Shown piece after piece: positions 1 to 64,000 of a stretch of DNA of 64,000 nt (its first letter is position 1; every line of letters starts with the position of its first letter). The DNA is from Oscillospiraceae bacterium (lineage in GTDB: Bacteria > Bacillota > Clostridia > Oscillospirales > CAG-272): NCBI GenBank assembly GCA_015065385.1, contig SVQK01000056.1, positions 124,001 to 188,000 of the forward strand, written 5' to 3'. Below the pieces are notes generated by a model, which had not been told where the DNA came from, did no database searches, and saw only the letters and a program-made list of their open reading frames with translations. Made by a program: the position numbers and the translations under genes.

Positions 1-1
1 T

Positions 2-3000
2 CTGATCGACGTATCGCCGACAGGAAACAAACTGCCGAGACGGGAATACGACAAACTCCGTTCTCAGGTCAAGTTTGAACTCGGAGCGATCGCAAAGCGG
101 TGTCTGGACATCTATCTCGACGATCCGCATTTTTATGACAATTACATCCCGCTCAAGATGATGGGAGCCTCCAATGACTTCTACAATTATGTTTTGGATT
201 CCTATTCGGTATTCGAGCGGGAAGACGGGGTTTCGCAGAAAGCGGCGTGGGAGATGTACCGGACATACTGCGAAGAGGCGCGGGTTCCGTATCCGCTGTC
301 GCTTCGGGTCTTCAAAGAAGAGCTGAAAAGCTACTTCAAGGAGTTCAAGGAGCGGATCAGCACGGAAGACGGCGGCCGCGTCCGAAACTGGTACGGCGGT
401 TTTCGAAAAGAGAAATTTGTTCGGGAGGACTTTTCCGAAAAATCTCATGAGAAGACGGATCCTTCCTGCTGGTTCGTTCCGGCTCCGCGAACATCGCTCT
501 TTGATATTTTGGGCGCGGACTATCCTGCCCAATACGCCAGCGAGGAAGGGATACCCAGACGGCGCTGGGTCAATGTTACGACAAAACTGAAAGATCTGGA
601 CACATCACAGCTTCACTACGTCAAGGTTCCGATCAACCACATTGTGATCGATTTCGATATTCCGGATGAGCACGGCAGCAAAAGCCTCGAAAAGAATCTG
701 GAAGCGGTATCGCGGTGGCCTCCTACCTACGGAGAGCTGTCGAAAAGCGGGCAGGGCATTCATCTTCATTATATTTATAAGGGAGATCCGAAACAGCTCA
801 GCCACGTTTACGACGACCGGATCGAGATCAAGGTGTTTGACGGAAATATGACGCTGAGACGGAAGCTTACGAAGTGCAACGATCTTCAGATAGCAGAGAT
901 CAGCTCAGGTTTACCGCTGAAAGGAGAAGACAAAATGGTAAACACCGAGACTGTGAAGAACGAGAAGGCGATCCGAACTCTGATCAAGAGGAATCTATGC
1001 AAGGAGTATCATCCCGGAACGAAGCCGAGCGTGGATTTCATCAAGAAGATTCTGGACGACGCCTATTCCAGCGGCGTGCGCTATGACGTGAGCGACATGT
1101 TCAATCCCGTGCTGGCCTTTGCCACGAACAGCACGCATCACGCCGAATACTGCACGAAGCTGGTTTCCGAGATGCACTTCCGCTCTGAGGAGGAACCGAC
1201 GCCGGGATTCCTCGAAAAAGTCGAAAATATGGGCAAAAATGATATTTTGATATTTTTCGACGTGGAGGTTTTCAAGAATCTTTTCGTGATCTGTTGGAAA
1301 GCTGCCGGGGCGGATCAACCGATCATGAAGATGATCAATCCGACGCCGAAGGAAGTGGAGGCTCTGACAAGGTGGAAGCTGATCGGATTCAACTGCCGTC
1401 AGTACGACAACCATATTCTCTATGCGAGAATCATGGGGTACACGAACGAGCAGCTCTACAATCTGTCACAGTCCATTATCGGCTCGGAGAAAGGAAATCG
1501 GAACCGGGGCATGTTCGGCAACGCCTACAACTTATCCTATACGGATATTCTGGACTTCTCGTCTGAGAAAAAATCCCTGAAGAAATTTGAGATCGATCTC
1601 GGGATTCACCATCAGGAGCTCGGTTTCGAATGGGATCAGCCTGTTTCGGAGGAGTTGTGGGAAAAGGTCGCCGAGTATTGCGCGAACGACGTGATCGCAA
1701 CGGAAGCGGTCTGGAACGCACGGCAGGCGGATTTTATGGCGCGGCAGATTCAGGTGGAGCTTGTCAAGGCTTTGCACGGGATTACGGGCGTTTCGGTCAA
1801 TGACACGACAAACTCCCTGTCGGAGAAGATCATATTCGGCACGGAGAAAAATCCTCAGCGGCAGTTCAATTACCGCGATCTCTCAAAACCGGTTCCATGG
1901 ACGGAATATACGGAATACCGGAAGCGATTCGGAGACAGGTATACGTTCCATGTCTTCGACGACCACGGCCTTCCGACGTATGAAATCTACACCGGCGAGG
2001 GATGCGTCGTCCTGCCTGACGGATATTCCATTCTCCCATTCTTTCCCGGATATACGTTTGAGTTCGGTAAATCTGTGTATATGGGAGAGGAGATAGGAGA
2101 AGGAGGGCGTGTCTACGCGGAACCTGGCATTCATGAGAATGTCTGGGATGGGGACATCGCTTCCCAGCACCCGCACAGCGTGATCGCAGAATGCCTGTTC
2201 GGGCCGAAGTACACGGGAATCTTCGAGGAGATCGTGGAGGCGCGCGTCGCCATCAAGCACAAGGACTTTGAGAAAGCCGGGTCCATGCTGAACGGCGTGC
2301 TGAAGCCGTGGCTCACGGAAGAACATGCTGCCGGTCTTGCGCAGGCTCTGAAAATCGTCATCAATTCCATTTACGGGCTGACCTCAGCGGGATTTACAAA
2401 CCGCTTCCGGGATGAGCGCAACGTAGATAACATTGTGGCGAAACGCGGAGCTCTGTTTATGACGCTGCTCAAATCCGAAGTGCAGAAGCGCGGATTCACG
2501 GTAGCGCACATCAAGACGGATTCCATCAAGATCGAGAACGCGACGGAGGAGATCCGCAACTTTGTTGTGAAATTCGGACGCGAATACGGATACGATTTCG
2601 AAACGGAGGCAGAATTCGATAAGTTCTGTCTTGTGAACGACGCCGTATACGTGGCGCGGTACAAGGAAGCCCTGAAAGACAAAAAGACCGGAAATGATAT
2701 TTGGTGGACGGCCACCGGGACGCAGTTTCAGGTGCCCTATGTCTTCAAAACTTTGTTCTCCGGGGAAGAGCCGGTCTTTGAGGACTTCTGCGAAACAAAA
2801 TCCGTTGCGAAGGGGGCAATCGTCATCGATATGAATGAGACCCTTCCGCAGCTCAGCGCGGCAGAGGAAAAGGAACTGATCGAGCTGCAAAAAGCGTACT
2901 CCGTATCCGATCCTCCGCTTGAAACGGACATGGCTAAGCTCGTAAAGAAATTCAAACTATCCCCGGAAGAGATCGCATCGCGCTATGAAGACCTGAAAAA

Positions 3001-3313
3001 GCGGGAGGCAGAAGCGCACAATTATATTTTCGTCGGCAGGGTCGGACAGTTTTGTCCTATTGTGTCCGGCGGAGGAGGCGGGGTACTCTATCGGAATGCG
3101 GACGGCAAGTATTATGCTGTCAGCGGGACGAAAGGCTACCGCTGGCTGGAATCGGAGATGGTAAAGACTCTGGACAAAGCAGATCTCATTGACCGGAGCT
3201 TTTATGATGCTCTTGCGAAAGATGCTATTCATACCATCAACGAAATCGGTCAAAAATGCGGCTGGGGCGGTTACAGGAAGCTTGTCGGGCATAATGCGGA
3301 TGATGCTGACTAG
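2..3313 (+). CDS. Multi-domain phage replication protein: D5-like tail, AEP primase-like domain, 3'-5' exonuclease, family B DNA polymerase (5' partial)
   Basis: The reading frame is open from base 2, so the true start lies upstream; 1103 codons are visible. Residues 1-110 (LIDVSPTGN, then a winged-helix-like stretch) resemble the C-terminal end of D5-type phage helicase/primases. Residues about 205-290 hold AEP primase-like motifs (VIDFDIPD near 212, SGQGIHLHY near 248, EIKVF). An exonuclease motif FFDVEVFKN sits near 417. Polymerase B motifs follow: A DIASQHPHS near 718, B KIVINSIYG near 786, C IKTDS near 837. It should prime and copy the phage genome. The SSB-like gene follows directly. 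An internal ATG at 158 gives a shorter version, but coding similarity continues upstream of it. The domain fusion is read from the sequence; the primase assignment is by motif shape only. Confidence 0.85.
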   Translation: MIDVSPTGNKLPRREYDKLRSQVKFELGAIAKRCLDIYLDDPHFYDNYIPLKMMGASNDFYNYVLDSYSVFEREDGVSQKAAWEMYRTYCEEARVPYPLSLRVFKEELKSYFKEFKERISTEDGGRVRNWYGGFRKEKFVREDFSEKSHEKTDPSCWFVPAPRTSLFDILGADYPAQYASEEGIPRRRWVNVTTKLKDLDTSQLHYVKVPINHIVIDFDIPDEHGSKSLEKNLEAVSRWPPTYGELSKSGQGIHLHYIYKGDPKQLSHVYDDRIEIKVFDGNMTLRRKLTKCNDLQIAEISSGLPLKGEDKMVNTETVKNEKAIRTLIKRNLCKEYHPGTKPSVDFIKKILDDAYSSGVRYDVSDMFNPVLAFATNSTHHAEYCTKLVSEMHFRSEEEPTPGFLEKVENMGKNDILIFFDVEVFKNLFVICWKAAGADQPIMKMINPTPKEVEALTRWKLIGFNCRQYDNHILYARIMGYTNEQLYNLSQSIIGSEKGNRNRGMFGNAYNLSYTDILDFSSEKKSLKKFEIDLGIHHQELGFEWDQPVSEELWEKVAEYCANDVIATEAVWNARQADFMARQIQVELVKALHGITGVSVNDTTNSLSEKIIFGTEKNPQRQFNYRDLSKPVPWTEYTEYRKRFGDRYTFHVFDDHGLPTYEIYTGEGCVVLPDGYSILPFFPGYTFEFGKSVYMGEEIGEGGRVYAEPGIHENVWDGDIASQHPHSVIAECLFGPKYTGIFEEIVEARVAIKHKDFEKAGSMLNGVLKPWLTEEHAAGLAQALKIVINSIYGLTSAGFTNRFRDERNVDNIVAKRGALFMTLLKSEVQKRGFTVAHIKTDSIKIENATEEIRNFVVKFGREYGYDFETEAEFDKFCLVNDAVYVARYKEALKDKKTGNDIWWTATGTQFQVPYVFKTLFSGEEPVFEDFCETKSVAKGAIVIDMNETLPQLSAAEEKELIELQKAYSVSDPPLETDMAKLVKKFKLSPEEIASRYEDLKKREAEAHNYIFVGRVGQFCPIVSGGGGGVLYRNADGKYYAVSGTKGYRWLESEMVKTLDKADLIDRSFYDALAKDAIHTINEIGQKCGWGGYRKLVGHNADDAD

Positions 3314-3385
3314 CCGCCGGAAACGCCGAAATATTGATATTTTTATCAAAATTCTACATTCATAACAAAAAAGGAGTTATTCATC

Positions 3386-3913
3386 ATGAATGAAGTCAAG
3401 TACACCATCCTCGGCGACAACAAGCTGAAAATCGAGAATCTTTCCAATCGTAACATTATCTACCGGAACTTCTCCGGTCGGACGAGCCAGTACAACAAAA
3501 ACGGCGATCTGAAATTCACCATCGTGATCGGAGATCAGGACGCCGCGCAGATGCTTTCTTCCTATGGGTGGAACGTAAAGGTGAAGCCTCCGAGAAACGA
3601 AGGCGAGGAACCCTTCTGCACGCTGGATGTGAAGATCCGTCTGGATCTCGACTGGGCGAGACCGAAGATCAAGCAGTTCACCCGCGGCGGTTCCGTCTGG
3701 ATCGACGCGAGCAACATCAAGAATTTCGACGACGCAGAGTTCGAGACGGTCGATCTGGTTTTGAGACAGTACGCATGGTCGAACGGACGCGGCGAATCCG
3801 GTATTTCTGCGCAGCTTTCCGAGATGTACGCACGGATCGCGGAAGGCGTTCTCGAAGCCAAGTGGGCGGAAGAGGAAGGCCCCGGAGAGGATGCGCTTCC
3901 GTGGGAGAACTGA
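3386..3913 (+). CDS. Single-stranded DNA-binding protein-like (175 aa)
   Basis: This 175-aa protein follows the polymerase. It starts at ATG 3386 after AAGGAG at 3371. It looks like a single OB-fold-sized domain followed by an acidic tail ending EDALPWEN. That tail matches the D/E-rich, hydrophobic-tipped C-termini of phage and bacterial SSBs that recruit replication partners. Its placement directly after the replicase supports the role. The body sequence is not close to E. coli SSB, so the call rests on the tail, size and context. Confidence 0.6.
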   Translation: MNEVKYTILGDNKLKIENLSNRNIIYRNFSGRTSQYNKNGDLKFTIVIGDQDAAQMLSSYGWNVKVKPPRNEGEEPFCTLDVKIRLDLDWARPKIKQFTRGGSVWIDASNIKNFDDAEFETVDLVLRQYAWSNGRGESGISAQLSEMYARIAEGVLEAKWAEEEGPGEDALPWEN

Positions 3914-3914
3914 T

Positions 3915-3945
3915 TTGACGCGCGGATTACTTGTAATATAATGGA
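3915..3945 (+). promoter_or_regulatory. Promoter-like element, diverged copy 1 of the CGCG/TTAATGGA family
   Basis: TTGACG at 3915 and TATAAT at 3937 are 16 nt apart, a good sigma70-type promoter. The same segment fits the phage element family: CGCG at 3919 and ATAATGGA at 3938, exactly 19 nt apart as in the other seven copies. This is the one copy with a recognisable standard -35. It precedes a small membrane-protein reading frame. Confidence 0.6.
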
Positions 3946-3971
3946 GTAATCCACATTTATATTTTTGAGAG

Positions 3972-4263
3972 GTGCTTACGGATAAAAAGCGAATACGCTT
4001 GACGGGCTTTACCCTCGGATCAACAAGGACAAGAATATCGTGTACCTGCCAAATGGAATTTGGGCGGACTGGAGTCGATACGAAAAATGTCGAAGATGCG
4101 ATCGACTATTTCAATGACACCAAGTACGTTGAAAATCTTGGGATCGGCATCGGCATGATTTTAGGATCTGTATTGAGGGACTGCTCTCATCGTTCACAGA
4201 TTCAAGAAGCACGGCAAGGAAAAGCATGAGGAATCCAAAGAGAGCGGGGAGGCGGCTGAATAA
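3972..4263 (+). pseudogene. Small membrane protein gene broken by three apparent frameshifts
   Basis: No single frame covers this interval, but three frames join into one sensible protein. They read VLTDKK, then ANTLDGLYPRINKDKNIVYL..WADWSRYE, then KNVEDAIDYFNDTKYVENLGIGIGMILGSVL, then HRFKKHGKEKHEESKE..AAE ending TAA at 4261. The switches fall at A-runs near 3986 and 4082 and at GAGGGA near 4155. The joined product has one membrane helix (LGIGIGMILGSVL) and a charged tail, like other small genes of this phage, and it ends in a terminator as they do. It may be a decayed gene, or the homopolymer indels may be sequencing errors. Confidence 0.5.
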
Positions 4264-4285
4264 GCCCCTCTTCCTCTTTTTGGTA
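4244..4285 (+). terminator. Rho-independent terminator overlapping the stop codon
   Basis: GGGGAGGCGGCT pairs with AGCCCCTCTTCC across GAATA, followed by CTCTTTTT. The stop TAA of the preceding frame lies in the loop, an arrangement repeated at several small genes here. Confidence 0.6.
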
Positions 4286-4309
4286 TTGATTTTGAAAAGG
4301 AGAAAAGTT

Positions 4310-6385
4310 ATGGCATTTCACGATTTCAACAATAGATTAATTGAGAATTTCAAAAAGCGCATCGCTGAGAAAGAACTGTTCGAGGTTGATGCAGATAGGG
4401 ATAGTTTGTGGTATTTATACATAAAAAGCTTTCCTGCTGCTGCAAATCCGATCTACCGTGTACGGACAAAGCATGACTGTGCCTGCTGCAGGCAGTTCAT
4501 TCGGGAGGCCGGTCGAATCGTTTGGATTGATGATGACTTGATCATTCACAGTATTTTTGAGTTTGATGCACATGACGCGGATTATCAGATCGTTATTGAT
4601 ACACTGAATAACTATGTGTTGGGCCGCAACATCATAGGCAAATACCTGTATGAGAGAAAGAGGATCGGCACACCCGTATCCAGAGAATGCCTCGATGACG
4701 GAACAATAATATCCTATGAACACTTTTCGATAGATCTGCCTGATTCGGCCGTATTCTGCAATACATCCAGTACAACTATTGACACAGAAAGAGGACGCTT
4801 TAGAGATCGTAGAAATGTATTTAAGCGATCTCTTGATGAGATCTCAGTTGATGCGCTCAATACTGTTTTGGAACTGATTCAAACAAATGCTCTGTATAAG
4901 GGTGGAGAATGGGGGAAGCTTATCAAACAATTCCTTTACTATAAGAATCAGTACGATACATTGGGATATGATCGAAGCAAGCAAGAAGCTTACTGCTGGG
5001 CATACGCATCAAAAGTAGGAGATGTACTCGGAAAAATCAGAAATCATAGTATTGGAAAGCTTCTCGTTGATATTTCAGAAGGAGTCGAACTGGATGAGGC
5101 AGTTAGAAGATACGAAGTTGTCGTAGCTCCAATGAACTATAAACGTCCGAAAGCCATTTATACCAAGCGAATGCTGGAAGAAGCGCAGAAAACCGTTACG
5201 GAACTCGGTTATATGGAGTCTCTTCCGAGACGCTTTGCTACATTAGATGACATTACAGTCAATGATATTCTGTTTTTCAATAAGGATACGGCAAGAAGGA
5301 TTTCCGGCAATGTGTTCGATGAAATGAAAACGGAAATAGCAACCGATCCTAAGAGATTTAGTCGAATACAAGAAGTCACCATGAATCAGTTCATTCATGA
5401 CATCTTACCTGATGCGAAAGAAGTTTATGCTCTTGCAGAAAACCGTTTGGCTCCGAATATGGTATCGCTGATCGCACCTGTTAACAAGGAGTCAAAAAGC
5501 ATGTTCAAGTGGGGGAATGGTTTTTCGTGGGCTTATTCTGGAAACATCACAGACAGCAACATTCGCGAAAACGTAAAACTGGCCGGGGGAAAAGTTGAAG
5601 GCGCTCTTCGATTCAGCATCCAGTGGAATGATATTCATTCTGACTATAACGATCTGGATGCCCATTGTGAAATTGCGTTCTCTGATCGAGGCTATGGTCA
5701 TATCTATTATCGCTCAAAGGTTGACCGCATCACCGGTGGAAGTCTTGACGTTGACATTATTAACCCCATACCCGGAAAACCTGCCGTTGAGAACATCATC
5801 TTTCCAAGCAAAGAGATTCTTGAAAACCGAGTGAAAGAAATGATACTGTATGTTTACTGCTTTACCTATCGTGGCGGAGAGAACGGGTTCAGAGCTGAAA
5901 TTGAGTATGATGGACAAATTCACAACTATGATTTCAGAAAACCGCTTCATCAAGGCGAACATATTCCTGTGGCAAGACTTAAGTATAAGACTAATGGGGA
6001 TTTTGCCTTTGAGGAGTTTCTGCCTTCAAGCACGATAAATCAGGAGATCTGGGGGATTAAAGCCCAGACATTTGTACCTGTTACGGTCATTATGACATCT
6101 CCAAACTGGTGGAACGGAGAAGAAGGCATCGGTCATAAGCATTGGTTTTTCATGCTGAAAGATTGCGTAAATCCAGAAAAACCAAATGGCTTTTACAATG
6201 AGTTTCTGAAGCAGGAGCTTGTAGAACACAAAAGGGTATTTGAAGCGTTAGGTGCCAAGATGGCCATTCAAGACGTAAACGATCAATTGTCAGGCTTTGG
6301 GTTCAGCGACACGAAACGTAACAACGTTATTGTGAAAGTCAGAAGTATCAACAACACCGAAAGAGTCTACAAAATTAAATTCTAA
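4310..6385 (+). CDS. Conserved phage hypothetical protein with C-terminal YfaP/DUF2135-like segment (691 aa)
   Basis: ATG 4310 was chosen because AAGGAG sits 10 nt upstream; an in-frame ATG at 4226 lacks a site and lies inside the preceding terminator. The N-terminal part has a cysteine cluster (HDCACCRQF near residue 59). Around residues 440-500 the pattern WNDIHSDYNDLDAHCE then GGSLDVD..NP..AVENI resembles the YfaP/DUF2135 beta-sandwich. Codon use is clearly AT-richer than in the flanking genes, which suggests separate acquisition together with the next gene. The function is unknown. Confidence 0.7.
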   Translation: MAFHDFNNRLIENFKKRIAEKELFEVDADRDSLWYLYIKSFPAAANPIYRVRTKHDCACCRQFIREAGRIVWIDDDLIIHSIFEFDAHDADYQIVIDTLNNYVLGRNIIGKYLYERKRIGTPVSRECLDDGTIISYEHFSIDLPDSAVFCNTSSTTIDTERGRFRDRRNVFKRSLDEISVDALNTVLELIQTNALYKGGEWGKLIKQFLYYKNQYDTLGYDRSKQEAYCWAYASKVGDVLGKIRNHSIGKLLVDISEGVELDEAVRRYEVVVAPMNYKRPKAIYTKRMLEEAQKTVTELGYMESLPRRFATLDDITVNDILFFNKDTARRISGNVFDEMKTEIATDPKRFSRIQEVTMNQFIHDILPDAKEVYALAENRLAPNMVSLIAPVNKESKSMFKWGNGFSWAYSGNITDSNIRENVKLAGGKVEGALRFSIQWNDIHSDYNDLDAHCEIAFSDRGYGHIYYRSKVDRITGGSLDVDIINPIPGKPAVENIIFPSKEILENRVKEMILYVYCFTYRGGENGFRAEIEYDGQIHNYDFRKPLHQGEHIPVARLKYKTNGDFAFEEFLPSSTINQEIWGIKAQTFVPVTVIMTSPNWWNGEEGIGHKHWFFMLKDCVNPEKPNGFYNEFLKQELVEHKRVFEALGAKMAIQDVNDQLSGFGFSDTKRNNVIVKVRSINNTERVYKIKF

Positions 6386-6398
6386 AAGGAGATAAAAA

Positions 6399-6773
6399 AT
6401 GAGCAATTTGTTTGAAATCGCTACACGAAAGAAATATCGGTACCCATATAAAGGCAGTATTAGTACCGAGGATCTATGGGATCTGGAAATCGATCAGCTG
6501 AATATTGTCTATATGGCACTAAACAAGACAGCGGAAACACAGGAAGAGAAAAGTCTTCTTAGCACGCCTACTGTTGATGAAAATCTCCAGAACAAGATTG
6601 ATATTGTAAAATATATCTTCTCTGTAAAACAGGGCGAGATAATTGCTCAGAAAGAAGCTACAGAAAAGAAGAGAAAGGAGCAACTCATTCTGTCTCTCAT
6701 CGAAGCCAAGCAGAACGAAAAACTGCGTAATATGTCCGAAGAAGAGCTTCGTACAATGTTGGACAATCTTTGA
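6399..6773 (+). CDS. Hypothetical protein, helical (124 aa)
   Basis: It starts 13 nt after the 691-aa gene, behind AAAGGAG, so the two are almost certainly co-transcribed. It shares that gene's AT-rich composition. The C-terminal half (residues 75-124) is charged and predicted helical or coiled coil (KEATEKKRKEQLILSLIE). It is probably a partner of the preceding protein. No family was recognised. Confidence 0.65.
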   Translation: MSNLFEIATRKKYRYPYKGSISTEDLWDLEIDQLNIVYMALNKTAETQEEKSLLSTPTVDENLQNKIDIVKYIFSVKQGEIIAQKEATEKKRKEQLILSLIEAKQNEKLRNMSEEELRTMLDNL

Positions 6774-6791
6774 GATAAAAGAATTATAATG

Positions 6792-6824
6792 TGGCGGAGA
6801 ATAGTTATCACTGTTCTCCGCTTA
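6792..6824 (+). terminator. Hairpin terminator after the AT-rich gene pair
   Basis: GCGGAGAA and TTCTCCGC form a perfect 8-bp stem around an 11-13 nt loop, followed by TTATTATAAT. It closes the AT-rich pair and precedes a fresh gene start at 6853. Confidence 0.6.
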
Positions 6825-6852
6825 TTATAATGCGAGAATTGGAGTTGCATGG

Positions 6853-7278
6853 ATGAAAAACAAAGAGAAAGAGAAAAGCTATTCGGAAATAATCGCGCTG
6901 TACTGCAATCTTGTCTCGGAAGCACAGGCCCGGTATAGAACTGTCAAAGAAGATCTGGAGCGGCTTGAGATGCTGACGCAGGATTATCTGCACGCGCTTG
7001 AACTCGGGGAACTGAGCTATCATGAGCGGGCAAAGATCGCCACGCAGCTTGCAGAATGCCGGAAGGAAAGACGAATCGCCAAGGATCTGCTGGAAGTGCT
7101 GGAACCGTTTATCCAGTTTGCAGACGAGAAAGAAAGCAAGGCGTATGTCAACAAGCTCCGGCAGGTACTCGGCTCGGTGCGGACTGCGGAGAAAAAGCAC
7201 AGCAATCGGATCTACGTTCCGAGAGTGCTGGCGGATGCGGAAGGACTGTACGGCGCGAAGGAAAAGGAGAAAAAGTGA
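6853..7278 (+). CDS. Hypothetical coiled-coil protein (141 aa)
   Basis: MKNKEKEKSYSEIIALYCNL begins a fully helical, charged protein with heptad-like leucines around residues 30-110. No catalytic motif is visible. ATG 6853 follows a GGAG at 6840. It ends one base before the next small membrane gene, so the two are translationally linked. Its GC-richer composition matches the bulk of the phage. Confidence 0.6.
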   Translation: MKNKEKEKSYSEIIALYCNLVSEAQARYRTVKEDLERLEMLTQDYLHALELGELSYHERAKIATQLAECRKERRIAKDLLEVLEPFIQFADEKESKAYVNKLRQVLGSVRTAEKKHSNRIYVPRVLADAEGLYGAKEKEKK

Positions 7279-7279
7279 G

Positions 7280-7384
7280 ATGCCGATCAGAATGATCATC
7301 ATCCTTGTTGTCGTGATCGTAATCTTGGCGATCAGCTTCAAGGATCCGATTTACGACTGGTACAAAAACAATTTCAAAAAGTAA
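7280..7384 (+). CDS. Small one-helix membrane protein (34 aa)
   Basis: MPIRMIIILVVVIVILAIS is a nearly pure membrane helix, followed by KDPIYDWYKNNFKK. The start ATG lies 2 nt after the previous stop, with AAGGAG at 7264. The C-terminal tail is basic, so it probably faces the cytoplasm. It precedes the SPFH gene, another membrane protein, and may act with it. Confidence 0.6.
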   Translation: MPIRMIIILVVVIVILAISFKDPIYDWYKNNFKK

Positions 7385-7409
7385 AAAAAAAAATAAAAGG
7401 AGAAACACA

Positions 7410-8525
7410 ATGTCTGACAACATGAAGAAATTCGTTACCGCGCTTCTGATCCTCGCCGTTTACTTGATTGGCGGGATCATCGTTTATGCATCCACTCACG
7501 AGACCATCCCTGCCGGATATGTCGGTTACATATATGACCGGACAGCAAATGCAAAAGACGACGTTATCGAAGGGACGTCCGTTCTGAACAGTGAAAAGAC
7601 GGGCCGTATCCGAATAAACCCTATCACGCAGGACGTACTGAAATACCCGACGACGATCATTTCCAAAAACTGGACGCGGCTCGAAGAGGGCGACAATAAG
7701 GTTGATATGTCCATGTCCATCGCTTCCAGCGAAGGCAAAAACATCGACGCCGACATTTATATTTCCATCCGCCCCACCGACATCGGTAAAATTATCAAGT
7801 CGTTCGGCACGAAATCCTTCGATTCGATCATTGACAATGATATTTACGGGCTGGCAAAAGGCAAGCTGAACGGCGTCACACAGGAATATTCGGTGTATGA
7901 CGTACAGGCCAACCGAACGGAAATTCAGCAGAAAGCGTTCGACGTGCTGAAAACCGTTCTGAACGACATATACGGTGTGGAACTGATCCGGTTCGAACTC
8001 GGTACGCTGATCCTTCCGGATGATATTCAGCTTAAAATCGACCAGAAGACGGAAGCGCAGAACGAGGTTGAATTAGCCAGACTGGAAAGAGAAAAACAGG
8101 ACGAGATCAACGCCCAAATCGTAGACGCGCAGAAAGCCCAGAGCGAGAAAGAGCTTCTTCAGAGACAGACGGAAGCCGATGCCGCCGCTTATGAGGTTGC
8201 AAAAGAAGCACAGGCACAGATCGACGCGCAGAAGGCAAAGGCGGAGGTGGCGCAGATCAAGCGTGACGAAGCCGAAGCAGAACAGAAATCCAAGGTCGAA
8301 ATTGCCCGTATGCAGGTTGAAGAAGCGGAGCTGAAAAAGAAGGCCGAGCTTGAAAACCAGCAGACGCTGACGGACAGTTACTTCCGCGACCGGGAGCTTG
8401 ATATTCAGGAGGCGGCGGTCAAAGCGATCAACGGATCGGTGAAAACCATCATCACTTCCGGGGACGGCGAAGGCTACGGCGGACTGTTCGGGATCAAGGA
8501 GATTCTGGCATCGGAAAACGAATAA
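7410..8525 (+). CDS. SPFH/prohibitin (band 7) family membrane protein (371 aa)
   Basis: An N-terminal membrane helix (residues 7-26, FVTALLILAVYLIGG) is followed by an SPFH domain (about 30-215; VGYIYDRT, VDMSMSIAS, ADIYISIRP, VYDVQANR). A long Ala/Glu/Lys-rich coiled coil (about 215-335; EAQNEVELARLEREKQ) completes it. This is the flotillin/prohibitin architecture of proteins that oligomerise on the inner face of the membrane and organise microdomains. ATG 7410 has AAAGGAG at 7397. Phage prohibitins are uncommon. A role in membrane remodelling or in excluding other phages is possible but is inference. Confidence 0.8.
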   Translation: MSDNMKKFVTALLILAVYLIGGIIVYASTHETIPAGYVGYIYDRTANAKDDVIEGTSVLNSEKTGRIRINPITQDVLKYPTTIISKNWTRLEEGDNKVDMSMSIASSEGKNIDADIYISIRPTDIGKIIKSFGTKSFDSIIDNDIYGLAKGKLNGVTQEYSVYDVQANRTEIQQKAFDVLKTVLNDIYGVELIRFELGTLILPDDIQLKIDQKTEAQNEVELARLEREKQDEINAQIVDAQKAQSEKELLQRQTEADAAAYEVAKEAQAQIDAQKAKAEVAQIKRDEAEAEQKSKVEIARMQVEEAELKKKAELENQQTLTDSYFRDRELDIQEAAVKAINGSVKTIITSGDGEGYGGLFGIKEILASENE

Positions 8526-8542
8526 TAAGGAGGGTCGATATT

Positions 8543-8881
8543 TTGGAATCAGCGGAAAACTGGAAAGAAGACTACTCGACGCGGTTTGACGAACTCAGAC
8601 GGAATCGGGTAGAGATGAGCAGATTGAAATACGGTTCGGCAAAAAAGAATTTTCGCAGCGGGAACGTGAAAGCGCTTGATACTATGAAACTCTGCGTGAA
8701 TAAATACATAGAGACCGGCAACACGGAGTATCTCTGCGACGCCGCAAACTATCTGATGTTCGAATTCATGTGGCCGCAGCATCCAGACGCGCATTTCCGT
8801 GCTACGGATTCTTCTGAATCGGCCGGGGTGGTCGGTATCACGGAGATGGAGATGGCCGCTCTGAGAGAACAGGATTACTGA
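8543..8881 (+). CDS. Conserved phage hypothetical protein (112 aa)
   Basis: The start is TTG 8543, with AAGGAGG at 8527; no in-frame ATG fits better. The central block (YIETGNTEYLCDAANYLMFE, then PDAHFRATDS) looks like a conserved small phage family with no assigned role. The protein is mostly helical with no membrane segment. It follows the SPFH gene closely and ends 1 nt before the next start. Confidence 0.6.
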   Translation: MESAENWKEDYSTRFDELRRNRVEMSRLKYGSAKKNFRSGNVKALDTMKLCVNKYIETGNTEYLCDAANYLMFEFMWPQHPDAHFRATDSSESAGVVGITEMEMAALREQDY

Positions 8882-8882
8882 T

Positions 8883-9125
8883 ATGGCAGGTTGGAAACAG
8901 CAGGCCCGGCAGTATGGAAGGGTCAATGCAAAATCGTTATCCGTTCTTGCACAAGATCAGAAGCCGCCGGAGAAGAAAGTAATAGACGCATACAGGACGA
9001 AAGAGCAGGCGGACGTGTGTCTTGGCTGCTCAAAAACGGTCTGCACCGGTAGTCCGGAATGCTTTCGAAAACGGAGAAAGGAGCTGACATGCGCAAAATC
9101 GGAAGAATCATCTGCAACGCGATAG
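8883..9125 (+). CDS. Small cysteine-rich, probable zinc-binding protein (80 aa)
   Basis: Residues 46-60 carry CLGCSKTVCTGSPEC, a four-cysteine cluster likely to bind zinc. The N-terminal half is basic. It starts 1 nt after the previous stop. Its 3' end overlaps the next small gene by 37 nt in another frame. The function is not recognised; nucleic-acid binding is plausible from the charge and cysteines. Confidence 0.55.
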   Translation: MAGWKQQARQYGRVNAKSLSVLAQDQKPPEKKVIDAYRTKEQADVCLGCSKTVCTGSPECFRKRRKELTCAKSEESSATR

Positions 9126-9229
9126 AGGCGCTTCTTGTTCTCTTCTCCTTTGTTGCAATTTTCGGAGCGCTGACATTCGCGGCGGCATGGATCACATATA
9201 CCGCCGTTTCATGGCTTATGAGGGTATGA
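9089..9229 (+). CDS. Small membrane protein (46 aa)
   Basis: MRKIGRIICNAIEALLVLF begins a short basic N-terminus followed by a long hydrophobic helix to residue 44 (SFVAIFGALTFAAAWITYTA). GAAAGGAG precedes it at 9075. It overlaps the 3' end of the zinc-binding gene. Its stop overlaps the helicase start as ATGA, indicating translational coupling to the helicase. Confidence 0.6.
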   Translation: MRKIGRIICNAIEALLVLFSFVAIFGALTFAAAWITYTAVSWLMRV

Positions 9230-10464
9230 TATGCATGGACATACAGAAAGCAATGTCCGCTGCTGACGGGCTCGACGCATACCAGATCGATGCGATAAAT
9301 CAAATGAAGAACGGCTGTATTCTCTGCGGCGGCGTCGGTTCCGGGAAATCCCGGACTGCTCTTGGATATTACTATAAAGACTTTGAGCAGATCCGGGAGA
9401 GGAGCGGACACGAAATGCCGCTTATCATTATCACGACCGCGAAGAAGCGCGATACGGGGGAATGGCAGGAGGAATGCAGACTGTTCGGGATTCCTTTCAC
9501 CGGTGATCTGATCGTTGACTCGTGGAATAATATCGGAAAATACGTCGGCGAGATCGGCGCGTTTTTTATATTCGATGAGCAGCGGGTCGTCGGCAGCGGG
9601 GCATGGGTCAAATCTTTTCTGAAAATCGTCCGGGCCAACCGATGGATCCTTCTGTCGGCTACGCCCGGCGATACATGGAAGGACTATATACCGGTCTTCA
9701 TCGCCAATGGGTTTTACAAGAATCGGACTGAATTTACCCGTGAGCACATCGTCTACTCCCAGTTCACAAATTTTCCGAAGATCGATCGATACCTTGAGAC
9801 GGCAAAGCTCATGCGGCTGCGGGATTCCATTCTCGTTCGGATGGACTATGTCAAGCACACGAAGGACAGACATGAGGACATCTGGTGCCAGTATGATATT
9901 CCGGGGTACCGGTCGATCATGCGGAATATGTGGAACCCGTGGACGGACGAACCGATCGATACGGCGGGAGCGCTATGCTATGCGCTGAGAAGAATCTGCT
10001 ATTCGGACAAATCGCGTCTGGAGGCGCTTCAAAAGCTGCTTGGCATTCATCCGAAAGCAATTATATTTTACAATTATGATTTTGAACTTGATCTTCTGCG
10101 GGTATTCTGTACGGAACACGGGATCGTCTGGGGAGAATGCAATGGCCACCGGCACGACGAGGTTCCCATGGGTGACCGATGGGTCTACCTTGTGAACTTC
10201 CAGAGCGGAGCCGAAGGATGGAACTGTATTGCCACGGACACATTGATATTCTATTCCGAGAACTATTCTTACCGGATCATGCAGCAGGCGGCCGGACGGA
10301 TTGACAGACGGAACACGCCGTTTGATATTTTGTACTACTATCACCTGAAGTCCCATTCGTCAATCGAATTGACGATCATGCGGACGCTGAGGGACAAGAA
10401 GGATTTCAACGAAGGCGGGTTCTACCGAAAAATCGCGGGATCGCGGGAAAAACATGGTTCTTAA
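9226..10464 (+). CDS. SF2/SNF2-like DNA helicase (412 aa)
   Basis: The Walker A motif is GGVGSGKS (near residue 36) and motif II is FDEQR (near 115). Motif III is LLSATPGD (near 144). Motifs V/VI are QSGAEGWN (near 325) and QQAAGRIDRR (near 354). This is a compact ATP-dependent SF2 enzyme of the SNF2/helicase type found in phage replication modules. ATG 9226 overlaps the previous stop (ATGA). It probably unwinds or remodels DNA during replication or recombination. The first repeat element copy (10442) overlaps its 3' end. Confidence 0.85.
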   Translation: MICMDIQKAMSAADGLDAYQIDAINQMKNGCILCGGVGSGKSRTALGYYYKDFEQIRERSGHEMPLIIITTAKKRDTGEWQEECRLFGIPFTGDLIVDSWNNIGKYVGEIGAFFIFDEQRVVGSGAWVKSFLKIVRANRWILLSATPGDTWKDYIPVFIANGFYKNRTEFTREHIVYSQFTNFPKIDRYLETAKLMRLRDSILVRMDYVKHTKDRHEDIWCQYDIPGYRSIMRNMWNPWTDEPIDTAGALCYALRRICYSDKSRLEALQKLLGIHPKAIIFYNYDFELDLLRVFCTEHGIVWGECNGHRHDEVPMGDRWVYLVNFQSGAEGWNCIATDTLIFYSENYSYRIMQQAAGRIDRRNTPFDILYYYHLKSHSSIELTIMRTLRDKKDFNEGGFYRKIAGSREKHGS

Positions 10465-10468
10465 TGGA
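10442..10468 (+). promoter_or_regulatory. Bipartite CGCG/TTAATGGA element, copy 2
   Basis: CGCGGGAAAAACATGG then TTCTTAATGGA; CGCG (10442) and TTAATGG (10461) are exactly 19 nt apart. The element lies 29 nt before the start of a 70-aa membrane protein and overlaps the end of the helicase gene. It is probably a phage-specific promoter. Confidence 0.6.
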
Positions 10469-10496
10469 AATCATATTTTTCCGAAGGAGAAAGAAA

Positions 10497-10709
10497 ATGA
10501 ACAACAAAATTCTGAATCAAGCAGGTACGGTTGTATTTGTTCTTGGTATGATCGGGGGAGTTATGTATTTCTGCGACAATGTCTATAACCTTACGAGGAC
10601 GATTGCAAAAGACATTTGCAGATACAAGGACAGCTCCGCAAAAGCCAGAAAAACCGACAACGGACATGCTTCCGGCGAAAAGGCGTTCAAGATTGGATTC
10701 TGCGGTTGA
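10497..10709 (+). CDS. Small membrane protein (70 aa)
   Basis: One membrane helix spans residues 9-27 (GTVVFVLGMIGGVMYF). A basic, soluble tail follows (YKDSSAKARKTDNGHASG). ATG 10497 follows AAGGAG at 10484. The repeat element upstream suggests its own transcript. It belongs to the set of single-helix proteins expressed behind that element. Confidence 0.6.
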   Translation: MNNKILNQAGTVVFVLGMIGGVMYFCDNVYNLTRTIAKDICRYKDSSAKARKTDNGHASGEKAFKIGFCG

Positions 10710-10796
10710 GGTGAGGACCGAAAAGGACAGGGGCCGAGCATGATCTCTTCCTTTTTATATTTCTGAGTTTATTACGTGTTGAAAAGGAGATTCCAT

Positions 10797-11105
10797 ATGG
10801 CGAACGAACGGAGAAGCTTCGAGATCGGCAAACTATTATCTACGAGAGGGGTTGCAGACAGGATGCAGGAAGACAGACAATTCGCATACTTTGTTGCCCT
10901 GTCTCTCGGAAGGTACATGAACTGCGACTGGGGCGAGCTGACGGACGAAGATAAGGCGCAGAACGACGAGGCCGTAGCCAGCGGAGAAGACCGGATCTTT
11001 GCTTCCTATACCCGCAAGACCGGTGACGGGGAGGAAACAAAGTTTTGGATCATCACAGAGTGGGATCGAAGCGTGACGACGATTCTGTTCCCGGACGAAT
11101 ATTGA
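10797..11105 (+). CDS. Conserved hypothetical protein of plasmid/phage type (102 aa)
   Basis: ATG 10797 is set by AAAAGGAG at 10781. The pattern LGRYMNCDWGELTDEDK ... FWIITEWDRSVTTILFPDEY resembles a small family common on conjugative plasmids and phages, of unknown role. Its TGA stop is the TGA of a TTGATATTT motif (11102), immediately before repeat element copy 3. Confidence 0.6.
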   Translation: MANERRSFEIGKLLSTRGVADRMQEDRQFAYFVALSLGRYMNCDWGELTDEDKAQNDEAVASGEDRIFASYTRKTGDGEETKFWIITEWDRSVTTILFPDEY

Positions 11106-11116
11106 TATTTTCGGGA

Positions 11117-11143
11117 CGCGAAAAAACCATGTCTCTTAATGGA
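11117..11143 (+). promoter_or_regulatory. Bipartite CGCG/TTAATGGA element, copy 3
   Basis: CGCGAAAAAACCATG then TCTCTTAATGGA, with the fixed 19-nt spacing (11117 to 11136). TTGATATTT lies 15 nt upstream. A membrane-protein gene starts at 11178 behind AAAGGAG. Confidence 0.65.
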
Positions 11144-11177
11144 TAACTATTCTACAATCCACAAAGGAGACAAAAAC

Positions 11178-11738
11178 ATGAGGAATACGGTGAAAGAATT
11201 TTCCGACCTGTTTTCATTGGTCAGCAGACTGATCGATTGCGTCAGCGGAGCGTTATTACGGACGCTTACCGCGATTGTGATCATCGGGAAGCTGTTCGTG
11301 AAACCGGTGGAGATTGCGATCGGCATTCTCAGGGATTTCGAGGCCAGAAGGGAAGAGAGAAGGTTAAAGAAAGCGAAGAGGAACGAGTCCGCAATGGGCT
11401 CCTCCTCTCCTTTTTTTGTGAAAGGAGAACACATGAAAGAAAAGGAAACCGCCATTATGATCCGCGCAAAATCCCCGACGATTATGCACCCGGAGAGACT
11501 TGACGATATGAAGGCCATACTCCGGGAGCAGATCGCGGAGAAATACAAATGCGAAGAGATGATCAGCCATACGTATGAAGAAGGGCAATCCCGAATAATT
11601 CGTTTCTATATCTGCCGCAAAGGGGGACTCAAAAACAGTCTCCGGTACAGGTTGGAAAAAGATCTGGCGCGAATGAAGCGGCAATGGCTTCCGATGACCG
11701 GATATGCGGTAATGATCGCAAGCGGGGCAAAACAATAA
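11178..11738 (+). CDS. Small membrane protein reading through into the next gene (in-frame fusion)
   Basis: ATG 11178 follows AAAGGAG. Residues 1-70 have one or two hydrophobic stretches (LLRTLTAIVIIGKLFVKPV) and then a basic tail (RREERRLKKAKR). A terminator-like sequence (GAGTCCGCAATGGGCTC then CTCCTTTTTTT, 11388-11417) follows. At sister genes the stop codon lies inside such a hairpin; here none is present, so the frame runs on through a clear ribosome site into the next gene. A stop was probably lost by mutation or sequencing error. The natural product would be about 75 aa. Confidence 0.5.
   Translation: MRNTVKEFSDLFSLVSRLIDCVSGALLRTLTAIVIIGKLFVKPVEIAIGILRDFEARREERRLKKAKRNESAMGSSSPFFVKGEHMKEKETAIMIRAKSPTIMHPERLDDMKAILREQIAEKYKCEEMISHTYEEGQSRIIRFYICRKGGLKNSLRYRLEKDLARMKRQWLPMTGYAVMIASGAKQ
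11433..11738 (+). CDS. Hypothetical protein (101 aa), internal start of the fused frame
   Basis: GAAAGGAG at 11420 and ATG 11433 mark an independent start within the longer frame. The product (MKEKETAIMIRAKSPTIMHP...) is soluble, with a mix of helix and strand and a basic C-terminus (ARMKRQWLPMTGY). No family was recognised. The strong start signal suggests this is the real gene and the upstream frame a separate membrane protein. Confidence 0.6.
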   Translation: MKEKETAIMIRAKSPTIMHPERLDDMKAILREQIAEKYKCEEMISHTYEEGQSRIIRFYICRKGGLKNSLRYRLEKDLARMKRQWLPMTGYAVMIASGAKQ

Positions 11739-11763
11739 GCTAATAAGAGAAAGGAGAAAATCA

Positions 11764-12216
11764 ATGAAGAATGCCAATGATATTTGCAAAGTTCTCGAAA
11801 AGGGGTTCGAGGCGGAGAAGAAAATGATCCGCACTTGGCTGAAAGGACCTGTCGCGGGAGTCATGCTGACTGGCGCCGGGCTTGTCGTACTCTCTATGAA
11901 CGGCGTTGACGTAACCGGGCTGCTCGGCGGAAATAAAGACGGTTCCGCGGCCGTTGCTGCGCCTTCCGCAGACTACGACACGCTGGCAGAAGAAGGAATC
12001 CGTAAGATCCTTGAAGGAACAGGCGGCTATACTTTCGACAGCAACCTTCTTTGCGCGGCGCAAGAGATCCGGGATATCTCCGTTCAGCAGGGGAGCGGGA
12101 ATAAGGCGAAGACTGCCGCGCTGAACGCGCTGAGTGATATTTCGTCCCGTTGTGATTTTGACAGCTCAAGACGGAAGATCGCAGGATACATCAAGGAAAT
12201 CGCAATGGCGATCTGA
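11764..12216 (+). CDS. Membrane-anchored hypothetical protein (150 aa)
   Basis: ATG 11764 has GAAAGGAG upstream. The N-terminal 23 residues are soluble. A membrane helix follows (about 27-46, GPVAGVMLTGAGLVVLSM), then a 100-residue domain with two cysteines (CAAQ near 98 and SRCDF near 131). Topology would place that domain on the outer face if the charged N-terminus stays inside. No family was recognised. Confidence 0.6.
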   Translation: MKNANDICKVLEKGFEAEKKMIRTWLKGPVAGVMLTGAGLVVLSMNGVDVTGLLGGNKDGSAAVAAPSADYDTLAEEGIRKILEGTGGYTFDSNLLCAAQEIRDISVQQGSGNKAKTAALNALSDISSRCDFDSSRRKIAGYIKEIAMAI

Positions 12217-12267
12217 GGCACTATATACTTTAACATCATTTATATTTGAATAAGGAGAATCAATCAA

Positions 12268-12774
12268 ATGACTGTTATGAGATCCGTATGGACAAACGTA
12301 AGCAAGCCCGATGTCGGAGACAAAATCGCTGTGCAGCTCGAAGAGTTCGGCAACTTCACGGCAACCTGTCAGAAGGTGAATGAAGACCGCGCGGAGTTCA
12401 TCTTTGACAATTGCGTCGCCGATGAAATCAGAGACGATGTGGACTCAGTTCTTGAGAAGATTGCGGCTGGGCTTCGGGATTCACTTAAAGCCAAGCTTTT
12501 GAAAGTCGATATCCCGACCTACGGACAGATCTTCGGCCATGACGATTTCTACGAGAGATTTGAGCCGGACAATGACGAGCGGTGGCCGTTGATGAAAGAT
12601 CGTCGAAATCGAATCGCACTTGATACGGACGGCAATCTTAACTGGTACTGGCTTAAGAATCGCTGTAAAAATTCTGCGCCCGCCTTCGCCTATGTCTACT
12701 ACGTTGGCGCTGCGGGCAGCAACCACGCGTCGGGCAGCGGTGGGGTTCGTCCGGCTTTTCTGTTGGAGCTTTGA
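12268..12774 (+). CDS. DGR target protein 1 (distal), CLec/DUF6273-like variable C-terminus (168 aa)
   Basis: ATG 12268 follows AAGGAG. The C-terminal region (from about residue 80; WPLMKDRRNRIALD, WYWLKNRCKN, then GGVRPAFLLEL) has the pattern of DUF6273-type C-type-lectin folds used by DGR targets. Its last 35 codons contain variable region 1. Compared with the template at 62741, every difference I could see (about 19) falls on a template adenine. There is no signal peptide or membrane helix. It sits among early genes about 50 kb from the reverse transcriptase, so it is diversified in trans along the genome. What it binds is unknown. Confidence 0.85.
   Translation: MTVMRSVWTNVSKPDVGDKIAVQLEEFGNFTATCQKVNEDRAEFIFDNCVADEIRDDVDSVLEKIAAGLRDSLKAKLLKVDIPTYGQIFGHDDFYERFEPDNDERWPLMKDRRNRIALDTDGNLNWYWLKNRCKNSAPAFAYVYYVGAAGSNHASGSGGVRPAFLLEL
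12672..12753 (+). repeat. DGR variable region 1 (VR1)
   Basis: It aligns to the template repeat from TTCTGCG to GGGGTTCGTCC. Template AAT/AAC codons are replaced by TAT, TAC, GTT, GCT, GGC, AGC, CAC and GGT, while template G, C and T positions are unchanged. That is the adenine-specific signature of DGR mutagenesis. Confidence 0.95.
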
Positions 12775-12784
12775 TATTCACCTG

Positions 12785-12815
12785 AACCCGAGACCCCTCG
12801 TGGGTCGAGGCGCTT
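12785..12815 (+). other. Hairpin/cruciform downstream of VR1
   Basis: GACCC-CTCGT-GGGTC (or, alternatively, CCTCG-TGGGT-CGAGG) forms a GC-rich stem-loop about 40 nt after VR1. A 29-nt block around it is identical to the one after VR2 at 61686. In the Bordetella phage DGR a hairpin downstream of the VR is needed for efficient retargeting, so a similar role is likely here. Confidence 0.75.
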
Positions 12816-12829
12816 ATAAAAAGGAGAAC

Positions 12830-13264
12830 ATGATGGGCAATCGAGCAGTGATCATGACGCCTGCCGGATACGGACAGGAGAGCGGCATTGGGATCTATCT
12901 TCATTGGAATGGCGGGTATGACAGCATATCCGCTTTTCTGAAATACTGCGAGCTTAGAGGGTTTCGCCCTCCGGACGAGGACTGCTACGGCTGGGCGAGG
13001 CTCTGCCAGATCATCGGGAATTACTTCGGCGGGGATTTATCCATCGGGATCGATGCTTTTCCGCGTCTTCCCGTTGACAATGGGGACAACGGAACATTCA
13101 TTATTGAGAAGTGGAAAATAGTCGGGCGGAAATTCAACGATCTGCCGGAACAGCATATCTACGACCTTTGTGAGATGGTATGCGCGATCGACAAGGCACA
13201 GCCTCGGAAAGACAGGCTTGGGAAGAAATACATCAAGATAGCTTTGAAAGGGGAAAGTATATGA
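12830..13264 (+). CDS. Conserved gut-phage hypothetical protein (144 aa)
   Basis: ATG 12830 has AAAAGGAG at 12819; the longer upstream open frame lies inside the DGR target and is not coding. The block GIYLHWNGGYDSISAFLKYC and later YGWARLCQIIGNYF is typical of a small phage family with no known role. The protein is soluble. Its stop overlaps the next start (ATGA), so the lipoprotein gene is coupled to it. Confidence 0.65.
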   Translation: MMGNRAVIMTPAGYGQESGIGIYLHWNGGYDSISAFLKYCELRGFRPPDEDCYGWARLCQIIGNYFGGDLSIGIDAFPRLPVDNGDNGTFIIEKWKIVGRKFNDLPEQHIYDLCEMVCAIDKAQPRKDRLGKKYIKIALKGESI

Positions 13265-13512
13265 AAAGAGTGCTGGCCGTGGCATTATTCGTAATAATCC
13301 TGCTGGCAATGCTTAATGCTTGCGGAACGAATATCCAAATTATCGATACAACCTGGCGATATTCTTACGGATACGTCTATCTCGGAGGTGAGAAAATTGC
13401 CGAAGGGAAAGTCGACAGCTGGCTCGATTTTGAAAACTCTGATATGATTCAGGTAAAAATCGACGGAAAAGTGTATCTAACACACTCAGCAAATGTTGTT
13501 CTTGTTGGGTAA
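13261..13512 (+). CDS. Small lipoprotein (83 aa)
   Basis: MKRVLAVALFVIILLAMLN is a signal peptide followed by AC, giving a lipobox-like LNAC with Cys at residue 21. The mature part is about 63 residues and beta-rich (WRYSYGYVYLGG, VKIDGKVYLTH). It would be anchored outside the host membrane. Phage lipoproteins often block superinfection or DNA injection, but nothing in the sequence proves this. The start overlaps the previous stop. Confidence 0.7.
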   Translation: MKRVLAVALFVIILLAMLNACGTNIQIIDTTWRYSYGYVYLGGEKIAEGKVDSWLDFENSDMIQVKIDGKVYLTHSANVVLVG

Positions 13513-13533
13513 TAAGGAAAGGAGTAGTACACA

Positions 13534-14316
13534 ATGTTGAAAATTGAAAATGTGACAATTGAAGGCTGGGAATCCGCGATCCGGGGAATGCGGAATCCGA
13601 TGAACTCGTGGACGAAATCTGATAGCTACGAAGGCTACGACTGCCATGCATGCGGGAAAATCGATCGCGAGGGTTCTTGCGCGAAAGCCGATCGCGACGA
13701 AGGCGTCTGCAAAAAATTCCACGGATGGCAAATCGGCCCAAACGACCGTAAACTTATGGAGAGCCTGAGAGACGCAGGATCGGATCACGCGAAGTACCGG
13801 AGAATGATCGTCGTATGGTGTGATATTCTCGCTCCGCTGTACTGGTGGAAGGAGTTCGACACCTACAAAGTTGGGACGGTTGCCAACTCCTGCTCGACGA
13901 TGCATAAGATCGCGGAGAAAGAGTTCGTGCTTGATGATTTCTCGCATGAGCATCTTTCCGACTTTGCGCGGGATTATATCCTCGGCGATGCCATTCACGA
14001 ACTGAATGTTAACCGGCATGAGTATCTTGTGACCGGTGAAAAACAGTACTGGTGGAACATGATTCAGCTTCTTCCTTCATCCTATAATCAAAAGCGGACG
14101 ATCATGTTGAACTACGAGGTGTTGGCAAACATCTATCCGGCGAGAAGAAATCACAAGCTCGACGAGTGGCATACGTTCTGCGACTGGATCGAGAGTTTGC
14201 CGGAGAGCTGGATCATCGTCGGAGAGACCGAAGACGAAAGAATCGAGAAATTATATTCCGCCGCAAAAACCGCAGTAAAGGAGTATGCCGACGGCGGACT
14301 TGCTCCGACAACCTAA
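13534..14316 (+). CDS. Conserved phage protein, possibly ThyX-related (260 aa)
   Basis: ATG 13534 follows AAAGGAG. An N-terminal cysteine pair (CHACGK near residue 34) and CKKFHGW are present. The core reads SDHAKYRRMIVVWCDILAPL, then WWKEFDTYKVG and NSCSTMHK. The order of a His, a hydrophobic strand, a charged helix and a Ser/Thr-rich turn recalls the flavin thymidylate synthase (ThyX) fold, but the RHR signature is absent. Treat it as a conserved hypothetical. It sits before a MazG-like gene, which fits nucleotide metabolism. Confidence 0.5.
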   Translation: MLKIENVTIEGWESAIRGMRNPMNSWTKSDSYEGYDCHACGKIDREGSCAKADRDEGVCKKFHGWQIGPNDRKLMESLRDAGSDHAKYRRMIVVWCDILAPLYWWKEFDTYKVGTVANSCSTMHKIAEKEFVLDDFSHEHLSDFARDYILGDAIHELNVNRHEYLVTGEKQYWWNMIQLLPSSYNQKRTIMLNYEVLANIYPARRNHKLDEWHTFCDWIESLPESWIIVGETEDERIEKLYSAAKTAVKEYADGGLAPTT

Positions 14317-14351
14317 TATAAAAAATCAAAGAAGGAGAAATAAAAAAAAAA

Positions 14352-14720
14352 ATGACTGCTGAAAATTGCGTCGAGGAAAAAGTCGACCTCCGGGCAAAGC
14401 TCGAACAGGTCACGGAGGAATGCGGAGAACTGGCGGCGGCCTGCATGAAGCTTGTGCGGGCTCTCGGCAACGGAAATCCCTGCAATGTAACCGAAGAAGA
14501 GGCCATCGCCAAGGTACTTGAAGAATGGTCCGACGTGGAGGTTGCCGGTATCTACCTTCTGCAGATGCTTGAGGGCATGTGCGACTATGATATTTACGAC
14601 CGGATCGATGAGATCGGGGCCGAGAAAACGGCAAGATGGCAGAAACGGGTAAAGGAGGACGGAAACAATGAAGTACTTCCTGGCGATGCTTGTTGTAACG
14701 GTGATGCTTGCGATCTTTAA
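14352..14720 (+). CDS. MazG-like nucleotide pyrophosphohydrolase (122 aa)
   Basis: The motif EQVTEECGELAAACMK (residues 18-33) and the later EEWSDVEVAGIYLLQML (55-72) give the paired E-rich helices of the all-alpha MazG/dUTPase-like NTP pyrophosphatases. Such enzymes cleave (d)NTPs to monophosphates and are common phage accessories for nucleotide pools or alarmone control. The C-terminal 15 residues (PGDACCNGDACDL) overlap the next gene's start and look unlike the family. Start ATG 14352 follows an AAGGAG at 14332 separated by an A-run. Confidence 0.75.
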   Translation: MTAENCVEEKVDLRAKLEQVTEECGELAAACMKLVRALGNGNPCNVTEEEAIAKVLEEWSDVEVAGIYLLQMLEGMCDYDIYDRIDEIGAEKTARWQKRVKEDGNNEVLPGDACCNGDACDL

Positions 14721-14826
14721 GCTGGCCGGATGGACCGACGTCTCGTGGCTGTGGGTACTCTCTCCGTTCTGGCTGCCGATGATCGAAGGTGTTTTCGTCC
14801 GTATCGCGGAATGGATGGACGATTGA
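14668..14826 (+). CDS. Small membrane protein (52 aa)
   Basis: ATG 14668 is preceded by AAAGGAGG at 14650. MKYFLAMLVVTVMLAIFKL forms one helix and SWLWVLSPFWLPMIEGVF a second, ending in an acidic tail. It overlaps the MazG-like gene by 53 nt in another frame. Its stop is the TGA of a TTGATATTT motif. Confidence 0.6.
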   Translation: MKYFLAMLVVTVMLAIFKLAGWTDVSWLWVLSPFWLPMIEGVFVRIAEWMDD

Positions 14827-14871
14827 TATTTGCAGACAAAAAATCTAAAAATTGAAAGAGAGAAAAAGGAT

Positions 14872-15294
14872 ATGATGTACATCTACAAAGTGGGGGATCT
14901 TCTCGAAACGCTGGACGGAGCGACGCGATACCGCGTGCAGACTGTTCTCGACAGAGGCTATCTTTGCGACAAAGTTATTCTGAATCAGCGCACAGGGCAT
15001 TATGATGGTAAAACAACCGTCCTTATGGATGAGATCGAGCTGGTCAAAAATGCGCGAAGATTCGGGCACGAGGAGCCGACGGATGATCCGCTCATGAGCC
15101 TTTTCAAAAATGCTGCAAACATTGTGAGTTTGGACGAGGAGAATCGCAGACTGAAGGCAGAAAACGCAAGACTGCTGCAAAAACTCAGTATCGTTGAAAA
15201 GTATATTTTGCTGATACAAAAGAACGCAAAAATCGCGGAAGATCATCTTCAACTATCATGCAAAATGCCGGAGGGTAATAACGATGGCCAATAA
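14872..15294 (+). CDS. Hypothetical protein with C-terminal coiled coil (140 aa)
   Basis: ATG 14872 is used because AAAAAGGA lies just upstream; the in-frame ATG at 14830 has none. Residues 1-55 form a small beta domain (YKVGDLLETLDGATRYRVQT). Residues 85-125 are a coiled coil (LDEENRRLKAENARLLQKL). No family was recognised. It overlaps the next gene by 11 nt. Confidence 0.6.
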   Translation: MMYIYKVGDLLETLDGATRYRVQTVLDRGYLCDKVILNQRTGHYDGKTTVLMDEIELVKNARRFGHEEPTDDPLMSLFKNAANIVSLDEENRRLKAENARLLQKLSIVEKYILLIQKNAKIAEDHLQLSCKMPEGNNDGQ

Positions 15295-15670
15295 GCATTA
15301 TATTTTCAAGAACGGATCGCAGGAGGCACAGGACATGATCTGTGCGCTTGTAGGGATCGACGACATCCGGTATCTCAGCGACGGGCATCATACCTTTGAC
15401 GGTCTTTATCATCAGCGAGCGGTGCTTTTTGGAGCTCTTGTAAAAGCGAACAAAGATCTGGCATGGAAATCAAGACGACATGACGACGGGGAGTATTGCT
15501 TCGGAGATCCGAAGTGGTTTATCGTCGGCATCAATACGCCGAAAGGACAGTACACGTATCATTATCACTATGATGACTACTGGGATCTGTTTGACTGCAA
15601 GGAACTTGACAGAGCTCCCAAATGGGACGGACATGATGAAAAGGATGTAACGAGACTGCTGAGTCTTTGA
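15284..15670 (+). CDS. Conserved phage hypothetical protein (WDGH motif, 128 aa)
   Basis: The ordered motifs DGHHTFDGLYHQRAVLFGAL, AWKSRRHDDGE, FIVGINTP, YHYDDYWDLFDCKELDRAP and KWDGH define a widespread phage family of unknown function. Several His/Asp residues are conserved and could bind metal. The start overlaps the previous gene; the stop is followed by TTGATATTT at 15671. Confidence 0.7.
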   Translation: MANKHYIFKNGSQEAQDMICALVGIDDIRYLSDGHHTFDGLYHQRAVLFGALVKANKDLAWKSRRHDDGEYCFGDPKWFIVGINTPKGQYTYHYHYDDYWDLFDCKELDRAPKWDGHDEKDVTRLLSL

Positions 15671-15695
15671 TTGATATTTCCGAAAGGAGGCCCTT

Positions 15696-16034
15696 ATGAA
15701 GGCAAAACTGGACGCCGGAACGGTGAAAAAGCGGAATCCGATCACGGAGCAGGTAATGCGTGCCGAAGCGGAGAGGATGGCCAAAGAAGCGATTGCCGAA
15801 ATGAACCGCGAAAACGAGGCCGAGCTTGACGCTATGGTGCTTTATATTCTGCACACAGAGTTCGGGTTCGGCGAGAAACGGCTCCGGAGGTTTTATGACC
15901 GCTTTTCCGAGGGCCTCCGCGAACTTGGAGAACGATATGCTATGAATGAGTATGATGAAAAAATATGGCTTTGTCAGAGGAAGCTCAAAGAAGCCGGAAT
16001 TGATATTTCAAAGTGGGAGGAAGAAGACGGATGA
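15696..16034 (+). CDS. Conserved phage hypothetical helical protein (112 aa)
   Basis: AAAGGAGG at 15681 and ATG 15696 are clear. The helical core (ALMLYILHTEFGFGEKRLRRFYDRFS-like, residues 47-70) matches a small phage family found next to the preceding gene in other phages. The function is unknown. The stop overlaps the next start (ATGATGA). Confidence 0.65.
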   Translation: MKAKLDAGTVKKRNPITEQVMRAEAERMAKEAIAEMNRENEAELDAMVLYILHTEFGFGEKRLRRFYDRFSEGLRELGERYAMNEYDEKIWLCQRKLKEAGIDISKWEEEDG

Positions 16035-16234
16035 TGAACTCATTTGTTACACTAACTGCTAAAACTGGTAATACACTCGCTGTGCATATGGATGATATTC
16101 TAATCATTTGCAGTATAGATAATGGATCCTCAATTAAACTAAAATCCACCGAAGATTGTTATTTGACAGTCTGTGAAACTATTGACGAAATTCTTGAAAA
16201 GATTGCACAGATAGGAGAGGAACAAACAAAATGA
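16031..16234 (+). CDS. FlbD-like small protein (67 aa)
   Basis: The pattern FVTLTAKTGNTLAVHMDDIL ... STEDCYLTVCETIDEILEKI fits the short FlbD-type family (beta strands, then TxxE-V helix) found in flagellar operons and in phages. It is AT-richer than its neighbours. Start 16031 overlaps the previous stop; the end overlaps the next ATG. Its role in phages is unknown. Confidence 0.6.
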   Translation: MMNSFVTLTAKTGNTLAVHMDDILIICSIDNGSSIKLKSTEDCYLTVCETIDEILEKIAQIGEEQTK

Positions 16235-16512
16235 AAACATACGAAGCCAAAGTTACGTTGCGAGAACGTAATATTCAGGAAATTCTATCAGAATACTTTA
16301 GCGTCAGGCCCGAAGCGGTGCGAATCACTGTTGTTCCGGTCGGAATGCTGGACGAAGAATATGTGGTAAACTGCGAGATTGTGAAGGAGATGGAAATTCC
16401 GGAAAAACCGGGCACGGTCCCGCTTCATTGGCCGGAAGGCGTGAGGGATACCGGAAAATGTACAGAGCCTCCTTTTATTGCTACATGCAAAAGTGAGGGA
16501 AGCAATGAATAA
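16231..16512 (+). CDS. Hypothetical protein (93 aa)
   Basis: It starts by ATGA overlap with the FlbD-like gene, with AGGAGAGG upstream. MKTYEAKVTLRERNIQEIL and VNCEIVKEMEI suggest a small alpha/beta domain, followed by a proline-rich linker and two cysteines. No family was recognised. It overlaps the next gene by 8 nt. Confidence 0.55.
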   Translation: MKTYEAKVTLRERNIQEILSEYFSVRPEAVRITVVPVGMLDEEYVVNCEIVKEMEIPEKPGTVPLHWPEGVRDTGKCTEPPFIATCKSEGSNE

Positions 16513-16792
16513 AGAGAAAAAGGGACGGATCAGATGCGCGAACTGCATCTTCTTCGAGCATGATATTTTCGCTAAATGCCATTGCGAGCAGAAGCCGGAG
16601 TATGTGCTCGACCGATATACGCGAAGGCCGGACTGGTGTCCTCTGCGGCAGAAGAGCAGGGAGGTCACAGACGAGCAGCTGCGGTGGATTAGGAGAGAAC
16701 CAGAGGTCTCGGCAGAAACTCGGACAAGCATTGATCTTCAAGTGAATATCAACAATTTCATTCCGAAGGAACGGGGGGGTCTGAATGAATGA
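16505..16792 (+). CDS. Small zinc-finger-like protein (95 aa)
   Basis: ATG 16505 has GAGGGA upstream. Cysteines in RCANCIFFEHD (near 11-14), KCHCEQKP (near 23-25) and WCPLRQ (near 42) form a likely metal-binding knuckle. The rest is basic and soluble. It overlaps both neighbours by a few bases, as in an operon. The function is unknown. Confidence 0.55.
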   Translation: MNKEKKGRIRCANCIFFEHDIFAKCHCEQKPEYVLDRYTRRPDWCPLRQKSREVTDEQLRWIRREPEVSAETRTSIDLQVNINNFIPKERGGLNE

Positions 16793-17090
16793 GGAAGAGG
16801 GATTCATTTATATTTTCACCGAAGACCCTCAGAAGATAGTTTTTGATAAACTCATTGCGTTGCTTTGCAGTGGAGAGCTCGATGAGATACTCAAAAATGT
16901 CGACGATACTCAGAAATCCGGTTTTCTATTTGCAACGTCATATATGTCGGCTATGTTGGCCGGAAAGAGCCTCCCGATGAAGGAGTCCGATTTTAACCGA
17001 TGTGTAAGTCATTGCAGTCAGCTACAGGCGGCAAATCAGGCTATCAATGCACTGAAAAGCAAGATACGAGATCTTGGAGGTGATATATAG
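16785..17090 (+). CDS. Hypothetical protein (101 aa)
   Basis: A helical protein (FDKLIALLCSGELDEILKNV, then AANQAINALKSKIRDL) with no membrane segment or known motif. GGAACGGGGGGG is the nearest ribosome site before ATG 16785. The TAG stop overlaps the GTG start of the next gene. Confidence 0.55.
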   Translation: MNEEEGFIYIFTEDPQKIVFDKLIALLCSGELDEILKNVDDTQKSGFLFATSYMSAMLAGKSLPMKESDFNRCVSHCSQLQAANQAINALKSKIRDLGGDI

Positions 17091-17380
17091 TGGATGAATT
17101 ATACCATGAACCAAAGTACAGGCCGGGAGATGTTGTAATCTTCAAGTGGCCTTTGTATCAGGAGACCGAAGGAGATCCGGCATTTGAGTACCGGTATTAT
17201 ATTTGCCTGTCTGCGAACTCGACGAATTACCGGCTCCTGAGGCTTAAAACGGGAAGCGGATACCCGAAGTACATCGAAAATATTCCTTCGGTCGCTGTTG
17301 ACAGATATGAGGGAAAAGTACTCTACCGAATAGACGCCGACAAGATCAGAGAACTTTGCTGCGAAGGACCGCAAATATGA
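17090..17380 (+). CDS. Hypothetical beta-rich protein (96 aa)
   Basis: GTG 17090 (or ATG 17093) follows TTGGAGG. KYRPGDVVIFKWPLYQ at the N-terminus and YRYYICLSA suggest a small SH3/PemK-like barrel, but the fit is weak. The last codons overlap the next gene by 4 nt. Confidence 0.5.
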   Translation: MDELYHEPKYRPGDVVIFKWPLYQETEGDPAFEYRYYICLSANSTNYRLLRLKTGSGYPKYIENIPSVAVDRYEGKVLYRIDADKIRELCCEGPQI

Positions 17381-17571
17381 AGATCCCAAAAGGGCAGAAA
17401 CTCTGGGAGACGGTCTGCGATGAGAAAGGGCGGGTGAAATGGGCTATCACGTCTGATCCCGCCCGGACGGTCTACTATTTATATTCCGTGAACGGAGACG
17501 GTCTCATCATGTGGACAAAGAAAACCGGGAGCCCGGCAGGATTTGAGAAGTACACAGGAGTGAGGATATGA
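17377..17571 (+). CDS. Hypothetical protein (64 aa)
   Basis: Start ATG 17377 overlaps the preceding TGA. The product (MKIPKGQKLWETVCDEKGRV ... KKTGSPAGFEKYTGVRI) is basic and beta-rich with no recognised family. It overlaps the next start by 4 nt; these four small genes are tightly coupled. Confidence 0.5.
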   Translation: MKIPKGQKLWETVCDEKGRVKWAITSDPARTVYYLYSVNGDGLIMWTKKTGSPAGFEKYTGVRI

Positions 17572-17822
17572 GATATGGAGATCATGTTTTAATAAATACG
17601 ACTGCATTGCAGTTTGCTCTTGTTACATGTTTAAGAAGAATGATGACTAAGGATTCGGATGTATGCTTTATGTGTCCTTATCGATATAAGGATCATTCGT
17701 TCGATTCTCAATGCATGGAACACCTGCTGTCCGATGTCGTATTATATATAAAGGTGCATCCACCGGAAAGAAAAGTAATCGGAATTTATGATCCGAAGGA
17801 GAAGAAAGATGAACAATCATGA
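17568..17822 (+). CDS. Hypothetical cysteine-containing protein (84 aa)
   Basis: MRYGDHVLINTTALQFALV then CFMCPYRYKD and QCMEHLL give a CxxC and a further Cys/His that could bind zinc. It is AT-richer than its neighbours. It overlaps the following 30-codon frame by 14 nt. Confidence 0.5.
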   Translation: MRYGDHVLINTTALQFALVTCLRRMMTKDSDVCFMCPYRYKDHSFDSQCMEHLLSDVVLYIKVHPPERKVIGIYDPKEKKDEQS

Positions 17823-17901
17823 AACCGATGTTTATTGGGTGGGGCCTGTAACGGCAAAAGATTGCAGCTACGGACCGGATGTAGACAGCAGATTCGCGTG
17901 A
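17809..17901 (+). CDS. Possible very small protein (30 aa)
   Basis: AAGGAGAAGAAAG precedes ATG 17809, a convincing ribosome site. The 30-residue product (MNNHETDVYWVGPVTAKDCS...) has no known match. Its end overlaps repeat element copy 4. It could be a short regulatory or leader peptide. Confidence 0.35.
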   Translation: MNNHETDVYWVGPVTAKDCSYGPDVDSRFA

Positions 17902-17921
17902 AATACATGGCCTACAATGGA
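17895..17921 (+). promoter_or_regulatory. Bipartite CGCG/TTAATGGA element, copy 4 (diverged)
   Basis: CGCGTGAAATACATGGCC then TACAATGGA; the CGCG (17895) to ACAATGG (17914) spacing is again 19 nt. TACAAT fits a -10 hexamer. A 61-aa membrane protein starts 36 nt downstream. Confidence 0.55.
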
Positions 17922-17956
17922 TTAAATCCAATCTTATACATAACGGGGTATTTAAG

Positions 17957-18142
17957 ATGAAAAATGTAATCGCTACGGTGACGGCTATTGGGGTGTTTGC
18001 GGCCTGTGAGTTCCTACTCGGATTTATAAGTGGCAAAGCCTACGGAAGGTCACAAGCCTACGGCGAAATTACAAAAGATCTGAATACAGTTCTCAAGAAC
18101 ATCGGAAAGGAAGAATCCAAAGAACCTGAGAAGGGGGCTTAA
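17957..18142 (+). CDS. Small membrane protein (61 aa)
   Basis: An N-terminal helix (residues 3-25, VIATVTAIGVFAACEFLLGF) is followed by a charged tail ending KEEPEKGA-like. No good ribosome site is seen, but GGGG lies 12 nt upstream. It is preceded by a repeat element and followed by a terminator, so it forms a complete transcription unit. Confidence 0.55.
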   Translation: MKNVIATVTAIGVFAACEFLLGFISGKAYGRSQAYGEITKDLNTVLKNIGKEESKEPEKGA

Positions 18143-18165
18143 CAGTCCCTCTTCTTTTTTTATGT
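18128..18165 (+). terminator. Rho-independent terminator
   Basis: GAAGGGGGCTTAACAGTCCCTCTTC folds into a stem with the TAA stop in the loop, followed by a run of seven T. It ends the 61-aa membrane protein unit. Confidence 0.7.
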
Positions 18166-18193
18166 ATTTTATATTTGAAAAGGAGATTTGAAA

Positions 18194-18946
18194 ATGCCTA
18201 ATCACGTCAAAAATGTTATCACTGTTGAGAATGTAACGGAAAAGAGATTCAAGCAGATCAGCGAGTTTGTCGCATCGGAGAAACAGGCTTTCGATTTCAA
18301 CAAGATCGTGCCGATGCCGGAGGAATTGAATCTCGAAGAGGGAGGCGCGAACGATTTCTTCAAGGATTTATGGAAAAAATTTGGAGGCCTTATCGGATGC
18401 GATCCAGACCCGGACGCGGACTACAATGATATTCTCCATATGATGACAGCGTACGAACTCGACGCAGCGCGCAGGTATATCGAGGGACACGGCAGGAAAG
18501 ACGGCGAGCCGATGAGCGATCTCAGCATCGTCAAGGAGGCCATGCGTCGCGGATACCAATATCTGCGAAACCGGGAGATGTACGGCGGATGTGAGACTTG
18601 GTACGGATGGTGCATAGAAAACTGGGGCACCAAATGGAATGCGTATTATATTTGCGAACCGGAGGACGAGGCTTTCGGCTGGGAGTTCAACACGGCTTGG
18701 AGCGCGCCGGAGCCTGTTTTGACGGTCCTCAGCGCTATTTTCAGGAATGCGCGGTTCATTCTGCGATATGCAGACGAGGATCTCGGACAGAATTGCGGAA
18801 TCATCGTATTTGAGAACGGTGAGAAAGACGAGTTTCCGGCTTTGACGGAGGAAATCGCGTATCAGTTCGCCGTAAATCTGTGGAGATACAGCCCGGAAGA
18901 TCTTGACGATGAAGACGATGAAGACGATGAAGACGAGGAAGATTGA
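18194..18946 (+). CDS. Api92/YubB ferredoxin-like domain protein, copy A (250 aa)
   Basis: ATG 18194 follows AAAAGGAG. MPNHVKNVITVENV and FDFNKIVPMPEEL at the start, and WYGWCIENWGTKWNAYY (near 137) with WEFNTAWSAP, are hallmarks of the Api92/DUF1281 family found on plasmids and phages, of unknown function. The C-terminus is an Asp/Glu run of about 18 residues encoded by GAAGAC/GATGAA repeats, prone to length change. A shorter-tailed paralog lies at 19593. Confidence 0.75.
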   Translation: MPNHVKNVITVENVTEKRFKQISEFVASEKQAFDFNKIVPMPEELNLEEGGANDFFKDLWKKFGGLIGCDPDPDADYNDILHMMTAYELDAARRYIEGHGRKDGEPMSDLSIVKEAMRRGYQYLRNREMYGGCETWYGWCIENWGTKWNAYYICEPEDEAFGWEFNTAWSAPEPVLTVLSAIFRNARFILRYADEDLGQNCGIIVFENGEKDEFPALTEEIAYQFAVNLWRYSPEDLDDEDDEDDEDEED

Positions 18947-18958
18947 TATTTGAGGCTG

Positions 18959-18985
18959 CGCGAAAAATACATCTTTCTTAATGGA
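18959..18985 (+). promoter_or_regulatory. Bipartite CGCG/TTAATGGA element, copy 5
   Basis: CGCGAAAAATACATC then TTTCTTAATGGA, with 19-nt spacing (18959 to 18978). TTGATATTT lies 16 nt upstream, close to the arrangement at copy 3. It precedes the 56-aa acidic gene. Confidence 0.65.
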
Positions 18986-19021
18986 TAACTATCCGAAAAA
19001 TTTCCATTGAGGAGATTCGAT

Positions 19022-19192
19022 ATGAGCAACTATTTCGATGCTTCTGCAATCTTTACGGCGGACGAAGATCCCTACCTGTGGCTTAAGGAAGACCCGGACG
19101 AGATCCGGGAAGACGACGGCGACTGGCGGGACGGCTTCGAGGCAATGCTGGACGAAGAAGAAACCGATTATGATTACGAATACGATGACTGA
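19022..19192 (+). CDS. Small acidic protein (56 aa)
   Basis: ATG 19022 follows TGAGGAG. About 40% of residues are Asp/Glu (ADEDPYLWLKEDPDEIRED, then DEEETDYDYEYDD). Such DNA-mimic-like acidity is typical of anti-restriction or other inhibitor proteins, but no family is recognised. It is the one gene behind a repeat element without a membrane helix. Confidence 0.55.
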   Translation: MSNYFDASAIFTADEDPYLWLKEDPDEIREDDGDWRDGFEAMLDEEETDYDYEYDD

Positions 19193-19208
19193 GGAAGACG
19201 GACGGAGT

Positions 19209-19250
19209 ATATGAGGGGACGGGAGCTTAACAGGCTCTCTTCCCCTTTTT
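19209..19250 (+). terminator. Rho-independent terminator
   Basis: GGGGACGGGAGC pairs with GCTCTCTTCCCC around TTAACAG, followed by TTTTTT. It has the same design as the terminators at 18128 and 21487. Confidence 0.65.
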
Positions 19251-19282
19251 TGTTTATTTATATTTGTAAAAGGAGATTGGCC

Positions 19283-19591
19283 ATGGTTGTTTTGGTCTAC
19301 AAAGTCAAGAATTTCATTGGAGACGAAATAAAATACGCTACGCATAAGCAATTTGCGAGCAATAGAGAAAGCGGCATGTACGTACCGCTCGAAATCGATA
19401 TTCCGGAACGGTTTCATCCCGTTGCCGAATTGGGTACGACCCGTAAGGACGACAAAATCACTGTCGACTGTAACGGAGACCGATATCCGCTTGAAGAGGT
19501 TCTCGGAGCGGACGGATGGGGAAGACCGGCGCTTGTCTGGAAAGACGCGAAATATGGCTTCTTTTATCGCGTGAGCTTGGAGGAGGTTTGA
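19283..19591 (+). CDS. Hypothetical protein, paralog of the gene at 22516 (102 aa)
   Basis: ATG 19283 has AAAAGGAG. Its central part (VPLEIDIPERFHPV ... ITVDCNGDRYPLEEVLGADGWGRPAL) parallels the 22516 product (IKVEIPESLSPS ... VLTADGEGKPVL), so the two are duplicates. It is a soluble beta-rich protein of unknown role. It ends 1 nt before the second Api92-like gene. Confidence 0.6.
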   Translation: MVVLVYKVKNFIGDEIKYATHKQFASNRESGMYVPLEIDIPERFHPVAELGTTRKDDKITVDCNGDRYPLEEVLGADGWGRPALVWKDAKYGFFYRVSLEEV

Positions 19592-19592
19592 G

Positions 19593-20333
19593 ATGCCTGC
19601 TTATACGCGGAATCTTCTGACCGTGAGCGGAGTCAGTCCGAAGAGATTCGATCAGATGGCGCAGTTCGTCATGTCGCGGAAGACAGAGTTCGACTTCGAT
19701 CTCATTATTCCGATGCCGGAGGAGCTTGATATTTTCGACGCAAGCCGGAACGATGCGCTGGAAACCCTGTACAGACGGTACTGCACGCCGAGCTCCGAAT
19801 GGTCGCGGGGGCTCGGCATCGATCGAAGGCTGTTCGAGGAGATCCGAATGAACGAAAAGACATGGCTTCTGTTCGGCTGCCCGAATCCGGGAGAACTGAC
19901 TGCGGAAGACGCGCAGATCCTGTCGAGAAGTTTCAAGCTGTCTCACAGCGATGGCACGGAAGTCCCGGCTTTATATTTCGGGTGGCGGCTCACGGAGAAC
20001 CGGATCCTCTACGGCGCGCCGACTTGGTACCATTGGCGGATTTGCAACTGGGGCACACGATGGAACGCCATCAATCCGAAGGTACTGGAACACGGATTCG
20101 GCTGGGAATTCGATACCGTCCTCTCGCCCGCCGTACCGATCGCAAGAACACTGTCCGCCGTCTTTGTCGGCTGTGATATTTCGCTGAGCTACTCGGACGA
20201 AGATATCGGCAGAGGGTGCGGGCAGGAGACGTACAACAGCGGACGCATGGCAAAGGAATTGATATTTGAAGACGGTTCCTGGAAAGCGCGAACGTTTGCG
20301 CTGAAGCTCTGGGACAAGGAAAGGATGAACTGA
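19593..20333 (+). CDS. Api92/YubB ferredoxin-like domain protein, copy B (246 aa)
   Basis: AGGAGG directly precedes ATG 19593. MPAYTRNLLTVSGV, FDFDLIIPMPEELDIF, WYHWRICNWGTRWNAIN and GFGWEFDT align motif by motif with the protein at 18194. The copy lacks the acidic tail and carries a longer middle (residues 65-135). Two diverged copies in 1.5 kb point to duplication and specialisation. Confidence 0.75.
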   Translation: MPAYTRNLLTVSGVSPKRFDQMAQFVMSRKTEFDFDLIIPMPEELDIFDASRNDALETLYRRYCTPSSEWSRGLGIDRRLFEEIRMNEKTWLLFGCPNPGELTAEDAQILSRSFKLSHSDGTEVPALYFGWRLTENRILYGAPTWYHWRICNWGTRWNAINPKVLEHGFGWEFDTVLSPAVPIARTLSAVFVGCDISLSYSDEDIGRGCGQETYNSGRMAKELIFEDGSWKARTFALKLWDKERMN

Positions 20334-20334
20334 A

Positions 20335-21066
20335 ATGAAAAAGACGGTAAAAATCATTCTGCTTGACGCCATTGATATTCTTGTCGGGCTCGCAGTATTT
20401 GCGGGGATGTTCTGGCTGTTCCTGATGATGGCAACGGGCCGCGCAGAAGCCGCAGAGCCCTCTATAACGTTCGAAGACGGACGGGAGGGTAATGTACCCA
20501 TTATCGCGTCAGACGCGCTCTACGTCGATTCTCGGGGCGCTCAGGCATACGGATGGGAGCTGACCGAAGGAATACGGCTGATGATGCTCGAATGCGGGTC
20601 GAACACGGTGCCGGAGGAAGACAAGCGGGAGCATTGCGCGGTTCTCTTCAAGCAGCTTCTTTACACGCAGACGGTCGGCGGGTACAACGGCTGGGGAACG
20701 ACGCTCTGGGGTGTGATGCATGCCGGGAATACATACACGGAGACCGCTCCGAGGATCTGGAACGACGAGGCCGAACCCACGGACGAGATCGCGGCGATCT
20801 TCTGGGACGTGTGGCAGAATGGATATTCGAGCGACTTCCGGGTGCAGAACTACCGGACGGACTACTATTTTGCCGGGGACTGGGCGACGCCCGCGTATTC
20901 GATCGGGACGACGTTCTACTCGGTTAACGTCTGGCAGGATTTCTCCATGTTTGACGCAAGCGAGATCCGCCCAGAGATTGAGAAACCGGCTCGGATTGAT
21001 ATTTATGAGACGGCGTCTGAAGACTGGTTCGAGCCGGAGAAAACGGTGATCGTTTATGAAAGGTGA
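20335..21066 (+). CDS. Secreted or membrane-anchored protein, possibly cell-wall hydrolase-like (243 aa)
   Basis: A hydrophobic N-terminus (residues 6-35, IILLDAIDILVGLAVFAGMF then ATGRAEA) looks like a signal or anchor with an AEA-type cleavage site. The mature part has MLECGSNTVPEEDK ... YNGWGTTLWGVMHAGNTYTE and TPAYSIGTTFYSV. This vaguely resembles SleB-type wall hydrolases: an early Glu, then a GxF/WG segment. The evidence is thin. It begins 1 nt after the Api92-like gene. Confidence 0.45.
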   Translation: MKKTVKIILLDAIDILVGLAVFAGMFWLFLMMATGRAEAAEPSITFEDGREGNVPIIASDALYVDSRGAQAYGWELTEGIRLMMLECGSNTVPEEDKREHCAVLFKQLLYTQTVGGYNGWGTTLWGVMHAGNTYTETAPRIWNDEAEPTDEIAAIFWDVWQNGYSSDFRVQNYRTDYYFAGDWATPAYSIGTTFYSVNVWQDFSMFDASEIRPEIEKPARIDIYETASEDWFEPEKTVIVYER

Positions 21067-21217
21067 TCTGCTGCTCTATTTTTTCGGCGGGACAATCGGA
21101 TTGCTCGTGAAGTATGTACCGGACGATATTCTGTCCGTGATATGCACGAGCTGTCTTGGTTCGATACTCCTAAACTGTCTTGAATCGGCGATAAAGAATC
21201 CGGGCAAGAATGAGTAA
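21056..21217 (+). CDS. Small membrane protein (53 aa)
   Basis: ATG 21056 lies inside the previous gene's end (11-nt overlap). MKGDLLLYFFGGTIGLLV and ILSVICTSCLGSILLNCL give two short hydrophobic segments, possibly a hairpin. The pairing with the secreted protein upstream could reflect a lysis-type or envelope function, but this is only contextual. Confidence 0.55.
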   Translation: MKGDLLLYFFGGTIGLLVKYVPDDILSVICTSCLGSILLNCLESAIKNPGKNE

Positions 21218-21236
21218 AGTAGGGAGTGGACGCCCA

Positions 21237-21263
21237 CGCGAAGTTTACATGTCTCATTATGGA
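21237..21263 (+). promoter_or_regulatory. Bipartite CGCG/TTAATGGA element, copy 6 (diverged)
   Basis: CGCGAAGTTTACATG then TCTCATTATGGA, with CGCG (21237) to ATTATGG (21256) again 19 nt apart. It precedes the 69-aa membrane gene at 21298. Confidence 0.55.
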
Positions 21264-21297
21264 ATAAAACCAAATCAAATACAAGGAGATATGAGAC

Positions 21298-21507
21298 ATG
21301 AAGAAACTGATTTCCGATATTTTGACGGCGGCGGTCATTCTGCTGGCGATCGGCGGTACCCTTGCCGTCTATGGACTGTTTACCATAGGCGTCGCGGGCG
21401 TTACGCTGTACGCTGTCGGAGTGGGGCTGATCATCGTGATCGGAGCGATTTCCGGTGTGGCGCATGAACTTGAGGAGATTGGCAAAAACGAGGAGGAGGG
21501 ACTCTGA
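21298..21507 (+). CDS. Small membrane protein (69 aa)
   Basis: Two membrane helices (residues 9-28 AAVILLAIGGTLAVYGLF and 31-52 GVAGVTLYAVGVGLIIVIGA) are followed by an acidic tail HELEEIGKNEEEGL. ACAAGGAG at 21282 sets the start. The unit is bounded by a repeat element and a terminator. Confidence 0.65.
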   Translation: MKKLISDILTAAVILLAIGGTLAVYGLFTIGVAGVTLYAVGVGLIIVIGAISGVAHELEEIGKNEEEGL

Positions 21508-21532
21508 CAACAGGGTCTCTTTCTCTTTTTAT
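21487..21532 (+). terminator. Rho-independent terminator
   Basis: GAGGGACTC and GGGTCTCTTTC pair across TGACAACA, then TCTTTTTATATTT. The TGA stop lies in the loop. Confidence 0.6.
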
Positions 21533-21552
21533 ATTTGAAAAGGAGATTTGAA

Positions 21553-22203
21553 ATGTTCTGCAAGAAATCTGGGTATATCTCAGAATGGCCCGAAAACCTG
21601 ATCGAGGAAATCCTTGAAAAGACCGTAGAGGAGCCTCTGACCGGCTGGCAGATCGACGGGCTGGAATGGATCCTCGGAAATCTGAACAAGAGAACGGGCG
21701 ACATGATCCGATACAAATTCAAGGACGGACTCACGCTGGAGGAGATCTCCGGCATCTTCGGCGTCGGGAAGGAAAGAGTCCGGCAGATCATCGCAAGAGG
21801 GATCCGGCTGATGCGGCATCCGTCGCGGACTGTTTATCTTTTGAAGGACTACAAGACCGTGACCGCCGACTACGAAGCGGAGCTTGCCCGGCTGACGCAG
21901 GAGATCGGCGAACGTGAGGTGGAACTCGACCGGCTTGTGAAAAAGATCGCGGAGCTGAGCGAGAAGGCGGAAACGCTTGAGCCTGCGGCTTCGAGAGCGC
22001 AAAACGCGGCTTTGCGTCTTCCAATCATCGATATGGATCTGAGCGCGCGGGCATACAACTCCCTTATTCGATGCGGAATGGATACGATCGAAGATGTTGT
22101 AAAGCGGTGGGGTGAAGATGAGCTGCACGGAATACGGAACTGCGGGGCGGTATCACGCGAAGAAATCCGGAGAAAGCTCATATCGTTTGGCGTACTGAAT
22201 TGA
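21553..22203 (+). CDS. Sigma-70 region 4 / RNA polymerase alpha-CTD fusion transcription factor (216 aa)
   Basis: ATG 21553 has AAAAGGAG at 21538. Residues about 59-96 read LTLEEISGIFGVGKERVRQI then RHPSR, the helix-turn-helix of sigma70 region 4 that binds -35 elements. Residues about 100-150 form a coiled coil (EAELARLTQEIGEREVELDR). Residues about 161-216 (LSARAYNSLIRCGMDTIEDV, then IRNCGAVSREEIRRKL) match the helix-hairpin-helix of the RNAP alpha C-terminal domain. No region 2 is present, so it is not a full sigma factor. It could bridge a phage -35 sequence and the polymerase, replacing host sigma region 4 and alphaCTD contacts. It sits among units preceded by the CGCG/TTAATGGA element. 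Confidence 0.8.
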   Translation: MFCKKSGYISEWPENLIEEILEKTVEEPLTGWQIDGLEWILGNLNKRTGDMIRYKFKDGLTLEEISGIFGVGKERVRQIIARGIRLMRHPSRTVYLLKDYKTVTADYEAELARLTQEIGEREVELDRLVKKIAELSEKAETLEPAASRAQNAALRLPIIDMDLSARAYNSLIRCGMDTIEDVVKRWGEDELHGIRNCGAVSREEIRRKLISFGVLN

Positions 22204-22236
22204 CATTTGCAAGTAATCGTGGGGGGGGGTATCACG

Positions 22237-22491
22237 ATGAAAGTCATACTTGCCGGGGCGGCCGTTCTGCTGGCGTACCTGATCGGGATCATTGTCGGGC
22301 GGAAAAGCATTGCCGACGAATCGGAAGAATACGAACGGAGGATCCATGATCTGAAGGAAGAGATGCGGACATTGGACTGCGGTTATGCCGGGAGGGTCAA
22401 GGATCTGATCATGGAGCGGGAATTCCTTCGCGGGCAGATCGCGGAAATGAAACAGGTTCAGGATACGATTAGCGGCAAAAGAACGGATTGA
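22237..22491 (+). CDS. Membrane-anchored coiled-coil protein (84 aa)
   Basis: ATG 22237 follows a run of nine G that may serve as its ribosome site; a length change there would alter expression. Residues 2-21 (KVILAGAAVLLAYLIGIIVG) form a membrane anchor. The rest is coiled coil (EEYERRIHDLKEEMRTLD). It resembles Rz-like or other one-pass phage proteins, but no family is certain. The stop is the TGA of a TTGATATTT motif. Confidence 0.55.
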   Translation: MKVILAGAAVLLAYLIGIIVGRKSIADESEEYERRIHDLKEEMRTLDCGYAGRVKDLIMEREFLRGQIAEMKQVQDTISGKRTD

Positions 22492-22515
22492 TATTTTTAC
22501 AAAAGGAGAAAAGGC

Positions 22516-22845
22516 ATGAGAGTCTGGATACACAGGATCCGAGAGGATGAAACATACAAATTCATCCCGGACGCAGAGTTTACGAGAAGATACAGGGACG
22601 GCATTTACAGTAGGGAAGACCGGCTGAAACTTGAATGGACGCCGATCAAAGTCGAGATCCCGGAAAGCCTGAGCCCATCGGTCAATGCGGATGGAATCAT
22701 GACGATTGCTTGTCCCGAATCCGACGAACTGCGGGTAAATCTTGCGGAGGTTCTCACGGCGGACGGGGAAGGAAAACCCGTTCTTCTGTTCCTGCAGTCG
22801 GAGGACAGGGCGATGGAATTTGCGCTGGAAGAAATCTTTTATTGA
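22516..22845 (+). CDS. Hypothetical protein, paralog of the gene at 19283 (109 aa)
   Basis: ATG 22516 follows AAAGGAG. The two paralogs share IP-E-(R/S)-(F/L) then a (V/I)LxADGxGxP segment. The protein is soluble with no known domain. The stop is again part of TTGATATTT at 22842. Confidence 0.6.
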   Translation: MRVWIHRIREDETYKFIPDAEFTRRYRDGIYSREDRLKLEWTPIKVEIPESLSPSVNADGIMTIACPESDELRVNLAEVLTADGEGKPVLLFLQSEDRAMEFALEEIFY

Positions 22846-22866
22846 TATTTGAAAGGGGTTTTGAAA

Positions 22867-23484
22867 ATGGGAAAGTTTCTTGCCGGGTGTGCGGTCGGGT
22901 TCGCCGGGGCTTCGGTTCTTGCGGCTGCGGCGGCGAAAAAGATATTTGAAGACGAGACTTTCGGCTATGCTCTTCGGTCGAGCATTGTCATGAAGGCGAC
23001 CGGATTCATCCGCGATCTTGTTTACGGGCGAGAGAGACTGAGAAAACGGCAATACTGTGAATACGTCGACTATTCGCGGGACGGGCGCGGGCACGGCTCA
23101 TCCTGGCCGGGCGTGGAAACCGTCAAGGAGAAAGAAACCGATAAGGAAAAGCCGCATTCGGTGTTTCAGAAGTTTGATATTCTCGGACTGGAGGCGCTGT
23201 ATTCCGAGGAGCGGGGAGAGCTCGAGGCTGAAGCGCAGGGGCTTGGATATACCGAAGGCGAGGACTTTTATATTTACTGGCTGCGCGGAGGAAAGGGCGA
23301 CGATCCGGGCGAGATCGCTTCGGTCGAGCAGGCCTTTGTCGCGGTGAACTATGTTGCGACGGTCATGACGAAGGAGCCGATCTCATTCCCGGAAGGACGG
23401 AACTGGATGGATCTCTCGGAGAACGACTGGGGATTCCTGTCCGACGAGGGTGACATCACGGTATTTGAGTTTTTGGGGGATTGA
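22867..23484 (+). CDS. Membrane-anchored hypothetical protein (205 aa)
   Basis: ATG 22867 with GAAAGGGG upstream. Residues 3-22 (KFLAGCAVGFAGASVLAAAA) form an anchor. The C-terminal 100 residues (FDILGLEALYSEERGELEAE ... LSENDWGFLSDEGDITVFEF) form a soluble acidic domain of unknown role. The stop lies in the TTGATA box of the promoter at 23481. Confidence 0.6.
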   Translation: MGKFLAGCAVGFAGASVLAAAAAKKIFEDETFGYALRSSIVMKATGFIRDLVYGRERLRKRQYCEYVDYSRDGRGHGSSWPGVETVKEKETDKEKPHSVFQKFDILGLEALYSEERGELEAEAQGLGYTEGEDFYIYWLRGGKGDDPGEIASVEQAFVAVNYVATVMTKEPISFPEGRNWMDLSENDWGFLSDEGDITVFEFLGD

Positions 23485-23509
23485 TATTTTCGCCGCGGTG
23501 TGGTATAAT
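23481..23509 (+). promoter_or_regulatory. Host-type (sigma70) promoter of the DUF4160-DUF2442 pair
   Basis: TTGATA (23481) and TATAAT (23504) are 17 nt apart, with an extended TGG before the -10. It would let the pair be expressed by the host polymerase, for instance in a prophage. Confidence 0.75.
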
Positions 23510-23541
23510 GGATCTGCGATCCGAAAGAAAGGAGAAACGGT

Positions 23542-23808
23542 ATGCCTGAGTTGAGCAGGTTCGGCGGCATGGTGATCTATATGCTGTTCTATGACGTAAA
23601 GAAGCACCATAAGCCGCATGTGCACGTGTATTACGGAGACTATGAGGCAACGGTCGCGATCGACGGGGAGCTTCTTGCCGGGGCTCTGCCGAGAAAGCAG
23701 CTGAAGATCGTCACGGGCTGGCTGGCGTTTTACGAAGAAGAGGCCTACAAGGCTTGGAATCTGGCGGTGCGGGGTGAGCACTTCGAGCAGATCCCGCCGA
23801 TGAACTGA
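23542..23808 (+). CDS. DUF4160 family protein (88 aa)
   Basis: MPELSRFGGMVIYMLFYD, then KPHVHVYYGDYEATVAIDG and LVGWLAFYEEE-like text, is the DUF4160 signature (H-x-H with a Y-G-D strand). AAAGGAG precedes ATG 23542. DUF4160 genes nearly always sit beside DUF2442 genes and are predicted toxin-antitoxin or regulatory pairs. The promoter at 23481 makes this an autonomous unit. Confidence 0.8.
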   Translation: MPELSRFGGMVIYMLFYDVKKHHKPHVHVYYGDYEATVAIDGELLAGALPRKQLKIVTGWLAFYEEEAYKAWNLAVRGEHFEQIPPMN

Positions 23809-23817
23809 GGTGAAAGC

Positions 23818-24114
23818 ATGTATATCGTGAATGATATTTGTTATGCCGGAGAGCTTGTCGAGGACATCCGGGTGACGGAGGTCAAACCTCTGCGGGGACG
23901 GATGATGCTCGTGACGTTCTCCACGGGGGAGAAGCGTTTGTTCGACACGACGCTTCTGAAGGGCTCTGCGTTCGAGCCGCTGAAGGATGAAAAGATCTTC
24001 ATGGCTCCGGTCCTGTTCCACGGGGTCATCACATGGAACAACGGGGAAATCGACATCGCGCCGGAGACGGTTTATGTCGAGAGCTACCCATATGAGGAGG
24101 CCGCCGTCGTTTGA
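23818..24114 (+). CDS. DUF2442 family protein (98 aa)
   Basis: VTEVKPLRGRMMLVTFSTGE then FDTTLLKGSAFEPLKDEKIF and ITWNNGEIDIAPETVY are typical of DUF2442. GAGGTGAAAGC precedes ATG 23818, 9 nt after the DUF4160 stop. It is likely the partner (antitoxin or regulator) of the preceding protein. The stop overlaps a TTTGATATT motif. Confidence 0.8.
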   Translation: MYIVNDICYAGELVEDIRVTEVKPLRGRMMLVTFSTGEKRLFDTTLLKGSAFEPLKDEKIFMAPVLFHGVITWNNGEIDIAPETVYVESYPYEEAAVV

Positions 24115-24699
24115 TATTAACGGCAAAGGGTGACGGGAAAAGAGAAACGGGGTCGTGCGATTTGCATGGCCTCTTTCTTTTTGCCGCGCAGATTGATATT
24201 TATAGACTTGTTTAGGAGATCGGGGGGGGGACTTGAGGTTGATTTGGCGAACTTTTGCGGGCGGTTTTCTATCTTAAGATAGTTCTCGAGGGATGCGAGA
24301 TTGATATTTTGTACTTTTTAGGAGACGATTTTACTGGCCAATTTTATAGTTGTAAAAGTGGGCTTTGCCCACCCAAAATGCAGAAAATAATTAGTTTAAC
24401 AAACTAACTGTCCGGAAAAAGTGGGCAACTGGCCACTTTTTTTTCAAAGTTGGCCAGCTGAAAACCGTTGTCTTTATTGGGTTTGAGGCTTCTCTGGCCA
24501 ATTGGCCAACTTTTTTTTAATATTTCCGCGAAACGAAAAAATTCGTTTTTATATAATATAGAGAAAAAACTGGGCAAGTTGGCCAGCGTGGATTTTGAGG
24601 CTGTTTTCACAAGAAAAAGCGCGGCGGAGAGTCCGGTCGCGTTGATTGATATTTTCGGAGATTGAGGGGGGGGGGATGAACGCTTTCGTCGGACTGCGA
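24115..24699. other. Gene-free regulatory stretch with many inverted repeats
   Basis: I see no convincing gene. A terminator-like stem (AAAGAG ... CTCTTT, 24140-24180) closes the DUF pair. Then come hairpins GTGGGC-TTT-GCCCAC (24358), TTAGTTT-AAC-AAACTAA (24392), AAGTGG-N8-CCACTT with a T-run (24418), the palindrome TGGCCAATTGGCCA (24495), and AAACGAA-AAAA-TTCGTTT (24531). TGGCCA occurs six times within 24335-24585. Three TTGATATTT copies and G-runs of 9 and 10 are also present. It could be a replication origin or a regulator-binding region. Confidence 0.5.
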
Positions 24700-24745
24700 C
24701 GCGAAAAAAACATGGGTCTTAATGGAGAACATCCAAAATTACTGA
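24700..24745 (+). promoter_or_regulatory. Bipartite CGCG/TTAATGGA element, copy 7, with extended leader
   Basis: CGCGAAAAAAACATGGG then TCTTAATGGA (19-nt spacing, 24700 to 24719). The identity with copy 8 (25329) extends through GAACATCCAAAATTACTGA, about 45 nt in all, showing a recent duplication of the unit. Confidence 0.7.
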
Positions 24746-24768
24746 TTTTTCAAAAGGAGTTTAGAACT

Positions 24769-25017
24769 ATGGCAAAGATCAATGCGAAGGAAATCGGAAT
24801 GGCGTGCCTGACCGGTGCGAAGAAGATCTGGAAGCCTTTAACGGGCGTTATGATCGCTGCGGGAGCGGTGATCGGAACGTACCTGCTGGGGAAAAAAGAA
24901 CTCGACGCGGAGGAGGCGGCGGAAAACGAGAACCTGCTCGCGGACGGAGCTGAAGAAGAAACGACTGACGAAGAAAGCAACGAGGAAGAATCCGAAGAGG
25001 AGGACGACGCTGAATAA
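24769..25017 (+). CDS. Small membrane protein with acidic tail (82 aa)
   Basis: AAAAGGAG at 24752 sets ATG 24769. A helix at residues 22-41 (PLTGVMIAAGAVIGTYLLG) is followed by about 35 residues that are mostly Glu/Asp. It shares leader, terminator and general design with the next plus-strand gene (25401). Confidence 0.65.
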   Translation: MAKINAKEIGMACLTGAKKIWKPLTGVMIAAGAVIGTYLLGKKELDAEEAAENENLLADGAEEETTDEESNEEESEEEDDAE

Positions 25018-25042
25018 GCGTCCCCTCTTTCTTTTTTTTTTT
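25003..25042 (+). terminator. Rho-independent terminator (copy A)
   Basis: GACGC-TGAATAA-GCGTC with flanking GAG/CTC and a long T-run; the stop codon is in the loop. It is nearly identical to the one at 25549. Confidence 0.75.
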
Positions 25043-25064
25043 GTGTGAGGATTGATATTTTTTG

Positions 25065-25280
25065 TTACTTTGAACGATGTTCTCTTTCGGACTTTTTTCG
25101 GAGGAGTTTTACGGCCTTCGCGACGGTAAGCCCGATCGATACCGCTATTCCGGCGGTGATGATTTTTTCGTTTGTGTTCAATTGGTTATAGGCGGCGTTC
25201 ATGCTTCCGTATCCCCGCTTCATTTCTTTGGTAATCTGGGCGGCGTTCAGCTTTTTGCTCACGTCGGTCTCTCCGGGCAT
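25065..25280 (-). CDS. Small minus-strand membrane protein (71 aa)
   Basis: It starts at ATG 25280 on the minus strand. Residues 38-57 (IITAGIAVSIGLTVAKAVKL) form one helix; both ends are basic. Its own promoter (25294-25322) puts the transcription start only a few bases before the ATG, and no ribosome site is visible, so the mRNA would be almost leaderless. It is inserted between the two duplicated plus-strand units. Confidence 0.55.
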   Translation of the reverse strand: MPGETDVSKKLNAAQITKEMKRGYGSMNAAYNQLNTNEKIITAGIAVSIGLTVAKAVKLLRKKSEREHRSK

Positions 25281-25293
25281 TGATATTTACATG

Positions 25294-25322
25294 ATTATAT
25301 CATAGACACGGAATAAATGCAA
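25294..25322 (-). promoter_or_regulatory. Host-type promoter, minus strand
   Basis: On the minus strand TTGCAT (25317-25322) and TATAAT (25294-25299) are 17 nt apart. It drives the 71-aa gene. Confidence 0.7.
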
Positions 25323-25328
25323 GGACAG

Positions 25329-25373
25329 CGCGAAAAAAACATGGGTCTTAATGGAGAACATCCAAAATTACTG
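25329..25373 (+). promoter_or_regulatory. Bipartite CGCG/TTAATGGA element, copy 8, with extended leader
   Basis: It is identical to copy 7 for about 45 nt, with the CGCG to TTAATGG spacing of 19 (25329 to 25348). It lies back to back with the minus-strand promoter at 25294. Confidence 0.7.
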
Positions 25374-25400
25374 AATGAAGGAGAAATAGAGATAAAAAGC

Positions 25401-25565
25401 TTGAAAAGTATCGTGCTTGGGAGTATCGGAGGCTTGGTGGGCGGGTTTACCGTTCTGCTATGGCTCTGGAGCAGACCGGACACGCTGACGGATGAGCTGA
25501 ATGAAATTCGCTCTGACATCAAAGCTTTGGAGGAATCCAAAAAGACGGAGGACGACGCTGAATAA
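25401..25565 (+). CDS. Small membrane protein with acidic tail (about 54 aa; start uncertain)
   Basis: GAAGGAG at 25377 is the ribosome site, but the codon at normal distance is ATA (25392); TTG 25401 is the nearest standard start, and the in-frame ATG at 25342 lies in the leader. An ATG-to-ATA change may have weakened it. The helix IVLGSIGGLVGGFTVLLWLW is followed by DELNEIRSDIKALEESK and an acidic end (TEDDAE) matching the sister gene at 24769. Confidence 0.5.
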   Translation: MKSIVLGSIGGLVGGFTVLLWLWSRPDTLTDELNEIRSDIKALEESKKTEDDAE

Positions 25566-25586
25566 GCGTCCCCTCTTTCTTTTTGC
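25549..25586 (+). terminator. Rho-independent terminator (copy B)
   Basis: GACGC-TGAATAA-GCGTC then CCCTCTTTCTTTTT, duplicating the terminator at 25003. Confidence 0.75.
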
Positions 25587-25703
25587 GGCGGGTGGGATTG
25601 ATATTTCCGGGAATCGGGGGGGGGACGCGCAGATCGCATGGACTGTAATGAGAGAAGAACGAATATGCGCGTTCTGTTTCTCTTGCGTTTGATCCGCAAA
25701 AAA

Positions 25704-25735
25704 AAAGAGCCCGCGTTTCGGCACAGGCCCTTTTG
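25704..25735 (-). terminator. Terminator, minus strand
   Basis: Read on the minus strand, GGGCCTGTGCCG and CGCGGGCTC pair (with two wobble pairs) and run into nine T. It ends the 34-aa minus-strand gene. Confidence 0.6.
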
Positions 25736-25750
25736 TCCGCTTGCGCGGTA

Positions 25751-25855
25751 TCACTTCCGGTTTTCCACGGAAGCTCTGGCATCCGCCAGCTTTTCCGCAG
25801 CGATCTGCAGAGCAGCGATGATGCCTTCGAGATTTACTCTCCGGCGAGCTTTCAT
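25751..25855 (-). CDS. Small minus-strand helical protein (34 aa)
   Basis: AAAGGAGG lies 8 nt before ATG 25855 and a consensus promoter lies upstream, so this short gene is well supported. The product (MKARRRVNLEGIIAALQIAA, then EKLADARASVENRK) is a basic amphipathic helix. No family was recognised. It is a complete transcription unit with its own terminator. Confidence 0.65.
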   Translation of the reverse strand: MKARRRVNLEGIIAALQIAAEKLADARASVENRK

Positions 25856-25902
25856 TTTTCAGCCCTCCTTTACGGTAGAATCTCTTCTCCTTTTCTACGA
25901 GT

Positions 25903-25931
25903 ATTATACCAAATTTCGGCGGGTTTGTCAA
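25903..25931 (-). promoter_or_regulatory. Consensus sigma70 promoter, minus strand
   Basis: TTGACA (25926-25931) and TATAAT (25903-25908), 17 nt apart, with extended TGG before the -10. This is the best host-type promoter in the window. Confidence 0.85.
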
Positions 25932-25954
25932 GCGGATTGCGGATCGGACGCAAA

Positions 25955-25985
25955 AAAGAACCTATGATCGGACACAGGTTCTTTC
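25955..25985 (-). terminator. Terminator, minus strand
   Basis: AAGAACCT and AGGTTCTT form a perfect 8-bp stem followed by TTTTTTGCG on the minus strand. It ends a transcript from 26272 that has an untranslated 3' part of about 170 nt. Confidence 0.7.
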
Positions 25986-26154
25986 CGGGTTTCCTTCGGA
26001 TGCGGGTGGGCGAACAATCAACACTGATTGATATTCGTACCGCTGGTTTCTCCTTTCAGTTTCGGCTGGCAACGGTCTGCGCGCAAGATCACCGATCATC
26101 CCAAACTGAACGTCCGGCTCCGCATCCAATGGAAGCCCTACGGCTCTTAACCGC

Positions 26155-26241
26155 TTACCTTCGGCTGATGTAATTCAGCACGGCAACTACAGTCTGAATG
26201 AGACTGAGCACCAACATGATGATACCAATCAATTCAGTCAT
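26155..26241 (-). CDS. Small hydrophobic peptide, type I toxin/holin-like candidate (28 aa)
   Basis: ATG 26241 on the minus strand gives MTELIGIIMLVLSLIQTVVA then VLNYISRR, a membrane helix with a short basic end. This is the shape of type I toxins and holin-like toxin peptides of Firmicutes. It has a good promoter (26272-26300) and a long 3' untranslated part to the terminator at 25955, as such toxin mRNAs do. An antisense RNA was not identified, so the toxin role is inference. Confidence 0.5.
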   Translation of the reverse strand: MTELIGIIMLVLSLIQTVVAVLNYISRR

Positions 26242-26271
26242 GTACACCGCTTTCCGTGTGCGCGCGAGAGC

Positions 26272-26300
26272 ATTATAGCACATTCTCGGCGTCTTTGCAA
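26272..26300 (-). promoter_or_regulatory. Host-type promoter, minus strand
   Basis: TTGCAA (26295-26300) and TATAAT (26272-26277) with a 17-nt spacer, reading toward the 28-aa peptide. Confidence 0.7.
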
Positions 26301-26340
26301 CCGGCAGGTTGAACAAAGATCGTTCGGGATCTGTGCGAAA

Positions 26341-26384
26341 AATAAGGAGAGGCGCATAGCTAACATACCCTCTTTATTTTTGCC
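26341..26384. terminator. Probable bidirectional terminator
   Basis: AATAAGGAGAGG pairs with CCCTCTTTATT around about 15 nt, with an A-rich left flank and T-rich right flank, so it can act on both strands. Confidence 0.55.
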
Positions 26385-26764
26385 GAGGATCCGGGGAAGG
26401 TGGTTTTCGAAATGCCCCCCCCCTGTTTTATTGATATTTTCAGACGGTCGGACGCGGCGGAAACATTTTCTGTTATGAAGAGAGGAGACAGAACGGGGTT
26501 TTGGTTCCCGTTTGATTTTGTCTTTCTTTTCGTCATTGATATTTTCGATGACGAAGAAAAAGGAGATACGCGCCAGACGCTGCCAAACAGCTTTTCCGTA
26601 TAAATGAATCACTTCATGTTCGGAACGGTCGGCGGGGTCTGCCGTACTGACGAAGAGCGGTTTCTTTCGCCGCGATTTGCTGCGCGGGATGAATGAGGAG
26701 GAAGTAGTTCATCCCCTACTTGAAATTGCAATGCGTCTTTACGGCGGATCCCCCTTTTTCAGCC
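26385..26764. other. Gene-poor stretch
   Basis: It holds a run of nine C (26415), two TTGATATTT copies (26431, 26536), and a hairpin GGGATGAA/TTCATCCC (26687-26717). An ATG at 26475 opens 42 codons (MKRGDRTGFWFPFDFVF...) without a ribosome site, and I do not accept it as a gene. On the minus strand this is the untranslated region after the 35-aa peptide. Confidence 0.5.
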
Positions 26765-26872
26765 TTACCGCTTACGGATTTGCATCACGCAAGCGACAAC
26801 GGTGGCTAATGCCGACACGACTTCGCATACGGTCTGAACAAAGTCAAACACAAGCTGGATGTCAAACGTCAT
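26765..26872 (-). CDS. Small hydrophobic peptide 2 (35 aa)
   Basis: AGAAAGGGG precedes ATG 26872 on the minus strand. MTFDIQLVFDFVQTVCEVVS then ALATVVACVMQIRKR resembles the 28-aa peptide (a QTV segment, hydrophobic core, I-x-K/R-R end), suggesting the two are relatives. TAAAAT at 26911-26916 on the minus strand is a possible -10, with no clear -35. It may be a toxin-like peptide. Confidence 0.5.
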   Translation of the reverse strand: MTFDIQLVFDFVQTVCEVVSALATVVACVMQIRKR

Positions 26873-26965
26873 GGCGCGCCCCTTTCTTTCTACATGCGGG
26901 CGCACGGATATTTTAGCACAGGTCGTCATCACTCGCGTGCACAATTTTCAGAAAGGAGAAACAAA

Positions 26966-27304
26966 ATGGCAAAAAAGAAAGAGAACCGGTTTCAGCGGGA
27001 AGTGATTCAGGAGCTGAAAAGCCGGTTTCCGGGATGCGTCGTGATGAAGAACGCCACCGGGTTCCACGACGGGTTCCCGGACATTGTGATGTATCTCGGG
27101 CGCGTCTGGGCGATGCTCGAATGCAAGCGGGAGAAGGCGGCGAAGAAACGGCCGAACCAGCTGTACTGGGTGGACCGGATGGACGGGATGTCCTTCGCGC
27201 GGTTCATTTACCCGGAGAACAGGGCCAAGGTCATGGCGGAGCTTGAGGCGTTCGTCGTGGCTTCTGTCGGCATTGATATTTCCGGCAGGAGGGACGCCGC
27301 ATGA
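26966..27304 (+). CDS. VRR-NUC domain nuclease (112 aa)
   Basis: ATG 26966 has GAAAGGAG. The order FQREVIQELKSRFPGCVVMK, GFPDIVMYLGR, WAMLECKREK and RPNQLYWVDRM gives the E ... PD ... ExK ... Q core of VRR-NUC endonucleases. Phage versions are proposed junction resolvases or branch nucleases in replication and packaging. It overlaps the next nuclease gene by 4 nt. Confidence 0.8.
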   Translation: MAKKKENRFQREVIQELKSRFPGCVVMKNATGFHDGFPDIVMYLGRVWAMLECKREKAAKKRPNQLYWVDRMDGMSFARFIYPENRAKVMAELEAFVVASVGIDISGRRDAA

Positions 27305-27870
27305 GCTTCCAGTTCAACCGGCACGCGGAGATCGAGGGCAAGCACGCTTTTCTCTCGGCGTCGAAGTATCATTGGATCCGGTACGATGAAGCGAAGATGG
27401 CCGACGTATTCCGCAATTTCTTCGCGGCGGAGCAGGGAACGCGGATGCACGATTTCGCGTCCCATTGCATTCGGATGGGACAGAAGCTTCCGCGGACGAA
27501 GCAGACGCTCAACATGTTCGTCAACGACGCGGTGGAGTTCGGGATGTCCTCGGAGGTGGTGCTGTATTACAGCCGCAACTGTTTCGGGACGACGGACGCG
27601 ATCGGTTTCCGGAATGGGGTGCTCCGCATTCACGACTACAAGAGCGGTGTGATCCCGGCGCATTTCGAGCAGCTCTTCGTCTACGCGGCTCTGTTTTGTC
27701 TGGAATACGACGTTGCGCCGGAGGATATTCAGATCGAGCTGCGGATCTATCAGTCGGGTGAGATTCAGAAATGCAGGCCGGAGCCGGAGGTGATCCGGGA
27801 GGTCATGCGGAAAGCGGTGGATTTTGACATGCTGATCGAATCCATCAAAGAGGAAGAGCGGGCCAATTGA
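27301..27870 (+). CDS. PD-(D/E)XK (RecB/Cas4-like) nuclease (189 aa)
   Basis: Motifs include RMHDFASHCI (a conserved His, near residue 48), GTTDAIGF (D, near 100), LRIHDYKSG (D..K, near 111) and EQLFVYAALFCLEY (QxxxY, near 122). These place it in the RecB/Cas4-like PD-(D/E)XK group common in phage recombination modules. It is coupled to the VRR-NUC gene and its stop is the TGA of TTGATATTT. Confidence 0.75.
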   Translation: MSFQFNRHAEIEGKHAFLSASKYHWIRYDEAKMADVFRNFFAAEQGTRMHDFASHCIRMGQKLPRTKQTLNMFVNDAVEFGMSSEVVLYYSRNCFGTTDAIGFRNGVLRIHDYKSGVIPAHFEQLFVYAALFCLEYDVAPEDIQIELRIYQSGEIQKCRPEPEVIREVMRKAVDFDMLIESIKEEERAN

Positions 27871-27881
27871 TATTTGAAATA

Positions 27882-27921
27882 GGGGGTGGGATCGCCGGAT
27901 GTGACCCCCTCTTCTTTTTCA
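27882..27921 (+). terminator. Rho-independent terminator
   Basis: GGGGGT ... ACCCCC stem followed by TCTTCTTTTTC, between the nuclease and RNAP-like genes. A TTGATATTT copy follows at 27921. Confidence 0.65.
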
Positions 27922-27953
27922 TTGATATTTGCAAAGAAAGGCAGATTACAGCC

Positions 27954-30773
27954 ATGGATACGAAAAACGACGCGATCTACATCGATGAGGAAACCGGCGA
28001 GGTCTTGGATGACATGGATATTCTCGAGCACTACGGGATGCCCCGGCGGTCCGGGAGGTACCCGTGGGGTTCCGGGGACAATCCTTACCAGCGGACGGGG
28101 GATTTCATTTCCCGCGTGAACAAGATGAAGGCCGACGGCATGTCGGAGGGGGAGATCGCCCGCGAGCTTGAGATTGTGAACTACCGCGGCGAACCGTCCC
28201 CATCCCGGCTCAGAACGCAGCTCTCCGTCGCCAAGAATTACCGCCGCTCGCTTCTTGTAGAGCAGGCGAAGGACATGAAGGCGAAGGGTCTCGGAGCTAC
28301 GGAGATCGGCGAGAAGATGGGGCTGAACGAGTCTACGGTCCGCTCCCTTCTCAATACGAAGGCCGAAGCCCGGATGCTCGCGGCGTCCAACACGGCGAAA
28401 TACCTCAAAGAGGAGATCGACAAGAACGGCATGATCGACGTTGGTTCCAGCGTGGAGCGAAAGCTCGGCGTGACGCGGACGACGCTCGACAACGCGCTGA
28501 TGATCCTCGAAATGGAGGGATATCCGACTTACGGAGGACGGGTCCCTCAGGTGACGAACAAGGGGCAGATGACGACGCTCAAGGTGGTCTGCCCGCCGGG
28601 CGCTGAGAAAAAAGATATTTACGATTATGCGAAGATCCACCAGCTCGGAGACAGGATCTCGTCCGACGGAGGCGAGACCTTCGATCCGGTCTGGGTCTAT
28701 CCGAAGTCGCTGGATTCGAAGCGGGTGCAGATCCGTTACGCGGAAGAAGGCGGCAAGGACAAGGACGGTGTGGTTGAGATCCGGCCGGGTGTGGAAGACG
28801 TTTCCCTCGGCGGCTCCTCTTACGCGCAGGTCAGGGTTCTGGTGGACGGGACGCATTACATCAAGGGCATGGCGGTTTACGGGGATCCGGCCGACTTCCC
28901 GGAGGGGGTCGACATGATCTTCAACACGAACAAGCACGTCGGGACGCCGATGCTGTCGGATGATCCGAACGCGAAGTGCGTGCTCAAGCCCATCGATAAG
29001 GCGAATCCGACGAACCCCTTCGGGTCGCTGATCAAGGACGGCATCGTCGATCCTGACGACCCTTCGAAGAAGGAGGGCGGACAGCGGTACTACTACGACG
29101 AGAACGGCGAGAAGCAGCTCTCCGTCATCAACAAGCGGGCCGACGCCGGGGATTGGAACGAATGGAGCCACGATCTCCCCTCGCAGTTCCTTTCGAAGCA
29201 GAACAACAAGCTCGTGAAGCAGCAGCTCGATCTTGCGAAGATCGACAAGCAGAGCGAATACGAGGAGATCTGCGCATTGACGAATCCGACGGTGAAGAAG
29301 CATCTCCTTCTGAATTTCGCGAACGACTGTGATTCGGCGGCGGTGCATCTCAAGGCGGCCGCCCTTCCGAGGCAGCGGTATCAGGTGATCCTTCCCCTGA
29401 CGACGCTCGGGGACGACGAGGTCTATGCTCCGAACTACAAGCCTGGGGAGAAGGTCGCGCTGATCCGGTATCCGCACGGGGGGACGTTCGAGATCCCGAT
29501 CCTGAAGGTGAACAATAAGAATGCGGAGGGGAGGCGGGTGATCGGGCCCAATCCGCCGGATGCGGTCGGCATCAACGCGAAGGTCGCGGAGCGGCTCTCC
29601 GGGGCGGATTTCGACGGGGACACGGTCATGGTGATCCCGCTCTCCGGCAAGGCGAATATCACCTCTACGCCGACGCTTCCGGGGCTCGAAGGCTTCGATC
29701 CGAAGGAGCAGTACGGCGGGAAACCGGCAGGGACCTTCAAGCAGATGACGAAGCCCGGCACGCAGATGGAGATGGGGAAGGTTTCAAATCTCATCACCGA
29801 CATGACGATCGGGGGGGCCGGTCCGGAAGAGCTGGCAAAGGCGGTTCGCCACTCCATGGTGGTCATCGACGCATACAAGCACAAGCTGGATTACAAGCAG
29901 TCCGAAATCGACAACGATATCCCCGCCCTCAAACGCAGATGGCAGGGGCATACGACGGAGGACGGGCGGTATTCCACGGGGGCCGCCACGATCATTTCGC
30001 AGGCGAAGGGGCAGGCGAGCGTTCCGAAATACCGGGGGGTCCAGAAGATCGATCCCGAGACGGGCAAGCTCTACTGGGACAGCCGGAAGACGCCCGAGAC
30101 CTATGTGGACAAGAACGGTAAGACGCAGACGCGAATGGTCCGCACCACGAAAATGGCGGCCACGGACGACGCGATGAAGCTGGTTTCGGAAGGCAGGACG
30201 CAGGTCGAGCTGCTGTACGCGGATTACGCGAACACGATGAAGTCTCTGGCGAACGACGCGCGAAAAGAATACGTTTCCGCAGGAAGGATCGAGCGCAGTT
30301 CCGAAGCCGCGCAGAAATATGCGGCCGAAGTGGCAAATCTTGAAGCGCAGCTGAACGTCGCAAAGCTCAACGAGCCGCGCGAACGTCAGGCGCAGCTGAA
30401 CGCCAACGCGAACATCAAGCTCTGGCTGGAGAAGAATCCCGACGCGACGAACGCCGAGATCAAGAAGCAGTCTCAGCGGGAACTCTCGAACGAGCGCGCA
30501 AAGCTCGGCGCGAAGAGAAGTCCGGTGAAGATCAGCCCCGAACAATGGGAGGCGATTCAGGCCGGAGCGGTTTCGGAAAACGTGCTGACGAACATCCTCA
30601 AGTACACGGACATTGATGTCGTCCGCGGCTACGCGACGCCTCGCGCTTCCAAAGAGCTGAGCGCGGTGAAGCAGGCGAGGATCCACGCGCTGCAGAACTC
30701 CGGCTACACGAATCAGGACATCGCAGACGCGCTCGGCGTTTCGGTTTCGACTGTGCTGAACTATCTTGACTGA
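27954..30773 (+). CDS. RNA-polymerase-like protein with DFDGD active-site motif (939 aa)
   Basis: ATG 27954 is chosen because AAAGGCAG precedes it and the upstream frame crosses a terminator. Residues 552-556 are DFDGD in LSGADFDGDTVMVIPL, the metal-binding motif of the double-psi beta-barrel of RNAP beta prime and of single-chain phage enzymes such as YonO. An upstream barrel-like part (KVALIRYPHGGTFEIPILKV, near 500-520) and DAVGINAKVAERL fit the same fold. Helix-turn-helix segments lie near 60-80, 110-135 (LGATEIGEKMGLNESTVRSL) and 915-939. It is likely a phage RNA polymerase or an evolved relative; activity is not shown. It sits just before the packaging region. Confidence 0.75.
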   Translation: MDTKNDAIYIDEETGEVLDDMDILEHYGMPRRSGRYPWGSGDNPYQRTGDFISRVNKMKADGMSEGEIARELEIVNYRGEPSPSRLRTQLSVAKNYRRSLLVEQAKDMKAKGLGATEIGEKMGLNESTVRSLLNTKAEARMLAASNTAKYLKEEIDKNGMIDVGSSVERKLGVTRTTLDNALMILEMEGYPTYGGRVPQVTNKGQMTTLKVVCPPGAEKKDIYDYAKIHQLGDRISSDGGETFDPVWVYPKSLDSKRVQIRYAEEGGKDKDGVVEIRPGVEDVSLGGSSYAQVRVLVDGTHYIKGMAVYGDPADFPEGVDMIFNTNKHVGTPMLSDDPNAKCVLKPIDKANPTNPFGSLIKDGIVDPDDPSKKEGGQRYYYDENGEKQLSVINKRADAGDWNEWSHDLPSQFLSKQNNKLVKQQLDLAKIDKQSEYEEICALTNPTVKKHLLLNFANDCDSAAVHLKAAALPRQRYQVILPLTTLGDDEVYAPNYKPGEKVALIRYPHGGTFEIPILKVNNKNAEGRRVIGPNPPDAVGINAKVAERLSGADFDGDTVMVIPLSGKANITSTPTLPGLEGFDPKEQYGGKPAGTFKQMTKPGTQMEMGKVSNLITDMTIGGAGPEELAKAVRHSMVVIDAYKHKLDYKQSEIDNDIPALKRRWQGHTTEDGRYSTGAATIISQAKGQASVPKYRGVQKIDPETGKLYWDSRKTPETYVDKNGKTQTRMVRTTKMAATDDAMKLVSEGRTQVELLYADYANTMKSLANDARKEYVSAGRIERSSEAAQKYAAEVANLEAQLNVAKLNEPRERQAQLNANANIKLWLEKNPDATNAEIKKQSQRELSNERAKLGAKRSPVKISPEQWEAIQAGAVSENVLTNILKYTDIDVVRGYATPRASKELSAVKQARIHALQNSGYTNQDIADALGVSVSTVLNYLD

Positions 30774-30787
30774 AAGGAGAAAACGTC

Positions 30788-31318
30788 ATGAAGAATTCTG
30801 AGAACACAGTTGACGAGATCCTTGCCGAAAAGGCGGAAGAGCGCGCGCAGACCGAGCCGATCGCGGAGTCGGCGGAAGAAAGCGGCGCGATTGCCGACGA
30901 GAGTTTCGGAAACGAAAACAGCGGCGAAAAAGCAGAGGAAAATCTGAGCGCAGAATCTGCCGAAAATTTGGACGACGAGCGGAAAGAAAGCGCCGATCAA
31001 GCTGTTCACGCCGACAAAGGCGAGTATTTTGGCGGAAATTATGAGGCGATGCTGACGACGGTTGACAATCCTTTTGATCCGTTCGACAAATTTGACGATT
31101 GGTTTCGCTTTGACGAGCAGCACGGCTACCACAGCTGCGCTTATCTTGGCAGAATCACGGAAATCAGCGACGAGATGAGCGACGAAGAAGCGCAGAAAGA
31201 GATCGAGCGAGCGATCGACGAGATTCTCAAATACGACGTCTTCAACGTATACCGGAAGGTGCGGCGGCCTGTGAGAGTTTCGGAAGATTCCGCGGAAACG
31301 CTGGAGATTTCTGACTGA
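30788..31318 (+). CDS. Conserved phage protein upstream of the packaging genes (176 aa)
   Basis: AAAGGAG at 30773 precedes ATG 30788. Residues 1-75 are an acidic low-complexity extension. The core MLTTVDNPFDPFDKFDDWFR then YHSCAYLGRI and AIDEILKYDVF is a widely conserved siphophage protein found just before terminase and HNH genes. Its function is unknown. The acidic extension looks specific to this phage. Confidence 0.7.
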   Translation: MKNSENTVDEILAEKAEERAQTEPIAESAEESGAIADESFGNENSGEKAEENLSAESAENLDDERKESADQAVHADKGEYFGGNYEAMLTTVDNPFDPFDKFDDWFRFDEQHGYHSCAYLGRITEISDEMSDEEAQKEIERAIDEILKYDVFNVYRKVRRPVRVSEDSAETLEISD

Positions 31319-31702
31319 AATCGAGTCGTCGCCCTGCTGGAACTCGCAAGAGTTTCGTGAATTTGAAACCCCTCCTCTGAAATCTGCTGTCAGACACCCG
31401 GGGGAGGGGTCGAAAAATCTGCACCCCCTCTGAAATCGCGTTGGCCTTTGAAAAATCTCCGGGGGAGTTATTTGAGAAAAGTCGTTCGTCTCTGATATTC
31501 AGCGGTGCTTATACAGGCTCACAAGGAGATGCTCTGGCAGGCACATATGCCAGCTTCCTTTTCCTGTTTCTCCTTTCGGGAAGTGATATGAAGCAGTTTA
31601 TTCTTGTCTTTGTGAGCCTGTATAAGCACCGTAAAACTGATAGAAAGATATTTGAATTGGACATGAAAATCTATGAACTTTGATGAAAGGAAGGAGAAAA
31701 GT
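31319..31702. other. Intergenic packaging-region candidate (cos/pac) with inverted repeats
   Basis: No gene is seen. ACCCCTCC (31368) and GGAGGGGT (31402) form a long stem around CTGAAATCTG and CACCCGGGGG. CTGAAATC and GAAAAATCT-type words recur at 31377, 31416, 31431 and 31451. A perfect 21-bp inverted repeat follows (31504-31630). The position, directly before a small terminase-like gene and an HNH gene, is where cos sites lie in HK97-like phages. This is inference from position and repeats. Confidence 0.45.
31504..31630. repeat. Perfect 21-bp inverted repeat enclosing 85 bp
   Basis: The left arm 31504-31524 begins GGTGCTTATACAGG and the right arm 31610-31630 is its exact reverse complement. 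A smaller inverted repeat CTGGCA/TGCCAG lies inside. The element is 127 bp with no obvious target duplication. It could be a miniature mobile element or a packaging or regulatory cruciform. Confidence 0.85.
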
Positions 31703-32053
31703 ATGCCGAAAAGTAAACAAAAGCCGGTGGAAACCCCTTCTGAAGAGTTCGTTCCTGAGCTTGATCCCGAGGCCAGAGAGGCACAGATGATCAATCTCGC
31801 CGTCAGACAGGCAGAAAAACAACTCAGGGAGGGAACAGCACCGGCACAAATCGTTACACATTATCTCAAACTGGCGACGGTCAGAGAGCGGAAGGAATTG
31901 GAGATCCTTGAGCAGCAGGCAAAGCTGATAGCCGCAAAGACGGAAGCACTCGAGTCTGCGAAACGGATCGAGGAGCTTTACGCTCAGGCGATCGATGCAA
32001 TGAAACTATATAACGGACAGGGGATTGATGAGGACGATGAGGACGTATACTGA
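31703..32053 (+). CDS. Conserved phage protein, possible small-terminase-associated (116 aa)
   Basis: AAGGAGAAAAGT precedes ATG 31703. The helical sequence (MINLAVRQAEKQLREGTAPA, HYLKLATVRERKELEILEQQ, ALESAKRIEELYAQAIDAM) matches a short phage family encoded just before HNH and terminase genes. No separate small terminase is seen, so this protein may fill that role. It overlaps the HNH gene. Confidence 0.6.
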   Translation: MPKSKQKPVETPSEEFVPELDPEAREAQMINLAVRQAEKQLREGTAPAQIVTHYLKLATVRERKELEILEQQAKLIAAKTEALESAKRIEELYAQAIDAMKLYNGQGIDEDDEDVY

Positions 32054-32453
32054 GCTAATCAAGCTGCCGACATTCGGGGAACGGTTTGAATATTTGAAGC
32101 TGGACGGGGCCGTTGCTCAGGAGACTTTCGGCGGAGCCAGATGGCTGAATCAGGTATTATATCAGACGCCGGAATGGAAAGTGGCAAGAAGGAAAGCGAT
32201 CGTCCGGGACATGGGCAACGATCTTGGCTGTGAGGGATGGCCGATATTGGGGCGGGTTTATGTGCATCATATGAACCCAATCACAAAGGAAGATATTCTT
32301 AAACGGTCGGAGGCGCTGTTTGATCCGGAGAATCTGATCTGCTGTTCAGACATGACGCACAAGGCCATTACATACGGAGACTTCAATCTTCTTCCGAAAG
32401 AATTCGAAGAAAGAAAAGCGGGGGACACCTGTCCATGGAAAAAATTGAAATAG
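32037..32453 (+). CDS. HNH-type endonuclease-like phage protein (138 aa)
   Basis: Several ATGs (32025, 32028, 32037) are possible; 32037 (MRTYTELIKL) fits the family start. YVHHMNPITKEDI, LFDPENLICCSDMTHKAITYGD and a C-terminal PW motif match small HNH-like proteins next to terminases. In HK97 the HNH protein assists terminase in cutting the packaging site. It overlaps both neighbours. Confidence 0.7.
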   Translation: MRTYTELIKLPTFGERFEYLKLDGAVAQETFGGARWLNQVLYQTPEWKVARRKAIVRDMGNDLGCEGWPILGRVYVHHMNPITKEDILKRSEALFDPENLICCSDMTHKAITYGDFNLLPKEFEERKAGDTCPWKKLK

Positions 32454-32707
32454 GGAGCGTAATTATGTGCGAAGACGATCTCAGTTCCGTCTACCGAAAG
32501 CGTAATCGATACGAAAAAGGAAGGGTCAGCAAGACACAGAACGTGTATTACGGCCCTTCCTATGATTCAGATGTGCTCTGCATTGTGACGTCGGATGAGG
32601 AGTTCGAGATCGATCACAATGAGTCCAGAGGCGAATTCTATAAGATTTATACCGCAAGCGGAGTCGAAGGCTTCGTGCGCAGAAAAAACACAAGGACGGA
32701 GGGATAA
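32435..32707 (+). CDS. SH3-like phage protein (90 aa)
   Basis: ATG 32435 overlaps the HNH gene by 19 nt, with CGGGGGACACC upstream. VYYGPSYDSDVLCIVTSDEE and FYKIYTASGVEGFVRRKN suggest a bacterial SH3-like barrel, as in similar small proteins at this position in other phages. The function is unknown. Confidence 0.6.
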   Translation: MEKIEIGSVIMCEDDLSSVYRKRNRYEKGRVSKTQNVYYGPSYDSDVLCIVTSDEEFEIDHNESRGEFYKIYTASGVEGFVRRKNTRTEG

Positions 32708-32710
32708 ACA

Positions 32711-33076
32711 ATGGATGAGAATATCCTTACCTCTGTTAAGTTGGCTCTTGGTATCGCTGAGGATTATACGTACTTTGATCAGCAGCTGATCCTTTACATC
32801 AACACCGCTCTGGCTGTGCTGACGCAGACCGGAGTGGGTGAAGCGGGATTCACGATTACCGGCAGCGCCGAAAAATGGTCCGATTTTCTCGGTGAGAAGA
32901 TGGCTGCCCTTGAATACAGCAAGAGCTATGTGATCATGCGCGTCCGACTGATGTTTGACCCTCCGCAGAGTTCGGCGGCAATCGAAGCTTTGAAGGCAAT
33001 GATCGCCGAGTATGAATGGCGGGGATATGTGGAGAGCGATGAGGGTGTGGCCGAGGCATTAGTCGGAGGAAACTGA
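32711..33076 (+). CDS. Head-tail connector (gp6-like) protein (121 aa)
   Basis: ILTSVKLALGIAEDYTYFDQ then LYINTALAVLTQTGVGEAGF, SYVIMRVRLMFDPPQSSAAI and YEWRGYV is the usual pattern of siphophage gp6-like connectors (helical neck ring). ATG 32711 is 3 nt after the previous stop with GGAGGG. It lies upstream of terminase rather than after the capsid gene, which is not the common order but occurs in related phages. Confidence 0.7.
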   Translation: MDENILTSVKLALGIAEDYTYFDQQLILYINTALAVLTQTGVGEAGFTITGSAEKWSDFLGEKMAALEYSKSYVIMRVRLMFDPPQSSAAIEALKAMIAEYEWRGYVESDEGVAEALVGGN

Positions 33077-33077
33077 A

Positions 33078-33512
33078 TCACTTGTTGGCTACGCCAAATA
33101 TGACACGGAGCAATATTATGAAGCAAGTACAGGGAATAATTATAAGAAATAATATTCCAAGTCCATATAAGGGATTATCATTATCATAGGAGTTCTTAGC
33201 GATCGTATAACAGATAATACCTGCGATTATAGACAAGAGCATAAGCGTGCCAAGAGAAATGCCCGCAATCAGTTTAACTTTTCTTTCCCTTGATTCACGT
33301 TCCTTCGCTTCTTTTATTTCGAGAATACGGAGTTTATACTGCAGCTCTGCTTCTCTAATTTGCCCTTCATCTATTGTGCGAATAATGTGCTCGTTATTGT
33401 TGTCGATTACTATTTTCATCCCGCAGTATGTACAGAAGCATTGGCGGACATCGTCCTTTACTTCAAGATTTGCCCCGCAATGCGGGCATTCTAATTTTAT
33501 GAGATTGATCAT
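33078..33512 (-). CDS. Zinc-ribbon membrane protein, minus strand cargo gene (144 aa)
   Basis: The N-terminus has LECPHCGANLEV ... CFCTYCGMKI, a four-cysteine zinc ribbon. A charged helix (residues 55-85) and two membrane helices follow (about 88-110 and 122-142). The gene is AT-rich and opposite to all neighbours, typical of a moron. It ends next to the connector gene. It may sense or modify the host envelope; the function is unknown. Confidence 0.65.
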   Translation of the reverse strand: MINLIKLECPHCGANLEVKDDVRQCFCTYCGMKIVIDNNNEHIIRTIDEGQIREAELQYKLRILEIKEAKERESRERKVKLIAGISLGTLMLLSIIAGIICYTIAKNSYDNDNPLYGLGILFLIIIPCTCFIILLRVIFGVANK

Positions 33513-33660
33513 TTTTGGTTACCTTGAAAAGTATGTTGAGATTTTTGTTGTTTGAAGATCTTAATTGGTCAGAAGCCTCTTATGTTTACTGCATATACTT
33601 AGCAAATGAATTGTGTTTATGCTTACAGGTATTTTGTATCCTCATGAAAGGAGGGTTTTT

Positions 33661-34701
33661 ATGGATAAACAATTCGATACTTTGGAGCACCATGGCATCC
33701 TCGGGATGAAGTGGGGCGTGAGAAGATACCAGAATGAGGACGGATCTCTTACTGAAGCCGGTCGAAAGCGGTATGGTGTCGAGGAAAGTTCTTCAGAATC
33801 GGAGACGAGGTCTTCACAGGACACCTCGCAGGGGCAGACTTGGAGTCCGGCATCGACTGTGAAGTCAGTCTCCGAGATGTCTGACGAAGAACTGCGGAAC
33901 GCTCTGAATCGGATGAATATGGAACGACAGTACAATGAGATGACACGTTCCAGAGAAAATCAAAATACGACTCAGAATAATGCAACGGTTATCGAACGGC
34001 CGAAAACGACCGGAGAGATGACGAATGCTGAATTGCAGAGTTATATTAACAGACTCGAGTTGGAAAAGCGGTATGCTACTTTGACAGCACCTCCTCCCAA
34101 ACAGGTCACAAAAGGCGAACAATTTGTCAAGGATGTCCTGAAGCCTGCGTTCAACGAAGTTGCTAAGCTCTATGTTGTCAATACCTTGAAGAACTTTGTC
34201 GGGCTGAACAACAGCGACAATGGAGGAAAGGACAAGGGTAACGATAATTCCGATAGCGGAAAGAAGAAAAAAACAGGTAATCAGGATAGTCAGTATCAAT
34301 CCATCAAGAAGGAACTTGACTCTCTCAAGGCCATGATTTCCTCTTCGAACCAGACCAAGAAAGAGGCAACTGGACAGAACGCGTCCAAATCTGGAGACAG
34401 ATCCGACAATAAGACAGAGTCAGCGGCCAGATCAGAGACCAGAAATGAGAATCGTTCGGAAAGCAGGACCGCAAGCAATTCCTCTCATCGCGCCGATATT
34501 CTTCGCGCAGCCAGAGAGAATGTCAGAACGGCAAAGGAACAGGTAAACCAGAAGTCGAGTAACGATCGGTGGAGCAGTATTCTTAATTCATTAAATGCGC
34601 AGAACCAGTTTTTGGATAATTCAATACAGAGTCAAAGGGCTCAGATGCAACGTCAAAGAGCTCAGAATTACTTAGACAGATACATTAGTAATCTTCCATA
34701 A
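33661..34701 (+). CDS. Phage protein with HHGILGMKWGVRRYQ N-terminal motif (347 aa)
   Basis: AAAGGAGG before ATG 33661. Residues 8-30 (LEHHGILGMKWGVRRYQNED) are a motif seen at the start of several head-related proteins in gut phages; it recurs at 38644. The rest is Ser/Asn/Glu-rich low complexity with coiled-coil parts (residues 75-130 and 280-347). It is AT-richer than the head genes. It may be an internal virion or assembly protein. Confidence 0.55.
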   Translation: MDKQFDTLEHHGILGMKWGVRRYQNEDGSLTEAGRKRYGVEESSSESETRSSQDTSQGQTWSPASTVKSVSEMSDEELRNALNRMNMERQYNEMTRSRENQNTTQNNATVIERPKTTGEMTNAELQSYINRLELEKRYATLTAPPPKQVTKGEQFVKDVLKPAFNEVAKLYVVNTLKNFVGLNNSDNGGKDKGNDNSDSGKKKKTGNQDSQYQSIKKELDSLKAMISSSNQTKKEATGQNASKSGDRSDNKTESAARSETRNENRSESRTASNSSHRADILRAARENVRTAKEQVNQKSSNDRWSSILNSLNAQNQFLDNSIQSQRAQMQRQRAQNYLDRYISNLP

Positions 34702-34707
34702 AGATCA

Positions 34708-34729
34708 TTTCCCATATAGCATGGGAATG
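34708..34729. terminator. Hairpin between convergent genes
   Basis: TTCCCAT-ATAGC-ATGGGAA perfect stem-loop between the stops of the 33661 and 34777 genes. There is no T-run, so termination is possible but weak. Confidence 0.35.
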
Positions 34730-34776
34730 AGGCAGAATGTTTGATGTCGGAAAGCTCATCATTATATGAGATCAGA

Positions 34777-35643
34777 TCAATGCACGCATTTCTGGCATGG
34801 GGTTTTGCCTCTGCGCAAAGCTTCTGATAAGCTTACCGGGTATGAGTTGACACCGCCGCAATCCGGATCGATGTGGTATCTGACTCCGGATGGTGTTATA
34901 TAGACGGTTTCTTCGTCCGGTTCTTCTTCAAGTGTATATATAGTCAGATCTTCCTGCCCTGTGGAGAGTGAGCGGTAATTGGACATATTACCGACAGATT
35001 CTCCAATACTTTCCATGGCGTAGTAATAGTCATCATAAGTAAAAACTTGCTTGAAGATCAGCCAATCAGCGAGCGGAGCAAGCGGATATTCCTTTTGCGG
35101 AGCTTGAATTGTAGCAAGGGAGACCGTTACAATATCGGCTCGCAGGAAGTTATCAAGATCAACGTTCCAGCGGATCAGGTTTAGTTGCCGGGCAAGATCG
35201 TAGGGGTTGCTCCATGTGAAATCTCCACGGGAGTCATCATAGCCGAGGGCACGAAGGGCAAACGTTAGATACATGGCGGAGGATACAGTGCCGGTACCGA
35301 ACTCGGTATCCGAGATGCCGTTGGCAAGGCCCTCGTTATATGCGAATCCTATATAGTCGTCTGCCCAGTTCGGAACGTCAGTGAATGGATGCCAGCGATG
35401 GACAGCCAGAGCTTCTTCTTCATAACCGATCAGACGGATCAGCATGACGATTGCTTCTACTCTGGTTGCGGGTCTCTCCAAATCAAAGTTGTTATCGGAG
35501 ACTCCTTTGAATAAACCGAGTGATTTCAAAGCCTGTGCCTGTGATTCTTCCACACCTATGTATCTTGCATTTACTGCTGTCGGCAGGAAACAAAAGAGCA
35601 TCGCGATCGCAAGCAAGAGGGAGATAATTTGTGAAGATTTCAT
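34777..35643 (-). CDS. Secreted SLH-domain protein, minus strand cargo gene (288 aa)
   Basis: MKSSQIISLLLAIAMLFCFL then PTAVNA is a signal peptide. Residues about 35-150 hold SLH-like repeats (LGLFKGVSDNNFDLERPATR, HPFTDVPNWADDYIGFAYNE, LANGISDTEFGTGTVSSAMY). SLH domains bind secondary wall polymers of Gram-positive cells. The C-terminus (VRYHIDPDCGGVNSYPVSLS, then TPCQKC) is a Cys/His-containing domain. It is likely a lysogenic-conversion protein displayed on the host surface. It has its own promoter, next to a run of 13 C. Confidence 0.8.
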   Translation of the reverse strand: MKSSQIISLLLAIAMLFCFLPTAVNARYIGVEESQAQALKSLGLFKGVSDNNFDLERPATRVEAIVMLIRLIGYEEEALAVHRWHPFTDVPNWADDYIGFAYNEGLANGISDTEFGTGTVSSAMYLTFALRALGYDDSRGDFTWSNPYDLARQLNLIRWNVDLDNFLRADIVTVSLATIQAPQKEYPLAPLADWLIFKQVFTYDDYYYAMESIGESVGNMSNYRSLSTGQEDLTIYTLEEEPDEETVYITPSGVRYHIDPDCGGVNSYPVSLSEALRRGKTPCQKCVH

Positions 35644-35698
35644 TGAAAAACAGCCTCGCTTATCATTAAGTGATGTGTCTCAAGCAATTTAACGATTT

Positions 35699-35738
35699 AT
35701 TATACCACAAAATTTTCGTTAACCCCCCCCCCCCCGAA
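35699..35738 (-). promoter_or_regulatory. Extended -10 promoter with a 13-C tract, SLH gene
   Basis: On the minus strand TGGTATAAT (-10 at 35699-35704) reads toward the SLH gene. The spacer and -35 zone contain the 13-base C/G homopolymer 35723-35735 instead of a good -35. Slippage there would change promoter spacing. Confidence 0.55.
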
Positions 35739-35794
35739 ATAATTTACAAAATATTTACAAAGCGGGCTTTTAGGGGCGAAAGGAGATTATCAAA

Positions 35795-37543
35795 ATGGCG
35801 CTCTCGAATACGGCTGTGCCGAGGTACTACGGCGTGTTTCGGGACGCCGTGATTCGCGGGGAGATCCCGGTATGCAGAGAGATTTCCCTTCAGATGAACC
35901 GGATCGACTATCTGATCCGAAGCCCGAACTACTACTATGATCCCGCTCCGGTTGAAGGGTGGATCCGATTCTGCGAGAATGAGCTGACCCTGACGGACGG
36001 GTCCGATCTCGCTCTTCTGCCGTCGTTCAAGCTTTGGGGCGAGGATCTGCTCGGGTGGTACTACTTCGAGGAACGGAGCGTTTATGAGCCCGGAACAAAC
36101 GGACGCGGAGGACGGTATGTCCGCAAGAGGATCAAGAAACGACTGTGCCACAAGCAGTATCTGATCGTCGGGCGCGGCGCGGCAAAGTCCGTTTATGATT
36201 CCTCCGTACAGGCGTTTTTCCTGAATGCGGACTCCTCTACAACCCAGCAGATCACGACGGCTCCGACTATGAAGCAGGCGGACGAGGTAATGAGCCCGAT
36301 CCGAACGGCTATCACACGATCCCGCGGCCCTCTGTTCCGGTTTCTGACGGAAGGATCCATCCAGAACACGACCGGGTCGAAGGCAAAGAGGGTTAAACTG
36401 GCTCCGACAAAGAAGGGGATCGAGAACTTTCTGACGGGATCATTGCTTGAAATCCGTCCGATGAATACGGACAAGCTGCAAGGACTTCGATGCAAGGTGG
36501 CCACGATCGACGAATGGCTGTCCGGGGATGTAAATGAGGACGTTGTGGGGCCGATCGAGCAGGGGGCTTCCAAGCTGGACGATTATGTGATCATCGCCAC
36601 AAGTTCTGAGGGAACCGTTCGGAACGGAACCGGCGACTCCATCAAAATGGAGTTGATAAAGATCCTCAAAGGCGAATACATCAATCCGCACACTTCGATC
36701 TGGTGGTACAAACTGGACAGCTTGGAGGAAGTCGGCAAGCCGAACATGTGGCTGAAATGCAATCCGAACATCGGCAAGACTGTCTCTTATGAGACATATC
36801 AGCTTGACGTGGAACGGGCCGAGAAGGTTCCGTCCGCCAAAAACGATATTCTGGCAAAGCGGTTCGGGCTGGCTATGGAAGGCTACACATACTACTTCAC
36901 CTATGAGGAAACCAAAGTGCATAGGCCGCGGGAGTTCTGGTCGATGCCGTGTTCTCTTGGAGCGGACTTGTCTTTGGGGGACGACTTCTGCGCTTTTACG
37001 TTCCTGTTTCCTCTGCCAGACGGATGCTTCGGCGTAAAGACGCGGGCTTACATCACATCGCTGACGATGAGCAAATTACAGGCGTCGCTCCGACAGAAGT
37101 ACGACGAATTCATGGCGGAAGGAAGTCTAATCGTCATGGAGGGAACGGTTCTCGATATGATCGACGTCTACGACGATCTGGACCGGCATATCGCGGAGAA
37201 AGAATACGACGTGCGGTGTTTCGGCTACGACCCGTATAACGCGCGGGAATTCGTGGAGCGGTGGACAACGGAAAACGGACCGTTCGGCGTGGAGAAGGTC
37301 ATACAGGGCGCGAAGACGGAGAGCGTTCCGCTCGGCGAGCTGAAGAAGCTGGCGGGGGAGAGGATGCTGATCTTCGACGAGCAGATGATGACCTTTGCGA
37401 TGGGGAACTGCATTGCGATCGAGGACACGAACGGAAACCGCAAGCTGATGAAGAAGCGGTACGACCAGAAGATCGACTCGGTCGCGGCCATGATGGACGC
37501 TTACGTGGCATACAAGGCCAACCGGGACGCGTTCGAGGGATAA
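35795..37543 (+). CDS. terL: Terminase large subunit (582 aa)
   Basis: The Walker A-like VGRGAAKS is near residue 124 and VATIDEW (Walker B) near 235. The nuclease acidic residues are in GADLSLGDD (near 389), GYDPYNA (near 476) and DSVAAMMDAYVAY (near 561). This is the ATP-driven DNA packaging motor and nuclease of HK97-like phages. GAAAGGAG precedes ATG 35795. It heads the structural operon. Confidence 0.93.
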   Translation: MALSNTAVPRYYGVFRDAVIRGEIPVCREISLQMNRIDYLIRSPNYYYDPAPVEGWIRFCENELTLTDGSDLALLPSFKLWGEDLLGWYYFEERSVYEPGTNGRGGRYVRKRIKKRLCHKQYLIVGRGAAKSVYDSSVQAFFLNADSSTTQQITTAPTMKQADEVMSPIRTAITRSRGPLFRFLTEGSIQNTTGSKAKRVKLAPTKKGIENFLTGSLLEIRPMNTDKLQGLRCKVATIDEWLSGDVNEDVVGPIEQGASKLDDYVIIATSSEGTVRNGTGDSIKMELIKILKGEYINPHTSIWWYKLDSLEEVGKPNMWLKCNPNIGKTVSYETYQLDVERAEKVPSAKNDILAKRFGLAMEGYTYYFTYEETKVHRPREFWSMPCSLGADLSLGDDFCAFTFLFPLPDGCFGVKTRAYITSLTMSKLQASLRQKYDEFMAEGSLIVMEGTVLDMIDVYDDLDRHIAEKEYDVRCFGYDPYNAREFVERWTTENGPFGVEKVIQGAKTESVPLGELKKLAGERMLIFDEQMMTFAMGNCIAIEDTNGNRKLMKKRYDQKIDSVAAMMDAYVAYKANRDAFEG

Positions 37544-37565
37544 AACAGAAAGGAGGCGACGGCCG

Positions 37566-38624
37566 TTGTCTGTGATAGACATAGAGACAAAGAAAAGATG
37601 CGTAGACGCCTATAATGAAGGGCGGCCTCCGAAGGAAATCTATCTTCAGCTGTTTCACGACGATTACCCGACCGCGAGCTATGAGAGTTTCAAGCGGAGA
37701 CTGAGAAGCTGGCGAAAGCAGGACTACCCTGATCGGAAGACGCTGGACAGCGGGACCTATGAGGGATTTACTGCGCACAATGCCACGGTACAGGTGAACA
37801 GCAAGGGAGAAATCACGCAGGCATGGATTAAACAGACGCTCGACGACGGACAATGGGATGCGCTTCTGGATGCGATCCGGGAAAATACGGAGCCTGTCCG
37901 CATCGAACCGGTAACCGGAGACGGAATCGGCATGCTGGAGATCCCGCTTTTCGATATGCATCTCCCGCTTTCCGACCACACGAAGAGCATTGGACAACTG
38001 CTCGATATTATCGGGCGGCAGAAATGGGAAGAGATCAATGTCGTTATCGGACAGGATCTGTTTCACAATGACGATATGCGCGGCAGAACCGCTTCCGGCA
38101 GAGTCATTGAGAAGGCGGACATACCGGAGGCATGGGAAATGGCCCGGACAATCTGGTACAGTGTGATCGACGCTTCTCTCCGGCAGGCAGAACGCGTGAA
38201 TCTGATCTATTCGATCGGGAATCATGACGAGAGTCTCGCTTGGTGTTTTGTTCAGATGCTGAAGGATCACTACCCGCAAGTCCATGTGGACGACCGTTTC
38301 AAGCAGAGGAAGTGCATCTACTGGAACGGATGCTTTATCGGACTGACGCACGGACATTATGCGAGGAGCAAGGTTCACGACCTGCGCGGGCAGTTTACGA
38401 TCGAGTTCCCGGAGGAATTCTCCTATGCCATCGTCCGTGAGATCCATGCCGGGCATCTGCACCGCGAAGGAGAAGGCGATCTCTACGGTGTGATGATCCG
38501 ACGGTTATTCCGAAACGGTGAGACTGACCGATGGTCCGAGGACGAAGGATATGTCGGTGCGCATAAGCGGTTTATGGTATTCGAATGGATGCCGGGCTGC
38601 CTGAAAGCGGTTTACTATATTTGA
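37566..38624 (+). CDS. Calcineurin-like metallophosphoesterase (352 aa)
   Basis: The start is TTG 37566 with AAAGGAGG upstream. Residues 1-60 look like a helix-turn-helix (AYNEGRPPKEIYLQLFHDDY). Metal ligands follow in order: FDMHLPLSD (near 129), GQDLFHNDD (near 162), GNHDE (near 218), LTHGHY (near 260) and AGHLHRE (near 294). It is probably a DNA or nucleotide phosphoesterase. Its place between terminase and portal is seen in other phages; the role there is unknown. Confidence 0.8.
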   Translation: MSVIDIETKKRCVDAYNEGRPPKEIYLQLFHDDYPTASYESFKRRLRSWRKQDYPDRKTLDSGTYEGFTAHNATVQVNSKGEITQAWIKQTLDDGQWDALLDAIRENTEPVRIEPVTGDGIGMLEIPLFDMHLPLSDHTKSIGQLLDIIGRQKWEEINVVIGQDLFHNDDMRGRTASGRVIEKADIPEAWEMARTIWYSVIDASLRQAERVNLIYSIGNHDESLAWCFVQMLKDHYPQVHVDDRFKQRKCIYWNGCFIGLTHGHYARSKVHDLRGQFTIEFPEEFSYAIVREIHAGHLHREGEGDLYGVMIRRLFRNGETDRWSEDEGYVGAHKRFMVFEWMPGCLKAVYYI

Positions 38625-38643
38625 AGAGAGGAGACGTAACAGA

Positions 38644-39144
38644 ATGGAGCAAAATGTTTCAAACAATGCGAACGAATCTCTTCAGCATCACGGCATCCTC
38701 GGGATGAAATGGGGCATTCGGCGATACCAGAATCCCGATGGGACTCTTACGGAAGCCGGGCGGAAAAGGCTGGATCAGAAAGACACGAAGTGGGCGCACA
38801 AACGCGAGGAGAAGATCTACAATCAGACTTACTCAAAGTCGCGCCGTGAGGTGAACAAGTTCGTCAAGGAACTCAACCGGCAGATAAGCCCGACGAATGC
38901 GAACGGACGGCTCTCGGCGACCTACGTCAATGCATACAACCAGAAGCTGGCCGAGATCATGAACAAGAACGTGAAGGAGATCCACGCCCCGTCCGGCAAA
39001 GTGGTCAAGTGGGTGGCAAAACGCGGAGAGGTCGGCGTTCACATGGCTCTGGCCGACGCAGGGTATGATCTGAGCCAGCTCAAACGCGGCGTGTACGGTT
39101 CCGGGCGGATCGCTTACCGGAAAACTTCGGTTGATGTCGGCTGA
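38644..39144 (+). CDS. Phage protein with HHGILGMKWGIRRYQ motif (166 aa)
   Basis: Residues 15-35 carry LQHHGILGMKWGIRRYQNPD, matching the protein at 33661. The rest is basic and helical (HKREEKIYNQTYSKSRREVN). It sits directly before the portal gene, so a head-assembly or internal-protein role is likely. GAGGAG precedes ATG 38644 at a usable distance. Confidence 0.6.
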   Translation: MEQNVSNNANESLQHHGILGMKWGIRRYQNPDGTLTEAGRKRLDQKDTKWAHKREEKIYNQTYSKSRREVNKFVKELNRQISPTNANGRLSATYVNAYNQKLAEIMNKNVKEIHAPSGKVVKWVAKRGEVGVHMALADAGYDLSQLKRGVYGSGRIAYRKTSVDVG

Positions 39145-39164
39145 CACAGGAGGGCAAAATCAAA

Positions 39165-41510
39165 ATGCAATATACTTTTACCGACAGGCTGAAACATGCC
39201 TGGAACGTATTTAAGAGCCGCGATCCGACTCAGTACGCAAGGTCTTATGTCGGCGGATTCAGCGAGTACAATCCCGATTTCAACCGGCGGTACTACCGGA
39301 ATTCCGGCGACCGGTCCATTGTGACGGCCATCAAAAACCGGATCGCCGTCGACGCCGCGCAGGTGGATATTCAGCATGTGAAGCTGGACGACAACGACCG
39401 CTATCTCGAGACGCTGGACTCCGGCCTGAACCGGTGTCTATCCGTAGAAGCGAACATTGACCAGACGGGCAGAGCGTTCCGTCTGGATATTTTTTTCTCG
39501 CTTCTGGACGAGGGGGTCATCGCGCTTGTTCCGATCGACACGACATTCGACCCGGAGGTGACCGGCACGTATCAGATCAACTCCATGCGGGTCGGACGGA
39601 TCACGCAATGGCATCCGAAGCACGTGCATATCAGCGTTTACAACGAAGATACCGGGCGGCGGGAAGAAATGGTTGTTCCGAAGAAAGTCGTGGCAATCGT
39701 GGAGAATCCGTTTTACGCGGTGATGAACGAGCACAATTCCACCTTTCAGCGGCTGATCCATAAGCTCGCGCTTTTGGACGCGGTGGATGAGCAGTCTTCC
39801 TCCGGCAAGCTGGATCTTATCATACAGCTTCCCTATGTGGTCAAGACGCCGCAGAGAAAGGCGCTTGCGCAGGAGAGGCGGGAGGAGATCGAGCAGCAGT
39901 TATCCGGTTCCAAGTACGGTATTGCATGGACGGACGGTACGGAGAAGATCCAGCAGCTGAACAGGCCGATCGAGAACAATCTTCTCAGTCAGATCCAGTA
40001 TCTGACGGACCTTGCTTATTCCCAGCTCGGTATCACCGCGGATATCCTGAACGGAACGGCGGACGAGAAGACGATGCTGAACTACAACAACCGGATCATC
40101 GAGCCCCTTGTGGCGGCGGTCGCGGACAGCATCAAGCGGACTTTCCTGACAAAGACTGCCATCACGCAGCATCAATCCATCGAGTATTACCGCGATCCGT
40201 TCGCTCTGGTACCGGTGGAGAAGATCGCCGAGATCGCGGACAAATTCGGACGGAACGAGATCACGACGTCCAACGAAATCCGTCAGGCAATCGGCATGAA
40301 GCCGTCGACCGATCCGAACGCAGATATTCTCCGGAACAAGAACCTCTATGACACAACCGGTCAGGCTCCGGGGACAAATCCCGCAGGCGGGGAAGAAGAG
40401 GCCGAGGAAGAGGACGACGGGCCGATGACGGAGGAGGATTACCTTCGGGCGGTATCCGATCTCGACGATATGGACGAGCAGCTCGACAATCTCGAAGCCT
40501 CTTTGCGGCACTTTGACGATCCGCAGGAGGCGAAAGAGTATCGGAGATGGTACTACGAGAACGTCGAGAAGGAAAACCGGAAGCTCGGCTACGGCAATGC
40601 CTCGACCAAGGGGCTGAACGAGGAAGGCCGGGCCTATGCGAAGTACATCCGGGAGCTTTTCGGAAACGAGCGCAAGGCCAAGGTTGCCGACTCGAAGGCC
40701 AGACAGGACGCGGGGATCGAATCCAGCAAATCGAGCACGAACGAGGGGATCGAGAAGAGCAAGACCGCGCGGGATACGCTTGTCGGCAACATCAATGCCT
40801 CTCGGGACAGCCGGATCGAATCCGAACGGACGAAGATGAACGCCGGGATCGAAAAGAGCCAGTCCGAACGGGACAGCCGCATCGCTTCTGTCAATGAGGA
40901 ACGGGATAAGAATATCGAGTCTGAGCGCACGCGCACAAAATCTGAAATCGAATCGCACAAGAATTCGATGCAGATGAAGATCGACACGCTGAAAAACTAT
41001 CTTTCCGGGCTGAGCAAGGAAGACAAGGCGGCGGTCAAGGAGCGCGTACAGCAGGAAATCTCCGATCTCAGAGAAGACAACAAGCAGAAGCGGACAGAGC
41101 TTCAGGAGGCCTTCAAAGCGACAAGCGCGGAACTGCGCACCGAAGCCAAGACGGAAAACGATGCTGCGAGACAGGGGCACAAGGACACCTCTTCCTCCCT
41201 GCGCGAAGAGTTCAAGACGACAAGCGGCAATCTCCGCACGCAGTCGAAGAACAGCACGACGGCTATCAAGGAGGCGCATCAGTCCAAAGCGGCTTCCCTC
41301 AGAGAGCAGCACAAGCAGACAAGCGCCGGTCTGAGAGAAGAGCACAAGGCAAATACCGCCAAGGCCAAGCAGGAATATGAGGATGCTTACGCCGCAGAGC
41401 TTGAATACATCAAATCTCTCCCGGAGTATCAAGCCGCGACGAAATCGAAGTCAAGCGGAAGCAAAGCTAAGTCTACTACCGTCGTCTATAAAGGCAAGAA
41501 GAATCTATAA
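39165..41510 (+). CDS. Portal protein with long coiled-coil C-terminal extension (781 aa)
   Basis: Residues 1-400 have portal features (YYRNSGDRSIVTAIKNRIAV, YLTDLAYSQLGITADILNGT, NEITTSNEIRQAIGMKPS). It forms the twelve-subunit ring for DNA passage. Residues about 400-450 are acidic. From about 485 to 781 comes a repetitive charged coiled coil (ESSKSSTNEGIEKS, RDSRIESERT, SLREEFKTTSGNLRT) with a period of about 11-14. Normal portals end near 400-500, so the tail adds some 300 residues, perhaps acting as scaffold or internal core. Confidence 0.85.
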   Translation: MQYTFTDRLKHAWNVFKSRDPTQYARSYVGGFSEYNPDFNRRYYRNSGDRSIVTAIKNRIAVDAAQVDIQHVKLDDNDRYLETLDSGLNRCLSVEANIDQTGRAFRLDIFFSLLDEGVIALVPIDTTFDPEVTGTYQINSMRVGRITQWHPKHVHISVYNEDTGRREEMVVPKKVVAIVENPFYAVMNEHNSTFQRLIHKLALLDAVDEQSSSGKLDLIIQLPYVVKTPQRKALAQERREEIEQQLSGSKYGIAWTDGTEKIQQLNRPIENNLLSQIQYLTDLAYSQLGITADILNGTADEKTMLNYNNRIIEPLVAAVADSIKRTFLTKTAITQHQSIEYYRDPFALVPVEKIAEIADKFGRNEITTSNEIRQAIGMKPSTDPNADILRNKNLYDTTGQAPGTNPAGGEEEAEEEDDGPMTEEDYLRAVSDLDDMDEQLDNLEASLRHFDDPQEAKEYRRWYYENVEKENRKLGYGNASTKGLNEEGRAYAKYIRELFGNERKAKVADSKARQDAGIESSKSSTNEGIEKSKTARDTLVGNINASRDSRIESERTKMNAGIEKSQSERDSRIASVNEERDKNIESERTRTKSEIESHKNSMQMKIDTLKNYLSGLSKEDKAAVKERVQQEISDLREDNKQKRTELQEAFKATSAELRTEAKTENDAARQGHKDTSSSLREEFKTTSGNLRTQSKNSTTAIKEAHQSKAASLREQHKQTSAGLREEHKANTAKAKQEYEDAYAAELEYIKSLPEYQAATKSKSSGSKAKSTTVVYKGKKNL

Positions 41511-41528
41511 AGGAGGCAGAAAATCAAA

Positions 41529-43529
41529 ATGAAATACGATTTTTGCGGATGGGCCACGCGGAACGACATTCTGTGCACCGACGGCAGGACCATCCGAAAG
41601 GATGCATTCAAGGACTGTGACGGAAAGACCGTCCCCCTTGTTTGGAATCATCAGCACAACGACCCTGAAAATGTTCTGGGCCACGCGGTCTTGAAGAACA
41701 TGGACGAGGGCGTTTTCGCCTACTGCTCTTTCAACAGTACGAGAAAAGGGCAGAGTGCCAAGCTTGCCGTTGAGCATGGCGATTATGATTCCCTGTCCAT
41801 TTTCGCAAACAGGCTCAAGCAGGTCGGCGGTGATGTTCTTCACGGCGAGATCAAAGAGGTATCCCTCGTTCTGGCCGGGGCCAATTCCGGCGCGCATATC
41901 GTGGATGTGATTCGTCACGGAGAAATCTCCGAGGACGAATTTGTTCTTTATGCGGGTGAGGAGATCAGCTTTGAGCACGCCGACGATGAGCAGAACGACC
42001 TTGAAGCCGCGAAGCCCGACGCGAAGACGGTGAACAAGGAAGAGAAGGAAGAGGCGGGCGATAAGGACAAAAAGAAGACCGTCCGTCAGGTCCTCGATAC
42101 GTTCACCGAGAAGCAGCAGATCGCCCTGTATTCCGTCATCGGAGATATTATCGAAGGCGATGAAGACGCGGAGGACGGGGACGCAGAGGGAAAAGAGGCC
42201 TCTCACGCCGATTCCAAGAAGGAAGAGAACAGCAAAGAGGACGACGAGACGGTCGGCGACATTCTCGAAACGCTCAATGACGAGCAGAGAGAAGTTGCCA
42301 TTGCCCTGATCGCACAGGCGATTAAGGACAAGGAATCCAAGAAAGCGAAGCACTCCGACGAGCCGGAGGAAGGGGACAAGCCCGCATCCGAGCCCGAAGA
42401 GGAGATCAAACACAATTCTGAAAATACCGAAGGAGGTACTGAAATGCACGACAACATTTTTGAGCGCAACTACGAGAACACCGCCGTTGAGACCGAGGGG
42501 GTCCTTTCCCACTCCGAGCAGGTGAAGATTCTCACCGAGGCAAGAAACGGCAAGGGAAGCCTGCGGGACGTGGTTCTCCAGCACGGAATCACCGATATCA
42601 GCAATGCATATCCCGACGCAAAGACCGTCGGCGATCAGCCTCAGACCATTACCGGGAATCTCGGCTGGGTCAAGGAGGTTCTGTCCGGGGTACGTCACGC
42701 GCCGTTCGGCCGCATCAAGACGCTCTTTGCCGATATGACTGCCGACGATGCCCGCGCTAAGGGTTATCTGACCAAGGGCACGCAGAAGATCGAGGAAATT
42801 CTCAGGCTCCTGAAGCGCGAAACCTCGCCCGCCAGAATCTACAAGCTCCAGAAGCTTGACAAGGACGATATCGACGACATCACCGACTTCGACATCGTCG
42901 CGTGGCTGAAGAAGGAGATGCAGGTAATGCTCGACGCCGAGGAAGCCCGCGCGATCCTGATCGGCGACGGCCGCGGTATCACCGCAAGCGATAAGATCGA
43001 CGAGGAGAAGATCCGTCCGATCTGGACGATGGAGGATCTTTTCGCTATTCAGGCTACTGCCATGGTTGCCTCCAGCGCGACGGACGACGACATCGCGAAG
43101 GCCGCTATCCGTTCCGCCGTGAAGGGGTTCGACGACTATGACGGTTCCGGCAATACGATTTTCTTCGTCGCTTCCGACAGACTTTCCGATATGCTTCTGC
43201 TCGAGGACGACTACGGTCACAGACTCTACAAGACGAAGACTGAGCTCGCGGCCGCTATCGGCGTGGAGAAGGTCGTCGGGGTTCCCGTCATGAAGAACAA
43301 GACCCGCACGGTCACCATCAGCAGTGTGGACCATACCCGCAATCTTGTCGGCATTATTGTCGATATGGCCGATTACACCGTGGGTCAGACCAAGGGCGGT
43401 CAGACCAGCTTCTTCGACGACTTCGACCTCGACTTCAACAAGATGGAGTATCTGCTTGAGAAGAGAGAGTCCGGCACTCTTGTGAAGCCGAAGTCCGCCA
43501 TCGTTCTCGAATACGAGCTGGGAAACTGA
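41529..43529 (+). CDS. Prohead protease - scaffold - major capsid protein fusion (666 aa)
   Basis: Residues 1-150 are an HK97-type prohead protease (VWNHQHNDPENVLGHA with the catalytic His; GDYDSLSIFANRL with the Ser). Residues 150-300 are acidic scaffold-like coiled coil. From residue 306 an HK97-fold capsid protein follows (QTITGNLGWVKEVLSGVRHA, AEEARAILIGDGRGI, FFVASDRLSDMLLLEDDYGH). GGAGG and ATG at 42431-42446 would allow separate synthesis of the capsid part. It forms the head shell and matures by self-cleavage. Confidence 0.9.
   Translation: MKYDFCGWATRNDILCTDGRTIRKDAFKDCDGKTVPLVWNHQHNDPENVLGHAVLKNMDEGVFAYCSFNSTRKGQSAKLAVEHGDYDSLSIFANRLKQVGGDVLHGEIKEVSLVLAGANSGAHIVDVIRHGEISEDEFVLYAGEEISFEHADDEQNDLEAAKPDAKTVNKEEKEEAGDKDKKKTVRQVLDTFTEKQQIALYSVIGDIIEGDEDAEDGDAEGKEASHADSKKEENSKEDDETVGDILETLNDEQREVAIALIAQAIKDKESKKAKHSDEPEEGDKPASEPEEEIKHNSENTEGGTEMHDNIFERNYENTAVETEGVLSHSEQVKILTEARNGKGSLRDVVLQHGITDISNAYPDAKTVGDQPQTITGNLGWVKEVLSGVRHAPFGRIKTLFADMTADDARAKGYLTKGTQKIEEILRLLKRETSPARIYKLQKLDKDDIDDITDFDIVAWLKKEMQVMLDAEEARAILIGDGRGITASDKIDEEKIRPIWTMEDLFAIQATAMVASSATDDDIAKAAIRSAVKGFDDYDGSGNTIFFVASDRLSDMLLLEDDYGHRLYKTKTELAAAIGVEKVVGVPVMKNKTRTVTISSVDHTRNLVGIIVDMADYTVGQTKGGQTSFFDDFDLDFNKMEYLLEKRESGTLVKPKSAIVLEYELGN
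42429..42446 (+). promoter_or_regulatory. Internal ribosome binding site and start for the capsid domain
   Basis: GAAGGAGGTACTGAAATG places a near-perfect Shine-Dalgarno 8 nt before ATG 42444, in frame inside the fusion gene at the boundary between the scaffold and capsid domains. It would give a 361-aa capsid protein in excess over the full fusion. Confidence 0.75.
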
Positions 43530-43627
43530 TCGAGGACACAATTCAGGACGATGACGACGAGGACGTACTCGATCATCGCGACCGTGTAATTGTGTCCGCG
43601 AATTCAGAGTAAGCGGAGGAAATCAAA

Positions 43628-43963
43628 ATGGCAAAGTATTACGGAGCAATCGGTTTCGCCGATACGGTCGAGAAGGATCCGGTCAACCGGCCGGGCGTTT
43701 TCGAGGAGACCGTTTTGGAGCGGAATTATTACGGCGATGTCCTTTCAAACAACAGGCGGTATGAGAAGGGCGACGGGCTGAACGACAACCTGAACGTCCG
43801 CAATGAAATCAGTATCCTGGCCGATCCGTTCGCCGCCGAGAACTTCGTAAAAATGCGCTACCTGACATGGCTCGGCTCGAAATGGAAGATCACGGATGCG
43901 AAGGTCGACTTTCCCCGGATCGTGCTCACCGTAGGGGGTGTTTATAATGGACCGGAGGAATGA
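43628..43963 (+). CDS. Head-tail joining protein (111 aa)
   Basis: AKYYGAIGFADTVEKDPVNR then VWEE/VFEETVLERNYYGDVL and DPFAAENFVKMRYLTWLGSK W..TDAKVDFPRI is the pattern of siphophage head-closure proteins located after the capsid gene. GCGGAGG precedes ATG 43628. It overlaps the next gene. Confidence 0.75.
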   Translation: MAKYYGAIGFADTVEKDPVNRPGVFEETVLERNYYGDVLSNNRRYEKGDGLNDNLNVRNEISILADPFAAENFVKMRYLTWLGSKWKITDAKVDFPRIVLTVGGVYNGPEE

Positions 43964-44252
43964 ACTGCATGAAAAGCTCTGCGATCTCATCGGGTCGCGC
44001 CATGTCTATTTTCAGCCGCCGGAGACGGTGAAACTCGTTTATCCGTGCATTATTTACGGACTTAACGATATTGCCGTCCGGCGGGCTGACAATACGGCGT
44101 ACAGCGGGAGACTGCGGTATGCAATAACGGTTATCGGCAAGGACCCGGATTATTCGGTTGTTAAGGAGCTGGCTCTCTGGCCGCTCTGTTCTTTCAACCG
44201 CCGTATAATGGCGGACAACCTGAATCACTGGGTCTTTGAACTTTACTATTGA
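43947..44252 (+). CDS. Tail terminator / completion protein (101 aa)
   Basis: ATG 43947 has AGGGGG upstream and lies in the end of the previous gene. RRNELHEKLCDLIGSRHVYF then YPCIIYGLNDI, YAITVIGKDPD and NHWVFELYY match the small minor tail protein that caps the tail tube beneath the head in similar phages. Confidence 0.7.
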   Translation: MDRRNELHEKLCDLIGSRHVYFQPPETVKLVYPCIIYGLNDIAVRRADNTAYSGRLRYAITVIGKDPDYSVVKELALWPLCSFNRRIMADNLNHWVFELYY

Positions 44253-44266
44253 GGAGGAAAATCACA

Positions 44267-44962
44267 ATGTCTAAACTCGTTTGGGACAAGACCGGCGAAC
44301 ATTTTTATGAAACCGGCGTAGACCACGGCGTTCTTTACGTCTACGACGAGACGCTGACTGGCGACAACAAATACGGGGACGGTGTCGTCTGGAACGGCCT
44401 GACCTCCGTCAGCGAGAATCCGTCCGGCGCCGAACCCATGGCTCTCTATGCGGACAACATCAAGTACCTGAATCTGATGAGCGCGGAGGAGTTCGCCTGC
44501 ACCATCGAAGCGTACACCTACCCGGAAGAGTTCGGCGAATGCGACGGTTCCGCTGAAATCTCCGACGGCATCTACGTCCATCAGCAGAAGAGAAAGATGT
44601 TCGGCTTCTGCTACCGCACCAGAATCGGCAACGACGTGTCTCAGGACGATCTCGGCTACAAGATCCACATCGTTTACGGCTGTCTGGCGTCTCCTTCCGA
44701 GAGAAGCTATGCGACCGTCAACGACAGTCCCGAGGCGATCACGTTCTCTTGGGAAGTCAACACGACCCCCGTCGAAATCGGCACGATCAGCGGCACCGCC
44801 TACAAGCCGACTGCTTATCTGGAAATCGATTCGACCAAGATCGACTCCGCGAAGCTGACGATCCTTGAGAATAAGCTCTACGGAACGGACGGCACCGGCG
44901 GATCTTCCGGTACTGCTCCCAAGCTTCCCCTGCCGTCTGAAATCGTTGCTCTGATCGCATAA
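44267..44962 (+). CDS. Major tail (tube) protein, copy A (231 aa)
   Basis: AGGAGGAAAATCACA precedes ATG 44267. LVWDKTGEHFYETGVDHGVL, VVWNGLTSVSENPSGAEPMA, YADNIKYLNLMSAEEF and QQKRKMFGFCYRT are typical of siphophage major tail proteins. It polymerises into the tail tube. A diverged second copy follows at 44985. Confidence 0.88.
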   Translation: MSKLVWDKTGEHFYETGVDHGVLYVYDETLTGDNKYGDGVVWNGLTSVSENPSGAEPMALYADNIKYLNLMSAEEFACTIEAYTYPEEFGECDGSAEISDGIYVHQQKRKMFGFCYRTRIGNDVSQDDLGYKIHIVYGCLASPSERSYATVNDSPEAITFSWEVNTTPVEIGTISGTAYKPTAYLEIDSTKIDSAKLTILENKLYGTDGTGGSSGTAPKLPLPSEIVALIA

Positions 44963-44984
44963 GCAAAAGGGGAGGTGGTCTGCT

Positions 44985-45800
44985 ATGCCACGTCTCTCAT
45001 GGGACAGAAACAAAGACCGCAAATATGCGACCGGTACGGATCACGGCATACTGTTCCTGCGGAATCCTGACGGCACATATTCGAAGGGCGTGGTGTGGAA
45101 CGGTCTGACCGCGGTCTCCATCAATCCTTCCGGCGGCGAACCAACCGCTTTCTGGGCGGATAACGCGAAATACCTGAATCTGCTGTCTGCCGAGGAATTA
45201 AGTCTGACAATCGAAGCGTACTCTTATCCGCGTCCGTTCAAGCCTTGTCTCGGGCGTCGCGAGCTGGTCGACGGCGTAACGGTCACACAGCAGAAACGGC
45301 AGATGTTCGGTTTTTGCTTTCGAAGTCTGATCGGCAATGCGGAAGAGGGAAACGACTACTCCTACGAGATCCATATCGTCTACGGATGCACGGCGTCTCC
45401 TTCCGAAAAGTCGTACTCTACGATCAACGACAGTCCAGAGGCAATCACTCTTTCATGGGAAGTCTCTACGCTTCCGGAAGTTGTCGAGGGATTCAAACCC
45501 ACGGCGCACTTTGTGTTCAGCGGTCCGCGCTATAAGGACACCGGGCTTATGAATGTGCTCCGGGTGATCGAGGATCTTTTGTACGGTCTCGACGATGATG
45601 TATATGTTCTCGATTCCGACGGAGAAAATATCCTTGACAGCGAAGGGGAGCCCGTCAAGTCTTTTGCATCCGAACCGCATCTGCCCTCCTTGCAGGAGAT
45701 TCAGGAAGTCTACAATTCGGAGGCCTTCGCAGCCGCTTCCGACGATACCATGATCTTGGATTCAAGCGGATCAAAGATCCGGACATTCGTTCCGAACTGA
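44985..45800 (+). CDS. Major tail protein-like, copy B (271 aa)
   Basis: LSWDRNKDRKYATGTDHGIL, VVWNGLTAVSINPSGGEPTA, WADNAKYLNLLSAEEL and QQKRQMFGFCFRS align along the whole length with copy A. The C-terminus has a 45-residue extension with two short repeats (YVLDSDGENILDSEGEP, then MILDSSGSKIRTF). It probably forms part of the tube or decorates it. GGGAGGTGG precedes ATG 44985. Confidence 0.82.
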   Translation: MPRLSWDRNKDRKYATGTDHGILFLRNPDGTYSKGVVWNGLTAVSINPSGGEPTAFWADNAKYLNLLSAEELSLTIEAYSYPRPFKPCLGRRELVDGVTVTQQKRQMFGFCFRSLIGNAEEGNDYSYEIHIVYGCTASPSEKSYSTINDSPEAITLSWEVSTLPEVVEGFKPTAHFVFSGPRYKDTGLMNVLRVIEDLLYGLDDDVYVLDSDGENILDSEGEPVKSFASEPHLPSLQEIQEVYNSEAFAAASDDTMILDSSGSKIRTFVPN

Positions 45801-45805
45801 AAAAC

Positions 45806-45844
45806 GGGCCGTATTCAGGACAGCTGGCGGCCCATTATTTTTTT
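45806..45844 (+). terminator. Rho-independent terminator after the tail-tube genes
   Basis: GGGCCG-N14-CGGCCC followed by ATTATTTTTTTA. Partial termination here would keep tube protein mRNA above that of the downstream tail genes. Confidence 0.75.
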
Positions 45845-45865
45845 ATACCGAAAGGGGAAAACAAA

Positions 45866-46261
45866 ATGCTTAAAAAAACCATGACTTACACTGATTACAA
45901 CGGCGAACAGAGAACCGAAGACTTCTACTTCAATCTGACCAGAGCAGAGGTGACCGAGTTCGAGACCTCTGTGGACGGCGGACTTTCCGAGAGGATCAAG
46001 CAGATCTCTCAGGAGAAGAAAGTTCCTGCGATCATGGAGCTTTTCAAGGAGCTTATCCTCCGTTCCTACGGTCAGAAGAGCCCCGACGGCAGACGCTTCA
46101 TCAAGAACAAGGAACTGACCGAGGAATTCTCTCAGACGGAAGCCTATTCCGACCTGTACATGGAGCTCGCCACGAATTCGGCTTCCGCCGCGGCTTTTAT
46201 CAACGGGATCATGCCCGCGGATATGAAGCAGAGCGCTCCGGCTCTCGAAATCGTCGACTGA
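45866..46261 (+). CDS. Tail assembly chaperone 1 (131 aa)
   Basis: TMTYTDYNGEQRTEDFYFNL then LTRAEV-TEFETS, IMELFKELILRSYGQKSPDG RRF and TEAYSDLYMELATNSASAAA match the Gram-positive siphophage tail chaperone. It coats the tape measure during tail assembly. GGGGAAAAC is the ribosome site. Confidence 0.8.
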   Translation: MLKKTMTYTDYNGEQRTEDFYFNLTRAEVTEFETSVDGGLSERIKQISQEKKVPAIMELFKELILRSYGQKSPDGRRFIKNKELTEEFSQTEAYSDLYMELATNSASAAAFINGIMPADMKQSAPALEIVD

Positions 46262-46269
46262 TATAAACA

Positions 46270-46818
46270 ATGCTGCGCATCAACATTCCCTCCGGAGATA
46301 TCTGGGACGAGCAGAATCAGGAGTTCTTATATTCGGAGGGAAAAACGATTCTGCTCGAGCACTCGCTTGTTTCCCTGGCGAAATGGGAAAGCCGGTGGAA
46401 AAAGCCATTTTTCTCCAAGACGCCGAAGACAAGGGCGGAATCTATAGACTACATTCGCTGCATGACGCTGACGCCGAATGTGGACAAGAAAATCTACGGG
46501 ACGCTGACACAGGCGTCTATTGACATCGTCAATCAGTATATTGCCGACCCCATGACAGCAACGACTTTTTCGGATGGCGGAAAGACGAACCATCCTTCGA
46601 GGGAAACCGTCACGGCGGAGCTGATCTACTACTGGATGACGGCGCTGCAGATCCCCTTCGAGTGCCAGAACTGGCATCTGAACAGGCTTCTGACGCTCAT
46701 TCGGGTCTGCAATATTAAGAACCAACCGAAGAAAAAGAAGGGGACGAGCCGGGATTCGCTGTCCCAGAGAGCAAGGCTGAACCGGGAACGGAAGGCAAGG
46801 CTCGGAACCACTGGATAA
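46270..46818 (+). CDS. Tail assembly chaperone 2-like (182 aa)
   Basis: RINIPSGDIWDEQNQEFLYS, LVSLAKWESRWKKPFFSKTP and YYWMTALQIPFECQNWHLNR LLTLIRVC resemble the downstream part of the tail chaperone pair. In many phages this part is made by frameshifting; here it has its own ATG 46270, 8 nt after the first gene, and no slippery sequence is obvious. Its basic end (KKKKGTSRDSLSQRARLNRE) is typical. Confidence 0.75.
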   Translation: MLRINIPSGDIWDEQNQEFLYSEGKTILLEHSLVSLAKWESRWKKPFFSKTPKTRAESIDYIRCMTLTPNVDKKIYGTLTQASIDIVNQYIADPMTATTFSDGGKTNHPSRETVTAELIYYWMTALQIPFECQNWHLNRLLTLIRVCNIKNQPKKKKGTSRDSLSQRARLNRERKARLGTTG

Positions 46819-46836
46819 GGAAAGGGGGCGCCCGAA

Positions 46837-47214
46837 TTGATCTCATTCCGGCAGAAGGGAGACTTCAAGAAGCTGAGCGGGTATCTGGAAAAGGCGAAGG
46901 AAGTCTTCAATATCGGCATTCTGGACCGATACGGAGAAGAAGGCGTTCGGGCGCTTGCCGAAGCGACGCCGAAGGATACGGGTCTGACCGCGGCTTCATG
47001 GCGGTACAGAATCGTCAGAGGGGAAGGATCCGTGACTATTTCATTCGACAACACGAACTTTCAAAATGGAGTGCCGATTGCGATCATCCTGCAATACGGA
47101 CACGCTACACGAAACGGCGGATACGTGCAGGGGATCGACTATATCAACCCGGCGCTCCGTCCCGTTTTTGAGAAGATCGCCGACGCGGCATGGGAGGAGG
47201 TGAAGCGCGTATGA
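46837..47214 (+). CDS. HK97 gp10-like minor tail protein (125 aa)
   Basis: The start is TTG 46837 with AAAGGGGG. TPKDTGLTAASWRYRIV, then GVPIAIILQYGHATRNGGYV and YINPALRPVFEKIADAAWEE are the gp10-family hallmarks (KDTG and the ILQYGHATRNGGYV strand). It usually acts in the neck or tail completion; here it lies after the chaperones. It overlaps the tape-measure start. Confidence 0.78.
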   Translation: MISFRQKGDFKKLSGYLEKAKEVFNIGILDRYGEEGVRALAEATPKDTGLTAASWRYRIVRGEGSVTISFDNTNFQNGVPIAIILQYGHATRNGGYVQGIDYINPALRPVFEKIADAAWEEVKRV

Positions 47215-50200
47215 GCAGAACGATCGATGAGAAAGTCGTCGAGATGCGGTTTGACAACGCGGACTTTGAGAGGAATGTCTCGCAGAGCATGTCCACGCTG
47301 GACAAGCTGAAGAGCGCGCTTGACTTTTCCGGGGCGGAGAAAGCTTTTTCCGGCATTTCATCGGCTGCGGACAATGTCGATTTCGGCGGACTGACCGGAG
47401 CGCTCAGCGGAGTCGGGGAGAAATTTTCGGCTCTTGAGACCATTGCGATCGGGGCGCTTATGAACATCGGCGCATCGATTGAGACATGGGTTGTCGATAA
47501 GCTGAAAGCCGTCAGCACGGACCAGATCGTAGCCGGTTTTGATAAATACGGTGAAAAGACGACTGCCGTTCAGACAATCATGAATGCCACAGGTCGGACG
47601 ATTGACGACGTATCGGATAAGCTGGCAACGCTAAACTGGTTTACGGATGAAACTTCCTACAATTTTACCGATATGACGAACAGTATCGGTAAGTTCACTT
47701 CTCAGGGAATTGAGCTTGAAGATGCTGTATCCGCTATGGAAGGTATTTCAACGGCGGCGGCTCTTGCCGGTCAGAACGCGGCTTCCGCAAGCCGGGTCAT
47801 GTACAACTTCTCGCAGTCGCTCGGCATGGGCGCGGTAAAATTGCCGGACTGGATGTCCGTCGAGAATGCCAACATGGCGACCGAAGAGTTCAAGCAGACG
47901 ATCATTGATACTGCTGTGGAGCTCGGACGACTGGATAAATACGGAAATATCAATGAAATCGCTTCGAGTAATTATAACGGTGATCACTTTGTCAATGTAG
48001 GCAACTTCAGGTCGACTCTTGCGGCCGGATGGTTTGACAATAAGGTATTGATTGCCGCTATGAATAAGTTCGGCGGCTTCGCCGGGCGGCTGAACGAGGT
48101 TTACGATCAGTTCAACGAGAATTATGACGTTACGACCTCCCAGATCCTGACATGGCTTAACGCATACATGGACGGGACACTTGAGATCGAGGATGTTGTT
48201 AAAAAAACCGGGCTCGCGGCTGAGGAAATTCTTCCTATTTTGGAAGAGTTGAGCAGCGACGAATATGAACTGGGCAGACGGGCTTTCGCTGCCGCGCAGG
48301 AAGCAAAGACATTCGAAGATGTTATCAATGCGACAACGGACGCCGTATCGACAGCATGGATGAATGTTTTTGAGAATATTTTCGGCAACTATGAGGAAGC
48401 GAAGGTCACGTGGACTCAGCTTTCCAATGAGTTATGGGATATATTTGCCGGGCCGATCAGCAATCTGAACGATCTTCTGACAGATTGGCATGATATGGGC
48501 GGCCGGGAAGATTTTATTCAGAGTATCAAGAATATGTACCACGCGGTACGGTCATTTCTCGATCCGATCGGAGAAGCATGGGAGGCGATGGAGGCGATGG
48601 AGGCCGAGGAGCTTTTCGGTATTACGAAGCGTTTCCGGGAGTTTACCGAAGGGCTGATCCTGAGCGAGGAGAAGATGGACAAGATTCGGGGGACATTTGA
48701 AGGATTCTTCCGGGATCTTTCCGGCGTCAAGGACGGCCTCGGAGAATATCTCGGCGGGCTCTCCCGTGTCTTTTCTCTCGCAAAGGACGGGATCGGCGGT
48801 CTGACCCGCGAGTTTGCTGCCGGTTTTTCCGGCACGAACGGTTTGTCCGGTTTCTTCGGCGGGATCTCCGATCTATACAGCCGCGCGGGAGCTGTGCTGA
48901 GCGATTTTGCGATCGGAATTCGCAGAGTTCGCGGTGCGATGGATGCGCTTGCCGACGGAAGTCTTCTTGATACGGGCGTTCTTGAAAGTCTTCGGGAGCA
49001 GTATCCTCTGGCCGCAAAGCTCATTGGAATTTACGATAAGCTGGCAGAAACGATGAGGGTCTTCGGAACCGCTTTTGGAAAGTACATTGATCTATCGGTG
49101 TTTTTCAAAGACGGGGCCATATCATTCGACACCGTTGTCGATGGGATGACGAGCAGACTCGCCGCCTTCCTCGGAGCAATTACGGAGGTCGTTCATATCT
49201 GGACGGGAGCGGATATTGCCGGTACTGCGGACGGTATTCGGAAGATCCTGTTTGATTTGGCAGACGGACTGAAGACGCTGGCCCATCATGAGGGCTGGGG
49301 CAAGATCAAGGACGGAATCCTCGGTATCGGTACGGCGTTCCGGGAGACCTTCGGCGGGATCGAGGAGTTCTTCGGTCCGGCTTGGACGGCTGCCGTTACA
49401 ATCTTCAACGACTGGCTCGAAGGAATCCGAATGCTTCTCGGCAGTACGGGCGGCGATCTCGACGGTTTCTTCGGCACTATCGTCGGAGGGCTCGAGACAG
49501 TTCAGGATTTTATTCGGAACAACGAAGGATTTTCCGCCTTCATCAACGGGATCAAGGACGGCATCGTGTTTGTCTCAGAGTTTCTGACGAAATTTCTGTC
49601 TTTGACGGATTCGATCCGTGTGTATCAGGAGAACGGCGGAGGGCTTACGGGACTGCTTGCTGTTATCGAAGACAAGCTGAAAATTATACTGGACACAGTA
49701 TTCGACATAATTCAAAATGTGACCGGTCTCGATCTTCACTATATCGGGGACGGCGTCATCGACGTGATTCAGGGGATCGGCTTCGCGCTTTTGCAGGTAG
49801 CCGACACGGTATCCAAAGCCTTCGGGTGGAATGACAATCCGTTCGGAAAGCTTCTTGAAAGCCTCGGCGGAGAGTACGGTGGATTTGAGGGTGTCGGTGT
49901 CGATCTGAGCGGCATTTTCGACAAGATCGGCGGGGCGTTCTCCAAGTTCGGGGAGATTGTTCAGAAGATGGCTCCGGGCGTGAGTGATCTGCTCTCTGGA
50001 CTCGGAAAGATTTTAGGCGACGTTGTCAAGCTGATCCGGGATCTCACTAACGGGATCGATCTGCCGACGCTGACCGAGCTTATTCTTCTTGCGATCAAGG
50101 CGTTTGCGACGATCCGGCTGATGCACAAGGCCGGGGATGCTCTGGAAGCGGTCGGCAATGCTCTGACCTCATGGCAGAAGACGCTGAAGGTCACGATGCT

Positions 50201-53200
50201 GCTTGAAATCGCCGGGGCAATCGCACTTCTGGCCGGAGCGGCGTTTCTGATCAGCCGTATCGACAGCGAAAAGATCGGCGGTGTGATCGGTACGCTCGCC
50301 ACTTCCTTTGCCGGTCTGATAGGAGTTTTACTTGTTTCTCAATTTGCGGATTCAAAGTCGCTTCACGCTTTGCCGCAGATCGCTCTTGCCCTTGCAGCTT
50401 CCATGATTTTGCTGGCCAAAGCGGTCGGCATGATGGTGGATCCGATGAAGGCTCTCGGAGAGCTTGAGAATTTCTGGCCAAGTTTCGGCAGGCTTGCCGC
50501 GCTTCTCGGTCTGATGTCCGCGGTTCTCGGCGCGTTCACGGCGGCGAATCTGGCCGGTGAAGGCGGAGGACTCATCGGCGCGGCAAAGGACATTCGGCAG
50601 TTTGTGGTTTCGGCCGCGTTGCTGCTCGGTGTCCTGAAGCTGTACTCGATGGTGGACTGGCCGACAATAGGCGACGGGCTATTGAAGATCGCAGCGGCAT
50701 TCGGCGCTCTCGGATTGGTATCGGCAGGAATCTTCGGCCTCTTTGAGCTGATGAGCAGAATCGGCGATATCAGTTCTTCCTTCTCCGATTTCGGAGGCGG
50801 GATGCTGAAAGTTGTCGGCGCGCTGGCGATTCTGATGGGACTTCTGGCCGCGCTCAGTCTGCTCGGCTGGAGCGATATCCTGTCCTCCCTCGGAAAGATT
50901 GGGGTGGCGCTTCTCGGCCTTGTGGCGGGTATACTTGCTTTATCTTTTGCGGCTGCAGTTCTCAAACCATGTCTTGATACTCTTAATAAATTGGCGAATG
51001 TGCTATTCAAAATAGGAGCCGGTGTCGCGCTGTTTTCAGGCGGACTTCTGATTTTCGGACTGCTTGCAAAAATCCTCGGAGACGCGGCGGACGATCTGAT
51101 TGACGCCGGAATGACACTTGTCCTCAAGGTACTTGACGCTCTCGCGCAGAACGCCGAACAGATCGCGGAGGACGTTTGCATTATCTTATTGGATATCCTC
51201 ATGGTCGCTCTGCGGCTTCTGGCGGAGCATATTCCGGAAATCACGGAGTATGTCTGCGAGATCCTCGGCGGGCTGATCAAGGGTGTGAAGCAGGCTCTCG
51301 GAGAAGGAGGAATCGATCTCAGTGAACTGATCGGTGGAGGCGGACTGCTTGCCGGTCTGATCGCCGCGGTCTGGTTATTGAAGAAGTCCGGTTTAACGAC
51401 GAAGGACTTTCTCCACGCCGGACTGATGATCCTCGAAGCTGCGGCGCTTCTGGTCGAGATCGGCGCATTGTTCGCCGCGATCGGATGGCTTTCCGACAAG
51501 GTCGGCGGGGTCGAAATGATCCGTTCTTTCGGAGAGTTCTGCTCCGCAATTGCAGGAGTGTTTGAGGCAGACTGGGGCGTCGGCGTGCTGTTTGCCGCTA
51601 TCGCCGGACTGCTGGTGCTTTTCGATAAATTCAATCTCGGTGCGATCAGCGCGGGAGCGTTCGGCTCCGTTGTTGTGGCCATCGCGGAAGTCGCCGGAGT
51701 GATCGAGGCAATGGGACTGATATTTGCCGCCGGTGGAGCCATCATCAATCTTCTTGAACAGATACCCGGCGGTGGCGAAGGAGCTATTGTCGACCGGATC
51801 AACAAATTCGGTGATATGGTGGTAGCCATTGCGGACGTAATCGGCGGGGTTGTCGGTCATCTGATCGGCAGTCTTGCCGGAGGTATTGCCGGGGAGACGA
51901 TCGACGCTGTTATGAGCGGATACGGCGACGGACTGGCGCATATTGCGGAAAAGGCCGAAGGGTTCTTTACGCTGATGGACGGGCTGAATGAAGGGACGCT
52001 TGAAGGATGTCGGATATTTGCGGAGATGATCCTGACTCTGACGAAAGCGAGCGTTCTGGACGGTCTGACATCATGGTTCACCGGAGGCATTGATTTCAGC
52101 GGATTCGCAGATGGGCTTGAGGGTCTTGGAACAGGACTTCAGGCATTTGCCAATGAAACGAAGGATCTGGATCAGGGCGTGGTCGAAAAGGCTGCCGCAT
52201 GTGCGGAAATCGTTATAGCTTTCTCACAGGAGGTTCCCAGCTCCGGCGGACTATGGCAGCTTATTGCCGGTGAGAAAAATCTCAAAGAATTCGGAATTCA
52301 GCTTGCCGGTTTCGGAGCGTCGTTATATACGTTTGCGAAAGAGACGACGGACCTCCCGAAGGATGTGATCGAGAATGCCGCTGCCTGCGCTGATGTTATC
52401 ATTGCCTTTGCTAAGGATATTCCAAGCAATGGCAGTACGGTTTTGAAGTGGCTCATTGGTGAGAAGAATATTGGCGTTTTTGGCAATCAACTTTCATGGT
52501 TTGGTTCTGGCCTTGCAAAATTTGCTGAACAGACAAAAGACATTAAAAGCGATGTTGTTGAAAACGCGGCTCTTTGTGCTGATACTGTTATCGCATTCGC
52601 CAAAGAGATCCCGAATCAGTCCAACAGCTGGTTCTCCGTGCTTCTTCGCGGAGATACCTCTATGGAGACATTCGGAACGAATCTGGAAGCCTTCGCGTAT
52701 TCGTTTCTTGTATATGCCAAGTATATGGAACAGATAAACTTTGACGCGGTGACGAATACAAGCGACGCAGTTTCCGCAATTATAGAAATCGCAGGGTCGG
52801 TAGGCGAAATAGCGAAGATCAAAGACGCGAATTTGGATAAGTTCGGTTCAAATCTTGAAAAATTCGGAAAGAAATTCAAAGCGTACTATGATAAGGTTGT
52901 CGATATCGATACGATAAAGGCAAACAATATTGCCAATGCCATTTCGAACACGATAGACGCGTTTGTCGGGACGGACGATCAGAAGCTGCTCTCCAAGGTC
53001 GAAGCGATGGGAGAGAAAGTGCTGACGGGGATCACGGATCTGTTCGGTAAGGACGATTCCAAAAAGCAAACGCAGACAGCCGCCGGAAAACTGATCGAAT
53101 ACATCGCGGACAAGTTTGCGGATGAAGATTCCGTCAGCAAGGTCGGGAAGAAAATCTCGAAGATGGTCTCCGACGCGATTTTGAAGAACGACGTGAGCGA

Positions 53201-54833
53201 AAGCCTGAAAAAGGCCGGAGCTGATATTATCGACATGATCGGCAGCGGCATCACGGCGGAGGTCGACAAGGAAGAAACCGGACTGAAAGCGGTTGTCGCC
53301 GGGAAGATCCGGGGAATCGCAGGCATCTTCACAAATCAGGATTCCCAAGATACTCTCGTGCAAAAGGGAAAGGACATGATCGGATATGTTCGGCGCGGAA
53401 TGTTCCCGGAAGGGGGATCTCAGAGCTGGATCGATTCGATCGTATCCTTCATCAACTGGGTAGCTTCCGAGATCAAGAGCCACACCGATGTGATGGCGGA
53501 TGCAGGGGCCGCTCTTTCAAATTCTGTCATGTCCGGGATGAATTCCGTGGATATGTCGGGATCGGCGAAAACGCTTGGCGATAATTTTGTAGCGGGTTTT
53601 ACGAACAGCATTAATGACGGTACGGCCTTGGTTCAGCAGGCGGCGACAAAACTTGCGAGTACCCCGGTGAAGACAATAAAAACGGAGCTTGACATCCGGT
53701 CTCCGTCAAGGGTGGCTTATGCGCTCGGCTTGTTCTTCGACGAAGGTCTTGCCAACGGTGTCTTTTCCGGGATTCCGGGAGTAGGCGATAAGATTCTCGA
53801 ACTTACTGAATTTATAAAGGATAAAGCAAATTCCTATCTCAGCGATTCGAGCTTTATGGAGATCATAAAGGGGTCCGGTTTCGACCTTGCTTCCATGTTC
53901 GGAGACGGTATCTACACATGGATCGAAACAGGGTCGATGGATGATTTCGGAAGCGACATTCCCGAACAGCTTCTTGCCGGATTCAAGGGATACGTGGAGG
54001 ACGGATCTGTTGCCGAAGCGACTTCGATGGTGACGGATGACATCAGCGAAGCGTTTGATGCGTTCTCGTACACCTCATATGAGAGCGGCCTTGATGGCGG
54101 AACGTCATATGGCACAGGCTATATCGAGGGAGTGACAACCACTCTTGAAGGCGCAGTACCGGTTCTCGAATCATCGAGCGAAATCGTTGCGGACGCGGTA
54201 GCCACGCCGATCGAGGAACGAATGACGGAGGTTCTCAGCTATGCGGAATGGCTTGCGAAGGAATACCCGGAGGGGGTTACAACAGTCACTCCGGTTTACG
54301 ATTTCGACGATCTGAAGCTGCAGGCCGGAGAACTGGAAGGCATTCTGACGGCGTTCGATATGGCGGATGACCACGGCAAGAGAATGATGATCCGCGAGCA
54401 GGGAGCCGATTTTCAAAATGAAGCTCTGGCGAACCTTCTGACGAGATACTGGAACGAAGAACCGATCCGGGAAGAAAACCGTCAGAGGTCGCTGAACGCG
54501 CTGACCGGCTATCAGGCATATCTGGCGGAGCAGAAGGAGCTTACACAGGCACAGACTGCCGTACAGCAGAGCGCTTACACGGAGATTCAGCAGACGGCAA
54601 CGGAGATCTCGGAAAACGAACAGGCGCATTACGAGCAGTCGAACGCAGCGCTTGAAGAGATCAAGATGAATGTGCTGTCCATCCGCCAGGAACTTGACGG
54701 CGTACACGCAGACATCAACCGGATCGCAGAGATGAACGTCTACATCGACAGTGACGCGCTGGTCGGTGCGACGGCAGAGAAATACGATGAAGCCTTCGGC
54801 AATATGACTACACTTGTGGGGAGGGGGATCTGA
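47211..54833 (+). CDS. Tape measure protein (2540 aa)
   Basis: The longest gene in the window. MSRTIDEKVVEMRFDNADFE RN and the coiled-coil start, hydrophobic helices in the middle (residues about 960-1600) and the C-terminal SP-RVAYALG motif are typical. Length fixes tail length: 2540 residues at about 1.5 A each predicts roughly 380 nm. Residues about 1645-1860 contain three or four repeats of 62-63 aa (FAxETxDLxxxVVENAAACA). ATG 47211 overlaps the previous stop. Confidence 0.93.
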   Translation: MSRTIDEKVVEMRFDNADFERNVSQSMSTLDKLKSALDFSGAEKAFSGISSAADNVDFGGLTGALSGVGEKFSALETIAIGALMNIGASIETWVVDKLKAVSTDQIVAGFDKYGEKTTAVQTIMNATGRTIDDVSDKLATLNWFTDETSYNFTDMTNSIGKFTSQGIELEDAVSAMEGISTAAALAGQNAASASRVMYNFSQSLGMGAVKLPDWMSVENANMATEEFKQTIIDTAVELGRLDKYGNINEIASSNYNGDHFVNVGNFRSTLAAGWFDNKVLIAAMNKFGGFAGRLNEVYDQFNENYDVTTSQILTWLNAYMDGTLEIEDVVKKTGLAAEEILPILEELSSDEYELGRRAFAAAQEAKTFEDVINATTDAVSTAWMNVFENIFGNYEEAKVTWTQLSNELWDIFAGPISNLNDLLTDWHDMGGREDFIQSIKNMYHAVRSFLDPIGEAWEAMEAMEAEELFGITKRFREFTEGLILSEEKMDKIRGTFEGFFRDLSGVKDGLGEYLGGLSRVFSLAKDGIGGLTREFAAGFSGTNGLSGFFGGISDLYSRAGAVLSDFAIGIRRVRGAMDALADGSLLDTGVLESLREQYPLAAKLIGIYDKLAETMRVFGTAFGKYIDLSVFFKDGAISFDTVVDGMTSRLAAFLGAITEVVHIWTGADIAGTADGIRKILFDLADGLKTLAHHEGWGKIKDGILGIGTAFRETFGGIEEFFGPAWTAAVTIFNDWLEGIRMLLGSTGGDLDGFFGTIVGGLETVQDFIRNNEGFSAFINGIKDGIVFVSEFLTKFLSLTDSIRVYQENGGGLTGLLAVIEDKLKIILDTVFDIIQNVTGLDLHYIGDGVIDVIQGIGFALLQVADTVSKAFGWNDNPFGKLLESLGGEYGGFEGVGVDLSGIFDKIGGAFSKFGEIVQKMAPGVSDLLSGLGKILGDVVKLIRDLTNGIDLPTLTELILLAIKAFATIRLMHKAGDALEAVGNALTSWQKTLKVTMLLEIAGAIALLAGAAFLISRIDSEKIGGVIGTLATSFAGLIGVLLVSQFADSKSLHALPQIALALAASMILLAKAVGMMVDPMKALGELENFWPSFGRLAALLGLMSAVLGAFTAANLAGEGGGLIGAAKDIRQFVVSAALLLGVLKLYSMVDWPTIGDGLLKIAAAFGALGLVSAGIFGLFELMSRIGDISSSFSDFGGGMLKVVGALAILMGLLAALSLLGWSDILSSLGKIGVALLGLVAGILALSFAAAVLKPCLDTLNKLANVLFKIGAGVALFSGGLLIFGLLAKILGDAADDLIDAGMTLVLKVLDALAQNAEQIAEDVCIILLDILMVALRLLAEHIPEITEYVCEILGGLIKGVKQALGEGGIDLSELIGGGGLLAGLIAAVWLLKKSGLTTKDFLHAGLMILEAAALLVEIGALFAAIGWLSDKVGGVEMIRSFGEFCSAIAGVFEADWGVGVLFAAIAGLLVLFDKFNLGAISAGAFGSVVVAIAEVAGVIEAMGLIFAAGGAIINLLEQIPGGGEGAIVDRINKFGDMVVAIADVIGGVVGHLIGSLAGGIAGETIDAVMSGYGDGLAHIAEKAEGFFTLMDGLNEGTLEGCRIFAEMILTLTKASVLDGLTSWFTGGIDFSGFADGLEGLGTGLQAFANETKDLDQGVVEKAAACAEIVIAFSQEVPSSGGLWQLIAGEKNLKEFGIQLAGFGASLYTFAKETTDLPKDVIENAAACADVIIAFAKDIPSNGSTVLKWLIGEKNIGVFGNQLSWFGSGLAKFAEQTKDIKSDVVENAALCADTVIAFAKEIPNQSNSWFSVLLRGDTSMETFGTNLEAFAYSFLVYAKYMEQINFDAVTNTSDAVSAIIEIAGSVGEIAKIKDANLDKFGSNLEKFGKKFKAYYDKVVDIDTIKANNIANAISNTIDAFVGTDDQKLLSKVEAMGEKVLTGITDLFGKDDSKKQTQTAAGKLIEYIADKFADEDSVSKVGKKISKMVSDAILKNDVSESLKKAGADIIDMIGSGITAEVDKEETGLKAVVAGKIRGIAGIFTNQDSQDTLVQKGKDMIGYVRRGMFPEGGSQSWIDSIVSFINWVASEIKSHTDVMADAGAALSNSVMSGMNSVDMSGSAKTLGDNFVAGFTNSINDGTALVQQAATKLASTPVKTIKTELDIRSPSRVAYALGLFFDEGLANGVFSGIPGVGDKILELTEFIKDKANSYLSDSSFMEIIKGSGFDLASMFGDGIYTWIETGSMDDFGSDIPEQLLAGFKGYVEDGSVAEATSMVTDDISEAFDAFSYTSYESGLDGGTSYGTGYIEGVTTTLEGAVPVLESSSEIVADAVATPIEERMTEVLSYAEWLAKEYPEGVTTVTPVYDFDDLKLQAGELEGILTAFDMADDHGKRMMIREQGADFQNEALANLLTRYWNEEPIREENRQRSLNALTGYQAYLAEQKELTQAQTAVQQSAYTEIQQTATEISENEQAHYEQSNAALEEIKMNVLSIRQELDGVHADINRIAEMNVYIDSDALVGATAEKYDEAFGNMTTLVGRGI

Positions 54834-55291
54834 TGTATCATTCCATAACATTCGGCAACAAGAACACATACTCGGACTGGCATCTGGTTCCCTCTTCCCG
54901 TCCGGTTGTCGATCCGCCGAAACCGAAGACACAGTATGTGGATATTCCCGGCGCGGACGGTTCCATCGACTTGACGGAATCCCTCGCCGGGAGACCGGTT
55001 TTCTCGGATCGGCAGGGAAGTTTTGAATTCATTGTTTTGAACGATTTTAACCTCGACAACTATTCTTACGATTGGAACAGCGTATATACGGCCGTCTTAT
55101 CCTATCTGCACGGGAAACGGATGCGGATGGTGCTTGAAGACGATCCGACATATTTTTACGAAGGGCGGTTCAGCGTCAATGGCTGGAAGAGCGATGCGAA
55201 TAACTCGAAGATCACGATAGATTATGTCGTGGGGCCTTATAAGTACCCCGTCTCGAACGGAGCAAACGACTATACGGGAGGGATCCTCTGA
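54833..55291 (+). CDS. Distal tail protein-like (152 aa)
   Basis: ITFGNKNTYSDWHLVPSSRP then YVDIPGADGSIDLTESLAGR, GSFEFIVLND and YFYEGRFSVNGWKSDANN is the pattern of short Dit-like baseplate hub proteins of Gram-positive phages. It overlaps the tape measure by one base (TGATG), so it is translationally coupled. Confidence 0.78.
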   Translation: MYHSITFGNKNTYSDWHLVPSSRPVVDPPKPKTQYVDIPGADGSIDLTESLAGRPVFSDRQGSFEFIVLNDFNLDNYSYDWNSVYTAVLSYLHGKRMRMVLEDDPTYFYEGRFSVNGWKSDANNSKITIDYVVGPYKYPVSNGANDYTGGIL

Positions 55292-58026
55292 TGTATCAGA
55301 TTTACGCGGATAACACTCTTATCTATGACGATACGAGTTCCGATCCGTATATCAAAGTTGCGTCCCCGTCTTTGACGATGGAGGAAAGCGCGGCGGGATC
55401 TCTCAGGATGACGCTTCCTCCGGGAAACGCCGGATATGAAGCGATTGTCCGGATGGCGACGGAGATCGTCGTCAAAAAGGATGGAGATGAGATCTGGTCT
55501 GGACGGGCGCTTCAGGAAACCAAGGATTTCTGGAATCAAAGGCAGCTCGTCTGCGAAGGCGCGCTTGCCTATCTCAACGACACGACGCAGCCGCCGCACG
55601 CTTACAGCTATTCCGGCGGAACGGCAGTCCGTCAATATTTGTCCGCGCTTCTGACCGTTCACAATGCGAATGTTCCGGCTTCGAAGCAGTTTACACTCGG
55701 CGCGGTCACGGTGACCGGGGATATTTCCGTCACGACGAACTACGAGAAGACGATGGAGTGCGTCAACAAGCTGATTCAGGAGTTCGGCGGGAACATGCGG
55801 GTGCGGAAGGAAAACGGCGTCCGCTATCTGGACTATCTGAACACGGAAGCCCGCACCACAACGCAGGCGATCGAGTTCGGAAAGAATCTGATCGATTTCA
55901 CGAAGTCGTCCGATTCATCAGACTATGCGACGGTTGTCATTCCTCTCGGAGCGAAGCAGGACGAAGAGATCGAAGGAGTCGACAACTATCTAACCGTCAA
56001 GAGCGTGAACGGCGGGTCGATTTACGTGCAGGCATCGCAAGAAGTGATCAGTCAGTACGGATGGATCGAGACGGTCGTTCATTGGGATGACGAGACCAGC
56101 GCGTCCGCTCTTCTCGCAAAGGGGCAGCAGTATCTGTCGGACATTCAGTTCGACACGATGGTGCTCACCCTTTCCGCTCTGGATCTTCATTATCTGAACG
56201 CGGAGATCGAAGACGTTCGGGTCGGAGACAGGATCCACGTTATCTCAACGCTTCACGGTATCGACCGGTTCTTTCCGGTGAAAAAGCTGACGATCCCTCT
56301 GGATCAGCCGCAGAATACCGTATTCCAGCTTGGGGACGACGTGAAAGTCAGTCTTACGTCCGTGGCGGGGAAGATCAATACCGAGGTCAAGAAGATGATC
56401 GACGAAGCGGTGGACGAGGACGCGATCCTCAGAGAGGCTCGTGATAACGCCGCCGCGATCATGAATCTGAAGACGAACGGGTTCATCACGATCACGACGG
56501 ACGATTACGGAACCAATGAACTGTACATCTCCGAAGTGCGTCCGATCAAGAACGATCAGGGACAGTTTGTGGCGCAGCGTTTCTGGCGGTTCAATATGAA
56601 CGGCCTCGGATACACGGAGGACTACGGCGTAAGCTGGAAAGCCGCGATGTTGATGGACGGATCCATTCTCGGGGAACGGATCGCAGCCGGTTCGATCCAC
56701 GGGAGCAAGATCACGGCCGGAACGCTGGCGTTAACGACTGCCGCCGGACAGGAAGCTCTGACGATCGGTCTGACGTCTCGCGGCATGGCGACCGACAGTT
56801 TTGAAATCGGCGACATCGATCCGAACGACGGCTCCAATGTCAGCTCTACAACTTACGCGAGAAGCAAGTATAAGATCTATCTGAGATCCGGGACTGTTGT
56901 AAAGCTCACAAACGACTCCTACCTTTTTGATCCGATCGAGTATTCCGACAATACGGATGCCGAAAGCGGTTTTGTCCGGGCGTATGGTACGCCTGTGGAC
57001 AGGACGTTTACGGTTCCGTCTACGAACTATTATCGGTTCATTGCGCGCAAGACTTCCGGGGCGACGATCAGCAGCAGCGATCTGACGACTATTGCCGGAG
57101 CGTTTGAAATCGGCGGGACTACTGCGACGATTACGGCTGAAAATCTGCAGATTCTCGGAATGGTGACGTTTACCGATCTTTCGACTTCCGGATCCACGAC
57201 TATCAACGGAGCGAACATCCAGACCGGTACAGTCACGGCGAATAAGCTCAACGTCCGCGGTCTGACTGTAACGAGAGATTCCGACGGGGCAGTTTCATTT
57301 GCCATCGATGCGAATGGGAATGTAACGATCAACGGCAGCGTCACAATGGGAGCGGGATCGTCTATATCGTGGAGTCAGGTAACAGATGTTCCGAGCACAG
57401 TCACCTATGCTTATGACCATGCTGACGCGGCGTATGATTATGCCGGTGACGCATATCTTCTCGCAGGAAATGCGGGTACCGCTGCAAATGCCGCAAAGAC
57501 AATCGCAGCTCAGATTGCGGAGGGTACATATACCGGCACGACGATTGACGGCGTGACTTACACGGGTACGTTTATCAACGGTACGTCGATATTCTCTCCC
57601 ACGATCTATGCGAATGAATTCGTCACGAAACCTCCTACATCTTCCTCCGGGACAAACAATACAGGCGGATTCTTATTGCAGGGGTATTATGGCGGAGTAC
57701 TCAGGGATGTTTTCAGAATCTCATTCAACGGAGGAAATACCGTTCCGACGACTTATATGGATGCTTGGGGCGAGCTCGACCTGCCATCCAGCGTCCGCAT
57801 AAGTGACGGTTCAAGTTATGGTGGGTATCTCATGGGCGGAACATCCGCGTCTCTGAGTTCCTATGCAACTCTGCAAGGATATTTCAAGGTAGACGGCGTT
57901 CTCAATACAGGAGGTGGAGGAAACAATAACGGATACTTGGTGGTACGCAACGGAACCGCTGCGCCTTCCGAATATTTCTCTTCGACACCTCCGCTTGGGA
58001 CCGTATATTTCCAATGGGAATACTAA
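55291..58026 (+). CDS. Tail tip/fibre protein with prophage-tail-endopeptidase-like N-terminus (911 aa)
   Basis: Residues 1-360 (YQIYADNTLIYDDTSSDPYI, EIVVKKDGDEIWSGRAL, RQLVCEGALAYLNDTTQPPH) form a Tal/gp27-like tail tip module. Residues 480-700 have collagen- and triple-helix-like repeats (ENLQILGMVTFTDLSTSG, INGANIQTGTVTANKLNV RG). The C-terminus (from about 740) is Gly/Tyr-rich. It likely forms the trimeric tip that contacts the cell. It overlaps the Dit-like gene by one base. Confidence 0.8.
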   Translation: MYQIYADNTLIYDDTSSDPYIKVASPSLTMEESAAGSLRMTLPPGNAGYEAIVRMATEIVVKKDGDEIWSGRALQETKDFWNQRQLVCEGALAYLNDTTQPPHAYSYSGGTAVRQYLSALLTVHNANVPASKQFTLGAVTVTGDISVTTNYEKTMECVNKLIQEFGGNMRVRKENGVRYLDYLNTEARTTTQAIEFGKNLIDFTKSSDSSDYATVVIPLGAKQDEEIEGVDNYLTVKSVNGGSIYVQASQEVISQYGWIETVVHWDDETSASALLAKGQQYLSDIQFDTMVLTLSALDLHYLNAEIEDVRVGDRIHVISTLHGIDRFFPVKKLTIPLDQPQNTVFQLGDDVKVSLTSVAGKINTEVKKMIDEAVDEDAILREARDNAAAIMNLKTNGFITITTDDYGTNELYISEVRPIKNDQGQFVAQRFWRFNMNGLGYTEDYGVSWKAAMLMDGSILGERIAAGSIHGSKITAGTLALTTAAGQEALTIGLTSRGMATDSFEIGDIDPNDGSNVSSTTYARSKYKIYLRSGTVVKLTNDSYLFDPIEYSDNTDAESGFVRAYGTPVDRTFTVPSTNYYRFIARKTSGATISSSDLTTIAGAFEIGGTTATITAENLQILGMVTFTDLSTSGSTTINGANIQTGTVTANKLNVRGLTVTRDSDGAVSFAIDANGNVTINGSVTMGAGSSISWSQVTDVPSTVTYAYDHADAAYDYAGDAYLLAGNAGTAANAAKTIAAQIAEGTYTGTTIDGVTYTGTFINGTSIFSPTIYANEFVTKPPTSSSGTNNTGGFLLQGYYGGVLRDVFRISFNGGNTVPTTYMDAWGELDLPSSVRISDGSSYGGYLMGGTSASLSSYATLQGYFKVDGVLNTGGGGNNNGYLVVRNGTAAPSEYFSSTPPLGTVYFQWEY

Positions 58027-58036
58027 GGGTGAGTAA

Positions 58037-60460
58037 ATGGCATATACAGCTACTTTATGCGATACCGTAACCATCAGCACAAGCGGCGATACTATATGCG
58101 GCTCACAGGCTGGAACTACATCGTATTCCGGTGACGGGAAGACATACTATATCGCGGCGACATTCAATGCGGTCGGATCCGCCGAACTGAGATTCTTCGG
58201 TACAACTGTGAGCGGAACGGCTTATGTGAGCGCCTATGCTTCAAACCCAAGCGCGACATTCAATGATTCGACCGGATGGCCGAGCCCGTATATTGTAAAC
58301 GGAACTACGACCGCAATCAGCACAAGCGAAAGAGCACTTGCCGTAACGGTAAATATAACAACATCAGGAACAACCGTTTATTTTTATTTCAGAAATGTAC
58401 AGCCAAATGTTGCTGTTCTATTTCCGATCATTCGCTTTACAGAGAGCAGTACGCCGCTGTGGAGTGACGAATACACCAATCTCGGTTATGTCACGTCAAA
58501 CCACACGGAAACGCTGAATTCCACAGACCCATATAAAATCTACTGTTATCGTGCCCGATTCAATACTGGCGGCACGCTTCGGTTCGAACAGCCAAGCGGC
58601 GGGCCATCCACCTATTTGTTCGTAACCGAAACATACAGCAGCGCGATATACGATCACACGACCGGATTGATTTCTTCGTCCGATTGTCTGGATTGGGCGT
58701 GGGGGCCGAATAATATCGACATTTCGATAGGAAACGGAACAACCCTCTATTTCTGGATCAGGCATTATAACGGCAGCGCAACTTCCGGACTGACTTTCAA
58801 TCTTCTTCCTCCGGGAAGCGTATGGGCCACGCACGGATTTGACAGCTCAACGCAAATCACAACTTCAGGAACGTCGTGGAGCGGAAGCGCGGGGGATATA
58901 CTTGCAAAACAGGTAGAATATATACCGCTTACGTTCAGTACGGCTGGGAGTTATACGTTCTCCTTTTCTGGCAGCGATGGACTCTACGGATATTTGACGT
59001 CAAGCACGGCAATTGACAGCAACGGTAATCCGACAAGCGTACTTGCCTCCGATACAAGCGGTTCTTCAAGCGTATCGTTTACTTATACGGTTTCGACCGG
59101 AACGACATATTATCTGATGTTCCGCACCGGAAACGGATCAGAAAACAGCTATTCGTTCTCCATATCTGTTGCATATAACGGCGGAAGCGGAGGACAATGG
59201 CTTCTGGATCCGTCAGATCTCGGAACACAGTCATCGCAATATTACACTTATCACAGCTATTCTCAATACACGCTTTATAAACGTGTAGTTCGTTTCAGTA
59301 CGTCTGGAACGGTTACATTTTATTCTGCAGCGAGCAGCAGCGGCACAGTAGTTGACCCGAAGGGCTGGATCACTACGCATGTATCCGGGAATGATTGTGA
59401 TGATGTAAACGGAACGCCTCCGTCTACCGCGACGATTCTTGCTTCCAACGATGACGGGGCTGGCAATCGTCAGTTTACAATGACGGCAACCGTATCGGCA
59501 AACACACAGTATGATTTCTGGTTCCGTCTTTGTAATGCTTCCGATTCCGGCTATGGATGGATCTACATTGATCCTCCAAGCGGAGGGGGCAATCAATGGA
59601 GTTATTCCCAGTTAAGCTCCTTGACGAATCTTTCTGCCCAGACAACAAAAAACGTTACGCTCTCGTCTTGGACGGGTGGGTACTTCGCTGTTACATTCGC
59701 ATACGGCGGATCGGCGACGGTCAGCATTCCGAGCGGCGCGAACGCGGATTTGTTTGTGACTTCCGCCGACAACAGCTACGATCCGTCCGACGGGTGCCCG
59801 TACAGCGACAGCGGAGGCAGCAAAGCTACAAGCAGCTCGACGCATACGATCACCGTAACGACCAGCGGAACCTATTATGTGTGGGCAAAAGGAAGCACTT
59901 CGTCCACACAGGGAAATCTGACCGTCACCATCACGCCGCCGAGTCAGTCGCAGCTTTGGACATTGACGGCAACTGCGGATAAAAGCGTGTCCACGGCTGA
60001 TGTGTTCTTCTCTTTTCCGATTACAGCCGGGTACATGTATGTCACGAAAGTCACTTTCTCCCAAGCCGGGACTGTCCGCTTCTATACGACCGGTGGGAAT
60101 ATCCGTCTCGGATGGCTCACGGCCTATACCGGAAGCGCCGATATAGACCGCACGACCGGAATACCGAGCGGTACGATTCTTGCAAGCGACACAAGCTCCG
60201 ACGGGGATATTGATTTTTCATACAGCGTACAAGCTACATCGTACTACTTCTATATAAGGTCGAGCAGCTACAGCGATACGACCCAGCTTAACATATACTT
60301 CTCCCCGCAGCAGTCCTCTTCGTACAGGGTTGTAAAGATCTACACCTCAAGCGGGTGGAAGAACGCGATAGTATGGGTTTATACATCAAGCGGCTGGAAA
60401 ATAGTTACGATTCCGTGGATCTACACCTCCAGCGGATGGAAAAAGACTGTCACGCCATAA
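58037..60460 (+). CDS. Large repetitive surface-binding tail protein (807 aa)
   Basis: GGGTGAGTAA precedes ATG 58037. It contains about six to seven beta-sandwich units of 100-120 aa resembling bacterial pre-peptidase C-terminal domains (each with a STSGTV-FY or TSGTYYVWAKG segment and a G-x-L-x-SDTSS). It ends with three repeats of YTSSGWK (residues about 770-800), a motif often used in phage fibre tips. It is likely a receptor or glycan-binding tail protein. Confidence 0.7.
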   Translation: MAYTATLCDTVTISTSGDTICGSQAGTTSYSGDGKTYYIAATFNAVGSAELRFFGTTVSGTAYVSAYASNPSATFNDSTGWPSPYIVNGTTTAISTSERALAVTVNITTSGTTVYFYFRNVQPNVAVLFPIIRFTESSTPLWSDEYTNLGYVTSNHTETLNSTDPYKIYCYRARFNTGGTLRFEQPSGGPSTYLFVTETYSSAIYDHTTGLISSSDCLDWAWGPNNIDISIGNGTTLYFWIRHYNGSATSGLTFNLLPPGSVWATHGFDSSTQITTSGTSWSGSAGDILAKQVEYIPLTFSTAGSYTFSFSGSDGLYGYLTSSTAIDSNGNPTSVLASDTSGSSSVSFTYTVSTGTTYYLMFRTGNGSENSYSFSISVAYNGGSGGQWLLDPSDLGTQSSQYYTYHSYSQYTLYKRVVRFSTSGTVTFYSAASSSGTVVDPKGWITTHVSGNDCDDVNGTPPSTATILASNDDGAGNRQFTMTATVSANTQYDFWFRLCNASDSGYGWIYIDPPSGGGNQWSYSQLSSLTNLSAQTTKNVTLSSWTGGYFAVTFAYGGSATVSIPSGANADLFVTSADNSYDPSDGCPYSDSGGSKATSSSTHTITVTTSGTYYVWAKGSTSSTQGNLTVTITPPSQSQLWTLTATADKSVSTADVFFSFPITAGYMYVTKVTFSQAGTVRFYTTGGNIRLGWLTAYTGSADIDRTTGIPSGTILASDTSSDGDIDFSYSVQATSYYFYIRSSSYSDTTQLNIYFSPQQSSSYRVVKIYTSSGWKNAIVWVYTSSGWKIVTIPWIYTSSGWKKTVTP

Positions 60461-60500
60461 AGACTTCAATAAATATTTCATAAAATCAAAAGGAGAAACT

Positions 60501-60827
60501 ATGACTTACGGAGCGCTAAACAATGCCGTGCCTGTGCTGAATAAGCTTGTCTTGCAGAATCTGAGGCTCAGGCAGGCGTATCAGCTGACAAAAATAGCGA
60601 AGCGGGTCAATGACGAGCTCGCTTTTTTTAACGCAAAGTATCAGGAGATCATGAACGGCGACTTCCCTGACGACGAGAAAATCAAAATGATGAACGAGCT
60701 TCTGAATTTTGAGGTCGAATGGGATGTTGAACCGCTTGTTTTCTCAGTTAACGACGATCTCATTCTGTCTGCTTCCGATCTTGAAATGGGCCGGGGGCTG
60801 GTTGAGATAAGGGAAGAACCAACCTAA
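60501..60827 (+). CDS. DUF1617-like small phage protein (108 aa)
   Basis: ATG 60501 has AAAGGAG. LNNAVPVLNKLVLQNLRLRQ AYQLTKIAKRVNDEL and KIKMMNELLNFEVEWDVEPL are typical of the DUF1617 family encoded after tail fibres in siphophages. Function unknown. Confidence 0.65.
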   Translation: MTYGALNNAVPVLNKLVLQNLRLRQAYQLTKIAKRVNDELAFFNAKYQEIMNGDFPDDEKIKMMNELLNFEVEWDVEPLVFSVNDDLILSASDLEMGRGLVEIREEPT

Positions 60828-60850
60828 CACAACAAGGAGGATTTTGAGCT

Positions 60851-61684
60851 ATGGGAAAATTCAACACTTACCCGGCGGCGGACAGGCTTGCCAAAACCGA
60901 CATTCTTCTGAAAGACACGTCGGGTTCTACGGATACCAGAAAGATCACGGGCGAGCTGCTTGCGAGCGATCTTCTCGGTATGATCTCCGCGGACATGCAC
61001 AGAAACGTATATCGCGGCAAGAATCTCGGCACGTCTCTCACGGCGTCGCAGAAGACGGCGATTTCCAGTGGCACGTTCGACGATATTTTCATCGGCGACT
61101 ACTGGACGATCGGCGGGAAAAGCTACGCGGTCGCGGATATGGACTACTGGTATAATCACGGGGATACCGTATTCACGAAGCATCATCTCGTTCTGATCCC
61201 GACCACCAACATGTACAACGCGAAGATGAACGAGACGAACATCACGACCGGCGCCTATATCGGCTCGGCGATGTACACCGGCGAATACACGAGCGACGAG
61301 GAAGTAAAGGGACTTACCCCCGCCAGAACAGAAATCGCGACGGCTTTCGGGGAGAATCTCCTTACCCACAGAGAGTATCTTGAAAACGCGGTTACGGACG
61401 GCATCGCTACAGCCGGAGCATGGGTCGATTTTACGGTCGATCTGATGTCCGAGACGATGGTCTACGGTCACAGAATCAGATCCACCGGAACAGTTGCCTG
61501 CAACTCCAAGTCCCAGCTCGCACTCTTCAGACTCAAGCCGAACTTCCTCGGAAGAAGCTCTGTATGGCTGTGCGATGTCGTTTCTGCGACCAACTTCGCC
61601 CGTGTCGACAGCTATGGCGCGGCGAGCGGCAACAACGCGTCGAACAGCCTTGGGGTTCGTCCGGTCTTCGCTGTTGGAGTGTAA
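60851..61684 (+). CDS. DGR target protein 2 (proximal), variable tail/receptor-binding protein (277 aa)
   Basis: AAGGAGGATTTTGAGCT precedes ATG 60851. The N-terminal part (NTYPAADRLAKTDILLKDT) resembles virion-attachment segments. The middle (IFIGDYWTIGGKSYAVADMD YW, HHLVLIPTTNMYNAKMN, EYLENAVTDG) and the C-terminus ending LGVRPVFAVGV form the CLec-type fold used by DGR targets. Variable region 2 covers the last 28 codons or so. It lies in the tail-fibre operon next to the reverse transcriptase, so it most likely changes host receptor specificity. Confidence 0.88.
   Translation: MGKFNTYPAADRLAKTDILLKDTSGSTDTRKITGELLASDLLGMISADMHRNVYRGKNLGTSLTASQKTAISSGTFDDIFIGDYWTIGGKSYAVADMDYWYNHGDTVFTKHHLVLIPTTNMYNAKMNETNITTGAYIGSAMYTGEYTSDEEVKGLTPARTEIATAFGENLLTHREYLENAVTDGIATAGAWVDFTVDLMSETMVYGHRIRSTGTVACNSKSQLALFRLKPNFLGRSSVWLCDVVSATNFARVDSYGAASGNNASNSLGVRPVFAVGV
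61580..61663 (+). repeat. DGR variable region 2 (VR2)
   Basis: It matches the template from GTTTCTGCGACC to GGGGTTCGTCC. I count about 13 changes at template adenines (AAT to CGT, TAT, CTT; AAC to GAC, AGC, GGC) and one T-to-G change (in AAT to GCG). Confidence 0.95.
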
Positions 61685-61720
61685 ACCCCGAGACCCCTCG
61701 TGGGTCGAGGCGCTTTTTGA
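61685..61720 (+). other. Hairpin/cruciform downstream of VR2, also terminator-like
   Basis: The GACCC-CTCGT-GGGTC stem is identical to that after VR1, here followed by GCGCTTTTT, so it may also terminate transcription. It starts about 22 nt after VR2, compared with about 32 nt after VR1. Confidence 0.75.
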
Positions 61721-61762
61721 AAAATCCGTAAACAACTACTCAGAAGGGAGATTTACTGAATC

Positions 61763-62080
61763 ATGAATGAAGAGCTTTATACCCTGACTCTCGCGGACGG
61801 CACGGTAATCGAAAACGTCGCCAGAAACGGCGATAACTATATCGTGACCGGGGCCGTCGATACGTCGGTCTTTGAAGACAACTGCGTGCCTCTTACGATT
61901 TCCGACGGAGAAAATGAGGAAATCCATGAGAATGCGGTCTTCGTGCAGGCACAGGCGCACGGAAATGAAACGTGGCTTGTGTTCCGCGATCTCGGAGCGG
62001 CCGAGCTTCGCGAAATGAGGCTGAGAGCTGACGTGGATTATGTCGCTATGATGGCGGATATCGAACTGGAGGTGGAATAA
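61763..62080 (+). CDS. Hypothetical protein of the DGR/tail operon (105 aa)
   Basis: MNEELYTLTLADGTVIENVA RN then FEDNCVPLTISDGENEEIHE NA and FRDLGAAELREMRL suggest a small beta domain, acidic and soluble. GAAGGGAG precedes ATG 61763. It overlaps the XkdX-like gene. The function is unknown; similar small genes lie between fibres and XkdX in other phages. Confidence 0.6.
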   Translation: MNEELYTLTLADGTVIENVARNGDNYIVTGAVDTSVFEDNCVPLTISDGENEEIHENAVFVQAQAHGNETWLVFRDLGAAELREMRLRADVDYVAMMADIELEVE

Positions 62081-62223
62081 TGGAACATTCTGCAAAATTC
62101 GAGAAGGTAAAGGCTTACTATAAGTCTGGCCTCTGGAACATCACCAAGGTGAGAAACGCCGTCGTGAAGGGATGGATCACCGAAGCTGAGTTCGAGGAAA
62201 TCACAGGAATTACCTACGAATGA
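62080..62223 (+). CDS. XkdX family protein (47 aa)
   Basis: FEKVKAYYKSGLWNITKVRN AVVKGWITEAEFEEITG is the XkdX signature (W, then GWIT-EEF-ITG). GGAGGTGG precedes ATG 62080, which overlaps the previous TAA. It is a common tiny protein after tail genes of Firmicutes prophages with an unknown role. Confidence 0.85.
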   Translation: MEHSAKFEKVKAYYKSGLWNITKVRNAVVKGWITEAEFEEITGITYE

Positions 62224-62729
62224 GCGTAATCGTTCCGAAAAGGAAGCTCTCCCGGTACGAAGCGCTGATCTACGCCGAAACGCTGCAAAAAGAGCTGACT
62301 GATTTAATGCTCAGAGATTTCGGGATAAAAGATATGAACCGTATGCTGAGGAATCAGGCGTTTGCAGCGTCCGGCTGTGATATTCGGTCTGAGGAAGAAT
62401 ACAGGCTGGCCTGTCGGAAAACAGCGTGGCTGTTCAGTGAGATCAAGAAAAGGATCAATTATCTGACCTCTCTGCTCACAGCCAATCTCAGAGCGGCGCA
62501 TTCGAGATTTCCGATGACTCTGCATGAATACGAGATCCGGAGGGACTGCCTGAACGGAGCGATCGTCAACTGTGAGCAGATCAAACAGGAACTGCAAAGA
62601 TCCGTTGAAATGTTCGCAGTTGACTTAAACGTATACGAACGCTCTATAAAAGCGATCAACACAGAAATTGAGTTGATAAAGTCTTGGCGATCCCGCGATA
62701 ATAAGATCCGAGTAAAGATCAAGGGGTAG
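62220..62729 (+). CDS. avd: Avd-like DGR accessory protein candidate (169 aa)
   Basis: It overlaps the XkdX stop (ATGA) and lies between VR2 and the template repeat, the normal place of avd. The whole protein is helical and basic (KRKLSRYEALIYAETLQKEL, LFSEIKKRINYLTSLLTANL, YERSIKAINTEIELIKSW). This agrees with the helical-bundle Avd that binds the reverse transcriptase and template RNA, although it is longer than the Bordetella phage Avd (about 128 aa) and I cannot confirm homology by sequence alone. Confidence 0.55.
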   Translation: MSVIVPKRKLSRYEALIYAETLQKELTDLMLRDFGIKDMNRMLRNQAFAASGCDIRSEEEYRLACRKTAWLFSEIKKRINYLTSLLTANLRAAHSRFPMTLHEYEIRRDCLNGAIVNCEQIKQELQRSVEMFAVDLNVYERSIKAINTEIELIKSWRSRDNKIRVKIKG

Positions 62730-62740
62730 TGTCTATTTGC

Positions 62741-62823
62741 GTTTCTGCGACCAACTTCGCCAATGTCAACAACAATGGCAATGCGAACAACAACAACGCG
62801 TCGAACAGCAATGGGGTTCGTCC
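62741..62823 (+). repeat. DGR template repeat (TR)
   Basis: About 83 nt, rich in AAC and AAT codons (ten AAC/AAT codons within about 20), which maximises adenine targets. It is not in a coding frame. It begins GTTTCTGCGACC and ends GGGGTTCGTCCA. It pairs with VR2 (61580) and VR1 (12672). Confidence 0.93.
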
Positions 62824-62929
62824 AGATTCTCTGCCAACAACAGGGAAGGAGACATTATCAATTCCCGGAAGGGATGAAAAACAAAGCCGGACGTAATTTA
62901 CTACGGTAAGTATTACTATAACGGTTAAT
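62824..62929 (+). ncRNA. DGR RNA region between TR and reverse transcriptase
   Basis: The non-coding stretch after the template is needed in other DGRs for cDNA priming and for RT-Avd binding. Here it is about 106 nt, includes AAGGAG at 62849 too far to serve the RT start, and has no long hairpin. The role is inferred from position. Confidence 0.5.
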
Positions 62930-64000
62930 ATGGCAACAAAATACGAAGACCTTATTTGCGACGCCAATGTTCTTTATAAGGCCTACAAGGCCTCGGTCAA
63001 GGGCAGTAAGTGGAAAGAATCCACTCAGAAGTTCATGCTCAATTTTCTGAGCTATATTTTCGAGCTTCTTGACAAGCTCGTGACGCGGACATATGAAAAC
63101 GGTCCGACCGATGAGTTTGAACTGCATGAACGAGGCCGGATCAGGCCTATCACAAGTCTGTGCGTATCGGACAGAATTATCCGTCACGTTCTCTGCGACG
63201 AGGTGTTTCTGCCGGAAGTGCGGAAGAAGATCATCTACGACAACGGAGCATCCATCAACGGGCGCGGATTGGCTCATTCCAGAAAGAGATTTGAAGTACA
63301 TCTGCGCAGGTACTTCAAAGAATATGGAAACAATGGATACATCCTGTTCGGTGACTTCTCCAAATTCTATGATAATATCGTACATGAGATCGCAAAACGC
63401 GAATTGCTCAAACTGGTTGACGACGATGAATTTGTAGAGTGGCTGCTGACTTTGATATTTAACGGTTTCAGAGTTGACGTCTCTTTCATGACAGATGATG
63501 AATATTCGAAGTGCATGACTTCGTGTTTCAACAAGCTGGATTACCGAGAAATTCCAAAGAGCGAACTGACCGGCGAGAAATACATGGAGAAATCGGTCAA
63601 CATAGGAGATCAGCTGTCACAGATTATCGGAGTTTATTACCCATATAGGATCGACAACTATGTCAAATACGTCCGAAGTCAAAAGTATTACGGGAGATAC
63701 ATGGATGACTTCTATATCATGAATCCGTCAAAAGAAGCGCTTGCAGATATTATGGACCACATCAAAATCATTGCGAGTGAGCTGGGAATACATATCAACG
63801 ATAAGAAAACAAGAATCGTAAAGATCAAAGGGCCCTACCGTTACCTCCAATTTCGTTATGAATTGCTCGATAACGGAAAGATTGTTGTAAAAATCAATCA
63901 GAAGCGCGTGACGTGTATGAGGCAAAAGCTGAAAAAGCTGGCTGCGAAACTTGCTCGCGGTGAAAGAAAATATGAAAATATTGAAGGCATGTTCAGAGGA
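62930..64000 (+). CDS. DGR reverse transcriptase (3' partial, 357 aa visible)
   Basis: The frame runs off the window. Motifs: NGASINGRGLAHSRKRFE (near 108), FGDFSKFYDNI (near 139), IGDQLSQIIGVYY (near 226), YGRYMDDFYI (near 255, catalytic YMDD) and LGIHINDKKT (near 284). The IGxxxSQ form of motif 4, where group II intron and retron enzymes have QGxxxSP, is a known mark of DGR enzymes. It copies the TR RNA with adenine mutagenesis and feeds both VRs. ATG 62930 has no strong ribosome site. Confidence 0.93.
   Translation, partial: MATKYEDLICDANVLYKAYKASVKGSKWKESTQKFMLNFLSYIFELLDKLVTRTYENGPTDEFELHERGRIRPITSLCVSDRIIRHVLCDEVFLPEVRKKIIYDNGASINGRGLAHSRKRFEVHLRRYFKEYGNNGYILFGDFSKFYDNIVHEIAKRELLKLVDDDEFVEWLLTLIFNGFRVDVSFMTDDEYSKCMTSCFNKLDYREIPKSELTGEKYMEKSVNIGDQLSQIIGVYYPYRIDNYVKYVRSQKYYGRYMDDFYIMNPSKEALADIMDHIKIIASELGIHINDKKTRIVKIKGPYRYLQFRYELLDNGKIVVKINQKRVTCMRQKLKKLAAKLARGERKYENIEGMFRG

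Follow-up and report, generated by a model that had tools for sequence, protein, structure and literature searches.

Can one diversity-generating retroelement (DGR) rewrite two phage genes that lie far apart, and if so, what might the second gene be for? The DGR of Bordetella phage BPP-1 has one target. The DNA analysed here is a stretch of 64,000 nucleotides, referred to as the window (C45:124001-188000), on a 543,524-base contig of a genome of 4,305,326 bases. It carries a template repeat (TR) that resembles two distant variable regions (VRs). An IMG/VR record of 80,076 bases represents the same sequence, with predicted virus ends at about C45:112,107-192,182, and the window DNA is predicted to belong to a prophage of ~80 kb. 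The leftmost 1.5 kb of the virus record resembles what we take to be the host lysyl-tRNA synthetase gene, thus the phage probably starts near 113.6 kb. At the right end is a gene that is presumably an integrase, a label read from the sequence (L007:2910-4181). No attachment repeat was found at the prophage ends. The IMG/VR contig 3300028454_001165 was rejected as a population sample; it is identical to the window over 31,575 compared bases and thus is probably the same assembly.

All features given below are on the + strand. The TR, at positions 62741..62824, was delimited by alignment to both VRs and by BLAST. It is followed by the reverse transcriptase (RT) gene (62930..64000, running past the window end), a 436-aa open frame that matches RVT_1 with an E value of 2.4e-16 and displays the motifs IGDQLSQ and YMDD. 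In DGR-type RTs motif 4 reads xGxxxSQ. A 169-aa gene at 62220..62729 occupies the position of Avd, an assignment by position, as the NCBIfam Avd model was unmatched. With these RT motifs, a TR beside the RT, almost exclusively adenine changes in the VRs and a hairpin at the VRs, the cassette belongs to the DGRs. A PADLOC search with ten proteins returned no match for nine and generic RT matches for the RT, and neither an Rfam search nor sequence searches of the PDB gave matches.

The original prediction was that of one DGR with two targets, the TR at 62741 matching VR1 with about 19 changed adenines and no other change, and VR2 with about 13 changed adenines and one T. Base-by-base alignment bears this out. 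VR1 (12672..12757) differs from the TR at 20 of 28 template adenines and at no other base over 86 nt, and VR2 (61579..61664) at 13 of 27 adenines, with one T to G change, over 86 nt; the two targets are about 49 kb apart. An extension of the VR1/TR alignment by 6 nt on the 3′ side adds two C-to-T changes, thus the homology ends about there. When an 84-nt core is used, 56/57 non-adenine positions are kept in VR2 and 55/57 in VR1. A BLAST search of the whole 4,305,326-base genome with the TR region finds the TR, VR1 and VR2, and these three places only. Chance resemblance could be invoked, or a gene conversion that copied sequence from one VR to the other with no DGR involved, as the two VRs sit in related domains. 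However, the next best site on either strand of the window keeps just 32/57 non-adenine positions, VR1 does not share the T to G change of VR2, and the two VRs differ from each other at many sites. The restriction of change to adenines excludes both explanations, and the odds we would give them are negligible.

The order of genes is that of a DNA polymerase (158..3313, phrog_4210), a single-strand annealing protein (3386..3913, phrog_4787), a helicase (9187..10464, phrog_62), the VR1 gene, terminase (35795), portal (39165) and head protease (41529), after which come the tail genes, among them a tail protein at 55291..58026 (phrog_3558), then the VR2 gene, the TR and the RT. Genes that we take to be amidase- and holin-like are 3′ of the RT and are followed by the integrase. 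Thus VR2 was rightly assigned to a tail-type gene, found here at the end of the tail cluster, and the non-structural neighbourhood that had been proposed for VR1 agrees with the family matches of the genes upstream of it. Since window genes are mostly on the same strand, strand cannot separate early from late transcription. Measured along the prophage the separation is ~50 kb; judged from the predicted ends, it would be ~30 kb the other way around if the ~80-kb phage DNA forms a circle. Hydrophobic proteins are encoded just ahead of the VR1 gene in the window. An SPFH/Band_7 gene upstream of VR1 was considered as a linked partner and dropped; of 25 records, 6 have it, and in 5 of them the match is over the cut-off.

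Both VRs are followed by the same hairpin. The 24-nt sequence CCCGAGACCCCTCGTGGGTCGAGG is found 3′ of VR1 (12787..12810) and of VR2 (61687..61710) as an exact repeat, with the stem GACCC and the 5-nt loop CTCGT; none is expected by chance, as judged from 100 shuffles of the window. The last 21 nt of the repeat are found at these two sites only in the genome, even with up to 3 mismatches allowed. Folding of the hairpin alone as a single strand gives z values of only -1.5 and -1.7, thus the case for the hairpin rests on its recurrence. In 18 of 20 VRs from 10 phages, the longest hairpin in the first 70 nt 3′ of the VR combines a stem of 5 bp or more with a 5-nt CYYGY loop, and is situated 21-34 nt past the VR; in 4000 random segments, a control made of segments rather than gene ends, the rate is 0.175%. 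The two exceptions are G012_VR2, which holds a CYYGY hairpin of equal length, and G014_VR1, which has an imperfect one only. In public phages of other types, the near and the early VR tend toward a common class, with GAAA loops in Dulem virus 34 and identical GATA hairpins in Dulem virus 37. The hairpins of the Shimadzu VRs have loops of 5 and 6 nt, and no convincing hairpin was found at the VRs of Lelie, Toutatis, nd4 and nd12.

The VR1 target gene (12268..12774) encodes a stand-alone protein of 168 aa that matches phrog_21980 (E 1.4e-31) and DUF6273, the latter with an E value of 0.00038, a match too weak to reach the Pfam cut-off; the relative L019 matches DUF6273 well above that cut-off. 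DUF6273 is described as C-type-lectin-like (PMC10743442). The VR2 target gene (60851..61684) encodes 277 aa, with a C-terminal domain of the VR1 family (profile match, probability 98.4) and an N-terminal extension; a search with the VR2 protein gave no match to DUF6273. Hydropathy and a 20-row family alignment show that the VR1 protein has neither a hydrophobic segment nor the N-terminal extension of the tail-type protein, and the other early targets of the family likewise do not have the extension. AlphaFold models of the two proteins are poor (pLDDT 37.3 for VR2 and 48.8 for VR1).

Homologues of the VR1 protein are found at 35 IMG/VR loci, one of which is the window's own virus, at 9 loci of bacterial genomes, including that of Cuneatibacter caecimuris DSM 29486, and in one phage-collection record, that of Acutalibacter phage Fontainebleau. 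A search of 295 family genomes with the VR1 gene matched only its own genome along the gene, with matches of just 27-51 bases in six others, and a profile search of 394 genomes of the order matched 30 including its own, many of which may be DUF6273 proteins in general. An RT in the same record or genome was detected for 24 members of the VR1 family (RVT_1 search, and the window RT as query), weak matches in G044 and G051 being left out. In 21 of these 24 the early VR matches a TR beside its own RT (G001, G003, G006, G007, G009, G012, G018, G022, G024, G025, G030, G031, G033, G043, G045, G046, G047, G049, G050, G036 and G048), a count that contains identical or nearly identical viruses (G001 and the window; G007/G047; G030/G031), and in which the matches of G036 and G048 are second-best, the best there being VR against VR. 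The remaining three (G008, G028 and G039) appear to be cut by a contig end before the TR or VR. Mismatches to the own TR at non-adenine positions are absent in 16 of the 21, and number 3 in G006, 1 in G009, 4 in G018 and 1 in G049; the single one in G001 is in a match run beyond the end of homology. A search for RT in 21 further records (6 VR1 records and 15 others, three of them found via a VR-end pattern only) found none, and these contigs of 8 to 67 kb may be fragments. Among the records found via the RT, the VR scan took in G014, G015 and G016 and left out G017; G014 also has an early VR, and the partial contigs G015 and G016 have a tail VR only.

When early VRs were compared with a set of TRs, 16 of 17 agreed best with their own; in the exception, G006, the own TR seems to have changed since. 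Against its own TR, the window's VR1 mismatches at 0/47 non-adenine positions; against every other TR it mismatches at 9 or more. Distances between RTs and those between targets are correlated (rho 0.62, n=20, with 0 of 2000 permutations as high). An overall correlation of this kind hides exchanges such as that of G031, whose gene body is 63% identical to that of Fontainebleau, 61% to that of G022 and ~40% to those of most of its RT neighbours. The RT of G031 is 70-86% identical to those of the main group, 48% to that of G036 and 42% to that of Fontainebleau, and the VR of G031 agrees with its own TR at every non-adenine position and departs from the TR of Fontainebleau at 15. The simplest reading of these sequences is that an exchanged target gene was rewritten by the resident template.

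Is the early VR still being rewritten? In four relatives (L014, L016, L022 and L023), the 946 nt that comprise the gene and the 400 nt 3′ of its stop codon hold 22 variable sites. All 22 are in the VR and coincide with template adenines (24 in total) of another relative, G009, against which the four were scored because their own templates are outside these contigs. The 4,592 nt after the gene show 4 differences; on the upstream side the number rises from 2 within 1,000 nt to 17 within 2,000 and 138 within 3,500. Between L099 and L020, 16 of 1,564 sites differ and every one is in the VR. Of 1,900 sites compared between L092 and L093, 26 differ; 11 of these are in the early VR and the other 15 belong to the VR of another early target just upstream of the first, with 0 differences outside both VRs. 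L112 and L113, compared with L114, display 13 differences in the VR region and 9 elsewhere; less clean sets (L100, L105, L115 and L116; L035, L097 and L098) show variation both in the VR and outside, and no difference at all was seen between L017 and L018 or between L107 and L108. A count over an untrimmed 72 nt gives changes at 511/751 adenines and 11/1625 other bases for 33 distinct early alleles, and at 339/520 and 8/1136 for 23 tail alleles, where the non-adenine rate is a lower figure because alleles entered through a match-score filter and seven were compared to a relative's template.

These comparisons are strong evidence at the sequence level for activity of the early VR in relatives. 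A second allele of the window's own phage was sought and none found, thus we infer the activity of its own VR1 copy from the relatives. That result is also what would be seen if VR1 were a relic, formerly diversified and now frozen, an explanation that we consider highly improbable given that VR1 has kept every non-adenine base of the present TR over 86 nt, that the RT frame is open, and that relatives differ in the early VR with the rest of the gene unchanged. Compared with what base frequencies at the codon positions predict, early and tail VRs alike are enriched in Gly, Tyr and Leu and depleted in Pro, Cys, Ile and Asp. This skew is as expected if the early and the tail protein are each expressed and under selection; it could also stem from a dinucleotide bias of the mutagenesis.

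A distant second target had been called unusual, and this proved wrong. A related RT is present in 53 public phage records, of which 13, hand-picked and mostly from gut phages, were examined. In 8 of the 13 (Fontainebleau, Lelie, Shimadzu, nd4, nd12, Toutatis, Dulem 34 and Dulem 37) a second VR lies well away from the TR, in a part of the genome other than the structural module. The other five (Brigit, Taranis, MT835491, MT835543 and BalMu-1) showed a near VR only; the scan covered 50 kb in MT835491, Brigit, Taranis, Lelie, Toutatis and Dulem 37. Seven of the eight second targets match DUF6273, two of them under the Pfam cut-off, and that of Dulem 37 has an FGE-sulfatase match under the cut-off. 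Methyltransferase, Erf, SSB and DNA polymerase genes are among those that surround the second target in Fontainebleau, Shimadzu, nd4, Toutatis and Dulem 34. For Lelie and nd12, where the neighbours are annotated as hypothetical, the label "early" is founded on how far the target lies from the structural genes. In nd4, nd12 and Lelie, 12-16 kb separate the second VR from the TR. The second target of nd12 is fused to DUF3310, as is likewise reported in PMC10743442. No hydrophobic segment was found in 28 proteins, i.e., the 8 public second targets and 20 of the VR1 family, some of the latter without a tested TR, by a crude hydropathy test in which the highest 19-residue mean was 1.23.

We propose, with a probability of roughly 0.7, that a single DGR diversifies in trans two hypervariable binding proteins, one of tail type and one early and cytosolic. 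The DGR reverse transcriptase would copy the TR transcript, making errors at its adenines, and the mutated cDNA would take the place of the VR in either target gene, by homing of the kind known from BPP-1. Both sites may be recognised via the common 3′ end of the VRs (GGGGTTCGTCC) together with the downstream hairpin. VR2 would diversify a tail-type, probably receptor-binding, protein, and VR1 a small stand-alone C-type-lectin-like protein from the early/replication region, presumably expressed early. The VR1 protein is most likely intracellular, probably cytosolic, and its variable partner may be a host defence protein or a competing phage.

The product of VR1 could instead be a virion protein, such as a second receptor-binding protein or a tail or capsid decoration, whose gene merely sits among early genes. 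The tail target shares its C-terminal domain family, the VR1 protein has a weak match to the Hoc-like head decoration family phrog_10993 (E 0.0023), the amino acid spectra of early and tail VRs are alike, and Baykov et al. 2023 (PMC10743442) proposed an Mtd-like receptor-binding role for second targets. However, in divergent phages too the early target gene lies close to replication genes and apart from the structural module, the early family of the window has no tail-type N-terminal extension, and the DUF3310 fusion in nd12 is not suggestive of a virion protein; we regard this explanation as unlikely, though one to be taken seriously. A prophage-expressed envelope protein that acts in superinfection exclusion through neighbouring membrane proteins is also conceivable, since DUF6353 proteins flank the early target gene in L096 and L113 and the VR1 gene of the window is preceded by the hydrophobic proteins described above. 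We think it improbable, as the VR1 protein is devoid of a hydrophobic segment and the neighbours in Fontainebleau are annotated as DNA polymerase I, a hypothetical protein and helicase.

If the early proteins act inside the cell, as in the cytosolic binding protein reading, targeted hypermutation serves intracellular conflict, beyond the choice of receptor. Tentatively, and with somewhat less than even confidence, we suggest that many gut phages run two arms races per DGR, one with the tail and one with a cytosolic binder that is antibody-like in use, and that the early genes are duplicated, passed from one DGR lineage to another and re-stamped by the resident template. The intracellular protein would then track varying host defence proteins or rival phages. 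The rewriting of the distant target in relatives suggests that phages may use the DGR inside the cell, besides in their tails. A large DGR survey notes that, with fragmented assemblies, targets that do not adjoin the RT would go undetected (PMC8144416), thus distant targets are under-counted.

Distal second targets of DGRs are already published (PMC8008677, PMC12629997). What is apparently new is that stand-alone early targets form a conserved family, with two of them in some phages and with strong evidence of activity; this family, the paired early targets and the CYYGY hairpin were not found described in the literature searched, preprints and most subscription journals being outside its scope. 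In BPP-1, as in the window, TR, VR and RT are accompanied by a hairpin downstream, which is needed there for homing; the phage DGRs of that study have 4-nt GRNA loops, in contrast to the 5-nt CYYGY loops here (PMC3240598). The Quimbyvirus DGR has a distal second VR and adenine-specific variation among near-identical genomes (PMC8008677). It is that of a Bacteroides phage with the RT in three overlapping frames, whereas the RT frame here is open, and its distal target, which neighbours methyltransferases and a nuclease, is on the opposite strand, whereas that of the window is on the same strand in the replication region and, unlike the Quimbyvirus target, has homologues in many Firmicutes phages. 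A distal second VR was also described in four inducible gut prophage species (PMC12629997), whose resemblance to the window DGR is one of description, as distinct from sequence comparison. The two-target gut phage DGRs of nd4 and nd12 (PMC10743442) and of Lelie/CP11 (PMC11792537, which also shows variation at both VRs in alignments for two of its candidate prophages) have a small DUF6273 second target that resembles that of the window; in the available portions of these two papers receptor binding is proposed or no role is given, and target location is not discussed. For Toutatis, the DGR target listed has no known function, and no second VR is given in the portion of that paper available (PMC5883640). 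Closest in arrangement is Fontainebleau (ON453893), one of the induced prophages of Acutalibacter muris, whose DGR goes unmentioned in the available parts of its description (PMC10197239). It is a 39-kb phage with an RT that is 39% identical to that of the window, and it has a homologous early target between the DNA polymerase I and helicase genes, a second VR in the tail region and a TR beside the RT. As Fontainebleau carries both targets, the question of an intracellular role could be tested in culture.

Four related phages carry a pair of early targets, with a separate VR in each gene. The paired genes are found in sequence records L092 (at 9826 and 10444), L096 (8509 and 10444), L095 (6307 and 9146) and L061 (G012; 14903 and 17817). 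With two early targets per phage and one VR apiece, three targets are thus served by a single TR. In the allele pair L092/L093, the two early genes seem to fall into different branches of the VR1 gene family. Genes for DUF6353 proteins (L006:16670-17596, L096:8651-9415 and 10590-11399, and L113:10568-11428) are repeatedly found around the early target in relatives and are also present upstream in the prophage of the window.

The TR of the related locus G006 (L050, contig position 36607, minus strand) reads CTT at a site that is AAT or AAC in most relatives, which looks like a loss of adenines from the template itself. The G006 VR1 retains the match to the older template. In another related locus, L040 (G015), one TAA is found within the DGR reverse transcriptase match, and a TR/VR2 pair adjoins it. 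On the contig of the window, a second reverse transcriptase gene is located outside of the prophage (L012, C45:312568-313041).

Among other genes of the prophage, a 288-aa gene (window 34777-35643, minus strand) is situated between the early and late genes; by impression from its sequence, the product has a signal-like start and S-layer-like repeats. A 968-aa gene (window 27867-30773) shows a very strong match to phrog_4291, which is annotated in PHROG as an RNA-dependent RNA polymerase, and its translated product is possibly a phage single-chain RNA polymerase.
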